Shown here in pieces: positions 1 to 64,000 of a stretch of 64,000 nucleotides of DNA (the stretch's first letter is position 1; each line of letters opens with the position of its first letter). The position numbers were made by a program, and so were the translations under genes. Location of the stretch: positions 1,364,012-1,428,011 of the forward strand of contig JAVTLE010000004.1 in assembly GCA_033439295.1 (NCBI GenBank), given 5' to 3'. This DNA is from Deuterostichococcus epilithicus (taxonomy: Eukaryota; Chlorophyta; Trebouxiophyceae; Prasiolales; Stichococcaceae). The notes below the pieces were generated by a model. It ran no database searches, was not told where the DNA came from, and saw nothing but the letters and a program-made list of their open reading frames with translations.

Positions 1-35
1 ATGCCGCCTCAGTGCAGCCGGGCATCCAGCGCGGT

Positions 36-3000
36 CTATCCCTCACACGTGCACATGCGGTCAGCCATGTGCAGTGCCAATAGTTGTCTTGAGAGCATCT
101 TCGGGCCGAGGCGCTGGTGCGTGTCCTTGCCCTGCTTGCTGCCGAACTCGAAGCATGACGCGGTGCCACGCGTTTCACGCGGGTAGCTGTTTCGGATGTG
201 GCACCTGTCGGGCAGGTGGCGCTTGTCGAGGCCTTGCTTGCTGCTGGCGGTGCCCATGGCACCGTTGGCAAGCCATGGGCCGACCTGCTGCCAGCCCGAC
301 TGCGAGCGGTGCAGGCCTGCGCGGCAGAGGCGGGGGTCTTTGACGGACGAGCGGAGGCACTATAGGCTGATGGTTGTCTGGCGAGTGTACAAAACAAACC
401 AGAGGCCAGCCCGCGCGACGTTCCGGCGGTACTAGGAAACAGGTGTGCCGCAAAGAATGCTCAGAAGCACTGGTTCCAACGCTTGCTCTGGGTTCCTGAC
501 CAATCCGGCAGGCAGGCGGCCGATGCTGTTGGCTTTTCGTGCTTTGAGCATGCACTCACCGACCCAGGCCTGGACGCCACGCTCCGCGCCGGCGCCCCCC
601 TCCTGCTGCCACTGCTGCCGGTCGCTGGGGCTCAAGCCCCGAAGCCACGCTGCGCGCGCCATGGCGGCAGCCTCGCCGCCGGCGCCACCGGCGGCAGTGC
701 GGCCGCCGGCCCTGCCGCGGCCGGCAGCGGCGGAGCCCCTGCCACGACCGCGGCCGCCGCGGCCGCCGCCGCGGCCGCCGCGTGNTGCCGGGTTGCCGTG
801 CTGCGTCGCCACAGGCGTCTCGGCCGCCGCCGCCCCCGCCTCTGCGTCATCCCGCGCCTCAGCCGCCACGGCCGCTGCAATGGCGCNCGAGGCCGCGGCC
901 GCGGCGGAGCGCAGCGGCCGCGCCCGCTTGGCCGGGCCGGCCGGCCCGTCCGCCGCGGGAACGGCGCCGGCGCNCGTCGCGNCGCCGCTGGGCCCTGCTG
1001 CTGTGGGCGCTGGCTGCGGCAACAGGGCCGCGCCAGCTGCGGCGGCCGTCTTGGGAGGCCTGCCGCGCTTGCGGCTTGGGCCAGCTATGGTCGGCGCCGG
1101 CGCTGCTGCTCCGCCGCGGGCNGNGCGGCGGCCCGGTGCCGCCGCGGATGCCGTCGCGGCCNTGGGCGCCGTGGCGCCGCCACGCGGGCCGCTGCCGGCA
1201 GCTGCCGCCGCCATCGCCATCGCCGGCACCTTCCTCGGTGCCGCCGCCGCCTTCAGGCCCCGGGTGTGCCGCGGAGCGTCGGCTGCTGCAACGGAAATCG
1301 GAAGCGGCTTTGCTTTGCGCGGGCTGCAGTCGCGCAGGCCCAGCGCCGCAGCGCGCGCCGCCGCCGCATCTCCATCCATGCACATGATCTCGTCCGCAAA
1401 CCTGTAAGCGGCCAGAGTCACCACACGACTGTCAGAGGTCACAGCGTTCATAGTGCAAAACCCTGAGTGCGATCGTGCCCGGGAGAAGGCATCTCGGGGG
1501 CCCATGCGGCCAGTCAAACACGGACGAGGACGAGAGAGGCACTCGCCAAAAGCACCGAAGCAACTGCCGTGACTCGCGCTGCAGCACACCAGGTCATCAA
1601 AACGCACCGGAAGGTGCGCTTGCGCCTCTGCGGCAGCAGGTAGTGCAGCGCTCTCGCATCGTCCACGTCCTTGAAATGCTCCTGCTCCTGTGAGGGCAAG
1701 AGCGTTTGACAACGTCGAGTGAGGCACTGCACCACAGAATGCCCCTGGAGCTGGAAAGAGAGCGCTTGGCATCAGAGGATGCGCCTCGTGCTTGCGCCGC
1801 TGGGAGTGGCAGCTGGGCTGTACTCGGGCTGTGCTTGAGCTGTGCTTGGGCTTGGCGCGGGCTCAGTCTGCAGGCTCTATGGGGAAGACTATGGTGCAGC
1901 GTCCTAGCACTCCATACCAGCCCCAGGCACGACAAGACTGAGGCGGCCAGTGCACCCGCCAGACCGCAAGCATGCCTGTGGGCTGGCTACGGCGCCGCAC
2001 TGCCGAGGGGTGGCGGCGCTCATGCCCACGGCGCGTATGGACGACTGCAGAGACGACTGGGAGTTCGATGCAAGGGTGTTTCCCACTCGACCAGCCAGGC
2101 AACAAAGCACCGGCGGCAGGCAAGAAAGCGCCGGCGGGCCAGCCGCCCTGTCGTTGTTCCCAGTACAGGGACTGGCAGGATGGGTCACCCCCAGGGAGGT
2201 GCGGGTCCTGTGCTGCGAGATGGTTGTTGGATGCACTCGTGTCACCTTGCAGCGGGCAGACAGATGACTAAAGATGAAGAAGGGTGCGGGCGCGATGAGC
2301 CGGACGTGGATCCAACAGCGCGGCGCCGCACACCCAGACCTGCAACTGCGCTTATGTTTCACACGTGTGTGGGGAAAACATTCCCATTCTGGTGTTTGAA
2401 TAACCATCAGGACGCACCCGGCTGCTGTCCCAGACCTCTCCGTCCTCAAATTCCACTGTGTACATGGCCGAGGCGGCGTCGTAGGTCGCCAGCCGCCCCT
2501 CAAACGGCTGGTAGGACCCGTCCTCCATGGGGAACTCCTGCGGGTACAGCCCGGGGAGGTGGACATCGAGGTTGTGGACAGCAGCCGAGCATCGTCGGGA
2601 GGGCACGAGCACGAGCAGCGCTCATGCACGCCGGGGGCTGGGGCTGCAAGGCGGTTGCGCCAGAGTCGTGACGCCCCACGCTCCTTGCCACGGTGTAACA
2701 TCCTTCAGACAGCAATGCAGTGACGCGCGCTCTGTGCCATCAACCAGCAAGCCAAGTCCTGCGGAACCCTTCCCCTCGCCTCCCGACTCCCTCCAGACCC
2801 AGCGCGTCGGATTCTGAGTGGAGGGCACCCAGTGGTGCCAATACAGCGCAACCGCTGAATCGTGCCAACCCTCGTAGAGCTCGGCAGGGGAGAGCAGGGA
2901 AGGCATGCTCGTCCTTGTGCCCACTCGGGAGGGTTGGCATAAGTCGATTTTCCAACCCTGGTTGATCAAGTCGCCATTGCCGCAGCAGCAGCCGTTTCAG

Positions 3001-4982
3001 GTCCGCTGTCGAAAACTTGAACCCCAAACCCCTGGTTCAGACTCGAACCCGCACCACCGTGATGGCCTTGCCGACGAGGCCGCCGCGCCGCAGCAGCAGC
3101 CTGTCGAGTTCCGCGGCTGGCACCGCTTCGGTCCACGCGTGCGGCGACTCTCCAGCACCGCCCTCCCACTCTACTGTGAACTGCTGCAGCTTGGCGCTGT
3201 AGCCAGTGACGGCTCCCAGCGCTGTGGAACCCACTGGAACCCAGGCCGCCTCCACCTGGCGCCGACATCATACAATGCTCGAAAAACATGCTGACAGAGC
3301 AACCCGGTCTGTATGCGAGCAGGATGTAAGGCTCCGTGGCGATTGGGTCCGCAGCTCAGTGCAGCTCGAAGCTTATGCGCAATGGGACAGCCCGTCTTGA
3401 TGCCTGCAACACCCTGCGACACCCTGCAGAGCTGGATTCTGATCATGCGGGTGAGCTAGCTGGTACCTGGATGACGTTGGGCTTGGCGCCAACCACCGCT
3501 TGCACAAATGCGGCGTCCGTCACTGCGCCGGCGCCGCCACCGCGGGCGCCCAGCTCTACCGCCGCAGCCTGCCGCAGCCTGCCTGCATTGCCTGACTTGC
3601 CTGCCTTGCCTGCCAGTGCTGCCGCTGCCACCGCCTGGCGGGTCCGCTTCGCTGCCTTTGGGGCCGGTGGACCTGCCGCGGCAGCTGCACAAGCTGGCGT
3701 GCCCACCCCATCGCCATCGTCCGAGTCACTGCGCTCTGCTTCGGCCGCCTCTGACAGCCTGCGCAATGCCGCCTGCGCGGCTGAGCGTTTGAGGCCACCT
3801 CTGGCAGCCGTGGGCGGCTGCTGCTGATGCTGCCGCCGCTGCTGTTCGCCGATGCCTCGCCGTGATGGTGCCGTCGCGCCTTTTGCCGAGGACGAAGGCG
3901 CTGCTTCAGCTGGGTCCCGCGTGGCAATTGCAGTCTGGCCGCTGGCTGCACTGTCCGCAGGCTCCGACAGGCTGGGCCCATCTGCGGCTCCCGTGTGGGC
4001 GCCTGCCGAAGCTGGCGCCGGCGCTGAGGCCTCCTTGCCAGGCGCCAGCCACCCCAGGCCAGCCTTGAGGATGCCGCCCAAGGATCGCGAAGGCGCACCA
4101 TTGGACAATGGCACCGCTGGAGGGCCAGACGCTGCCGCCAGCGACGCGGGAATCGGAGGCACAGCAGCAGCCTCGGCTGCATCGACGCTGGCGGTTGAGC
4201 GGTCGCCGGCTGGATCCCTTGTGGCCGCATGGCGGCTGTCCTGATGCATCGCAGCCGCCGCTGCATCCGCGGCTTCCGCATCAGCGGCCGGCGCAGCTAG
4301 TGCGTCAGTCGCGCCCAGCCCTGCGGCGGCACGCGCGGCTCGCGGGCGCCTGGGGACGACGCCTCCTGCCGCGCTCCGCCTGCAGCCTTCGACTTGCGGC
4401 TCCGCTTGCTGCCCACGGAGGCGGTGCTGCCGCCGCCGCCGCCGCCGGCTGTGCTGCCGTAGAGCGATGTGTAGGCGTCGTTGCTGATGGGCCCCCCCGC
4501 CGCAGCCGCGGCGCTGGGCTGGCCAATGACGGTGATGGTCAGGACTTTGGGCGCCGTCACACGCATGAGCAGGTCCATGCCGCGCTCTATGCCATTCTCC
4601 CTGACGAACCGAGGCCAGCCACCCGTGATCTCTGCCCGGAAGCTGCGGCCCACACCGTATTTCCCGATATTTTGCCTGACGGAAATGTTGCCCGGCAACT
4701 CCTTGCCTTGCGCATTTCGCAGCGTCCATGCGGCCGTCTCTTTACAGTGCTTCTGGCAGATCTGGGTCGAGAGCCCTGGAGCTCCGCCCCCAAGGTATGA
4801 CTGCTTGAGGTCCTGCAGGGCACCTCTTCTTTGTGAAAACTGGAATGGCATCAGTTGCAGCTGTAATGCAGCACAACAGGTGCTGGAGTTGTTGTTGCAA
4901 CACAAAGCTCCCCTACCCTGATGACGTGCTGGTCGTCTGTCTCCGGCGGAAGATTGCCATGTTTATTTACTCCTGCAGCCAT
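36..4982 (-). CDS. B3-domain, Tudor-like, AT-hook nuclear protein (multi-exon)
   Basis: Probable chromatin or transcription factor. Exons run from an ATG at 4982 (exon about 4915-4982), then about 4330-4865, 3467-4314, about 3062-3255, 2418-2612, 560-1430 and a possible last exon near 36-140. The 4330-4865 exon encodes the second half of a B3 DNA-binding fold: WTLRNAQGKELPG, then GGWPRFVRENGIERGMDLLM. Two later exons are Tudor/Agenet-like (GAVTGYSAKLQQFTVEW; GRLATYDAASAMYTVEFEDG). The 560-1430 exon is Ala-rich, with an AT-hook (RKRGRPPK) and a Gly/Arg-rich tract. Donors CAG|GTACCA (3466), CGG|GTGCGT (2417) and GTGAGT (559) are clear. Ambiguous bases fall in the Ala-rich exon. The 3' exon and the 4315/4330 junction are uncertain. 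The B3 and AT-hook calls are what I see; the regulatory role is inferred. Confidence 0.6.
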
Positions 4983-6524
4983 GCTGTCGGGCCAGCGCAG
5001 GCAGTCTGAGCTCAACGGAGTCGCTGCTAGCAAACTTACTTCAGACAGTCCTCAGGCCAAATTCAAACCTTTTGGCATCTGGACGGCGTCGAGCGCTAAG
5101 ACAGCTATAACGGAATCCTCAGAGACAGAAGCCGCGCAAATGCGAACGCAGGCTGCCGTGTCGTAGGCGTTGTGCTGTCCTGAACGACAAGGGCATTCAA
5201 TCCTTTTCGATTCCCGCGCCATGCGCTCTCACTTGGAACTTGTAGTGTGGGTTTGTGCCAAGCCTCTACTGAACAGCTACGTTTGGTCAGAACGCTCCAG
5301 CACGATGCTGCCTTGATCCAGCGCAGCATACGCAGCAGGAGGTCCCAGGCACACCGGCGGACAGATCGGCGGCACACAATATGCGGGATCAGCCTTTGGT
5401 TCAACCAATCAACTCCCTTCATCAAATGGAGACGAACTCTCAACAGCAGCGTTGACAGAGTATGAGAGGGCAAGACGATGCTGCGCTGTTCAAACCCTTC
5501 TACATTCAGCGGCGAGAGACCCTCGCCTGTGCAAGTTGGTCATGCTGCCGCCATGGCTAGGGCATCTGGACCGATGCCCCACCGCGGCGGCAGGCCTGAC
5601 CAGCTCTCGGGCCTCATGGTCCGTCGTGCAGCACTGCCTCGGCGCTTTTCCAGGGGCTTCTTCATAATTGGCAATGCTGCGAGCAGCCCTTGCGCACCCA
5701 TCGGGCCGGCTGGAACGCAGGTTTGCCATGCCATGCCAAACACTTAATTGCAGCAGCACTGACGCGCCAGGTCTCGCGGTCAGCGCTTCGAGTAGGTACC
5801 CTCACTTGGCCGCACAGGTAGAAGTCTAAGTTGTGCCAGTATCAAGCACAACCAAAGCATGTGGCGCACAACGCTCTTGAGTCCTTTCACTGGTCATATT
5901 ACTGGTAATTCGCACTGCTTGGCTCTCTGCGTCACCAAGTTGAATCCGAGCAATTTGCCGAGCCTACGAGACTCCTACTACAAGTATGCTGGAGTGTGCC
6001 AAGACCACCAAGACTTCGCCAACTTCTTTTGCTGACCTGATGCTGCACCAAACAAGCCTGGTTGCTGGGACCTGAGCTCATTGCCGATGTTCTGAGACAA
6101 CCGGCTGTCTGGTTTCAATGTACAATCGAGCCTGGGAACTTACTTGCACTGTGGGAGCGTGGTGTGCCTCCAGCCGATATGCTCGTCTGGTGTCAGCTGT
6201 CCGGCAGGGTTGCGCCCCCTTCTGTCTGCCAAAACGCTTCCGCCAACACCGGGTATCACCGCAATTGCACCGGGTGCGCCGCTCAATCCCGCTTCTTGCA
6301 GGCATCCTGCTTGTATTCGACTGGTAGGTGCTCCGATTCTCGGAGCTGATCGCACAGCTGCAGGGCCCAGACAACAGATCAGGCACTGGCTGACCTTGTT
6401 TGTAGCAGAGCAGCGCACTGTAGATGGCTCCAGATGGTTGTGCAGGAGTATTGCACATGTGTTGCACTGCATGACTCAGGCTTGGGTTCAGGCAGCAGAT
6501 GGCGTATATGACACGCACCTCCAT
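4983..6524. other. Intergenic stretch, no gene recognised
   Basis: This lies between the 5' end of the B3-domain gene and the 3' end of the oxidoreductase gene. Open frames here are short and match no family I know. It presumably holds the promoter of the leftward B3-domain gene and perhaps the last exon of the oxidoreductase, which I could not place. Confidence 0.4.
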
Positions 6525-9500
6525 CATCATCACCTGGAGTGCAGCAGCGTCGAATTTATTGGTTCCCGGATGCAGGCATGTCAGCGGGCAGAACAGCTGA
6601 ATGCGTCCTTCTGCCCTGCGGTTGTGTGGCATGTGGCCATATGAGGTTTGACGCCAGCAGAAGCGGGACGCACCGTCTCCTCGTGACTGATGTCCTCCAT
6701 CTCCTTTCTGCCCTTCAGCAACGCTGAGTGTACAGCCATCGCCTGATGAGGGAATGATGAATAGGGGCCACATCAGAAAGAAAACTTCGTGCCGGGCATA
6801 CACAGCCGAGCAAAATGCAGCTGGTCGCAGATGAGGTCCTCCACCGAGACCGGCCGTGGCAACGCAATGCCTCGAGCAGCACACAAAAGTTGCAGGCAAG
6901 CCTTGACTTGAGAGTCGATACAGGTCGCTGTGCGTGCCTGCCAGATGAAGCCGGCAGACCCCGGGAAGTTGAAGCCGCCGTCCGCGTCACCGTGGTCGAC
7001 CTCCTTTGGCTTGGGCGGGTTAGGAAACTCCATCCGCTGCTCCTTCTCATTGCCGTCGCCGTCTGCACATACGATATTCGTTGCAGTTCTTTGCTCCTCT
7101 GAGCTTTATAGGGCAGCAGACGACAGGCGATCCTTTCTGTAATACCGTCACTGAGACACGCGTCATGGTCGTGGGTGCTCCAGCAGCCGTGGGCAACATG
7201 GGCGACTGGCACGGACAAGGCTCACCCACGGTGACCAGGGTGATGGCCTCCGGGTTGTGCGCCCGGTGGTGAATCTTGATGCGGCCTTTGGTACCGAAGA
7301 CGGTGGCCTCGATGGGCGCATCGTACTCGATGCTGTAGTACAAGCTCGCCATGCCGCTCTTGCCATACCTGCGGGGGAGAACGCGCACAGAAGGTGAGCA
7401 GACTTTCAAGATCAAAACATCAGCATGGACTTAAGATCATCTGCCTGCGCAAGCATGTGGGCAGCGCCCAGATGCCTCGCTGTGCAGCTGGTTCCGGCAG
7501 CGGGCATGTGACAGCCAGGGCCGCCGAAAGTGCCACCGCAAAGGGCATCCACTGCGGGCCCAGACAGCGGCGTCCACACTGCCGGTGCCTTCGTTCGCGA
7601 CGACTGCGCAGGCCGCATGCGCAGCGCAACAACATCTGCGCATCCCCAAGCGAGGGCCAGGAGGCGAGGAGCTCCAACCACCTGAGGCTGATGGTGCCGG
7701 CGACGTCGGCGCCGGTGTCCGCGAGCGCGCCGAAGGCGTCCGCGGCATCGGGCCGCTCCCCGCCGAAGGCCCAGGAGGCGATGCCCATGACGTACAGCCC
7801 GATGTCCAGCAGCCCGCCGCCGCCCATGTCCAGGTCGTACCTGCGCTCAGATCATCGAACGTGCAGGGTTTAGGGGTTTCTCTCAGCTCCCGCCTGGCGA
7901 AGGAACGAACTCATGCCAGGCATGCGGCGGCCGGCACCTCGGCAGCACTGTGCACTCTGCCCCAGCGCTGGTGCCTGTTGGGCAGCTCAGAAGCTCTCAT
8001 GCAGCAAAGACATTGAGAACACGTCCTGCAAAGTTCCCAGTGCTCGCCAAAGGCGACATGCGTACAGGCCCTTGGCGTCAGTCAACTCGGCGCAGATGTC
8101 TGGATGCAAATGTCTGGGCCAGCACCTGGTCGACATCAAGACCAGTCTTGGCGCAGCGCAATGCTCGAGAGGGAGCACGTCTTGAAAGGGTGGATGTGAA
8201 AGGACGCACAGGCGTTTGACGTCGGTCATCTCGATGCAGATCTGCGCCTGTACCAGCTTGACCTCCCCAATCGCGCCGGCCTCAATGAGCTGCTTCACCC
8301 TGGGGCAGCAGCAAAGAGTCAAGCGGCACAGGGTCAGTGGCTGTCGCTTGCATGGGTATCCCTTCTTTACCGAAGGCATGGTGACGGCGGCGAGTGCTGG
8401 AGCTCATTGGCAACTTCCCCATGGCGTCGCTGATTGGACAACCGCAGAGGGAGCGTGTGTGCAGTGCCACGCAGAAACCTGCACTGACGTTCCCCATGCA
8501 CCATCCACCTGCGCATCAGACAACATGCGAGCGGCACCCTCGGGTATTTCCGAGGTGATGCAGGTTGAAGGGCAGGTTGAAGGAAAAGCGGGGGCGCACT
8601 TTTGGGTTGTAGGGAAAAATCGCGACCACAGGCCCTCCGTTAGGAACACGTCCTTTGCCTTCGCCTTGGCGATCATGTCCCGCGCCAGATTCGCGTGGAT
8701 CTGCGCATGACACCGACTTGCATGCTGAGGGGATCACATCCCGTGCCAGGCCTGTGTGGACCTGTGCGGTGGCAGGACCACTCCCATCGACGACCGCCAG
8801 GACCGCCGCAGATGTAAAACATTCGTGTGCCGAGGACTGCGTCGTGTGGTCTCGACGAGCATCACTGATCTGCCGGCAAGATTCAGGAGCGCAGATGGTC
8901 GCCTCAGCAGTGCATCCAGCTGACGCCATGTGCCGCTCAGCTTGGGACAGACTTCAGAGCCAAGCACAAGCCCAGAAAGGACGCACCGCAATGGGCTTCT
9001 CTGACAGCACGTGTTTGCCCTTGTCCATCATGGCGATGGCCAGGTCCTTGTGCGTGACGTGGATCCTGCAGCAAGCTCACTCCCACTCCTCAGCACGTGA
9101 GGAGTTGGAGCATCTGTTGCCAGTGGCTGGCCAAATTCCCAAGCTGGGTCCACATGACTATGCGTCTTGGAACAAGAAATTTCTTCAGCAAGGTTTCATG
9201 CCTCAACCCCAAAACAGCCTGTGTGAGGCTGGACAGGTATCATCTGTCTCTCCTATCTCTCGCGAGCAGGACTCGAGGCAACATGACAGGTTTTAAAGAC
9301 TTACGCGTTGACATACGCCGCGTCGATCTCCGGGTCGTCCGCAACCTCCTCGAAGGAGCCATAGCAGTTGCGCCCACCTGCGTGGCGGCAGGTGCGAGGA
9401 GGTCAGGTCAGCTGGACAGTCGCAGAATCGAGCTGGACAGCCGGGCCTTGCAGGCGGGTGACAGGGCCTCCGCTGGCCTCCAAGCACACACCTGGCCTAC

Positions 9501-10624
9501 TGCCAGCAGGCAGCACCAACGTCGGCCTCATGTGACAGCAGCGCCCACGACACCATGCCCCGTCCTCTGAAAGGACAGTCCAGGGCCTCCCCGGGTGGCG
9601 GACATGCGCTCTTAAGCAGCACCTCGCCGGTGTCTGCCGCCCCCTCACCGTGCTTTTTGGCAAACTCCTCGGCATCTGCGACCTCTTTGCGCGCGCCGAT
9701 GGCCACGATCTCCGTGCCCGGCAGCATGTCCATCATGGACACCACATCCTCAGCGATGCCGCCCGTCCCCACGATGCCCCACCTGCACGCAGCAGGCGTT
9801 GCGCTTACAGGAGGCGTTCCACTTGCTGTGGTGCCCACGACGTCCCAGCTGCGCCCCACATGCACAAACCCTATATGCACTGCCATCTGCGGGGGACACA
9901 TACGCCCCAGCAGCATGTCCTTCACGGCCACGAACGCCGCAACGCCTCTGTCGCCCAATCTGATCATGCAAGGCATTGGTGCGGTCGTGCTGGTCCCACG
10001 TGGATGCCCGGTGTGGCGCTCGACCAGCGGCACTGCATGTCACGGGGCAGCCCGTGGAGGCGGCAGCGCGCTCCGGCGCATAGCCCCACGGCCGCTCGTC
10101 CAGATTCGCACCTGACGGGTCGCAGCACCGCCAGCGTCCACTTGGGGCTGCTGCCCACCGGCTTACCGTCCTCAAAGCGCGTGTCCGCGGCCACGAAGTA
10201 GATGCTGTCCTCCAGCAGCTGCTGCACCTGGCCGTTGCAGAAGGATGCTGGTTGTCAGACGCGCTTTCAGGTGGCAGCAGAGCCGAATGACGCTCACCGA
10301 GGTTGACGCCGAGGTTGACGAGGCGTGCGCCCGTGTCTTCATCGCACTGCATTCCCCCTGTCGCAACTGCCGTCCCAGCGGCTGTGCCAGTAGCAGCCAG
10401 GCTGTTCTGCCAATGGGTCACACCTTCGGCAGGTCGGCCGCACCGTCCGCAAGCTTCCAGCCCGACCCCAGCTGCCCCAGCTTCGACGCGATAGCCTCAG
10501 GCTCCAGGCCACCCTCTGCATCGGGTTGTTTCAGCACCTCCCACGCCGCCGCACGCAGAGAGTCCTCTGGATTTGTATCTGACCTGCACCAGACATCAGT
10601 CCGCATCTCCCGGGAGCTCTGCAT
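6525..10624 (-). CDS. GFO/IDH/MocA family NAD(P)-dependent oxidoreductase (dihydrodiol dehydrogenase-like) with N-terminal extension
   Basis: Soluble oxidoreductase of the trans-dihydrodiol/xylose dehydrogenase group. Exons read right to left. A Rossmann exon (9649-9783) begins WGIVGTGGIAEDVV. Next comes CYGSFEEVADDPEIDAAYVNA (about 9303-9370), then HVTHKDLAIAMMDKGKHVLS-EKPIA (about 8989-9057) with the family EKP motif, KDVFLTEGLWSRFFP (about 8607-8690) and VKQLIEAGAIGEVKLVQ (about 8220-8300). These are followed by GGGGLLDIGLYVMGIASWAFG (about 7685-7840), YGKSGMASLYYSIEYDAPIE (about 7212-7373), GFNFPGSAG (about 6951-7060) and LLKGRKEMEDISHEET (about 6675-6725). Phases agree at nearly every junction. 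Upstream exons (10109-10624: AAAWEVLKQPDAEGG; LLEDSIYFVAADTRFEDG) join in phase to the Rossmann exon and form an extension I do not recognise. The start ATG at 10624 and the last exon near 6525 are tentative. Confidence 0.78.
8060..8130 (-). repeat. Decayed exon copy in intron of oxidoreductase gene
   Basis: The minus strand reads DICAELTDAKGLYAC, matching the end of the adjacent exon at about 8220-8300 (ICIEMTDVKRLC). The functional exon already splices in phase to the GGGGLLDIG exon, so this copy is intronic. Confidence 0.55.
8728..8772 (-). repeat. Decayed copy of exon start plus acceptor in intron
   Basis: The stretch gatcacatcccgtgccagg (8730-8748), followed by a Cys/Gly-like remnant, parallels gatcatgtcccgcgccag at about 8672-8690. 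That is the start of the real exon, including its CAG acceptor side. It looks like a local duplication. Confidence 0.5.
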
Positions 10625-11363
10625 GAGCACACGGTGGCGAATTTGCAGTCTTGCGGTTGTCAAGCGTGCAGTCAGTGATGTGCCTGCACGGTAGATCGTG
10701 GCGCCGCATTGCAGGTGGCGAAGCTTCGCCCTCTGGTCTGCAGCAGGCCCAACGGATAGCTCGCATTTCTGAAACTTCGACCAATCAACGACGCACCGTT
10801 CATGTGCGAACGGGTTCGGCAGCTGCTCCGCTGGGACTGAGAATGCTGCTGCGCAGCGGTGCGCACATTGTTGCCTCCAATTGTTGCTCCGCTGCCGCCT
10901 GAAACATGTCGTCCTGCCCGTTGTAAATTTCCTGTGATACTGAGCACTGCTGAATGCCCTCGGCTGGCTGCCTGATGCGTGGCATGCTGGCTGCCGCTGA
11001 CCTGAGGATTGGATTGGATTGGCTGGCCGATTGATCGCGGCGTGGTGGCAGGAAACGGGGAGCAGCGCAGACGAAAGCATGATTGCTGAATTTTCTCACT
11101 GAGTGATAGCTTCTGGTTCGCAGAATCGCAGACTGCACCTGGGACAAAGCTTGAGTGGTGACGTCGAACCATTCGGCAGCGAGATGGAAGCTGGGCGGGG
11201 TCTCTTTGATCTTTCAGCGAGGTGAAACTTGTCAGGATTGAATTGAAATTTGCAATGTGCTCTGATGTCCAAATCTTATTGTTGATTGAGCTCCGGCTGG
11301 AAACGTGAACAGGTGATTCCGCCGCCACCACCGTCGCCAGCGCTGCCACCTTGGCCAGCCTTC
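10625..11363. promoter_or_regulatory. Divergent intergenic region
   Basis: About 740 bases separate the inferred start of the leftward oxidoreductase gene from the ATG of the rightward SDR gene. It probably holds both promoters and 5' UTRs, and perhaps an upstream exon of the oxidoreductase. I see no clear TATA box or other element. Confidence 0.35.
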
Positions 11364-13158
11364 ATGTCGGCAAATAAGCAGGTAGTGCTCGTGGCAGGAG
11401 CTACGGGATACATAGGCCAGCGTCTGGTCTCGGAGCTGATTGCACGAGAGCGCTACTCTGTGCGGGCGCTGGTGCGACAGCCTGGCAGGCTGGCCGCCGC
11501 GCGTGATGGCCTGTGCGAGGAGGTCCTCGGCGATGTCCTGGACGCAGACTCGCTGCGATCGGCTTGCAAAGGCTGCGATGCGGTCGTCTCATGCGTCGGT
11601 GGCAGGTACATCAGATGACGCACCTCCTTACTTAGTGCGTCACTTGATAGTGACGCACCTCCATGCAGGCCCTGCAGCAGAGTGTTTGGGCTTTGCGGCG
11701 AGGCTCTGATCTGAGTCTACCGATCAGTCTATATTCTGCTCACACAGCACAGAGCTTCCGTTTCATGTTACTTGTCGCTGCAGCATGATGGCGTCGTCCA
11801 ACATCCAGGATGCGTTTCGGCCGACGGCACAGGGTAACCTGGCGCTGTTCGAGGCGGCGCGCGCAGCAGGGGCCGCGCGCTTCCTCATGGTGAGTTCGAG
11901 GTGACCGCATGGCTGTGCAAGGACATCGCTGCTGCCTGACACGCAGCAGCGCGCCATAGTAGTGCATCCTGACGGCGCAGGTTGCGAGCCTGAACTCGGA
12001 GCGGTGCCGGCAGGAGTTCGAGGTGACCGCGTGGCTGCGCTTGAGGGAAGAGGACTCCCCTCTGTCCAGTTGCTGCGCAGGGACATCGCTGCAGCCTGAC
12101 ATGCAGCGGCGCGCCATAGCAGTGAAACACATCATGATGTGCAGGGCTTTCGCGTGCGTGAGGCCGCCATCGATCGCATTACGCATTTGGCTGAACTGGC
12201 CAGCCGACAGTCCGGTGGCACCAGCTACACCATTTTTGGTCCATCAGGCTTCTTCAAAGACTACGACAGGATCTTCAGGTTGGAGTCGCCCAGAGTGATG
12301 TCGGGTCTGGAGACGATGAAGGAATTGGGACCGAGAGGTTGCATCTCAGACGAGCTGGATGTATCACATTGCAGGACTGTGCAGCGCAAGGGACGCGCCA
12401 GCAGCCTCGGCAGCGGTTTCAACATGAAGTCGAATCCCATTGACGGCGCGGACTTGGCAGCCAGGCGAGTCTTGTGGTAGTTGTCTGTGGTGTCAACACA
12501 AGATGGGACTTTGCACAACGTGCTGTCGATAAGGATGCAGAAAAGAACAAGCACAGGTTAGCGCTGTGGAAAGGCAGCCTGTCACTGACCATGTGCTGTA
12601 ACATGGCAGCCTGTCACAGACATGTGTGAGAGTTCGGCACTGCTGGCCCATCCACAGGATGGCAGACAGCCTGGAACGGCCAGATGAGGCAAATCAGCGC
12701 ATCGAAGTCGGCGGACCAGACGTGTACACCTTCCGGCAGATTGCGCTGCTGGCCGCCAACGCTGCAGGCGTGCGGCGCATTAGGTGGGCGCTCGCATCGG
12801 CAACTGCCTGCCCTGCGCCCTGAATCCGGTCATGTCTTTCGTGCATGAGGTGCGCCGCGTCCGCCAGAACATGAGCATTAGTCAGTTGTGCACGCCATTC
12901 GGTGCAAACACAACCCAACTTGACACATCTGTCTCTTTATTCGCAAGGTACAAGTCGGTGCCGCTGTGGGCGGTGCGGCTCATGATGGCGTTCCTGCGGC
13001 TACTGGCATACGTGTGGGCGGGAGCAATGCGCTTCCATGCCTTTGCGCAGTTCCTGGTTGTTATCTCCAGCCACGACTCGGTTGGCGAGCGCTGCGGCTC
13101 GCGGCACCTGGTGGACCATTTTGCCGAGCTGGCGGCGCAGCCGGACCAAAGGAGGTGA
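11364..13158 (+). CDS. Atypical SDR / NmrA-like NAD(P)-binding protein with C-terminal membrane segment
   Basis: Six exons: 11364-11605, 11784-11889, 12145-12278, 12414-12464, 12658-12783, 12948-13158, all phase-consistent. Exon 1 gives the Rossmann start QVVLVAGATGYIGQRLVSEL (GxxGxxG) and ends CDAVVSCVGG. The later SYTIFGPSGFFKDYDRIF, NPIDGADLAA and YTFRQIALLAANAAGV follow the order of the chloroplast NmrA/atypical SDR group. The last exon has a hydrophobic stretch (AVRLMMAFLRLLAYVWAGAM), suggesting membrane association. Substrate unknown; an NAD(P)-dependent reductase or redox sensor is the usual role. The intron at 12465 starts GCGAGT (GC-AG class). The acceptor at 12947 is AAG rather than CAG. 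Confidence 0.82.
11635..11658. repeat. Perfect 10-bp hairpin in SDR intron 1
   Basis: GTGCGTCACT / AGTGACGCAC flank a four-base TGAT loop about 30 bases after the exon 1 donor. The sequence tgacgcacctcc also occurs twice here (from about 11617 and 11651). Confidence 0.6.
11886..12128 (+). repeat. Imperfect tandem duplication across exon 2 end and intron 2 of the SDR gene
   Basis: The unit gagttcgaggtgaccgc, followed later by ggacatcgctg and gcgcgccatag, occurs at about 11892-11966 and again, diverged and expanded, at about 12013-12122. The first copy begins at the exon 2 donor. Confidence 0.6.
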
Positions 13159-13830
13159 CACATCGGGGATTTCAGCGGATGTGGCGGGGCGGCGGTTTGA
13201 GGGCCTCGGCAGGGGACAGGGGTCGAGAGCCGGCGAAGCAGCGCAGCCGCCCGGCTTACAAAGACGTTCGCGAGCAAGTACAGTCAGAGCAGACTGCAGC
13301 CTGACTTCAGGTCTGCTACAGGGGATGCAAGCCCTGCTGTCTGCTACAGGGCAGTAAAACTGCAGTCGTGCTGGTGAATTAGTCACCAGGTCATTTGAGG
13401 ATCGCAGGTGCAGGAGTATAGATCTGAGCTGAATCGTGCACGCCGCACGTAAGACATGTTGTAAAAGCATTTTTTGTTCGCTTCGGCAAATGCACGCCCG
13501 ATGTCAGCGGTGGTCATCACGACGCACGACCACGACTATTCACATCCCGCCCAGTCGGAAAACTGACCGCCGCAGCTTGTGCAATATCCGACCAGCGGTT
13601 CACATTTAGCAGCTCTGGAGGGCATTCATATTGACAAAATTTAAGCTCTTTCCTCGAACCATTGACCAAAAAACCACAGCTGCCCGTCTGACAATTGGCA
13701 GTCCAGCTGAAAGGCGACGTCGTTTTGGCGACCATTTAGCGATGCTGAGTGCAGGCACATCGGCCGTTTGGCCCAGCACCCAACGAGTGCCAGGGTAGCT
13801 GGGCGGTGACTGACGCAGCGCCGGCAGCCC
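13159..13830. other. Intergenic stretch, no gene recognised
   Basis: This lies between the stop of the SDR gene and the ATG of the glycosyltransferase-like gene. Only short unrecognised frames are present. A TGTAA motif near 13463 could be an algal polyadenylation signal, but one motif alone is weak evidence. Confidence 0.35.
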
Positions 13831-16236
13831 ATGGTGTGCAGTGAGTGTGCGGCCGGAAAGTGCCTGCGCCTGGCGTGCACGGCGGTCCTGCCCACCTGGG
13901 TCCTCGTCTGGCTGTACGTGGCGTTCATTAGCTCTAGCGCGGACTCGATCAGCCTGCGACCCTGCTCCGCACGCGCGGCCGCCAGCATCGGCAGCCTCCA
14001 CCGCCGCGAGTTGCACAGGTGTGGCGGGGCGCTAGTGCAGAAGTACACCGTCAGAGTGGGCTCAACAAGAATCTTCGGTCCGCCGGCATCCAATAAACAG
14101 TATTGAGCAGTGACACTCGTGCCGCAGGCTGGAGCTGCTGCCATACGAGGCCAGCCTGCCGCAGCGGCCGCTCACAACAGGTGAGAGCCTTGGCCCAGAA
14201 CCACGAGCCTGGTCCATCCACTGCCAAGTCACAGCGCCGCCCCTTGCTGCAGGCATGAGCAAGACGGGCCTGAGCTCGTCACTTCAAATTGTTACAGGTG
14301 GCGCAGCGTCCTCTCAGGCAGCAAAGTCGAGCGGCGCCTCAGTGGCGGCCCGCCGCGTGGGCCTGTTGCAGCACGCCGCGGGCGCCTTTGCGTACGTGTG
14401 CCTGCAGCCGCGCTGCAATTTGCGGCTGGTGTGCTTGTCGGCAGCGGCGCTGCGCTACGTCGGCGGCTGGTCCGGGCCGGTCTACGTCATCACCGACCGC
14501 CCCGCGGCTCTGCAAATGCGCTGTGAGGTGGGGGATGTTCGAGGCACATATCCAGCGCCACACCCATCTGAAAGCTTCACATATCCGCCGGCCGTGCAGC
14601 AGGGAACACCTCCGACACCGCCGTTGATACTTCCGTCAGGCCCCAGGGTTGCTCGACTGCTCCGGGCAGAAGCGTGGCATGCCCCATTCTCATAAATCTG
14701 GCACGGCAGGGTGATCACGATCACATGACACCGGCGGTATATACAGTTCTCTCCCATGAACCGGACGCCACTACACCAATAGTATATTACTACATTGCCC
14801 CTGTGCAGGCGGCGATCACAGAGGTGTACTCGCCGCCGCGTGACGAGGCGGGGCGTCGCGCGACCGAGGCGGCGCCGCTGCAGCTGCTGCCGGCGGGCAC
14901 GGACCGCGTCGTGCTGCTGGTGCCCAGTACTGTCACGGTGGCCTGCCTCGCGCCCTTCTTGACCTACCTCGCCGGGTGAGGAAGCACCGCAGATATTGAA
15001 CAGCTCGCTGGTTGTAATCTTGATGGAGTCAAGAGTGCAGCCCATTGGGCCCCTGCTGACGGTGACCTGCCACACGCACGTGCGCCCTTGCCAGGTGGGC
15101 GCCGCCTGAGTCCCTCTAGAAATCTCGCCAAAGCATGAAGCCGGGCAGGGCTCCCGCCGGTGGCGATTCAGCACGCATTGCAAACACTGATCCATGTCCT
15201 GAACTCCTGTTGATCTGTCGTCACCGGCCCCGGCGGCTAATTGTCGCAGGAAGTGAGCGACCTCGTCAACTCGATTGCTGAACACAAAGCTCGCGCCCTC
15301 ACTGCAAGGCTGGAGCGCGAGATTGGCATGAGCATCGCGCCAGACGACACCCGATGGCAAGGCCGCGCATTCGACACGGGCCTGGTGCTGTTCCGCGACA
15401 CCGCCGCCTCGCTTGACTGCTCGACGGCGTGGGCGCGCGACATCATGGCACGAGTCGCGGCGCAGGGCGCGGCTGCCAGCGGCGCCGCGAGCCTGGCGGC
15501 CGTTGAGGGTGCGCGGTCGCCCGTGTGCCCAGATCCCTAAGTCGGATTCTGAGCCAACGACCAAAGAGTCCATGCTTCAAATGCGCTGCCGCAGGGCACC
15601 GCAGTGCCTGCAGGCTGCGGTTGTATATGGGGAACCGTAGTCCCTGCAGCACAGGTACAAGGATGCACAGCATGTCCCACGAAGGCAGCTCTTTGCTGTT
15701 TGGCATTGATGTCACATATTGATTGAGGACGGCTGGTGGCATTGCTAGAAACTGCTGCTCTGCGCCTGCAGGTGACCCCGTGCAAGGTGGCTGTCGCAGG
15801 CATCACCGCCTGCCCAAGCGCTTCTTCGTAGCCATGGACACCCCGCTGTTCGTGATCAAGGTGCTGGTCCTTCACTGACGTTTCCCTGCGCATCTTTGCC
15901 GGCTCGGTGCTTTGCTTTCATGGCCCACGGGCGGCCTGTCGAGCAAGCGGCAAGCTAGCCTGCTTGCTGCGCAACAAGCAGATGCACTTCCTCCTTCCTG
16001 TCAAAGCATTGTCAAGTACGCCACGCTGCCGCACATCCACCATCGCTGCTGCATTCCTCCTGCTGCCCTTCTATGCCACCACCCCTCATTCACAGGTCAG
16101 CCAACGGCTGCAGGCGAAGGCGCTGGTGCGGCGGCCGGTGTTTGCGCTTTACAGCGAGCGCGCACAGCGTAGCTGGTACTGGCATTTCGTAGAGCGAAGC
16201 CTCGAACGGCAGCTGGCGTCTTTGGCGGCGGGCTGA
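13831..16236 (+). CDS. Type II membrane glycosyltransferase-like protein, probable DxD loss
   Basis: Exons: 13831-14018, 14128-14180, 14253-14527, 14819-~14977, 15250-15508, 15772-15860, 16096-16236. The N-terminus has a short Cys/Arg-rich head and one hydrophobic anchor (TAVLPTWVLVWLYVAFI), as in Golgi enzymes. The fold is suggested by LRYVGGWSGPVYVITDRP, then LLPAGTDRVVLLVPST, CLAPFLTYLAG, FDTGLVLFRDTAASLDCSTA and RLPKRFFVAMDTPLFVIK. The order resembles small nucleotide-sugar transferases in which a DxD usually follows the LLP..DRV-L-L stretch. Here that place reads VPST. The junction between 14977 and 15250 is not resolved in phase. It may be an inactive paralogue; substrate unknown. Confidence 0.6.
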
Positions 16237-16791
16237 CGGCACAATGTGGCGTTGCTGGCTATAGATAACCGCGGAGTTTGTGGTTTGAAAGCTTCTGACT
16301 CTGATCTCAAGCTGGCGCGGCTTTTGTCGGTGAACACGGGGTAGCATCAATGAGTTGCACACATTCAAAGTCTTCCAGCGCTGACGATCGACAAAGGATC
16401 TCAGCGGAAGGTGGAAAGCGCGCATCAAGGCTCCGAAACGTAATGCAGTCAGCCGCAAGCGCGTGAACATGCCAAAACCTTTTCCTTGAAGCACTTGCAC
16501 TCAGTCTTGCTTTTCCGACTGAGCAGTCGCCCCACCAGAAGTGCCAGCAGCGACCTGACACGACCGGGGAGCTGCATGGTCGGCCGTCCGCTTCGACTTG
16601 TCATGATCGGAAAATGCATCAAATGAAGTCTTAAAGCACATCACACCGTTGAGAGTAGACTCGCACGTGAGTCGGTCCGTCTGGAGACTTCCCGACGGAC
16701 GAGCAACTGCAGCATGCAGTGAAGTGCTCATACAGCAGCAGTCGAGATGCTTCAAACCAAAACGCCCCGGGGGTTGCCTACATATCACGCG
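16237..16791. other. Intergenic stretch, no gene recognised
   Basis: About 550 bases between the glycosyltransferase-like stop and the expansin gene start. Nothing recognisable; presumably 3' UTR and promoter. Confidence 0.35.
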
Positions 16792-19700
16792 ATGCGGCAT
16801 GGCACAGCCGAAGGGAATATGGTCCTCGTGCTTGCTTGCTGCCTCGCTTCGACCGCTGCAGCTCAAGTTATGGACTGGCGCGCCTTCACCGCGCAGCACT
16901 ACCTCGGCAATGTGAGTCGCGATGGAATGATGTGCTTGTAGGTCAGTCAGGGCACTTTCAGAAGGAAGGATTGCCTGCTGCAAGTACGCAAGAGTTGTAT
17001 GACATCCGGCTCCGTTGCGCTGCCGCCTCGGCTGCTGCAAGGGTCGCTGGCGTATGCTGCTGGAGGGACAGAAGCACCAGATTGACTGGCCACACCTGAT
17101 ATCTGAAGCTGCCTCCAGTTTCCACACGCTCTTGAGCTTTCTGCTGGAACCAACGTCTCGTCTTGCGCCCCCAGGGCACGGTCTACGGTGCGGATCAGAA
17201 CCTAGCTGGCGCATGTGCATATGGCACCAATTTTGCAAACACCTACAAGTATCCGTGGAGCCAGTACAACGCCACGACTCCGACCACGTACATCGCCATT
17301 GACCGACCACTGTTCATGGGGTCTGCGACGTGCGGCACGTGCCTCTGGATGCGCGGAACAGGTGCTGCAAATGCCGCACAGTCTGCTGGATGCTTGGGTC
17401 CCGCTGCGTGTATGCAGCTGCTGGCTATGATTGGGCCCGTGCGACAGGACAAAAATCGTCATAAACAAGTTCATTGCGACTCGCGCATGTCATGTGGCAC
17501 CTGGTGTTGAACGCCTTGTGCGCCATTACATAAATTTCCTATGCCAACACAGGCAAAGGCATCGGTGTAGTGGGGAAGGAGATCCCTCAGACGTGGCAGT
17601 ACGCTGTCGTCGACAACGAGTGCCCCGAGTGCCCGCAGCCGAACTTGGACCTGGCACGCAGCTACGACATTGGAGACGGCATCTGGCAGATCGACTGGTC
17701 AGTGTAATATGTGCGGCCATGTGCAGTTGCTATTGACAAGAAGGTGTCTGCATGCAGCCGCCACAGCCGCTGCGATTATTATGCACACATACCTTCAGTG
17801 GCGTGGCCGTCAAGTCCTCTTTAGCACATGCAACTCACAGCAGTCGCCAATGGAGATCTCGTGTGCTGCGCAGGTACATCGTGCCATGCCAGGTCGGTAA
17901 CACCATGCTGCACTACTACGTGCGGCCCAACTCGAACCCTTACTTCCTCCAGACAGTGGTCTCCAATGGAAGAGTGCCTGTCAAATCCGTAGAGTACCAG
18001 GTGAGCCGAGGACGAATCGTGCAGGGCATGCGGCTTCAGAGTCACTTTGAAATACTGCTGTCGAGTGCACATTCCATAGGAGGTCTCAGACTGCTGACCG
18101 GACCCTACCTGGTGACTGTAGGTGACCGGGGTGTGGGTGTCGGCGCGGCGGGAGAGCAATAACATGTGGAGCTACAATGCAGCTTATGCGCTACCCCTGC
18201 CAATGCGCATCACACCCGTCTGCGGCGCAGCGGTGTGCGCCTGGTTCAGGGAAACCGACCTACTAGACCATTGCTGCTATGTGGCACAATTAGCTGGTCT
18301 TCGAGATCCACTTGCCAATTGCACACACGTCACGCAAGTGGAGGGGCGATGCAATGAGTCCACAAGGACACTGCTGTGCAATGATCTTGAAAATAGATAT
18401 AGAGAAGTACAATAGAAGAAGAAGTTGATCTATGCTTCATGCAGGTGTACGACAGCATCAACAGCCTCGGCAGCGGCTTTGGCAAGGTGCAGTTCAGCAC
18501 TGCAGGCTGTTTTGACCGGGGCCCGCCATGGGCTCAAAATCCAACAGGCCACGTGTCCAGCCCGCCGCCGCCGAAAGCGCTCCGAGTCACCGCTCCAAAG
18601 CCTCAGAACCCGCCGCCGCCTTCGCCGCCTCCTCCCAAGCCACCGCCACCGCCGCCACAGCCTCCTGCTGTGGCTCGGGTCTGGCCTTACTCGACAGACT
18701 TCTTCTGCACTGTGCTGCTGACAGGCTCAGGTGAGGGATCCACCAACTTGACTGGTTGCACTCCCATTCAGGCCCCCTTGCTGCACTCCTGCTGCTGCCA
18801 TGCAATATATATAATAGAAGCAAGGCAGTTCTCATCATAACGCCATCGGCAAACGTGACTCGATGCTGCAAGCAGATGTGCTCCTCGGCCACCTTGGAGC
18901 CAAGTTCGTCGCCCCGAAAAAAAGTGCCACTGTTGCATGGTTGCAGGCGGCAGCAGAGTGGCAGGCAGCCTGGCATGCAGCAGCCGCGTGCCTGGTGCGG
19001 TTCTTGAAGTCACAGGGGGCGAGGGCTTGCGAAGCTTGTATCGTGCACAACCATGGACATGGACAGGTCGGTTTACCAGCCACCTTGCGCAGACACCGTC
19101 GGTGAACAAACAAGCGCTCAACGGCTTGCATGATGGCTGCCCCCAACTGACTTCCCATTGTATTACATGGTGTGTAGCATGTCCTGATAGTGCTGCTCAT
19201 CAAGGCATTTGAGAGACGGTCGGACACACACAATCCAGCCAGCATGTCGTGTAAACCATTCAGAACGTCTGACGACACCCGCAGGTGTCAGGTTCACGAA
19301 GGCAACGCCGACTAACCGGTTTGGTGTTGGCAACCGCGATGCGGCGCTGTCTTTCACGGCCGCCAGCGTCACCCTGACTGGCAGCATCAGCGGCATCGTG
19401 AATACGGCATCGCCGCCGCTCAGCATCACCTCGTCCTCGGTGTTCGTGGTGCAGCAGCTAGTCTGCAGCAACAACAAGGGTGCTGCACTGATCCATCGCT
19501 CCAATTGCAGTCCGCTGCATATATAATTTGGATGAGAAGGCACAGGCGCACAACATATCTTTTTGCTGGTCAGCGCATGTCTGAACTGTCTCAACATGTC
19601 ATTAGTGACGCCACAACGCGATTGAAGCTTGCTCACGGTGGCTACAGTGGACACCGGAGCGGCATGCATGCAGATTATATCCTCTGCGTTGAACATGTCG

Positions 19701-20758
19701 TCAACCACAATTATCGGCAATACGGTGAACATTAATGGGGCGGCTGTCATTGCCACTGGCTCTGCCGTCACCCTCAGCACCAACACGGTGTTCCAGATCA
19801 ACAACGCCACGTAAGTAGTCTGTGATGCGGACGCTGGTTGGCATGCCGTTCCTGTCCATCTGTGCATTCTGCCAGTGCAGGCATAGCCTCGGTGATGTGC
19901 CTCATCATCTGTTTGCATGCAACCCCATCTGGAATTTGCAAGTGATTCAATGCGAAGTAAGGTCTGGCCATTAGTGGCCACTGATGTGGATTCTAACAAC
20001 AGATGGATTGTGCTGCACAGGAGCGGCGCATTCTATGCTCAGTCTGGCAGCACTTTCCGCATCAGCAACACTCAATTCCTGTACAATGTGTCGCCTGACG
20101 GCGCAGGCGGCGCAGCCGTCACGCTCGTCAGTTGTTCTGCAGGGTGAGTGGTTGTCTGCACAGGCTTTGCGGGTTGTGAACTGCAAACCATAATGCGCGA
20201 ATGCACGACTCTTGTTATCCGCTGGATGTCTGCATCCTCATAATCACTCAGAACAATGGAGAATGAAGCAGAGTTGTGATCAAACTAGTATATCACACAG
20301 GTCTGCCACCAGCAGCATTGCTGGCAGCCTTTTTGCGGGCAACACTGCCCAGGCAGGATTCGGCGGCGCAGTGCGCAGTGCCAGCTGTTCGTCCCTCGCC
20401 ATCAGCGCCACCACTTTTGCCGGCAACTATGCCAAGCAGGTCAGAATTTCAATTCAAACAAGTACAAACCAACGTTTTGAGCAATGCCTGGCCTTCATAT
20501 GACAATAGCAGTGCATCCATACGATTGAGTCGGTATGCCGCCGAGCTGCCGACTCTGCTATCCAGTGCGCGTGATGATATGAGGTGCTTGTCTTACACGC
20601 AGGCGGGGGNTGCAGTTTACCTGGGCGGATGCATGGGCTCAACAACGACATTGTCGGGGACCAAGTTCCTCAGAAACTCCGATGGCACCTCTGGCGAGTC
20701 GGTGTCGGAGGACATTGCAACAGACCCCAGCTGCTTTGCCGTGTTCACTGCGAGATGA
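16792..20758 (+). CDS. Secreted expansin fused to Pro-rich linker and parallel beta-helix repeats
   Basis: Eleven exons, all phase-consistent: 16792-16911, 17175-17361, 17553-~17699, 17874-18000, 18122-18232, 18445-18730, 19285-19479, 19648-19810, 20021-20143, 20301-20439, 20603-20758. A signal peptide (NMVLVLACCLASTAAAQ) is followed by an expansin double-psi barrel: GACAYGTNFANTY, GSATCGTCLWMRGTG, WQYAVVDNECPECP. A CBM63-like second domain follows (VPVKSVEYQ, VTGVWVSARRESNNMWSYN, LPMRITPVCG). Then comes a hydroxyproline-type linker (PPPPSPPPPKPPPPPP), and then beta-helix repeats such as SLFAGNTAQAGFGGAV and TTFAGNYAK. It likely acts in the cell wall or extracellular matrix. One N lies in the last exon. 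An alternative start ATG is at 16819. Confidence 0.85.
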
Positions 20759-20836
20759 TTGTTGAAATCACAGATGGAAGAATTTATGTTGGATCTCAAA
20801 AGCTGTGGGACTGCTGAGACTTCTTAATGCAGTCTT

Positions 20837-20930
20837 TTGTCTGTCCGTCTGGACAGACGGACACCAAGGAGTCTCTGTCCAGACGACAGACGGACATGCT
20901 AAATTTAGGGGTCTGTCCAGACGGAGCGAT
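20837..20930. repeat. Cluster of inverted GTCCGTCTG/CAGACGGAC repeats
   Basis: TGTCCGTCTG-GA-CAGACGGACA is a perfect 10-bp inverted repeat near 20839-20860. Further copies (ctgtccagacgacagacgg; ctgtccagacgg) follow within 70 bases. It sits about 80 bases after the expansin-gene stop, so a 3' processing structure or a small transposon end is possible. Confidence 0.6.
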
Positions 20931-21240
20931 AGCGGCGGCCCCCAACCACTGCGTGCACTGACCCAATGCCGCGTGCATTGGTTGATGATGGAATATGTGT
21001 TGCTCACACATACAATGCAATATCTGATCTGGCGCACATTTACAACAGAGGCAGAGCTTGTGAAGTGGCATTGCCAAAAGAAGAGAAGGAAAGAAGGAAG
21101 AGAAGGTATTTCTAGGATGAAGATGCTGCGCAAGCGGCTGCGGTTCGATTCTGTTTGCCGCAGCCCGGCTGCTGCCGCTGCAGCTAGGATACAGCCGCCA
21201 GCCCCACCCTGCATCGCCTTGCAAGGCGTTTAGGCTCAGC

Positions 21241-21800
21241 GCTCAGCCGGCAGGAGCTGCGCCAATATGCGATCTTGCAGCGGCAAGACGGGCAAGGTAT
21301 GTAGAGAATGTGCTGCCGCCGGCGCTGACGGCGATGCTGAACGCCGCCTTCGTTTCCTGTCTGAGAGGTTGCCCAAAGACTGAAACATCGGTTTGATGAC
21401 GGTCATCTACAAGAAGGGGAACGCAAGCAACACCAGCAATTACTGGCCCTCGGCGGTGGGCGGTCCACTCAGCAGTGATGTGGCTGCTGGCCATCCTGCT
21501 GAACACCCGCCTGCGTGGTGGACTATACTCCTGAGGCACATGACCCTGCAATCGACTGCCAGTCTGGGCTGGCGCTGCCGATGGCCTGATGCACCCGCGC
21601 TTCAGCAAGCTAGACTGCCAGTTCAGCATCGACCTCAAGATGCAGCTCGACCAGACGACAGTCGCTCCCACAGCCTCCTATGCCTGTGCGTGAGGTCTGG
21701 GGATTGCGGCACAGGTTGGAGCGCATGCGCATCTGCACGTCTTGTGAAAGCGGCGCTGTGGGCGGCGAGCGGCATTGCATGGTAATGGCTGGTGTGTCAC
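21241..21800 (+). mobile_element. LINE (non-LTR retrotransposon) relic, reverse transcriptase fragments
   Basis: Pieces typical of green-algal LINE reverse transcriptases appear in order on the plus strand: VENVLPPALTAMLNAAF (about 21303), GLMTVIYKKGNASNTSNYWP (about 21390), then C-terminal HPRFSKLDCQFSIDLKMQL (about 21592) and REVWGLRHRLERMRICTS (about 21685). The pieces lie in different frames. The central RT core, including any YADD box, is missing, so this is a short inactive remnant with a large internal deletion. No clear target-site duplication or poly-A tail was found. Confidence 0.7.
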
Positions 21801-22273
21801 CACTTCGTAAGTATGTTCGTTTGCCACTCCGGCGCCATTGATGCAGCATTTAATTCGGGTTGGACGTGGACACTACTGCGTGGCGCTGTCATGCGCGCAT
21901 GCTTGTCCTTGCGGCGGGATGTGGGCCTCATCAGTGCATGCACCTGGCCAATCGTGGTCGTTTGATGGTAAATTTACAATCAGTATACGTACATGTGGTG
22001 GTGTATCTGGTGACATTTGTATAGGGAGCCGAAAGCCTCTGCACTTGTCTGATGTTTAAGTGAGGGTGGCGGGTTGTTATCTCTCTCAGCCTCTCGCCTC
22101 CTCTGAGTTCAAGGAGAATGTACAAGGCTTCCACTGGGGTAGAAGCTCCCCCATCCTCGCCTCTAAGCCGCATGAACCCTCGCCAAACTCGGTCGGCGAG
22201 TCACTGCCAACACTGTCTGTGGCTTCACAATACAATATTATCAGCAGGATGAGGCTGGCCAAGTTTCCGTCGG

Positions 22274-23014
22274 ATGCTTCTGCAGTGGTGCACGCAACTA
22301 GATGTCGGCGGCCATCGCCACAAGACAACTGTGGGGACTCTGACGGATTGCTCATCGTATTTCAGCTTGCTGGCAGCAGAAGACGCAGTGCCGACCACTG
22401 TGATGGACGACAATTGCTTCTTCATCGACCGAAACGGAGGCATTTTTGCCGACATCCTGAGCTACATGCGCAGCCGATGGATCCGGACCGACATGGCGGC
22501 GGCAGATGTGGGACGGCCATGAGTGCTGCTATAATGGCAGCGAAAGCATACAGCATTGCATTTTCACTGCTCGTCGCAGGATAGATCTCCCAACTGGTTG
22601 ACATCGATTCGAAGTGGCATGCGGAAACACGGATAGTCGTTGCTTGTGAGAGGGGCATGGCCATTCCGAATGTTGATTATTCCTGCCTTCAGCGCGGTGC
22701 AGGAGGCCCTGCAGCAGGAGGCTGAATTTTTTGGCATGGACCAGCGGTGTATGGATATGCTGCCGGAGCGCAACGCGGCATTCCAGCCAGATGCACAGTG
22801 GCTTGCAGAAGAGCGCCAGGCAGGGCGCCAAGCGGCCGCAGCAGCTTTGCGGGCAGCCACGCCTCAGCTGCCGCAGCCGCCACCGGGGTACCGCATACCG
22901 GGGCTGCGCTTCCGCACGAGGATCGAAGTCGTCGAACTGGATGAGGAGCCGCTGATCAGGCACCCCAACAGCTCCCGCGACTGGTCGTCAGAGCGCATGA
23001 AGGTCGTTACGTAG
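22274..23014 (+). CDS. BTB/POZ T1-type (KCTD-like) domain protein
   Basis: Two exons, about 22274-22508 and about 22693-23014. Exon 1 encodes a potassium-channel-tetramerisation-type BTB: LDVGGHRHKTTVGTLT, then NCFFIDRNGGIFADILSYMR. Exon 2 supplies the last BTB helices (EALQQEAEFFGMDQRC), as in KCTD proteins, and then a Gln/Ala/Pro-rich tail ending in KVVT. Such proteins form oligomers and often act as adaptors for cullin-3 ubiquitin ligases. That role is family knowledge; no other domain is visible. The first ATG (22274) lies close to the domain, so an upstream exon is possible. Confidence 0.7.
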
Positions 23015-23132
23015 CACCTACGAGAACGGAGTCCACCCGTGGTACTGCCCTCGTGGCATTGTGGCTCATGATGGGTGAGTTTTAGCTTCTGCTTCTGTTT
23101 CTGCCTCCTCTTGCTGCCAGGGCGGAGGCCGC

Positions 23133-24011
23133 ATGAAACGAAATGAAGCGCCATTTCACTTTGTCTGCTCAGGCACCATCTTGAGTGCTGTGAAGTCACG
23201 TCATGTCTGCCTTGCACGTACATGCTGGCAATGCTGGTCCGAGTGCGTGCATAGTTGCCCGGATGACACTACCCAGCAGTGCATGTGCGTGTGTCTGGCG
23301 CTGCAGGCCATCCAAGTGCGGGCGGGAATGGTACATTTACCCGAAACAGGGAGGGTGGAAGTCGGAGAAGCATTGATTCGCAGTGCTTCAGTACACCACT
23401 TCAGTCACGCACGCATTCACGAGGTGATGAGGACCAAGCACATAGATCCACTCGCGAGATCCACTCGATCGAGCGATTCGCATACGGCGGCGATAATGCA
23501 GACGAGAACGGTCCGTAACAACACTGCATGCACCGGGCTAACGGTGTTCCTTTCGCGCAGCGCCCGCGCGCCCCTAGCAGCCTGCTGTCCCTGCTCGATT
23601 CAGCAGCTGCTTTCGTTGTTTGTGCTGCCTGAACCCTGTCCGTTCCCGCTTGAGTACGCCCTGCCCGCCCGAGCTTTGGCACACTTCCATCGCTACGGGG
23701 AAGTTACAGGGCTGAAGGATTCTGGTAAATACCAGAATTTCCGCCGACGTGCGCCAAGTGGCACGTCCGGTGAACTTGCAGGGTTTGGGGGGCTGGAGCG
23801 GGACTTTGCGAGACTGGTGTCATTCTGCACCTTCTCAGATCGCACCAGCAAACGCCTTGAGCCTGTGCACTGGCCGCCTGATCTGCGGCTACAAGATACT
23901 GAGGCCTTTGGGGCGGATGCACAGTTGCATCAGCCACTTCTCCACATTGTCTGGGCAACGCTGATTCCGAGCGTTTGCGTTGCTCGTACTGCATGCCATA
24001 TCAACTTCTGA
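23133..24011 (+). CDS. Hypothetical open frame, unrecognised
   Basis: An uninterrupted frame of about 292 codons lies between the BTB gene and the TBC gene. It is rich in Ser/Ala/Cys and has no domain, signal or repeat I recognise. Such frames can arise by chance in GC-rich DNA. Codon composition is not obviously like that of the neighbouring exons, and no splice pattern supports it. Confidence 0.15.
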   Translation: MKRNEAPFHFVCSGTILSAVKSRHVCLARTCWQCWSECVHSCPDDTTQQCMCVCLALQAIQVRAGMVHLPETGRVEVGEALIRSASVHHFSHARIHEVMRTKHIDPLARSTRSSDSHTAAIMQTRTVRNNTACTGLTVFLSRSARAPLAACCPCSIQQLLSLFVLPEPCPFPLEYALPARALAHFHRYGEVTGLKDSGKYQNFRRRAPSGTSGELAGFGGLERDFARLVSFCTFSDRTSKRLEPVHWPPDLRLQDTEAFGADAQLHQPLLHIVWATLIPSVCVARTACHINF

Positions 24012-24251
24012 GCAACAGGCAGCCGAGGTGGAGGTAATCCTTCAATCCGTTTCGGATCGAAAGACACAAGCCGCGTGTTTGAGAGCGAACTGTAGCCTCC
24101 CACACAGGTGCTGCCGGGCTGCAGCCACAACATCTCGGCCTTCTCCTGGATAGCACTGAGAGGCGCGGCTGGGGTAGCGAGTTGGGCCACCGCCACAGCC
24201 TGTACAGCTGCAGACCGGCTGGCGCCAGGTTACTCATCGAGCCCCGGCCAC

Positions 24252-27200
24252 ATGAAGCTGGCAGCGCACGACGGACCTGCGGCGAACGCCAACAGGCTGG
24301 TCAGCCACAGAGTGTCCGATTCCCCGCCGACCCCTGAGCTGCCTGCTCCGCTCAATGCGGCGCTGGCGAGCGAGGTTGGGTCTGCGGCAAGCGGCGCGCA
24401 CATCGGCGTTCCTCCCACTGGCCTCGCTGACGCTGCTGTTGTTCCCAATGGCAAATACGAACCTGCCAGCGCAGCTGCTGGCGGCCCCACCCCGCATGTG
24501 GCGCCGCCATTGGAGCTTACAGAATTGGCACCCAACGCCGCCAGCAGCGGCACCGGCGCCGGCGCGGGCGGCTCCGCCAACGGCAGCATGGACGCTGCTG
24601 TTGCAGCCTCTCAGCAAGTGCCACCGGCGGCGGGTGAGCCACCAGCGGCACCCGCTGCCACCGATTCCGCCTCGGCCGCTGCTGCAGCCGCCGGTGCCTG
24701 CGGCGCCAGTGGCCATGCCGACGTGGCGGCGCCAAGGGCGCCCATCGATGTGGCGGCCCCCAAGCGCTTGGGCAGTAGCGCATCTGACGGGCTGCGGGAC
24801 GGCACGCCCTCCTCCATGATGTCATTCGACACCATGGACAGCAGCTCAGCGCCCGGCAGGTGCGTGACACCGCCTCCAGCATCAAGTTGGGTGCACTTGG
24901 GTACATCGATATTCAGGAGTAGTTCCTCCGCTGCCTGTTCGGTTTAGGTGCAGGCCGTGCAGTAGTCAGCTGGCTCCCCAAAACCATGCACGCCAGAGCC
25001 GAGCATGCCTGACGCCCGATGCTGCATACTAATGAGAAACCGCTCTGCGCTCGCGCCCGCAGCCGGGGGTCCAGCTTCAGCAGCAGCGGCAGCAGCAGCC
25101 CCGCGGCCTGGAGCCGCAGCGGCTCCCTCGCCAGCAACCTGTCCGGCCTCAAGGTGCTCCTGCTAATTCCTGCTTTGCACAGCTCAGCATGCTCCCTCGA
25201 GTGCCTCTGCCACGCTCGTCGGAAGTGTGTCGCAATGTGACCTTGACCGTCCAGCCGACTGCCAGTGGTCTTGGAAGCATGCTTGCGTTGGTGCACATGG
25301 CTCGATGCAAGCTGACTGCCAGGCTGCCGCTGGAGGCTCGCCTCGCATACGTGGCAGCAGAACCACTGAGCGCAGACCCATACACCACCAACTGCAGTCC
25401 ACATGTGCAGGTGGACAGTCGGTCTGCCAGCCAGAACAACGAGTTGCCGGCGTCGGCTGTGCTGGAGCGGCTGCATGTGCAGCCTGCGGACCCGGCGCGT
25501 CCATCCTGGCAGCCGGCGGCGGCCGGTGCCGGCGGCATAGCAGGCGCCATGGGGCCCGGCATGGGCGCTGGCGCCACGGCAGGCAGCGACGGCCGCGCCA
25601 AGGCGGTCAGTTTGGCGGAGGCCGCGCGGACGGCGGACGCCGCAGAGCAGGCGGCGGGTGGCCCGCCGCGGCCCAGCACCAGGCGCGAGTCGCACATCGC
25701 TTCCATCGTGTGGACAGGGACATGACACGAGGGGGATGTCGACGTTTCATGTCAGCTCACTGTCCTTGCCGGGCATATGCGCCAGGCGATTCTTCGTCAG
25801 CCCATGGCACGACCTCGTCACATTGTGGTGCTCGACGAGGTTGCCTGTTTGCTGATCAGTGAACATCGTTCTGGAACTCTGCTGCTGCGCAGGAAGATGA
25901 GCCCTGAGCCGGCACAGTCCACAGGACGGGACGGCGGCGGCGGCGCGGCGCCCGCCGTGCCTCAGGAGGAGGGAACTGCAGTGCAGAACGGCGTCCGAAG
26001 GGGGAGCGCTTCTGCGCAGGCAGCGCGGCTGCAGGATGAGAGCACCCTCATTGACGGGGAGCGGCCGCTAGGTGTGTCTTGGTGACAATGTCACCCACTC
26101 CCTGCAACAAACAGTGTCAACAGCTGGGTCGCAAAGCATGCGGTGGACGGCATGTGCGTCCTCTGAAGAGAGCAAGGCACGCGACAGGTGGCGGGCGGGA
26201 CGCTCCCGACTCAGGAAAGTACAATGAAAACTGATTTGCATCAGCATCGCTCGCTGATCGGCTGCTAGCTTCTGCAGGCCTGACGTCCGGAGACGCAGGC
26301 GTATCAGCGGACGCGGCACGCGTCGGGCGTCGAGCCGCCGGCCCGGGGATGCTCAGCAGGAGCAACAACAGGCCGATGCCGTGCACATGCGCCTGCTGCT
26401 GTTGAAACCCTCGAACCTGTGTGCTGCGCAGGCCTCATGACGGAGACGCAGGTGTACCAGCTGATGCGGCACAAGTCGGGCGGCGTGCTGCCGACCGACC
26501 GCTACGGCTTCCTCCAGCGGGAGCAGGACGAAAAGGCTGCCGCCGCCGCCGCCGCCGCACGGCTTCCGCCGCCGCNGCCGCCTGGGGGCGCCGCCAGGCT
26601 GTCCGTCTCGCGGCTCAGCAAGACGCTGGGCGTGCCGGGCCGGCCGCGGGGGGTGCGCACCGGCAGCAACGGCAGCAGCACCGTGTCGTCCGCCGGCAGC
26701 GGTGAGAAGATTTGAGTGACCTCATCAGTCCACCCTTTCTCCCGCTCTGCTTTCACGAGCAGGCGGCACCGCGACCCTTTTCGTTCGCTGGCAGCGGTGA
26801 CATTACAAAGCCCCTCCTTCTCCCCCCTTCCCCTCTCTGTCTGAGCGCGCCGGCCCTGGGGACCATCCCTGACAATGCCGCAGTACTTGCCGTGCACTCC
26901 ATGCACGACAGCGCCCAGACCCAGCAGCGCCAGCGACGTGTGCGCGCCTGCTGGCCACCGCTCTCTGCTGCCATCTACTATGTCCCCGCTTCCCATTGGC
27001 CCAGGCGGCCTGCCGCCGGCGGGGCCGTCGTCACAGCCGGCGGTGTGGAACGTGCGGTCCGACCCAACAGCCGCGCTCAACCGGGAGCGCGACATCCGGC
27101 GGCTGCAGAAATGGCGCCGCATGCTCGGTGCGCACCTCTGCCCGCCTGACCGCCCCTACACGCAGTGCAGCGCGCGACTGCAGGACGGACTGCAATGGGC

Positions 27201-30200
27201 CGTTTTGCGGGTCCGAGGCTGCGGGTCATCGTTTTATGCAGGCCTCTGATGCCGAGGGTACCAGGTGGTGACTTGCCATGGGCTGTCGGCATACGCGCCA
27301 GAGCCTCCCCCCTCCTCCCACCACCGCCACCCCAACACCTCACAAAGCGCTGCGAGCCTGGACGTTGTCCAACTGCACTGACTGCACCTGAAAATCCTGG
27401 CATGGCTCGCATACCCCAGGCTTGGGCGGCATGGACTGGAATGCGTATGCACCCGCACAAGGTGCAGAACGAATCGAGCGTGCGAGGGCATTTGAACTGA
27501 AAACTCTGAAAATTCCTAGAGTCTAGTCTGCGCTCCTCCAGGCTGCGGCGGCGCCAAATGGAAAGTGCGCCTGAGGGCGCACCGCAAGGTGCAGAAATGG
27601 GTGCAAGCCTGATGCCGTTCCGTGATAGGTTTTCTGGAACGTGACATGAATTGTCCCCTCGCCCAGGCTCGGGCGGCGCCGACTGGAAGGCGTATGTGAG
27701 GGCGCACCCGCGCAAGGTGCAGAAGCGGGTGCGCAAGGGCATCCCCGACCAGCTGCGGGGCCTGGTGTGGCAGCTGCTGTCCGGCGGCCGCGACCTGCTG
27801 CTGCGCAACGAGGGTGAGTCCTTCCCGAACATATCTCGATCGGAGACTCTCCTTTTCCACTGCAAAAGGAGGTGAATTTCCTCAAGGCGCGCCGTGTGCA
27901 GCAGCTGCTACATGGCGGCCACATTTGCGAGGCCATCAGATTTTGCCCTACCCTCTCGATCCTCCAACCTTATCGAGGGCCACCTGCTTTTGGACGCCTG
28001 CTCACAAGCGTCTTGCCCAAACTCTCACGTGTTGAGAGGCGTGCCGTGACAGCCGGCGTGATCGTCCATTGAAGATATGCGGAGTGCCTCACTGCGGCGT
28101 AGCCAATCCGATGCCCACATGCTGCCCTGACACGCTGCTGCTAGGCGTCGCACCGTGCATCTCCGACCCAGCCTGGATGTCTGGACTGTCGAGCTTGCGC
28201 GCAAGGGCCGCTCACGGCCGCAAAGCCCCCTTCAGACCACAAAACCCTTCGGCAGGCATGCACTGCGGCCTCCTGTTGGTGGAGGCAGGCCCCCAAGGCG
28301 CCAGGTCTCTGTAGCCTGTGAACTCGCGACGCATCGTGCACTCTTTCGGCTGCAATGCAGGCGTGTATGCCGCCCTGGTGGCGGCGGAGGCGGGTCCGAA
28401 AGACGCCGAGATCGTGCGGGACCTGAACCGCACCTACCCGAGCCACGTGTACTACCAGCAGCGGCAGGGCCCGGGGCAGCTGTCGCTGTACAACGTGCTG
28501 AAGGCCTTCTCCCTCTTCGACAGCAAGGTGCATCGCTGTCTTCGTCTCTCTTCGAAAGGTTGAATGCATCACGGCGGCGGCGGCGGCAGCGGCGGCCCCA
28601 GCCTGCTGTTGCGGTGCTTCTCCCGCTACAACAGCAAGGCGCCCCCCTGTCATCGATGTGGTGCTGTGCTGATGTGGTTGCGGTGACTGTTCCGGTCTGC
28701 TGCTGGGGCGCCGCCATCACAAGGCTGGGGCTTCTGTGCAATGAGCGAGCATGGATGCGAGCGCCCCAGAGCGCGGCTCTGGAATTTGCATTTTCGCCAT
28801 CACTCGAGCAACTGGATGTCTTCGCAAGGACCACAGCATGGCGAGGGTTGGCACCACCGGCTCCGGAGTCGCCTTGCTCAGGTCAATGGTCAAGGAGCCT
28901 GCTTTGTGCGATCTGATCTCTGCATGCAGGGCGTGCTTGGGTACTTCGGTAGCTGTACTCACAAGGCTCACAGGGAAGCAACCTCCGCCCGTGAAGGGGG
29001 AAGGAAGGGGAGGGGCCGCAGCAGAAATGAGCATCTTCTTGGACAGAGGTTGGCCTCATCATGGTGTCCAAGTCCAAGCGCCAACATAGGATCTGCGCCT
29101 GCCGCAGGTGGGCTACGTGCAGGGCATGGGCTTCATGGCAGGGCTGCTGCTGCTGTACATGAGCGAGGAGGACGCCTTCTGGACGCTGGCGGCGCTGCTC
29201 CACGGGGGCCGCCGGACCCCCTTGCAAGGCCTCTTCCAGCCCGGCCTGCCGCTGCTGCAGCTGTGCCTCTTCCAGGTGGGCGCCCACATTGGCAGCCGAG
29301 GAACCATATGAGGGAACTGAGTTGAGGGAGGGAGGGAGGCAGGCAGGAAGGCAGGAAGGAAGGAAGGAAGGCAGCAAGGAAGGAAGGCAGAAACGGACCT
29401 GTGCTGGCCTTGCCACACCGCATCCTGTGCAGCAGGAGGCACTCACGGCAGAACCCCGGGATCACAACTTGGACTTGGCGTAGGTGGGGTCATACACGCT
29501 TTTGCTGGCTGCTGTGCAGATGCGTGCGGCTGCTATGACACGAGCCGTTGGCAGCTGGTGAATGCATCCCCTTTCGAGGCTGGCTCTGCAACACCTCGAA
29601 CTCCTCTACATATCACCTTGCTGCCTCGCAAGAAAAAGCCAGCAGCGCAGCGGGCACGGGAGGAGCTGTCGGCGCTGGGGGTGCACCCACTACTGGCAGG
29701 ACCGCAGAGTGCAACCTATCTCCCAAGCCCTCCAACATCTCATGTCTCCCACACACTGCCCCGCAGTTCGAGCGCCTGGTGCAGGAGGAGCTGCCGGCGC
29801 TGGGGGCGCACCTGTCGGACGAGGGCATCGCGCCCAGCATGTACTGCAGCCACTGGTTCATCACCGCCTTTGCCTACGCGCTGCCGTTCGACCACCTGCT
29901 GCGCGTCTGGGACGTCTTCCTGCTGGAGGGCCTCAAGGTGGGGTGTTTTTTTCCCCTTAATATAGAAAAAGTATCTACTTGGGACATCTCCATGTTTGGT
30001 CCATTCGCCTTCCTTGTGCTAGGTTGTGTGGTGATACATGTTGACATTTGCCTGTGAGCGTGTGCGCCGGATGCTGGCTGTGCACTGTAATGCCATGCTG
30101 GAAGGCTCGAGGGTGGATCCCAGGGCCCTCGTCAGTGAAGAGGCCGGGCCTCCTACTTATCCTACATGCAGCTGCAAGCTTTTTCTGGTGGAGGCTCTCT

Positions 30201-30742
30201 TGTCAATCTGGGAGCCCGCTGCCAACTTGCCCTGCATACCGCTGCAAGCTTCCTCCAGTGGAGAGTTTATTCGAGCACGCCTAGAACCGTGATGTGCCCG
30301 CGCAGACCACGTTCCGGGTGGGGCTGGCGCTGCTGAAGGGCGTGGAAAAGGAGCTGCTGTCCGCCGATTTCGAGCAGGTGGGTGGCCCGCCTCCCGCAGT
30401 TGTGCAGGCGGCTGTGCCGTGCATGCACCCCAGCCTGCTGTCCCCCGTCCCACCGCACCACGTGCCTGGTCCATCGCTGCTGCGAGGCGGCTCACGGCAA
30501 CACCCAGGCCATCCGACTATTTTCCACAGCCGCCACCCATGCTGCTCCACACTCTTTATGTGCAGATCCTGGGCGTGCTGAACGCCAAATGGTTCCCAGC
30601 CTTCAGCCGCTCGCCGGTGGCGCTGCTCAAGACGGCGCTTGGCTTCAGCGTCTCGGCGCGCCTGGCAAAGTATCAGGTGGAGTATGAATCGCAGCAAGCG
30701 GCGCTCGCGGGGCCGCAGGCGGCTGCCGGGACAAAGCCGTGA
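24252..30742 (+). CDS. TBC-domain Rab GTPase-activating protein
   Basis: Twelve phase-consistent exons: 24252-24859, 25063-25153, 25411-~25709, 25893-26071, 26432-26701, 27005-27127, 27667-27813, 28361-28527, 29108-29275, 29767-29937, 30306-30377, 30566-30742. The N-terminal third is Ala/Ser-rich and unstructured. The TBC domain starts KVQKRVRKGIPDQLRGLVW. It carries the arginine finger (EIVRDLNRTYPSH, IxxDxxR), the glutamine finger (GYVQGMGFMAG, YxQ) and MYCSHWFITAFAYALPFDH-LLRVWDVFLLEG. Both catalytic fingers are intact, so it should stimulate GTP hydrolysis on a Rab and act in membrane traffic. One N lies near 26577. The N-terminal exons might belong to a separate gene, but phases allow one transcript. 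Confidence 0.85.
26275..26350 (+). repeat. Decayed copy of TBC-gene exon 5 start in the preceding intron
   Basis: The stretch gcaggcctgacgtccggaga, then cgcaggcgtatcagcgg, parallels gcaggcctcatgacggagac, then gcaggtgtaccagctga at the real exon (26427-26480). It includes the CAG acceptor. Confidence 0.75.
27409..27612 (+). repeat. Two decayed copies of TBC-gene exon 7 in the preceding intron
   Basis: Copy 1 (27409-27490) has cccaggcttgggcggcatgg, then actggaatgcgtatg and gcacaaggtgcagaa. Copy 2 (about 27538-27603) has ggctgcggcggcgccaaatg, then ggcgcaccgcaaggtgcaga. The functional exon at 27662-27745 reads cccaggctcgggcggcgcc, then gcacccgcgcaaggtgcaga. Three tandem versions therefore precede or form one exon. 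Confidence 0.8.
28255..28312 (+). repeat. Decayed copy of TBC-gene exon 8 start in the preceding intron
   Basis: The stretch gcatgcactgcggcctcctg, then gtggaggcaggcccccaag, parallels gcaggcgtgtatgccgccct, then cggaggcgggtccgaaag at the exon start (28358-28410). Confidence 0.55.
29323..29395 (+). repeat. GGGA/GGCA/GGAA microsatellite in TBC-gene intron
   Basis: Purine-rich tetranucleotide run of gaggga, ggca and ggaa units between exons 9 and 10. Confidence 0.8.
29650..29700 (+). repeat. Decayed copy of TBC-gene exon 10 in the preceding intron
   Basis: The stretch gaggagctgtcggcgctggg, then ggtgcaccca, closely matches gaggagctgccggcgctggg, then ggcgcacctg in the exon (29786-29817). Confidence 0.75.
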
Positions 30743-31746
30743 GAGTTGAGGTAGCTGCTCCTGGCTGGAGCCTGCACCGCGGAACAACCTGGAACGGCGG
30801 AGAGGCCGCTCGAACGACTGCTCTGACACTGTGTCCTGCAAAGCTCATTCATTATTGTGGTTGTTCTCATGAAGATAGTGGAGAGCAACTGGGTGTGTGG
30901 TGTTTCGTGCACATGGTGTATACCCTGATCTCAGTACGGCAGTTTCTGTACGGCATGCATGACTCACATGGCCATGGTGCCAGCCCCCAGCACATGCCCC
31001 CTCGCAAGCATCTCGGAATAAACCGTCGTGCAGACACACGCGGCCCCGCCCGTGCACGGTCCCGATTTGTGACACTCTGCCAGATCTATCGCGACAACAC
31101 AGAGTGTAGCGCCGTCCGCCTAGCTCTTCCACACCCCTGCAATCGCCGGTTTCGCTTGGCCCCTTGGAATATTAGGTTGAAGGGCTTGCAGTGCAGGCAG
31201 GCTCTCTGAGGAGCTGCACAGCAGTGCACGCGAGCATTGGCAGCCTCCGGCAAAGTAGCTGGTGTTTCCGAAACGCTGCAGGAGCCGACGCCATCGTTGG
31301 GTCAAGCAGCACACTTCGGGGGCGCTTTTGCCGGTCGAGCAGCGTAGAGTAGGTGCCAGTCTCGAGACGCTCCAAGAAGCACATGGAAGAAGCACACAGG
31401 GCTCAGCAAAAGGTGAGGCACTCGCTGTTAGAGTTTGCAGTTGCAAGTGAGCCTGCAGCGGGTGCCCTTTGTGAGCAGGCTGTTCGCAGTGCAAGCTCTT
31501 CAGTACGCTTCAGAGCCAGATAAAGCTCTGGGCTGTTCCTGCATGCTCCTCTTGTTGTGCAGCCGCTGTCACTTCATTCGGCGTACCTTGCGCACGGCAG
31601 CGAGCAGCAGTTGTAGCTGCTGGCAGGCAGACTGGGCGCGATGCTCCAGCCGCCCTCGAGGCAAACCTGTATCCTGATCACGCAGGCTGCTGGAGTTTGA
31701 TCCGCATCCCACCTAGACAGCCCGCCGCTGCCCGGCACTGGGCAGG
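30743..31746. other. Intergenic stretch, no gene recognised
   Basis: About 1 kb between the TBC-gene stop and the VTC4 ATG, in tandem orientation. Short frames only. An aataaa-like ggaataaacc is near 31016, but its role is unsure. Confidence 0.35.
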
Positions 31747-34700
31747 ATGAAGTTTGGCAAGGTGGGTCATTGCACACAACTTCGTTTGCAGCACATCAGC
31801 GCAACCGTGAGCTGCGCTGATGTGCTTATGACTGCACGATCCGTGCTTAAAAGCTCGACTGCGCCCTAGCATGCCGTTGTCAACTGCTGATGTCTCTCCA
31901 TTGTTGACGCAGTACCTTTCCGACAAGGTGGGCAGCCCTCGGAATGCAGCTGCGAAAATTCCAGTGTCAATGCATCCACGCATGCTTCCAGCCTTGTCGC
32001 CTGTCGTCCCCTGCATGCGCTGGCCCCGCAGGCATGTCGACTCGGGTTTGCAGCCGCATCAACACACGTCTAACGCCGACTTCATGCGGCACCGCAGGCA
32101 CGGCCAGAATGGGCAACACAGTACCTGGACTACAAAAAGGTGCCTGACACCCCCAACAGCTCCTTGCGCTTCTCCACGCAATCTTCCCCTGATGCACTGC
32201 GGCAGTCTTTGAGCCACAGCTCCTGGCTCTCGTCAACGAGACCCTGACGAGTCAGCTGATCGCCCTGCCACACGTCATGGGGTGCTTGCATGCTGCTCTT
32301 GCACTGCTGACCGTTGCAGCTGAAGGACCTGCTCGAATGGCCTGATCAAGAAGAGCGTGTGTGGGAGGCGATGACATCATCAGAAATGTTTTGTGACGAT
32401 TGTTGTGCTCTCGTGCCGCAGCTCAAGGACCTGATAAAGGAGAGCGTGCGAGAGGCAGAGGCGGGCGGCGACATGATCAGCTACTCGCCGCGGACCACCT
32501 CGCTGTCGGTGGCGCGCGCGCAGACGCAGCGCGACGCCGCAGAGGAGCGCTTCTTCAAGGCGCTCGATGCGGAGGTGGGGTCCTGAGAACTAGGCTCTCT
32601 GAGATAGGGTTTGACCTGTGTGGGTGGTGCGCGCGGACACAATCACGCAGCGCGACGCCAGCGAGGAGCGCTTCGTCGGTAAGGCGCTCGATGCGGGGGT
32701 GGTTCACGGCTTGCAGCCGGGGCTTGGCGGCCTGGCGCGTCCTGCGGGGTCGCTCGAGCTGTGCGAGGTGTCCTGCAAGCTCGCTTTGCAGATCTTGCGT
32801 GGGAGGGGGCGCGGCTGATGACCCCCTTTCCCGTCCCGCCGCGCCATATCCTCGACCAATTGGGTCGCACCGTGGATGGCCTCAGGCCTCCACCATGGCT
32901 GGCGGCGGAGATCCAAGTCGTGGGTTATGGACTTGAGATACGAGGTTGATTCTCCGACCGCCTGGCGTGACTCTCAACTCTGGAGCTGGCTGCCGCGTGC
33001 GACGCCGCTCCTCTTAGTCCTTCTTGTTGTTTTGCAACCCAGGTACAAAAGGTGGGCGACTTCACGGAGGGCCGCGTCAAGTCCCTGGTGGTGGCGCTGG
33101 ACAAGCTGGATGGCCAGGTCAAGGCTGACCGCGGCGGGTCGCAGCGCGAGGCGCTTGAAGCGGTGCGCGAATTGTGTGGCCTTTTGGTGTTACCTCGCTT
33201 CGCTCGTGCGTGCACCACCCGACGCTGGACATACGCTGGATGGGCGGGGGCCGGAGCCGGCCGCGGCGGCGGCGGACAGCGCACTCTGCGGGATCGGGAT
33301 TGGGATGCGGCAGTGAGTGCGGTGGTGACTGGCCGGTCAGGGTTTTCACAAGGGTGTGCGGTGACGACTAGGTGTGCGTGCTCCTGAGCTGGCGCAGGAC
33401 TGCGCAGCAGCTGGGGGAGGCGTGCATTGCCAGTGCAGTTGTGGGTGTTGTAAATCATGTGTTTGTCGATTTCACGAGGACACGGGCATGAATCTGCGTC
33501 CTGGCAATCGGCGCAGGAGGCGCAGAAGCTGGGGGACGAGTACCTGGCGCTGGAAAAGTTCGTCAACCTCAACTACATGGTGCGCCCTGCTTGCTACAGG
33601 GGCTGCAATCGCAGCCAACATTGCATCAGGGTTCCGCAGCAGCAGCCCTAGGTGCTGGCCTTGTCAGCCTGGCTGATGACTTGCCGGACAAATCAGCGTG
33701 TGCCCAAGATGTGTGAAATGCTCATCGAGCAGCTGGTGGGCTGTGGATGCATCGAAACGCATGCTGAACTGCAGGCTCTCCTGCTCACAGGGCTTCCACA
33801 AGATTCTGAAGAAGCACGACAAGATGCTGCCGCACGCGCCCTGCCAGCAATTTTACGTGGCGCACCTGCACCAGCAGAAGTGGGTCCAGGTGCGCGGGAA
33901 AGAGGGTTCAAAGATTTGCGCATCTGCGGCCAGCCGTTGCTGCAGTCTGTTGATCGGTGCTGGCGCCGCGGCCGGGCGGCCTCCGTCGCCTTTTGGCACG
34001 ATCGTTGCTGCACCCTTGCGGGCTCTGTTGTTGTCTGTTGCCTTTTATCTTAAGAAACCAACGCCTGCACCTCCTCGTGTGACCCGGCCTCAGGCCACGG
34101 GCCTTGCTGCAGTGAGCGCAGCGTCGCCCTGCAGCAGCAACCTCGAAGCCTGCCTGCCGCTGCCATGCAGGGCACCAGCAGCAACATCCTGGTGCGGCTG
34201 TCCAACGTGTACTCGCAGCTGCGCGGCGACACCAGCGGCATCAAGAACGAGGACTCTGCCCAGGTGCGCGTGCACGCAGCGCACCTGCCTGCCTTTTCTG
34301 GCGGTGTTTTTCAACACGTTTGATGGCATAGCAGCTGCTGCTAAATCAGCTCAAGTCTCAAGGCTCAGGTCTCCAGCAGCGTGCAGTGGAAAAGCAAAAA
34401 GGCCCCTCGTTGGTGCCATGGATTCATCAGTGCTGAGCCTGCAGGCGATGGCTGTCGCCTGGGACGTGAGGACAAGTACCCCCAGGCGGCCTGGCCCTTT
34501 TTCTGTGCGTTCGACGACCAAGCACTGGGTGTGGGCGATGGCCATGTCAGCAGTCAGCACCGACTGTCAACGCTGCATCTCTGCTGCTGCCGCAGGGCTT
34601 TGTGCGGTCGACGACCAAGTACTGGGTGCGGACCACTGACGTGTCGGCGGTGAAGCACCATGTGCTGCAGCACCTGCCCGTCTTCCAGTTCGAAAAGTCG

Positions 34701-37700
34701 GTGCGCCCCCGCCCTCGAGAAAGCCCCTGGTGTGCTCCACAGCTTCTGCATCGACAGCTCCCGCACAGCAGAAAGCATCCTCTGCCCGTGCCTCGGGGCG
34801 CCGATGCATACCTTGTGGCACGCTGCGGCTTCCGATGGCCTGCCCAAGTGGCAGATCGAGCGCACGTGCCTCTGGCCCCGCCGCATGCATTGGCGGCAGG
34901 ACCACTCACATCCAAGGTCTGGCAACCAAGTGGGGGCACTGTGCTCAGTTCAAAGCCGTGACAGATGGAATCTGATGAGGGCACTGTGCTTGTTTTGCTG
35001 CCAGTCTGGGGCTGACCTCGAAACTGTCCTGCACACGATCCTCTTCCCATGCATCATTTCAATTACCTGCCGCGCCCACCCAGGGCAACGACAACAGGGT
35101 GGGCAACATGCAGCTGACCGATCCTTTTCTGTCGCGACAACGTTTCTCCCGAGTCGTACCACGGTCGGCTGGGCTTCCATGACTAGGGTCTCCATTTTCA
35201 GCTGATTCGTTCCCCTGCCGCAGGACAATGACAAGGAGGTGGGCGACGCGCAGCTGATGAATAATCTATATCTCGAAAACGATTTTCTCGATATTTGGAA
35301 TTTGGAATTTCCAGTTTTGTTATTTTTCCCTGCCGCAGGACAACGACAAGGAGGTGGGCGACGCGCAGCTGATCAACTCCGTCTACCTGGACAATGATTC
35401 GCTGGAGCTGTATCACGGGCGGCTGGACAAGAAGCCTGGCGCCATCGCGCTGCGCCTGCGCTGGTACGGCCCGCAGCCCAAGCTGGTGTTCGTGGAGCGC
35501 AAAACGCACCGGGAAGGTACGGCATCTCACTCCTTCGTGCCCTTTGCTTCGTCTTTTCCTCCACCAATAGCCAGAAACAGACACGCTGCGCCTGCGCTGG
35601 TACGGCCCCGCAGCCCAAGCCGGTGTTTGTCGAGCGCAAGACGCACCAGGAAGGAGAGCATGAAAGACCGGGTGCTGACAGAGCTGCGGTGCGAGGCGCT
35701 TCCAGCTGCATTTTGATTCATGCTTTTGGGTGGACTAACGTGCGTGTGGTCATCCGCGGGCGCCTGCAGGCTGGAAGGGGGAGGAGAGCGTCAAGGAGCG
35801 GGTGGTGCTGGAGGAGCCGCAGGTGGTGCCCTTCCTGGAGGGCAGCTACACCCTGGAGGCGGCGCTGGCCGAGCTGGAGAAGAAGGTGCACATAGGGTTT
35901 AGGGTTCCTCCCCTTCTCCGCCCGGGATGCAATGCTGCTGCAATGTTGTACGTGGGATGTGCAGGTTCGGACGCCTCAGCCGCCAGAAGTGGTGCATGTG
36001 CTGCTGCGGCAGCGGCGTCACCACGTTGTGGCAAGGGGCGCCCTGCCGCCTGCCGCCTGCCGCCTGCCTGCATGCTCGGCCCGCCGCCTGGACATCGTCA
36101 TTGGCGGCTGGCGGCCACTCGCACCCTGTCCAGCAGGCGGCGGCGCGCCAGGCACTTGCGCGGCACTGACAGCACCCGCACCAGCTGCGTCGTCAGTCAA
36201 ACCTGCGCCTTGTGTCCGCCCCGCAGGGCAAGAGCGAGGATGAAAGGAAAAAGTTCGCTTCGTTTTTCTCAGAGTGCCAAAAGGTGGTGGACTCAAAGCA
36301 GCTGCGGCCCATGATCCGCACGCAGTATATGCGCACTGCCTTCCAGGCGAGTGCCCTGTCCCCCTTCCGTGGCGGCCCTGCAAAGGTTCTGGCCACAAAC
36401 TCTAGCCACAAAACCTGTGGTTGCCTCCACCCCAGCTGCACATTGACTTGGGGCCGTCCCCGACGTGTGGCTGTTGATGTCACGTCTCCTTTGTGTTACG
36501 TGCTGAAGGCAGTGCGACAGGCACGCTTGAAACCCTCGCACATACTTCCCCGCAGATCCCCTTCGACTCCACAGTGCGTGTCAGCCTGGACACCAACCTG
36601 TGCATGATCAAGGAGAACCCAGAGGAAGCGCCCTCCTGCCACGAGTCTGGCCGGTGCGCCATCTTCTTGTCAATTCCTGATAGGCACCCGCATCATCCCA
36701 GGGTTCCTGACAGCCAGCATATCTGACGGGACTGGGCGCAGCTCCACAAGTCGAGTCTGGGGGCGACTGCGCGGCTGCCAACATCCCTGCTTCCCGTCCT
36801 GCAGTCATCTGCCCGCCGCTTGAGCCATTCGTGTTCCAGCGCCGTCAGGGCTGGGAACCTCGCAGCAGGGCCTGGCATCCGCGGTGCACCGTCCCCGCAC
36901 ACGACATGCCTGGTGGCTGAAGGGTTGATGGTCCCCTGCTCTGCGGCTCACGCAGGTGGCGGCGCGACCCGGCGCTGCCGACGCCGCGCACTGAGATCAC
37001 GCGCTTCCCGCACGCGGTGCTGGAGGTGAAGCTGTCGCTGCACCAGGGCGAGGAGGCGCCCGAGTGGATCAAGGTGCTTCATTTCGGTCCTGCCACATCT
37101 GCACCTATGTGGCAGCGCCTCCAGACTGGGGCGGTCCCTCGGGCCGCCGCTGCATCGGCATGCGGCGGCGGAGCCCGGCATCGGGCCTCCTGTGCGGGCG
37201 CAGGTGCCAGCTCAGCTTGCCTCGCTTCGTGCCATCGACGATGTTCAAGAAGCGGGCATCGATAACCGGTGTCCAGGCCCCCAGCCAGGCCCCAGGCCCC
37301 TAACCAGAGCGCACCTTGTCGCTGAACCGTGCCTCCTCCTCCTCCCCGCAGGAGCTGCTGCAGAGCGGCTACCTGACGGAGGTGCACAAATTCAGCAAGT
37401 TCATCCACGGCTCCGCTACGCTCATGCCCGACATGGTCCAGGCGCGCGCGCGGTCTCCCTCCCCCCTGCTTTGCCCGCTGGCACTGTGCGGTCATGGCGT
37501 CAAGGCGCAGACATGTGAAGCGGCAGGTTCCTGTGCCACCTTGCGCATCACTCATCGTGGCTGGGCACCCGGCGGTGCAGCACAAAACCATGTCACGGCG
37601 CCACCTGTGGCAGAAAGGTGCTACCCTGATGCACTGCCCGCTCTGCCCTTCACTGCCGGGTCTGGCACTTCCGTTGACATGCAGTCACCATGACGTGCGC

Positions 37701-39852
37701 AGGCGGTGCCCTACTGGGTGGACGACGAGTCAGTGCGGCCGTCGATGCTCATGTCCGCGCCCGCTCCGAAGGTGCGCCGTCGTAAGAAACTCTGTGGAAC
37801 CTTCCTGGCGGCGCAGTGCGTGCACGGTCGCTGCAGATGTCATGCCAGCAGTGCCAGGAAAGGCGTGGCAGCGCCCAGCCCGCCAGCGATCATGCAAGCA
37901 ATGCCAAAACAAAGGCACGGAAAGCGCCCAGCCAGCCGAGGACATTCTCCGGCTTGGTCACGAAGCGGCTTGCGCACCTGCGGTCGGGTACTGGCCGTTT
38001 GGGGATTGGGTCGGGCACCGAAGCGAAAGTTCTTGGCTGGCACGCAGGCGCTGCCGACGCTGCCTCCGGTGGCGACGCAGGCGCCGCCCAAGGGGCGCGC
38101 CAAGCCGCGCAAGCGCACCGGCAACCTGGAGGAGTTGAGCCACCCGCTGTTGGGCGACGAGCCGACGCTGCAGCTGCTGCCCGACCGCTCCGAGATCACC
38201 GGTGCGCCGCCACATGAACACCCGCAGTGTGTAGTGTTGGGGACTTGTAGGGACAACAGAAATACTTGCTGGCAGGCGGCCCCCTGCAGAGCGTGTAGTC
38301 GCCTGGAGCGGTCTGCCATGTCTGTCGGGGGTACCCGTCACAGCAGCTGCGCCTTGGAACGGCGAGGCGTTGCTGCCTTGCTGCTGCTTCGCTGCCTCGC
38401 GACACCGCATCGATGAATCGTTGCCGAACCTGGCGCCGCGCCGCAGGGCTGGGGCTGGACGCCCAGACCTGCCGGCGGGGCCCCCACCTCGACCAGTGCG
38501 TCCTGTCATGCAACAACCATAGGTCTGTTGCCTGCGCTGCAGGGCTGGGGCCGGACGCCCAGAATCGGCGGGGAGGCCTCCTGAACCGGTGGTTCCTGTC
38601 GCGCAAGAAGCCCAAGGTGCGACCACGCGCTTCCCCCGCAAGGCCAGCAAACCCTGTCCCGCGCAGCAGCGCAGGCCAAGGCCAGGCCACGACCAGGCTG
38701 CGGCTGCAACCGAGCACCGACAAGTCGTGAGGCACGCGCTGCAGAGATGCGCTGCTGCGCGCACGAGTGGGAACCGCGCCTCGCGTCTCGCCACGCCGCG
38801 CCCGCGCCCTGCGCCGGCACGACGCCAAGCTCCCGCCGCCCCTGCTGCCCGGTGCTGCCTGACGCGTCCCTGCTGCCGCACCCCGCAGTCGGACGCGCGC
38901 ATGGCGACGACCATCCCGCAGCGCATCGAGCCCAAGACCTTCTTTGCCAACGAGCGCACCTTTCTGTCATGGCTGCACATGGCGGTCACCATCGGGTCCA
39001 TAGGCGCCGCGCTGCTGGGATTCGCCGGCTCCGCGCCGCGAGACCCGCGCGCCTCCTCCGCGGTGCGCCTCCAGCTCCCCGCTTCCTGGTCCGGCCTGCC
39101 GGTGCCCGGCGCCGCGGCCCACCGGGCGTGCGCCCGGACCCCGCAGCAGGCTCGGGACGCAGCAGGCGCGGCGCAGCAGCGTCGGTGCGCTCGCAGGGGA
39201 AGCGCGCTCGAGACCGGGCGCCTGCAGCGGCGCGCTCAGCCTGAACCTGTCTGTCAGTCCTCTCGTTTCAGACCGCCGTCAGCTCAGAGCCACGTCCGCA
39301 CGGAGCAGCTGTCGACGGCCCTTGCGCCTGTCGCAGGGCATTGACGGCACGACGACCATCATCGCCATGATCCTGCTGCCGGTGGCGGTGCTCATGTGCG
39401 GCTACGCGCTTGTCGTCTTCCTGTGGCGCGGCGGTCAGATCGCGCGCAAGCAGGCGCGCCACAACCCTGAACCCTCGAAACCCTCGAAACAAGAACATCT
39501 TGGAAGGAGCAGTGGCTGGTCGAGTCCCGCAGCGCTGCAAGCGACTGCGCCCCTTCAGCTCTGCAAGCCCGTGAGCTCGTGTTTGTGAAACCTGCCTGTG
39601 ACGGCTCTAGAGCACCCCGTCCTTCGTCGCATGGAGACACCCAAGCAACAGCTTGTTCCCGTGTCACGCCCGTCAGCCGCGGCTCCGCAGCTGAGGGGAA
39701 TAACAAGTTGTACTGTGCTGCTGCCGCAGGTGGGCTACATCGATGACCAGAACGGGCCGGTGTGCCTTGCGGTGGTGGTGGTGCTGGCGCTGACCGGCAT
39801 CTTCATCGTCAGCTCCGTCGACTTCGTGCAGCAGCTGCACCACAAGGCCTGA
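31747..39852 (+). CDS. VTC4: Vacuolar transporter chaperone 4-type polyphosphate polymerase (SPX-VTC-DUF202)
   Basis: About 21 exons: 31747-31761, 31913-31927, 32098-32139, 32422-32574, 33043-33162, 33517-33579, 33791-33889, 34171-34263, 34596-34700, 35339-35516, 35770-35885, 36227-36346, 36556-36653, 36956-37073, 37352-37440, 37703-37771, 38047-38211, 38543-38615, 38889-39062, 39337-39453, 39730-39852. SPX domain: [37 protein letters not shown]. Tunnel polymerase residues are visible: STTKYWV (Lys), ALRLRWYG (two Arg), VERKTHRE (Lys), [15 protein letters not shown] (Arg), [10 protein letters not shown] (Glu), FSKFIHG (Lys). The C-terminal DUF202 gives three membrane helices ([14 protein letters not shown] on). 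It should make polyphosphate from ATP and move it into acidocalcisomes/vacuoles, with SPX sensing inositol pyrophosphates. Introns at 36347 and 39454 are GC-AG. Confidence 0.92.
32316..32395 (+). repeat. Decayed copy of VTC4 exon 4 start in the preceding intron
   Basis: The stretch cagctgaaggacctgctcga, then agaagagcgtgtgtgggagg, precedes cagctcaaggacctgataaa, then ggagagcgtgcgagaggc of the exon (32419-32458). The CAG acceptor is kept. Confidence 0.75.
32622..32702 (+). repeat. Decayed copy of VTC4 exon 4 end in the following intron
   Basis: The stretch cgcagcgcgacgccagcgag, then gagcgcttcgtcgg and aaggcgctcgatgcgggggt, mirrors cgcagcgcgacgccgcagag, then gagcgcttcttc and aaggcgctcgatgcggaggt (32525-32577). 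The donor context is included. Confidence 0.85.
34495..34565 (+). repeat. Decayed copy of VTC4 exon 9 in the preceding intron
   Basis: The stretch tgtgcgttcgacgaccaagc, then actgggtgtggg, mirrors tgtgcggtcgacgaccaagt, then actgggtgcgga of the exon (34600-34632) that encodes the STTKYWV catalytic motif. Confidence 0.8.
35080..35300 (+). repeat. Two decayed copies of VTC4 exon 10 start in the preceding intron
   Basis: Copy at about 35083-35118: cagggcaacgacaacagggt, then gggcaacatgcagctgac. Copy at 35220-35262: caggacaatgacaaggaggt, then gggcgacgcgcagctgat. The exon (35336-35376) reads caggacaacgacaaggaggt, then gggcgacgcgcagctgat. The nearer copy is almost identical for about 40 bases and then decays. 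Confidence 0.88.
35575..35655 (+). repeat. Copy of VTC4 exon 10 end in the following intron
   Basis: The stretch cgctgcgcctgcgctggtac, then gtcgagcgcaagacgcacc, copies the exon end at 35447-35516 (cgctgcgcctgcgctggtac, then gtggagcgcaaaacgcacc). It repeats the codons of the catalytic RLRWYG and ERKTHRE motifs, and the donor-like GGAAGG. Confidence 0.88.
38440..38515 (+). repeat. Decayed copy of VTC4 exon 18 in the preceding intron
   Basis: The stretch gcagggctggggctggacgc, then ccagacctgccggcgggg, mirrors gcagggctggggccggacgc, then ccagaatcggcgggga of the exon (38540-38580). The acceptor is included. Confidence 0.85.
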
Positions 39853-40959
39853 GCCTTGTGCGGAACCTGGGGCTGTGGTGCCGGCGGGGCGCCGGCCTGA
39901 CGAAGCCTGTCGCGGCAGCTTGAGCTGGAAGGCATGGCGCTTGGAGCTGCAGCAGAAGCGCTTGGACGCGCCGCAGCCATTGCGCGGGATGCAGGAGCAG
40001 CTCGGGCAGCCCCAGCGAGCATGCTCGCATGAGCCGCTACGCGATGCATTTCTGCTGCAACGTGAGCGACGTTTCCGAGCCTCGCCTTCCCACAGAGCTC
40101 GTTCATCGGTTGACGTTCTCCTCTCATCGTTGCTCGGAGACGGCACTCTGTTCGAGATGAGTCTAGCATTGAGTTTGGTCCGGTTGGTGTGCATAGGCCC
40201 ATGGTAACCGCACAGTTCAAGCCCGCTCACCAGCAAGTACCTAGAGGCATGGTTTCCACTCCAGCTTGCGACACATGCCATTTGAGCTTGCAGTGCGAGT
40301 TGTCCCTGTTTGCACTGGTCTCACGTCGAGTTCAGGTAGCTGCAGAAGTGCCTCTGCAATCGGGTACGGGACTGGTACCCGTGCCTCTGTCTGGCGGTAC
40401 AACAGCAGGGTTTGAGAGGTTAAAGCTGAGTTTGGCGGAATTTACCAACGTATTCATCACAGCCCAGTCGTTCTCTGTTGCTAGAGAGACCGCACAAACA
40501 CCTTTCACTGCATGCACAAGTGGCGGCGCCGGATGACTGCAACAGATTTCGTAACTCCCAAGAGCATGCTGTCTAGGTAGGCAGGTGTATTTTGCGACAA
40601 GAAACCAAAAAGCTGGCGCGAGCTCAAATTGAGATGCTAGAAGAGCTCTGGACAAATCACTCTCAGATGCATATCGACCCTGTTGACCGCAGGTCTGTAG
40701 CACACCAGCCCCCACAAAACACCCTCCAGTCCTAACGGCTGCTGACCATCGCTCAAAACCCAGTGGGATACGGTGAGATTGATGAGACACCTCCCTTCGC
40801 TCCTGGACATCACACTTGGCGAGCGCTGCGCTGGTCAGCACTGGCCTGGCCGCCGTGTGCGTGGCGCCGGCCAGCTGACGAACCCCCTGGCGCAGGCTTG
40901 ACGGCGGTTTCCCCGTGCGACCGCGCCGCGGCCGCAGTTGCCTCTGCCAATCCCATCCC
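39853..40959. other. Intergenic stretch between convergent genes
   Basis: About 1.1 kb between the VTC4 stop and the stop of the leftward coiled-coil gene. It should hold the two 3' UTRs. No other gene is supported. Confidence 0.4.
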
Positions 40960-43801
40960 CTACTTTCCGCCCGACGCGGCGCTGCCTGCTGCCACGCCTG
41001 GCTGCTGCAGCAAGCCGCCAACCCCCCCAGCCTGAACTGCCGTTGCAGCCTCCCCCGCGGCCGCGGCCTCGGCAGCCGGCTGCGGCTGCGCTGGCCCTGG
41101 AGCCATTCGCTGGCGGTCACCCGCAGTCAACCCCGCCTGCATGTGGACGCCAAACCCCAACCGAGTTCACGCACAATGTGCCGAGACTGAGAGTCGCAGC
41201 TTCTGAATGCTTCTGCAGGTGTCCATGCAAACATTGTAGAGGAGCAAACCTGCAGATGGTATAACGAAGGACCGGCACAGTAAGTCTGGTGACCAGTCCA
41301 CAATGCTGCTGCAGGCATGCGGGATGCATTGCAGAGGAACCGCACACCACATGCATGTTAGTAACCAGGCAGTAATATGCGAGGGCAGCCACCTGCATCT
41401 CTGCGAGCACAGCTGCGGCGCCACTGTCGCCGCTCTGTTGGCGGCCGCCGGGCAGCTCCTGCCCCTGCAGTCAGGAGAGTGTGGCAGCGCTTGCTCAGCT
41501 GCTCTGCGCACAGCTGTGCCATGTGTTCCTGCCGGTGCCACGCCGACTTGTGCACACTTGGCATAATGCTGTGCGCAGTTGCAGCGAACAGAACCGGCTG
41601 CAGAGATGGTGAGGCAGGCGGATAGCAGAATGCATCTCAGCATCGCCCACCTTGGGCCCAAGGCTGCTGCCGGCAGCGCGCGCCGGCCCAGCGGCCGGGC
41701 GCGGCGGCGCTGTCGCGCCCGGGCCGCCGCCGTTGCGCGGCTCGCGCGGCGAGAACGCCGACCCGGCGGCCGGGCGGCCAAAGGCGCTGCCGGCGCCGTC
41801 GCCGTCGCCGNNGTCACCGCCTGCGCGCAGGCGCGCCGCGCCGCCGCCGGCCGCATTCTGCTGAGGCCGCAGCGGCTGCCAGCCGTCGCTGGACCGTGGC
41901 CGCTGGAAGCCGCTGCCGGCGCCGGGCGGCCCCCCCTGCAGTGGCCCCGACCCGGCCCGCAGCAGCTGCTGCGGCCGGCCCTGGCGCTGCAGCGGGCGCC
42001 GGCGCCGTGACGTAGCTGCTCAGGCTGGGCGCCTGCTGCCCGGCGAGGCTGCCCATCCCGCCCCCAAGCGCTTCGGTGCCATTGCCGTAGCGCAGCTGCT
42101 GGAACGACCCCATGCCTCCCAGCGCCGCCGCCGCGGGGCCGGGCGCCAGCAGCGCNGNNGGCGGCACGAGCGAGCCGGGCGACAGCGTCGGCCGCGCGGC
42201 AGCCGCCGCCGCCACCGCAGCGGCGCCGGCGCCGCCGCCCCACTGCGATGGCATCGACAGCTCGGCAAAGCCACTGCTCGGCGCGTGCGCAAAGCCGCTG
42301 CTGGCGCCGCCGTTGCTGCCGCCGTGCTGCGCCTGCTGCTGCGCCTGCCCCTGCCCCTGCCCCTGCGCGGCGTGCTCTGGGGCGGCCACCTCAGCGAGCG
42401 AGGTCGGCGGGCCGCCGCCCTGCCCGCCCGACAGCATCGCCAGCATGCGCTGCTGGATGGCCCCCTGCCTGCAGGATGAGGCACCACAAGCAAGCGGTCG
42501 GTGCATGGCACGGCGGCCCTAGCAACATGCAGATTGATGCGAAGCACCCACTGGGTCACAATACAGGCGCTCATGCCAAGGCTTCCTCGTGCAAATGGTT
42601 GACTGACGACCGTGTGCCACAGAGGAGCTGCTCACTTTTCGAGCTCGGCGTTGCGGGCGGCGCTGTCCCACAGGCGCGCCTTGAGCGTGTTGAGCTCTGA
42701 CTGCACCTGCGCCAGCTGCTGGCTCTGGTGCTCGGCCGCCGCCAGCGCCGCGCGCGACTGCCACGCCGCCTGCGTGTGGATTGGCAGGGAGTCGGTTCGT
42801 TGCTGGCTGACTGTTCAGGGCTCCCGCTGCGCGCAAACTTCGGCGCCTGCGGCAGAGTGCATCTGTTCCTAGCCCGCAGTGCGGCAGCGGCTCTGGCATG
42901 CACAGCTGGACCCTCTGGCTGCGCTGCGGTCACAGATGCGGGATAAGAGACGCGCTGACGCCTGCCACAGTGCCGCTTTGCTTGTCCGGGGTAGACGGCC
43001 ACACTGGCAGGGCAGGCGCGCCTGCAGGTCGGAGGTGGCGTCGCCGGGCCCGCCGCCGGGCGGCCCCCGGTCCCGTGGCAGGTGCGTCTCCAGGTACTTC
43101 CGGACCCGCCCCGAGGCGATGGAGCGGACGATCGTGGACAGCGTCGCAGGCTGCGTGTCGCCCAGCAGAGGGCCCAGAAGGGCGCACTCCACCACCAGCT
43201 GGGCCTCGTCCTCCTTGCGCGCCAGCCGCCCCGAAAAGCGGCCCTGTGGCGGAAACTTTGGCTCCGTGAGTCTTGGCGGAGCCTCCATGCAGGCAGCGGG
43301 GAGAGTGAACGGTGCGACATGACTGCCGTGTGCCTTTTTGTGCGCCGACCGTGCCGAGGCCATCCGCTCAGGTGTTTGCACTCTTGCTGTCGCTGTTTGC
43401 CGGTCCAGCACCCCGCAAAAACCACATGCGACACAGCGCCTTCTGTCGCTCTCCGAACAAGAAGTGGAGGGCTGGTTCCGGCGCCCACCGCGAGCGTGTT
43501 GCGTTGCCGCTTGCGGGACTCTTGCATGCCGCCGCCGCCCTGGCCGCCCTTCAACAGCCCCTCGCCTCCCTCTGCCTGCATGCCGCCCCTGGTCGCCGTC
43601 ACATGCGCGTGGTTCCCACCTGCGCGGCAGTTGCCCGAGTCAGTCTCCTCGCAGCGCAGCCGGAGGAACGGAACTGACAGACGCGAGGTGCAGAGCTAAC
43701 GCGTCACCCGCAATCCTGTGTGACGATGCAGGGGCTGTAACATGGAGCCCAGCATCTGGTTGTGGTTCACCGGTAGAAGACACAGGAGCAGGCTCGGCCA
43801 T
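40960..43801 (-). CDS. Coiled-coil, Gln/Gly/Ala-rich protein of unknown function
   Basis: The minus-strand chain is phase-consistent from about 43270 leftward. An exon about 43023-43260 encodes GRFSGRLARKEDEAQLVVEC and TLSTIVRSIASGRVRKYLET. Next is a coiled-coil exon about 42637-42768 (AAWQSRAALAAAEHQSQQLA, then QVQSELNTLKARLWDSAARN-AELEK). A long low-complexity exon (QGAIQQRMLAMLSGGQGGG, HGGSNGGASSGFAHAPSSGF) follows down to about 41660, and a last exon runs about 41130-40960 ending SAASGGK. The leucine/alanine heptads recall a bZIP coil, but I see no basic region directly before it. The start at 43801 and the upstream exon (RLRCEETDSGNCRA, about 43626-43680) are tentative. Ambiguous bases at 41811 and 42155-42158 obscure frame. 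Nuclear regulator is a guess. Confidence 0.5.
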
Positions 43802-44923
43802 GGCGCAGACAATCGAGCAGCCAACCTCCACACGCGACCCTTCTGGTCAGCTGCCATCCCTTGAGATGTGCCGGGGGCGCAGCCGAACAATACAGTAAAC
43901 ATATGACTTTGATTTATGCGTCAGCTGAGCCAGAGAGGCGGTGCCACGGCTGTATAAAGCTAGGCATCGCCGCAATCCTCGCCAGGACCTTCGCAGCCAG
44001 ACGTTCAGTTTGAGGCGTTCAGTCTGATCGCGGGCCCGGCTAGGGCCATGGTCGCTGTCAGGCGCTCGCAAGACGATCTGAATTTGCTGACAGGCCCTTG
44101 CCACCATGAGGCACGGATCCGGAGCAGCCGAGGCTTGCCAGCGGGAGTTCTGTCTGACGGGAAGACAGAGCTGATGTACGCTGCAGAAAGAGTGCGTGCA
44201 CCGGTGCTGACTGCGCGCGGCCTTGACAGAGACCATGATGCATCGATCCAGGCGTCGAAGGGGACCGGAGCAGCGGCCGGCACGACCGCATGCCGCGCGA
44301 GAGGGCCGCCGGGGGTCCTGACCACAGGCTGATCGGCTGCAGTTTTAGCCGGGCTTCAGTGTCACGAATGCACCTGTCCGGCAGCTCGCCCGTGCACTGC
44401 CACAGAAACAGGATTCTGATAGCCTTTTCAGCAGCCCCGTCGCTCCTCCTCACTGTGTCTGGCACTGCAAACGGCCATTTCAAAGCGTCTCACCTGGCGT
44501 GCGGGGAAGCTTAGGCTTCCGCTGCACCGCACTGCAGCCTCTCCTCAGACGCAAACCCTACCGCGACGCCTGTTCGGCTAGCTCGACCCTATGTAAGCAG
44601 ATCCAGCCGTTGCAAACAAGTTGGGCGACACGAAACTCGGGCGTGTCGCTTCTCGACCCCTGGTGCATCTTGTACATCAGCAAATCGACCCTGCTGCCAG
44701 CCCACCCTGCAGCGCAACCGACTGCCAACCGATCTCCTGCACAGTCTTCGCATATTGCATCCTGGTTGCATCCTGTCATCGCGATAACCCGACAGCACTG
44801 CGTGCTTGCCAGCAGGCTCGCGGAGCACCGAGAGTGCGTGCAGTCCAACTTGCTCACCCGCTCCAGGCCTGGCACTAGGCAAACGCTGCAGGCACTGGAA
44901 TCCATCAGGGTTGATGCATCGCA
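43802..44923. other. Divergent intergenic stretch, no gene recognised
   Basis: About 1.1 kb between the inferred start of the leftward coiled-coil gene and the start of the rightward GS-like gene. It may hold both promoters; no element is clear. Confidence 0.35.
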
Positions 44924-47900
44924 ATGTCAGCCCGTAAAATTGACACTGTAACGCCAGCGCTGGAAGGTACCCGTGGCACCGCAAGGAGCACGCTGCCTGA
45001 CTGGAACACGTGCCCCGTGCAACTAACGGCAGTCAAATAATTGTGTCGACCGCAGAGCTGCTGCAAAAGGTGCCACCGTGGTGCAAGTGGCTGAGGCTCA
45101 TCTGGTGCGATGCGAGCGGTGTGCGCAGATGCAGGTGCGTCGCCAGCCTGGCAGGCTTGCAGGCATGCATGTCAGGCAACCGTGGGACGGTCCAACCATA
45201 CAACGGTCCACAAGCTCAGAAATTGCCTGATGCAAAACACTTTACCGCTTGCACTCGTCCTCTGTATACATACAAGGCAATAAGGGATGTTGTGTCTGCA
45301 GGATCATTCCGGCAATGCGCATCCGCAGCGCGGCGGTGGCCGGCGTCGGCCTCACACAGGCCTGCATGGGGTCGGCGACGCATTCGGACAGCCCTGCTCC
45401 CGGCTCGGGGCTGACGGCGGCGGGCGAGACGCGCATTGTGCCGGACCTGACCACCCTGCGGCAAGTGCCCTGGAAAGAGAGCCATTATGTGGCGCACATC
45501 GACATGCGCACCTCAGCGGGTGAGTCTGAACCCTTTGCACTGCTGCCAGGGCGCAGTGCAGGTTGCTGCAAGCCTGTGGGTTAAGTTGCAGAGTTGCCAG
45601 CAGCCTCTTCGTTGACGCTGCCGTGGCGTCCGCCGCGGCACTTGCTGCAGCGTCGTCAGCCTGCGTCCTGCGCACGGCGGCCTGGTCAACAATCCTTCAG
45701 AAATCAGAGGAAGCCTGCACTTTCGAAGGCTGCGTGCGCATGTGAAGCACGACATGCTGCAGGGGAGCCGTGGGCGTACTGCCCGCGCAATGCGCTGCGG
45801 AGGGCGCTAGCGGCACTCGAGTCCGAATTTGGTATCACCATGAAGGTGTAGTGCTGCATGTCGTGTTTCATTCCGCCCTTATGGGTAATTTTGCGCCTGA
45901 TGGGCAAGCCTGGTCCGTTACTGCCTGTGCGGGTTACCCGTCGTGCCGTGGTGGCAAATGGTCCCAACCCTCAGTGGTATGCCTGCGATGGGTTCCCACC
46001 TGCAGTGTGCCATGCGTCAGGTGGGCTGCGAGATAGAGTTCTACCTGCTGCGAAAGGCGCCCGACAAGTCGAAAGGCGAAGTCCCGGAGCCACTGGACGA
46101 CTCCCGGTACTGCCAGTCCAGCGCCGCCGACGCCGCGGAGGAAGGTGATACGCTTTCACAGTTGGCGCTGGGAGGGGTGAGCGCTCTGCAGTGCGAAGCA
46201 CAGCGCACAGGCCTCAACGCGTATGAAGGGCCAGCCAGCAGCCAGGGAGAGGCGCAGCTGCGTTCCAGGCTTCATTAATTTGAGGGGAGCCGCCCACCAA
46301 TTGTCCAGCCGCATGATGGATGTGGAAAGTCCGTTCTGCAGCTGTCTGCCAGGTGTGCATCGGCCTCAGCAAGGATGCATACGTGAACCGCCTGCCGCAG
46401 CACACACGACAGCCATCATCGGGCGGTGCAGCACCTGTCCATCGCAGACCTGGATTGTACCACCACTGCCAAGCACGCCCCCATCTCTTCCGCTCCGGTG
46501 CCGCCTCACGAGCCCAGAAACCACTACTGCCAAGCGCGCTCTACCTTGCCGCCGCAGACATGGAGGCCATCATCGGGGCGGTCCAGCTGCTGTCGGGGGC
46601 GGCAGTTGAGCAGTGGCATGCGGAGGGCGGCGGCGGGCAGTACGAGATCGCCACGTCGCACACCAGCGCCTTTGCAGCAGCGGACGCGCTCGTGCTGACG
46701 CGCGAGGCGATCGTGGACACAGCGGCGCGGTCGGGCCGGCCCGCGACGCTGCTGCCGAAACCGTTTGAACACCACTCGGGATCTGGCTCGCATGTGCACT
46801 TCAGCGTGTACCAGGTCCGCAGGCACTTTTCGCAGCAGAGCTGAGTGCATGACATGCATGCGGAGCGTCGTGGGTTCATGGCTCGTGCAGGGTGCGCATT
46901 TGAACCGGCATGTTAGTGCAGCGGAGGCCTTGCGTGGATCGGTCTGAGGCTCTGCTGCCTCGCTGCAGACCGCGCCAGGGGTGAGCCTCACAAGAAGGTC
47001 ACGCGTTATGCAGGGTGAGCCTTACAACCGCACCCTGCATTTCAGTTGTGACACCGGCCTTTTGCTGCGCATAGGACGGCAGCAACCTGCTATCCGGCGG
47101 GCTGCCGGAGGCGAACGGGCTGAGTGAGGCGGGCGAGCACTTCCTGTCGGGTGTGCTGGGTGCGTTTGTACCTCCAATGCCGACGCTGCTGCATGATGCA
47201 CCCAGAGCAGATCCGCACCACGACATGGCTGCCCGTCCGGAGGGTGCCTCACCACATGAAAACAACGCAACCAATATCCGTACGCCTGCAGGCCACCTAC
47301 CCGGCATTGTGGCCTTCCTTGCGGCGAGCCCCAACAGCTACCGGCGTCTTGCGCCCAGCACCTGGACAGGCGCCTACCAGGTGAGGGTGTTTCTTCACCC
47401 TGGCCGTGACTGGAATCACAGCGTGCGTGGGACCTCTGTGGAGGGATTGATGGACGTTCGTCCGCTGACGCATCCCCACCCCCCCGGGTCCCTCCACGCT
47501 CTGTCTTTGTCGCCAGGCTCCGCCCTTGCTGTGCGGCAAGCCCCAGGCTGGCAGCGGCCACAATCGTGCAATGGATCATGGCAGGCGGGGTGCGCACACT
47601 GAGAATCGGTAGTGACCTGACCTTGCCAGAAAGTCGACCCTGTTGTCAATGCAGTTGGCTGCTAGCGCGCTCAGCTGCCAGCTGCCGGCGCCCTGCAGGT
47701 TGACATGGCGTGCCAGAGCACATCCATCAAGATCTGCACAGAAAAATGCATCTACTCTGCCCGTTGTGAGCGGCAGCTGCGTTGAGCGGCAGCTGCAGAA
47801 GTGCATCGACACATAGACAGCTGAGCAGACACCCGTGTGTTTGCCCGCAGGCATGGGGGATCAACAATCGGGAGGCGGCCCTGCGATTCATACAGGAGGA

Positions 47901-48831
47901 GGGCGATGGTGCCAACTGCGAGCTCAAGGTGGGCCCGTTTCCGCCTGCAACAGTGGCAGCCAATGCTTGAAGACTGATGCGATAGTGGCGTTTCCTCCTG
48001 TCCTGCTGGAGCTGGGCCTTCAAGCGCATGTGCTCAGTACTGCTTGTTTTTACACTGCTGCGCTGGTGGCTTTGTCGGCAGCCTTCGACCCGGGGCTGCG
48101 GTGTCAGCTGCTGAGCTGATCGTTGTTCTGGGGTGCAGACGATGGATGCAACCGCAAACCCGCACCTGGCGCTCGCGGCAATTGCGACCGCAGGCCTGCT
48201 GGGCCTGCGGCGGGGCGGCAAACTGCCTCCTCCGGTGCAGGTGGGAAACCTCTGCGGAGCTAGTCGTGTGTACTGGCCAGCTGCGATGCTCAGCGTCCAT
48301 GAGAGGTGTCAAATGTGACCCACTCGCCGGCAGCATCCGGTGGCCAGACCTGCTGCATTGGGACCGATTCGTTGCTGCTCAAGTTGGTAGCGTCCAGCGA
48401 AGCGGATTTGATGCCAAACAGCTGCAATGCTCTTGCAGGTGGATGCAGCAAAGCTTACGCGGGACGAGCGGCTTCAGGAGGGCATTCGCATACTGCCGAC
48501 TAGCCTCACAGCGGCGCTGGACACCATGCAGATCGACAAAGGTGCGGGTCAAGTTTTTTGCGTGTCCGCAGGTGCAGGGCGCAGGACGCATCATGTGCAT
48601 TCGCACTGTGAAGTCGTGTACATGGGCACGTCATGCGATCGTATGCAGGTCCAATCTTGCCAAAAGGGAACTTGAAACGCATGTGCTCGTGCAGACCTCA
48701 TGGCGGGGCTGAGGTCGACGATTGGCGCGCCACTGCTGACGGCGTATGTGGCTGCCAAGCGGTCCGACGCAGCTCACTTCAAGGACGCTACACACGCTCA
48801 GGAGCAGGAGGCGTTGTGGCACCGCTATTGA
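44924..48831 (+). CDS. Glutamine synthetase-like ligase (GS-I fold, FluG/GlnT-type)
   Basis: Twelve exons: 44924-44966, 45056-45134, 45302-45519, 45763-45845, 46021-46144, 46558-46814, 47075-47159, 47292-47380, 47851-47928, 48139-48240, 48439-48541, 48695-48831. The start MSARKIDTVTPALE joins in phase to ELLQKVPPW. Family marks: LIWCDASGVRRCR (N-terminal beta-grasp), VGCEIEFYLLR (metal ExE), GGGGQYEIATSHTSAF, LLPKPFEHHSGSGSHVHFSV (metal/ATP His), NNREAALRF (substrate Arg) and MDATANPHLALAAIA. All catalytic blocks are present in order, so an active ATP-dependent amide-forming ligase is likely. It is not the usual plant GS-II. The substrate could be ammonia or an amine (gamma-glutamyl-polyamine type). 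No transit peptide is evident. Confidence 0.88.
46405..46450 (+). repeat. Short decayed copy of GS-like exon 6 start in the preceding intron
   Basis: The stretch gacagccatcatcgggcggt, then gcagcacctgtc, mirrors tggaggccatcatcggggcg, then gtccagctgctgtc of the exon (46561-46597). A second duplicated block (actgccaagc) occurs at 46467-46540. Confidence 0.5.
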
Positions 48832-51046
48832 CATCTTGATATTGCAAATCCTGGTATTGACATGGCTTGACGTGTTGTGACATCAACATTTGAGCGTCAG
48901 CGACGGTGCCTTGGTCCTTTGCACCTTTGGTTATGTACCGCGCCTCCAGCGATTCGAACCCTGCACAGCTGCACCATCCATTCACTTCCCATACCCATGC
49001 TAGACCGCCAGCCTGTTTCCTTCCTCCTCAGAGAGCGACAACTCCTTATTTGAGCAGACCTGATCAACCCTCCGGTCGCACGTGCTGTCTGGATGGGAAT
49101 CGGAATGACCACCTGGAGTACCGAAGTCAGGAAGCACGCCCTGCACACGTCTGTGGTTGTACCTGCTGCGACCGGTGAGACCCCATGCCCAACCTATGGT
49201 CGCGGACTCAAGCCGGCTGTGGGCGCGCCGGATGGACTGATGGGTCAGTTGACTGCGACGGGAGAGCGTTTTGTCCCAAATGTAGTGTCGCAGCGCCCGC
49301 CTGGCCGCCACCTGCAGCTTGACGCCTGCCGCTGTTGCCATCCTCCGCGGCTGCGGAACATTCCCAGTGTTGGTCTAATGCCCAACGCCTAAAAGTTTGC
49401 AACCCCAGTCTCATGCAAGTGTCGCAGAGATACCATCGCCCTGCAGGCACACCAGCCCACGACTGTCTGAGCTGCACCTGGCGCTCACACCGCCAGGGTG
49501 AGCAGACCAGTTGCGCGGCCCGAAAAACTTGAGGGCTTCCTGATAATGCAGCCAACGCGGATCCAGGCCGGGCAGCGGGTCCAGGCCGAGCTGTATGCTG
49601 CTGCGGATGCCACCTGTCTGTCTGTGATGTCTGGCATGGCAACACCGACGACGATGTGCTGCAGGCCGGCGAGCATCAGAAATCTATGGCAGCAGTGGGA
49701 ATCCTGTAACGGCACTGATGGCTGCAGATGGGTTTGTGCCGGGGGGCGCTCTCTCCCTATTTCTCTGGCTGCTTGTGCGACAAGGAAGCTGTGCCAGCTG
49801 TCCCGGCCAGCCTTCGACGATTGAGTCTGATTCGCCAAACTACTGTCCTTTTGCTGCTGAGGTCATTGTTGTCACAGACTGGGAGATCAATCCAGCCTAG
49901 GTAACAAAACTCTCTCGCCCGGCCAGAGCCGCTCCAGTGATCGAGTTCTGGGGAAACAACTGCTTTTCCCGTCCCCCAGCTCCGCTTGCCAGAAAGTTGA
50001 CAATGTGGGGTGAGCCTTACTACAGCCTACCTTGTCAACTTTTCAGCCAGCAGAACAGCCACGAACATAACGTTGCAGCCTGGAGATCAGACAAACACGT
50101 GGCCAGAGCGGTGCAGGGCGCGCGGGACTTGTGTGCCTGTGTGTCAGTCTTACGAGGAGTGAGCGCACCACCGCGGGCACGTCCTCGGCTTTCCTTGCAC
50201 CCAGGTACGGCGCCACAGCCTGTCGCAGAACTCAGCAGCCCTTCTGCAGCACGCGGGGGGCAGCAGCTTGGGCACGAACGTCGGACCGCGTTTCCGGCGC
50301 CGGCTGCCTGGCAACCCAAAGGCTGTCTGGCCTGTGGGCCTTCGCCGCTGGCCAAGGAAGCTTCAAGTTGTCTCGCGTATGCCGTCCCTCGTGTACGCTG
50401 TCCGCGATGCGGGCTGGTCGTGATGCTCGTGCGAGCAACTGGCTGCCAGTACGACGCCGTAAACCTGACTAGGCGCTCACAAAATGGAATCGAACCCCAG
50501 GGGTGCGCAAGGACACAATGTTTCAGTGGCCAGACCACAGCTCGTGCAATCGTTTCTGCCGGTCGCCGTGCTCTTTGCCACCGCCGGCCAACTGTTTTCT
50601 CCCAGCCGCAAGGCCTTTGGTCCTGGCCCTGTTCCGCTGGACCCGGGCAAGCCGTTGCTGGGTCCTACCATGCGATCTTATTTGATACGAGCTGGTTGCC
50701 GCGACCCTTCCCTGATGCCGTTTTTGCTGCTGCTCCAGGCGGGGCGCATCGTGCACATCGCATGACTCAGCTATTGTCGTCGTCGTCGTGCGAGCAGGTG
50801 AGCATCTGCAGAGGCCGAGTCCACATGGAGCGCGATCTCCTTCTGCAGCAAGTGTTCAGTCGTAAAGCCTCTCGCATGTTTGTCCCCGCGTTTGAGAGAA
50901 ATGCTGCTGCCGGATCTTGACATCCTCGCCTGCCAGCTGGGCAATGTCGAACAAGCTATTGCTCAAGGGTCACAGCACGCCCGCCAAAGCAACCAACCCC
51001 AACATTGCAGGCTTTTGAACGAGGTTGGGCTGCTGGAGGCACCAGT
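48832..51046. other. Intergenic stretch, no gene recognised
   Basis: About 2.2 kb between the GS-like gene and the zinc-binding gene. The longest open frame (49937-50920) has no recognisable features and overlaps competing frames on the other strand. tRNA-like B-box sequences (gattcgaaccc near 48951; aatcgaacccc near 50487) lack matching acceptor and anticodon arms. Confidence 0.4.
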
Positions 51047-52825
51047 ATGGATGCAGACGCAGACAGGCCGCGGCAAAGTGGCGGTGGCAGGGGCGCCCAC
51101 CGCCGGCGCGAGGATAAGCGGCCGGCCACCATACATGACCCCGACAGCCGCAAGAAGTGCGGCCACTGCCAGGTGGGCCTGGCCGTACGCCGGGAAGCAT
51201 TGCCTGTATCTGCAGGGCCCAGACGATGGTTACACCTGTACCGCAGCCGCATGGTGGCATCGAGTGAGCCCAGTACTGGCATGCATGGACCATGCGCAGG
51301 CACACCTTCTCACTTGAAAATGTTTAGCCGTCGCATACGCACTAACCCTCAATCCTTTCGCGCAGGAGATGAAGCAGTGCATCGAATTCTCTGCCGACGT
51401 TTCCCGTGGCGATGGCCTCCGTGGCTGGTGCAAGGTGCGGTTGCCCCCCAAGCAACCCTCATACTAGTCGATCGATGCATACCTGAGTGAGCAAAGACAG
51501 CGGCGCTTGTCTGGATTGTTGCCGAGCACGTAGTCGTGTCTGCATGCAGGTGTGCGAGGCAGAGGCGCGCAGCAACAGGTACAAAAAGCGCAAGGCGGCA
51601 GCCCAGGAGTCATCCGCTGCTCGCCGCAGGCACGCACCTTTTCACACGTTTGGCATGCATGCAAACATGGCGCTGGGTTACTCACACGTCAGCAAGCCGT
51701 GCTCATCAGCGAAAGGTTCAGGTAGTGGCTCCTGCGGTGGATGTGCTTTCTGAACCCATTGCTTGCAAATGCAGGCTGGAGCAGCCGCTGGGGGGCCTGC
51801 CGGCGTACCGCCGCAGCCCGCCCGCCGGCGAGCGGCCGACGCCCCTGCACCAGCTGCAGTCGCAGGCAGTGGCACAGCAGGCCCAGGCGCGCTATGACAT
51901 CGGCGAGCAGCATGAGCATCAGCAGCAACAGCAGGCCCAGCAGCAGCACCAAGCGCAGCGGGCGACGCTGGATGTGGCTTTCCTGCAGCAGCAGATGGCG
52001 GCGTGGCAGGCGCAGCACGCAGCCGCCGCCTCTGCTGCTGCCTTTGCCGGGGGCGCAGAGCAGGCGGCGGCCGCAGCCGCGCTGCCGCGCTCGGCGTTCC
52101 ACCCCGTGGCACACCGGCCGGCAACCGCCGCCGGGCAGGGCCTGCTGGCAGGCATCAGCGCCGCCACTGCCGCCGCTGGCGGCAGCCTGCCCCACCCGGC
52201 GCTGCCGTCGGGCGGCGCCCTGGCGGCGTACTTGGCCGCCATGGCAGCACCCCGCGGCCAGCAGCTGCAGGATCTTCCCCCAGCGGGTATGCCAGGCGAC
52301 GCGGCGGGCGGGTTCCTGTCGCCGCACGCGCAGCAGGCAGCCGTCAAGGTGGCGCCGCGGCCGCCGTCGCCGGCGACGTCGGACAGCGAGCTGTCTGCCG
52401 GCGAGATACTGACGGGCATGAAGCATGCAAACAATGGCGGCGGTGGCGCCCGAGCAGCGGCGCCGCCACGCCGGCGCCACACCTCTCCGCCGGCGCCGCC
52501 CGAGCCGCTGTGGCGCACGTCCACGCACTCAGAGAGCTCCGCCGGCGGCACGGTGCCGACACTGGTGTCGGCAGGGGCGTCGTCGCCGCCGTGGCTGGCG
52601 GAGGGACGCTACGCGAGCACGCCGCTGCCGCCAGCAGAGCAGCCGCACATACCGCGCCGCAGCCGAACGCGGGCGCCGGCGCCAGCCGCCGCTCGGCAGC
52701 CGGCGTTTGTGCCGTTCGCAGCACCGCCGGGCGGCGACCGCGAGATCGCGCAGTGGAGCGCGCAGCTGCTGGCGCTGATGCTGACCGTGCGGGCGGCCGG
52801 CGGCGCCCCGGTCGCGCAGCAGTGA
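51047..52825 (+). CDS. Cys-rich zinc-binding, Gln/Ala-rich regulator-like protein
   Basis: Four exons: 51047-51172, 51366-51434, 51550-~51584, 51774-52825, in phase. A basic N-terminus (RRREDKRPATIHDP) leads into SRKKCGHCQ, then EMKQCIEFSADVSRGDGLRG-WCK-VCEAEARSN. This CxxC ... F....DGL..WC..C layout resembles the small treble-clef/zinc-ribbon found next to HNH/endonuclease VII-type nucleases and in some algal regulators. No nuclease domain follows. The large last exon is low complexity: Gln-rich (EHQQQQQAQQQHQAQR), Ala-rich, then Pro/Ser/Arg-rich, ending APVAQQ. This suits a nuclear regulatory protein, but function is inferred only from composition. Confidence 0.6.
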
Positions 52826-54137
52826 TGGCGCGAGGGAGGTTCTGTTGATAACTCGTAGATCTCCAGGCGTTTTACAGCGTGTTGGCCGGCATTGGCCGGC
52901 CAAGCGGTGTCAACAGACAGTCTGCAGGCTGAGCCAACAGACGTTGTTCGTGCGCCAGCATCTGGTACGCGCTGATCATCATGGAATACGACCATCTTTT
53001 GACCAGCTGCCCGTAAAGGCAGTGAGTTTGACACTTATACCATATACCTAATTACGGTGGCGGCGGCGACGCTGGGTGCTCAGAAGTGCTTGGTTTCGAC
53101 ACCATAGGTATTTTCTATTCAACCCAAGTGGCCTATGCCGGCCGTGTGTTTTATTTTGAGGCGATCAGCCCCCATACGACTTGCACAGACCACAGAGAGA
53201 GATGTGCGCGTTGTAGGACACCTGCCCCAAGTGCTGTCAGACGGCTGGCGCATGACTAATCGGCTTTTGCACGCCTTTGACAGACCACAGCAAATAATTC
53301 TTGGGCCAGCCTAGTTCCCAGCCGGGCCAGTCAAGTTCTTCAAACCATTCAACATCAAAACTCAGGCGCGACAGACAGTCCGCAGCGCTCCCTGAGAGAG
53401 AATTTCAAAGGGGTTCACAGGAGGCCGACCAGGCGATAGCAGCATTAGGGCAGAATGGACAATAGCAGCATGGGCTGGCGCGCTCCTGCATCCCATCCGA
53501 ACGAGGACATCAGCCAGTGGCGTCCGCTCGCCACCGCTGTGCGAATCCTCCACCTTCCCACCAGCATCAGACACGATTTGCACGAAATGCATGCGAAGAC
53601 AGCGACTCGGGGTTGTGATCGACCCGGTCGATGACTACCAATACAAAACCACTTGTAACTTCGAGCGTGGATCATACCCTGGCGTCCCAACCCGTTCGAA
53701 ATCTTCACGTGTCGAGGCAATCTCAAGCTGCTGCCACGAACGCCCCTTTGTGCGGGTGTGGCAGTGCTGTGGGCTGCTGCCGCCGCGATCACACTGCGTT
53801 TCCGGTTGCCGGTCTGTGCGCTATACCACTGCTCACTCCTCCCCTCATCGCTGGTGGCGCGGACCACCTGACTGATGAGCGCTTGCAGCAACCCCCAACT
53901 TCCGGCTTGATATCGCACTGCAGGCCGCGGCGATAGCAGTACCGGTCGTCAGCGGGTACCTGACAGAGTGCCTGGCCGCTGGGAGGTGCGCGCTCCGGAC
54001 TTGTACCGCATCGGACAGCGCCGTCAAAATTCTGGTTTGCGGCAGAAGAGATGCACATTGCACAACGGCGGGCGCAATGCAGAGGACCTTCTCCGCCATG
54101 CACCACATGCCTCGAGTGTATCCACAGAAAGCTTCCT
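52826..54137. other. Intergenic stretch, no gene recognised
   Basis: About 1.3 kb between the zinc-binding gene and the EDR2-type gene. It is AT-richer in 53000-53400 than the surroundings. No coding or RNA feature is supported. Confidence 0.35.
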
Positions 54138-57100
54138 ATGCCAACTCACATCCTCGCATGCTCCCTGACATGGCGCAGAGTAGCAGACACGGGCGCGAAT
54201 GCTGGCGAGCGACCCGCGCAGCGCGGCTTTGCGCGCAGCGTCGCATGGCAGACCGTCCTTGCCGCCACCGGCGCCGGCAGCTGGCTCCTGTGGCAGCAGC
54301 CCGCGGCGCTGCCGGATGGATTTGCGGGTGTGTTCAACAGCAGAGGCGGGGTGACAGCCGGCCGCGGCTGGGGCTTCGGCAGCAGCGGCTGGGGCCTCCG
54401 GCCCACCGGCGGCTGGGGCGGCCCCGGCAGCTGGGGCTTCGGCGGGTCATGGGCGTCGGCGGCAGTGGACTTGACAGCCGCCTGGTGGCACAGTCTCGGC
54501 AACCGCACGTTCACGTGCTGGGCAGGTGCCCTGGTGGCCCTGGTGGCGCTGTGGCTGCTGCTGTGCCGCAGTGCCAGCCTGCGCCTCTTCGCCGCCACCG
54601 CAGGTGGGCGCGCACGTTTCTGTCGCAATGCTGCGGCAGAGATCTTCGGTCGCCCGATTGCTTCGAACACACTGATGATGTCCGCTTGTGTTGCGTTCAC
54701 AGCTGGACAAAGGCTTCTGATGCCATAACCTGGTGCCACAAAAACATATGCTTTGTTTGAGCCAAGGACTCGATCAAACTTACGGCATACAGATGGTCCC
54801 TACTCCCGTCCTTGCGCTTGCGTAGGGGTCCTGGCAGGCATCGAGGCGGTGCACCTCCGCTGGAGCGGCACAGCAGCCAGCTCAGCGGCAACGTCGTGCT
54901 CGACGCTGTCGTGGGTTGCTGCCGCCCTGACTGGCGCAGCCTGCCTGGCGTTCTGGGTGAGGGACACACTGGCTCTGATTTGGCCTGTAAAGTTCCGATG
55001 CCAGCATTCGACTGTACATACATATGCAGGTTGTTGCAGGTTTCAGACTTCATATGTCAACCAGGCAGGGGCGCATGGAAGGGGTTGTTTATGATACCCA
55101 TTGCCAAGTGCGGAAGGCTGCTGCCTTGGAATCTAGAGTTGAGAGCACCCTGCAAGGGAGGACGCCGTTGTTGACATGGACCCTCTGTGCCCGCTCCAGA
55201 CGGCAAGCCCAGCGCAGCCGGCTGAGCGGGTGTACACTGGACGGCGGTCGGCGGCGCCGGCAGCGCCGCTCGAGCGCGCCGCCACCCCCGGCGCACAGGC
55301 CCTGAAGGTGCGCCCCAAGGCTGCCCGGCCTCTGTGGCATCTTAGCAGCCTCCCTAGCAGCCCTGTACGGCATCATTGCACAGGCCCCAGCCGCTGTAGT
55401 ACAGGCTGCTGTGGCTTGGGCTGCATTGGCTGGGATTTGGGCGCAGGAGGCGGCCTGGGAAGCGCACTGAGTGCCGAGCACGCCAACATTATGGGTCCTG
55501 CTACAGTCTCCATGTGTCGGTCCAGCTGCACGTGTGTCTGTCAGCTGCACGTGTGTCTGTCAGCTGCACGTGTGTCTGTTGGGTGACTGACGGCAGCAGC
55601 CATTGCCCATGGTGCTGCGCAGAGCCTCAGCCAGTGCCTGTCGCCGCGGCTGGTGACGACGTCCATCTTCCGCGGTGGCAGCGGCGACGTGGCGCCGCAC
55701 CCCGACCCGAAGGACGGCGGCCACTTCATCGTGCAGCCCACTGGCACCTTCTCGCAGCCGATGCGCAGGCAGGCCGCATTCTTCCTGATTCGTCTTGAAA
55801 CACCTTGCAGATCAGGCCCAGCGCTGGGCCCATGCAGCATTCCTCATACTGGGGTTTTCTTTGCATGCGCTGCAAGCGGCATCTGTGAGGGCACGAGGGG
55901 CCTGACACTTTCGCGGCCGCCCTGCTGCAGACCGCATGCACTCTGTGCAACATTGCGGCGGAATATGGTCATTTCAAAGATCGCACCCTGGCTTCAGCTG
56001 GTGATCCGTTCCGTGCAGCCCGCTGGGCAACATGTTGGCGCGCGTGTCGGGCATGCTGCTGGGGCAGGCGACGGCGCCGGCGCCGCCGCCGGTGCCGCCC
56101 AAACCCTGGCTGGCCGACGAGCACCGGTCCATTGACGAGCACTTCTACAGCGAGCCCGGGCCCTTGGGCCTCAAGGTAAGCGTCTTTGAAGGTCCAGTCA
56201 CCAAGCTCTTGGTGTTGATGTCCACTGCCAGCGAAGAGATGCGGGCGGCAGGGGCCGTCGCCGGCAGCCGGCTGCTGCCACACGCCTCGCCTCAGCCTGC
56301 TGCGCTGCGGGCCAGAGGCAGGGCCGCCCGCCTTGCGCACAGATGTTGCAGCCCCCCTGGACGAGCATCGAAGACAGTAGAGTCCTGGCCCCTGTCCTCC
56401 CTGCCCTCGTGTCGCACAGAGCTCGCTGCTCTCAGCCCGCAGGTCTGCCTGCACGACAAGTGAAAGGTGGAGGCATAGACACTCGATATTGAGCTGCTGG
56501 CGGTGTGTTATTGTCGGACGTGGCGCCCACATACTGGCCTGCAGAAAACAGCAGCGATGGCCACTCCCGCTGGCCATGTCCCTCTGGCCGCAGGGCCGGG
56601 CCCGGCGTAATCTGCAGACCAGGAGGCAGGGGGAGGCGGAGGGCGTCAGGATGGAGCTGCTGGCGTGGATCCCGAACCAGGTCCCTGGCAACGAAGCATT
56701 GCTGACGCCCTGCCCTGCCCTGTCATGTGCAGGTGCGGGGCCCATCGTACCTGCAAGACAAGAAAAAGGTGGAGGCAGAAGGCGTGGAAATGGAGCTGCT
56801 GGCGGTCGATCTGGTGGATGTGGCACCCACCTTCCACATCGCGCGCCACCTGCCGGCAGTCCGCCACTCCACCGCGCCCTTCATGTTCGTCATGCAGGCG
56901 CGTGTCTTCCTTTCCACTTTGGGTCTGTCCCCTCGTCACTCGGCTGCACCCCTGATATCATTGTCTGCAGGATGGCTCCTCTGGTCTGGTCTGTGCCGCC
57001 CTGCCGCGGCCCCTGCGGCCGCCTCTGGGCGTGCACAAACATTGCTGCAAGCGAGTCTGGAAAAGGGCCACCTTCCTGTACGTTGCAACGCTGACGTGCC

Positions 57101-60045
57101 CGATTGACAGCTGCGCTTCGAATTGCCAAGTATCCCGCTGTGCGGTTGCATGGCACAGCAACTCCTATGCTTCGCGCGGCTGCAAATTTGGCATGGTGAC
57201 TCAAGCCAGGAAAGCCCAAAAGGTCTCTTGACAAGGCCCTGCGACGCTCGGGTCGTGGTGCCGGGCAACCCAGAGCTGAGCCTGACCCCAAATGCACCGC
57301 GGCGCTGACCCTAATGCCACATCCCCTCAGCGCCGAGGTGGTGGTCAGGCTAGCTGAGCGTCACTGGTACCATGACCTTCGCACTGAGCTACGGACTCCA
57401 AATCCTACAACAGCCCACGTCTTGCAGGGAAGGCCCTATTAATTTGGCGCACAGGTGACGGTGCCGGGCAACCCACAGCTGACGGGGCCGGTACTTAGGG
57501 CGCTAGGCTGCAAACCGCCGGACGCTCTGGGCTGGGCCGCACACGTCATGTCACCAGGCAGCTCCGAGCCGACCCCTCATGCTGCTGCTGCTGCTGATGC
57601 TGCTGCTGCTGCTGCTGCTGCGCAGGTCATGGTGCCGGGCAACCCCAAACTGAGCCTGACCACCACCTGGGCTCTGGGCCACGACCCGCTGGGGGACTGG
57701 GCGCCCGACACGCCCTTCAACCGCGCACTGGCGGTGTTCCTGCGCGGAGACGACGCCGAGCGCGGCAACATCTTCAAGCTCATCCCCAGGTGGGGCTTGT
57801 CGGGTAAATTCTGCCTGGGAACCCCGCCAACCTGTCCAGCCGCCCTGTACTTCGGCAGTGCCGGCTGCTGTGTTTCTAAGGCGGCACGGGGAGACGAACG
57901 CTTTCTGCTGGGTGTGACCCTCGCGGCACCGCCTGCCTGGGAGCCGCGGCTGCAGAGGAGATGGGTGGCAGTGCCTGAGCCGCGTCCCATTGAACTGTGT
58001 CCAATCCCCGCCCCGGGCCGTGTCCTACTCAAACTGCAACCCCCGTGTCTGCGCAGGGTGGAGAAGGGCAGCTGGATCGTCAAGCAGGCGGTGGGGCAGA
58101 ACACGCCGGTGCTGCTGGGCAAGAAGCTGACCACCAAGTACTTCCGGGGCCCCAACTACATGGAGGTGCGGGTCCCGCCACTGGTGTTTAAACCCTAAAA
58201 CAGTGTTCCCATTTGATCCCCCCAGTTTGCTTTCTCCGCTTGACCTGTGCCGCGCGTGCCCCTGTGCCAGAGCCTCGATCTGTGGCAAGGGGTGTTGAAG
58301 CTCGACACCCCTTCTTCGTGTTCCTGCACTGCTTCATGACATTGCTGGCCCTCCTCCCTGGCCCCTCGACCTGCCACCACCCTGCATCGTGTTGCCGCCT
58401 GTGAGGACGGCGGCGCAGTCGGGCCGCTGCAGGTCTGCTCCCTGTGTCGAAGGGGGCCCTTCCGGATCACTGCTTGTCCACTCCCATCGAATGCGCCGCG
58501 GCGCGCAAAGCAGCTGGACGTGGCCGTCGGCTCCTCGACGTCAAAAGGGGCCCTATCGTATCGCTTTTTTTCACTCCTTTCGATTGAACACAGGTGGACG
58601 TGGACGTCGGCTCCTCGGCGTCGGCGACGTCGGTGGTGGGCCTGGTGGCAGGCGCCGTCAAGAACCTGGTCATCGACATGGCCGTCGTCATGCAGGCGCG
58701 AGGCAGCGCGGTGCCCCGCAGTCCAGGGTTTAGGGGTTCTTGGCCGCCCGCCGCCGGACCTACCGCGCAGCGTTCCTGCCCCTCTTATGCACGGAACGGC
58801 AGCCCCTGGACTGCCTGCGCACATTCATGTCTTCTGCCGATGACGACCCACGCCCGGACACCAGCCTGTTCATTCACCAACCTGTAGTATCCACCAAAAC
58901 GAAATCCAAAACCGGTGCAGGCCAACAGCGTGGAGTGCCTCCCGGAGGCGCTGCTCGGCACCATGCGCCTCAACCACCTGGACCTGGCTGCCGGTGCGCA
59001 GCCTTTTCACTGACTGTCCTCCCGCCAGAACATTCCTTCGAGTGTCTGCTGCGCCAGGCTGTGCCCTGCTCGCAGCTCCGTCGCTTTGCCATGACTGCTT
59101 AACCCTTTAATCGCCACTGCACGGGCTTGTCGGCCCGCTGGATTTGAGTCGACGCCTTAACTTTGGCGCCTGGCAGAGACAAGTAAATGTTGTGGTACCA
59201 GACCAGGTTGCGGTGTTTGATGGCAATTTGCAAGGCGACATCAAACTGAGGCGGCGCAGCATAGCGCCAGACAAATGCAAGCCGAATCTGCACGGCTTTT
59301 GCTGCATTGTCGCCGTGCATCGCACGCTGCTTGCGTCTTTGCAGTGCATCGCGCAGCATTCGTTGCAGCAGCTGCTACTGCTATAAACTCGAAGTTTGTT
59401 GTCGCCCTGAAATGGTGGCGGCACTGCACACAGACAACTATCGTTGCTCAATGGTGAGCTTTCTCGACTTGCAGTTTCAAGGCCCAAGTTGAAAGTTGCC
59501 TCTTTGCAGCGCCATGGCTGGACACAGACAACAACGTCATCGTGACGAAAGAGCCGGGGCAAGAGCCGCCGGCGTGCGCTGTCGGCCGCACGGGCGCCTC
59601 GCCCGCCAGAACTGGCTGGCTGTCGCGCAAGGTGTGAAGCTGTCAATGACGACCCCGTGGGAAGGGAGCGCCGTTCATGGCACAGCCGTTGCAGCTGGGC
59701 AGTGGCCCCGGTCATGGGAACTGCTCTGTCGTGAAACTGGATGCAGCATGACTGATGCAGCACGAGTCACCGTCACCTCAATCCCGCGGCGCTGCCCTCG
59801 CGCGTGCGCTCTCCAACCGCAGCAACCACAAGAAGCTCGTACGTCCACTGGTACAATACCAACTGCGCCGCTGCACCACGCGCCCGCAGGTGCAGAGTCA
59901 GAGCACGCCGTCGCTGCACGACCTTGCTCACGGCGGCAGCCGGCGCAGCACTGCCGACGGCCTCGCCCGCGACAGCGGCGGCAGTGCCCGGAGCACCCGC
60001 AGCAGCCCCAAGCAAAAGTCGCCGCGCAGCACGCGGGGCGCCTGA
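54138..60045 (+). CDS. Membrane-anchored EDR2-type (DUF1336) lipid-binding domain protein
   Basis: Exons: 54138-54603, 54826-54956, 55200-55307, 55623-55768, 56019-56175, 56733-56897, 57626-57789, 58057-58165, 58594-58695, 58921-58993, then probably about 59757-59848 and 59889-60045. The first two exons carry hydrophobic segments (SVAWQTVLAATGAGSWLLW; FTCWAGALVALVALWLLLC; STLSWVAAALTGAACLAFW). The DUF1336 domain follows in order: VRGPSYLQDKKKVEAEG, VPGNPKLSLTTTWALG, VEKGSWIVKQAVGQNTPVLL, DVDVGSSASATSVVGLVAGA and ECLPEALLGTMRLNHLDLAA. In plants this domain (EDR2) binds phospholipids and dampens defence. The START and PH domains of EDR2 are absent here. Introns at 55769, 56898 and 58696 have GC donors. 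The tail exons (ALARALSNRSNHKKL, then QSQSTPSLHDLAHGG) are less sure. Confidence 0.8.
55521..55579 (+). repeat. Tandem 19-bp repeat with CAGCTG and CACGTG in EDR2-gene intron
   Basis: Three units of tcagctgcacgtgtgtctg lie between exons 3 and 4. Each holds an E-box (CAGCTG) and a CACGTG core. Confidence 0.85.
56490..56690 (+). repeat. Decayed copies of EDR2-gene exon 6 in the preceding intron
   Basis: The copy at about 56590-56690 has gcagggccgggcccggcgta, then ggaggcggagggcgtcagga and tggagctgctggcgtgga. The exon (56730-56815) has gcaggtgcggggcccatcgt, then ggaggcagaaggcgtggaaa and tggagctgctggcggtcg. A shorter fragment (gagctgctggcggtg, then acgtggcgcccac) lies at 56490-56530. Confidence 0.75.
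57243..57500 (+). repeat. Two decayed copies of EDR2-gene exon 7 start in the preceding intron
   Basis: The stretch tggtgccgggcaacccagag, then ctgagcctgacccc (57257-57291), and tgacggtgccgggcaaccca, then cagctgacggggcc (57456-57490), both mirror tcatggtgccgggcaacccc, then aaactgagcctgacc of the exon (57628-57662). Confidence 0.82.
57583..57622 (+). repeat. CTG trinucleotide run at an intron end
   Basis: About a dozen CTG units, interrupted once by ATG, run directly into the CGCAG acceptor of EDR2-gene exon 7. Confidence 0.85.
58440..58545 (+). repeat. Decayed copy of EDR2-gene exon 9 start in the preceding intron
   Basis: The stretch agctggacgtggccgtcggc, then tcctcgacgtc, mirrors aggtggacgtggacgtcggc, then tcctcggcgtc of the exon (58592-58622). 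The upstream flanks (gggcccttccggatcactgc and ggggccctatcgtatcgct) also pair. Confidence 0.75.
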
Positions 60046-60524
60046 CCTTTGTGCGCAGTCGTATCTGCTTCAGCGCACGTTCGCTCGATGAACAGCCGCT
60101 GTCGTGTCCAGCGGGCATGGTGGTGGATCTTTGGCGTGATGTATTGTGGCTTCACGGATGGTGGGGCGTTTAAGGCGCTGGTGTCCTCTATGCTGCCTTT
60201 TCAAAGCAGCCGCTGTCTTTTCGGTGTTTTTTTGGTGGGCTCGCCAGATCAAAATTGCTGACGTCTTGCAAGGGTTTGAGATGCATCGTGCATAGTGAGT
60301 GAATCTGCGTTTCTGCTATGAGACTGACTCCTGCATTTGGAGCCCTTGAACATGTTTCTTGTTCCGTTGCTGAGAGGATTCGGTTCCTTTGAAACCGGGT
60401 CTGTTCTCAACTGTCTTGTCAAGATGAAATACTACAGTCACCTCACCCCACCTCTGGTGGAGGTTAAATCACGGTTGGACACATGTACGTGCCATCTTTA
60501 CCGTCTTATGAAATTCAAGGCGCT

Positions 60525-62726
<2,202 letters not shown>

Positions 62727-64000
62727 GCAGGGATTCTGATCCCAAGCTGTGCAGCTTCACCATGTCAAAACTGCAAGCCGCTGAACATTTGGCCTGAATG
62801 AGGGGTTCTAGTGTCCGCGCTGTTGCTGACGAGAGGAGCGGGGGACGGGTGTGACCTGATTTCAAATTGTGCCGCGGGTCTCAGCGCCAGCGCGCAGACA
62901 CAGGCACTAACGACCAGGACCCGTCTTGAAAAAGCAGCCGCTCTCGTTTATGCGAAAGAGCTGTTGCAAATTACTGTAATCACACTCGGCAAACAAGCAC
63001 AGGGGAGGAAGCACACAAAACCGGGGACTGCGGGACTCCCAGCGAGGTTTCGCGAGCCTGGCCCCTGGCGGAGCAGAGCCCCGCCTATCTGGTGGCCGCG
63101 GTCGCAATCGGCGAGAGCTCACATTCCTGATCCGTTAGTTGTCCGGGAGCGGTTGTGTGCACAGGCCAACAGCATCGCATAGCATTGCACCAGTCGAGCA
63201 CAGAACCAGCCGAATCGGAAGAACGCATCGAGGATAGACTGCTTTCTGGTCGCGGTGCGAGGAGCGTCGGTCCACTAGCGAAACATTACCGTACAGGACT
63301 TGCGCATGAGCTGCTTACAGGTGGGCTGACGATTCATGCGGGACACACCTCCCCACGGTTAGGCCGGCAGGGCCCTGGCCGCTGCTGGTGTGCTTCCATC
63401 TTGCCCCGTGTTCAAACTGTGCCTGGTGCTGCTTGTGCTGCTTTGGGTGCGTCTACCCGCGAGGCAGGCGTCCTCTGAAGCAGGATGCAGATTGTAGTGC
63501 ATCCGTCCTGCAGAGGTTTTGCGCAGCTGCTCTGCTATAATCAAGACCCTGTAACGTTACTGGCATCACCATGCAAGTACAAATGGAGTGCTGCATCGAA
63601 TTAGTCGCCTTTGCCAGGGGTTGTGCACCTGGCAATCCATCCGATTTGCCAACCTCACTCCTCCTGTGCAGGCCGTTCCTTGAGGCCCACTGACGCTTTG
63701 CTGACCGAGGCGGCTCTTCGCGACCTGAATTGCGCGGCCTCTCCCCCCAGAAAGGCTGGGGAGGCTGGCGCGGGTACCGGCAGCGGGTTGCTGGCATCGA
63801 CCCACCCCACCCACAGCAGTGCCATACGGCAATGACGTCACCCTGAACTTACTAGCACATGGCAGAGGCCGAGACACCTGCGACGGTGCGTATCCTTGCC
63901 AGTCCTGTAGGTGCTGTGCCAAAGCTTGTGAGGTGCAGGTCATGGCCAGTCAGCCACGATGCTGTCCCGCACCAAGTGTCATGGTTGCAATGGCCTCGTG
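62727..64000. other. Stretch without a supported gene
   Basis: About 1.3 kb upstream of the polyQ gene to the window edge. Frames are short on both strands. It may hold that gene's promoter and part of a neighbour cut by the window end. Confidence 0.35.

Follow-up and report, generated by a model that had tools for sequence, protein, structure and literature searches.

Exon edges of the green alga Deuterostichococcus epilithicus recur as decayed, directly oriented copies within the introns that adjoin them, far more often than expected by chance: on the acceptor side 33 of 563 edges, and on the donor side 20 of 560, matched their own adjoining intron, against 0.0 and 0.41 expected from unrelated introns. 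The matches fall in 50 of 593 introns (about 1 in 12) and in 25 of 65 multi-exon genes. The account considered probable on this evidence is that segments straddling a splice site were duplicated, and that the extra copy was spliced out, decayed and lengthened the intron. Segments consisting of 20-60 nt of exon edge and some adjoining intron would have been duplicated in direct orientation, the extra copy landing mostly 80-200 nt away within the adjoining intron; splicing would have stayed with the site that left the protein unchanged, turning the extra copy intronic, and that copy would then have drifted neutrally, leaving the intron longer by about one unit. A duplication across a splice site may be silent provided that splicing stays with the site that leaves the mRNA unchanged. 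We infer that duplication, and not another copying route, made the copies; the direction of change is read from the decay pattern, the Pfam fit and one repeat-free paralogue on contig C10, and not from a phylogeny.

Sequences, gene models and matching procedures

The sample consisted of the window (the whole 64-kb stretch of DNA first analysed, C4:1364012-1428011), C1:1000001-1200000 and C13:300001-350000, giving 314 kb on three contigs, or 0.7% of the 46.8-Mb, 21-contig genome. Gene models were built from the sequence alone with a self-written, self-trained gene finder; it converged on 585 training introns with donor CAG/GTGCG and acceptor GCAG/G, and downstream analyses used 593 introns. Exon calls in arrays are to be read with the caveat that some copies were labelled as exons by the gene finder. 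Fourteen N bases are present in the window, several of them appearing as single X residues in three predicted genes, which suggests consensus uncertainty in the assembly. A Pfam scan of seven predicted window proteins gave matches for five (GFO_IDH_MocA; RabGAP-TBC; SPX, VTC and DUF202; Gln-synt_C; EDR2_C), and the SDR-like model and one other were without a match.

In the edge test, an exon edge (up to 60 nt) was compared with its own adjoining intron and a match was called at a score of at least 28; edges shorter than 30 nt were dropped (30 on the acceptor side, 33 on the donor side). In the chunk test, performed without gene models, 60-nt chunks were compared with the sequence 80-320 nt downstream at a Smith-Waterman score of at least 34. 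Simple repeats were masked in the search for high-scoring segment pairs (HSPs), and 2 of 93 HSP events, of other classes, were left out of the spacing comparison. The extension analysis covered 42 pairs, 8 of the 50 exon-intron events being left out (spacing outside 80-210, or less than 25 nt of unit outside the core). Indel rates were assumed in the age and extension simulations.

Copies in the window

The copies found in the window are given below, with position, strand, gene and the exon part that is repeated; HSP and edge test denote the search in which each was found.

8066..8097, minus strand: MocA-oxidoreductase gene (GFO_IDH_MocA Pfam matches), weak intronic copy of the exon 3' edge (8210-8241); spacing 144; edge test, score 29, 78% over 32 nt
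11892..11964, plus strand: SDR-like gene, copy in intron 1 of the exon 2 tail, its donor and part of intron 2 (12014-12037, 12072-12124); HSPs, 96% of 24 nt and 89% of 53 nt
26288..26340, plus strand: TBC gene, intronic copy of exon head 26441-26493; spacing 153; HSP and edge test
27415..27469, plus strand: TBC gene, first of two intronic copies, exon head 27662-27724; HSP and edge test
27538..27604, plus strand: TBC gene, second intronic copy, exon head 27663-27732; spacing 125; HSP
28617..28655, plus strand: TBC gene, downstream intronic copy of exon tail and donor 28506-28544; spacing 111; HSP and edge test
29659..29687, plus strand: TBC gene, upstream copy of exon segment 29784-29812, called as a 30-nt exon (29651-29680); HSP
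32524..32578, plus strand: SPX-VTC gene, copy of exon head 32645-32702, each of the two labelled as exon by the gene finder; spacing 121; HSP
34504..34531, plus strand: SPX-VTC gene, intronic copy of exon head 34601-34628; spacing 97; HSP and edge test
35081..35117, plus strand: SPX-VTC gene, more diverged upstream copy with acceptor, exon head 35336-35372; HSP
35210..35258, plus strand: SPX-VTC gene, upstream copy with acceptor, exon head 35325-35373; 96% over 49 nt; HSP
35584..35654, plus strand: SPX-VTC gene, downstream intronic copy of exon tail 35448-35517; spacing 137; HSP and edge test
38438..38467, plus strand: SPX-VTC gene, intronic copy with acceptor, exon head 38534-38563, which extends into a head-to-tail tandem of full length (97 nt aligned); spacing 96; HSP and edge test
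46412..46439, plus strand: glutamine-synthetase-like gene, intronic copy of an exon head near 46566-46593; spacing 154; edge test, score 35, 89%
56448..56504, plus strand: EDR2 gene, upstream copy of exon segment 56750-56806; HSP
56628..56665, plus strand: EDR2 gene, second upstream copy, exon segment 56767-56804, inside predicted exon 56594-56680; HSP
57251..57287, plus strand: EDR2 gene, intronic copy of exon head 57625-57661; HSP
57452..57474, plus strand: EDR2 gene, second copy with acceptor, exon head 57623-57645, at predicted exon 57455-57490, probably itself a copy mistaken for an exon by the gene finder; HSP
58511..58542, plus strand: EDR2 gene, intronic copy with acceptor, exon head 58591-58622; spacing 80; HSP and edge test

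Matches were obtained in 15 of 192 edge tests in the window (11 of 96 on the acceptor side, 4 of 96 on the donor side), in agreement with an earlier note on this DNA, which had counted about fifteen cases in at least six genes. Five of the six genes named there hold 14 of the 15 matches (oxidoreductase 1, TBC 3, VTC4 7, GS-like 1, EDR2 2); the case in the sixth, the SDR-like gene, appeared only in the HSP list, and the fifteenth edge match lies in another gene, at 3006-3114. The oxidoreductase pair (score 29) and three VTC4 pairs (28-29) are weak. Three-member series occur in the TBC (27415/27538/27663), VTC (35081/35210/35325) and EDR2 (57251/57452/57623) genes.

Introns 1 and 2 of the SDR-like gene (11785-12160) are homologous, 89% over 53 nt, and one may have arisen as a copy of the other that took an exon tail along. 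The SPX-VTC-DUF202 gene (VTC4-like) occupies 31747-39852, and there is a second VTC-like gene on C10; in this paralogue (480528-480638) the exon-edge repeat was not found before the corresponding exon.

Excess over chance

The match is specific to the adjoining edge and to direct orientation. The far edge of exons of at least 120 nt matched the intron in 1 of 299 and 1 of 306 cases (0.82 expected in each), which is not above chance, and inverting the exon's own intron left 1 match in 563 and 0 in 560. The earlier note had held the copies to be too many and too well placed for chance and had proposed self-alignment against shuffled introns as a check; run on the 314 kb, dinucleotide shuffles of each edge's own intron (three each) gave 2 of 1689 matches on the acceptor side and 4 of 1680 on the donor side, and the claim stands.

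The same excess was seen without gene models. In the chunk test, 110 of 9761 chunks matched, against 1, 2, 2 and 0 at four decoy distances, and inverted matches numbered 1 (window), 5 (C1) and 0 (C13); in 50 kb of E. coli K-12, 0 of 1467 chunks matched at a score of at least 34 and 2 at a score of at least 30. Density differed among contigs, the window (34/1899, 1.8%) being richer in copies than the C1 (68/6412, 1.1%) and C13 (8/1450, 0.55%) stretches. Direct matches, simple repeats included, were plentiful at 20-600 bp and nearly absent beyond, and direct HSPs at 20-400 bp outnumbered inverted ones by 29 to 3, 58 to 2 and 9 to 2. At a lower threshold (score of at least 22), the excess over decoys was 155 exon-intron, 88 exon-exon, 71 intron-intron and 38 intergenic pairs, uncorrected for the opportunity of each class. 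Chance and base composition are ruled out by the decoy distances, the shuffles, the inverted orientation, the unrelated introns and the E. coli control.

A minisatellite or simple tandem repeat was likewise rejected as the source: TRF returned 21 rows for the window, the sole unit longer than 27 nt being a 32-nt two-copy array, and the events described here, unlike a minisatellite, hold two or three copies with a spacing mostly of at least 80 nt.

Position, spacing and splice sites

The copies are in direct orientation, anchored at the splice junction and separated by a median of 116 nt. When 40-nt exon windows were started 0, 20, 40 and 60 nt from the edge, matches fell from 30/544 to 13/516, 4/462 and 0/395 on the acceptor side, and from 18/544 to 11/509, 6/454 and 2/390 on the donor side, so that it is mostly the exon's outer 20-60 nt that were copied (match rate over the first 40 nt, 5.5% acceptor and 3.3% donor). 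Deeper exon windows gave scattered single matches, apart from 3/70 at 180 nt and 2/59 at 200 nt on the donor side, which are unexplained. Compared with the remainder of the intron, its own last 40 nt matched in 3 of 455 cases, its first 40 nt in 5 of 455 and its middle in 3 of 455.

Exon-intron copies keep their distance: spacing was at least 80 nt in 49 of 50 HSP events and 51 of 53 edge matches, compared with less than 80 nt in 15 of 20 intron-intron and intergenic pairs (Fisher p 3e-10). This minimum plausibly reflects selection against decoy splice sites or copies close to the branch point or donor, since a nearer copy would add an acceptor beyond the branch point or leave two donors side by side. 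Exon-exon pairs with spacing below 80 nt were separated by multiples of three in 9 of 9 cases (for example window 41681-41776; also on C1 and C13), as expected if frame-breaking duplications within exons are removed. In 34 of 50 HSP events the intronic copy preceded the exon copy (acceptor side) and in 16 it followed (p = 0.015), a bias left uncertain by the edge test (33/563 versus 20/560, p = 0.09).

Many copies include the acceptor or donor, and 12 of 53 edge matches stop at least 9 nt short of the edge. Where the alignment came within 6 nt of the edge, AG was kept in 15 of 22 copies and GT in 6 of 15; the earlier note had described the copies as usually carrying their CAG acceptor or GT donor. 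Functional retention of AG was rejected, 15 of 22 being about what neutral decay would leave.

Extent and age of the proposed duplications

Beyond the exon-edge core, alignments of the 42 pairs gained 4.9 on average, compared with 2.1 for shuffled flanks. The gain predicted for copying of the edge only is 4-7, and that for a full tandem 15-21 at p 0.17-0.22 or 6-9 at p 0.27-0.32. Extension past the core was clear in 12 of 42 pairs (at least 29 of 30 shuffle comparisons), 10 of them in 30 of 30. On the exon side past the cores, match rates of 0.29/0.31/0.29 compare with a background of 0.28/0.23/0.29. The small extension implies that the majority of events either copied a short piece, with filler between the copies, or have since had the intronic half replaced. 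The duplication of segments of exon plus splice site with one copy in use, put forward in the earlier note, is supported, with cases on all three contigs; a simple tandem structure, also part of that proposal, is clear in only those 12 of 42 pairs and is not supported for most cases.

No pair with the long near-identity of a recent event was found in the 314 kb. If ages were uniform, a score of at least 85 in the chunk test would be expected of 11-19 of the 47 boundary pairs, and none reached it; the closest of the long matches has 92% identity over 60 nt, and similarity is highest in short ones (96% over 49 nt, 97% over 33 nt, 25 of 25 nt). As fitted to these sequences, the ages leave little or no room for young copies, and an ongoing process is not supported. 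Assembly collapse could lower the number of young copies, yet tandems of 97-98% identity spaced 42-78 nt apart are present. The age fits give unreliable totals of events, ranging from about 180 to about 1900.

Exon-derived pairs would dominate because the exon copy is frozen, whereas intron-intron pairs decay on both sides. From the age fit, 5-6 pairs are expected in the pure-intron class, where 4 were observed, and 5-6 in the intergenic class, where 2 were observed. By a hand calculation, a strictly exon-specific duplication process would be needed under uniform ages; under the fitted ages it is not, two-sided decay accounting for the scarcity of intron-intron and intergenic pairs.

The form that the duplication took can be specified less firmly than the duplication itself. 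It is tentatively proposed from these alignments that a distinct kind of short duplication targeted exon-intron junctions during some past episode, placing direct copies of 20-60 nt of exon edge, splice site included, 80-200 nt inside the intron and separated from their source by unrelated sequence. If so, introns would lengthen by taking in copies of the exon edges beside them, and such a process could help to explain the unusually long introns of compact-genome chlorophytes.

Somewhat more doubtful is a plain head-to-tail tandem whose unit equals the spacing, arising steadily and with an intronic half decayed past recognition. The 12 extending pairs speak for it, as do the cases that span a whole unit (window 38430-38618; C1 stretch 4487-4734) and the multi-copy arrays in the TBC, VTC and EDR2 genes, and the predicted gain would be only 6-9 if most pairs were older (p 0.27-0.32). 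The fit, however, places most detected pairs at p 0.17-0.22, where a gain of 15-21 is predicted and 4.9 was found, and steady arising is at odds with the absence of young pairs.

That absence, together with the sharp ends of homology and a patchy case at window 35210-35291 (96% over 49 nt, then much lower), could also be explained if similarity to the exon edge had been kept by function, as decoy splice sites, or by gene conversion. This is unlikely, because AG retention is near that of neutral decay, GT retention is not high and the exon side past the cores is without general homology.

Coding capacity of the copies

Use of the copy's splice site would bring in a stop in 30 of the 53 copies and a frameshift in 18, leaving 5 with neither, so that the description of the copies as frame-broken applies to 48 of 53. 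Mismatches by codon position were 0.133/0.127/0.189 in edge matches and 0.110/0.109/0.163 in HSP events, a ratio of about 1:1:1.5, which fits a freely drifting intronic copy together with some synonymous change in the exon.

Removal of predicted copy exons raised the Pfam score in each of the three genes tested, by 10.7, 13.5 and 2.0 bits. EDR2_C rose from 139.3 to 144.5 bits without predicted exon 57455-57490, and to 150.0 bits without both 56594-56680 and 57455-57490; RabGAP-TBC rose from 177.5 to 191.0 bits without the 30-nt exon 29651-29680, and VTC from 202.0 to 204.0 bits without the predicted copy exon. In these three genes, the domain scores favour one long intron over a copy exon.

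It is accordingly very unlikely that the copies are exons used alternatively or in mutual exclusion, or that they once were exons. Five of the 53 would be usable in frame without a stop, and several have sites resembling splice sites and were labelled exons in the gene models; against this stand the 48 unusable copies, codon-position mismatches that fit a non-coding copy and the Pfam gains. The same counts and scores tell against the proposal in the earlier note that the copies feed new or alternative exons.

Length of copy-bearing introns

Introns with a copy had a median length of 380.5 nt (n=50), compared with 222 nt for those without (n=543; p = 2e-18). Length-biased sampling predicts a median of 255 (99.9% bound 304), and sampling by length squared 289 (357). 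The surplus over the length-biased expectation, about 125 nt, is near the median spacing of 116, and it looks as if the copies lengthened their introns by about one unit rather than supplying exons. The further suggestion that such duplications could feed intron growth is supported by this excess of about one unit beyond length bias.

Causes of intron growth are poorly known, and green algae combine long introns with compact genomes. Chlamydomonas and its relatives are reported to lack the usual intron-length peak at 60-110 bp (PMC8226300). Here, 50 of 593 introns bear the trace of an event that apparently added about 120 nt; the traces are countable and anchored at splice sites, which makes a splice-neutral duplication ratchet for intron growth directly testable.

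Relation to known systems

Short duplications within genes, some of them taking in introns, have been described before. Tandem duplications in plants reportedly arise from repair of adjacent nicks, possibly with filler between the copies (Schiml et al. 2016); these are likewise short direct duplications, and the likeness would be one of mechanism by analogy only. In a potato RdRp gene, a tandem duplication crossing an intron-exon boundary is reported to have made a new intron (Ma et al. 2016, PMC4974935). As described there, the duplicated segment, an intron end with an exon head, likewise crosses the boundary within one gene; it is a single case, compared with 53 edge matches in 314 kb here, and it produced a new intron, whereas here the copy apparently stays inside one longer intron. 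What appears to be new is the abundance seen in these sequences, boundary-crossing duplication having already been described in that potato gene. The abstract of the Coccomyxa genome paper (PMC3446292) and its passages on introns and exons make no mention of such copies, and among the open-licence papers that literature searches listed, no title or abstract opening announces them as common in a green alga; being limited to such titles and openings, the latter is weak evidence of novelty.

Introners are similar introns dispersed over genes (PMC9860276), and share with the copies a genome-wide effect on algal introns; they differ in that such families are absent among the 593 introns here, where all-versus-all comparison (314 kb) gave one same-gene pair, two tandem-paralogue pairs and three matches of 23-30 nt. 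In the AGGT model of intron gain (Rogers; Hellsten et al. 2011), an exon segment that contains AGGT is tandemly duplicated, and the copies would be the ends of new introns. This model also has local duplication interacting with splice sites, is given as a demonstrated route of intron gain (PMC3443670) and might suit the two homologous introns of the SDR-like gene, but is the least credible reading of all, as the similarity between donor and acceptor junctions at intron-length distance that it predicts does not exceed chance here (14 same-intron junction windows versus 12.2 expected at a score of at least 22 in 550 introns of at least 100 nt), and the 3 junction matches above 30 are all in the VTC and EDR2 arrays with decoy exons.

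Other observations

A proline- and serine-rich reading frame missed by the gene model lies at window 18577-18690; by eye we take it to resemble a pherophorin-type cell-wall protein. The start of a predicted exon at window 22403-22507 resembles, again judging by eye, a BTB/KCTD (potassium-channel tetramerisation) domain. On C1, at about 1139374-1145000, two adjoining paralogous genes with 86% protein identity have two alignable intron pairs (80-83%), which could serve to calibrate neutral divergence.
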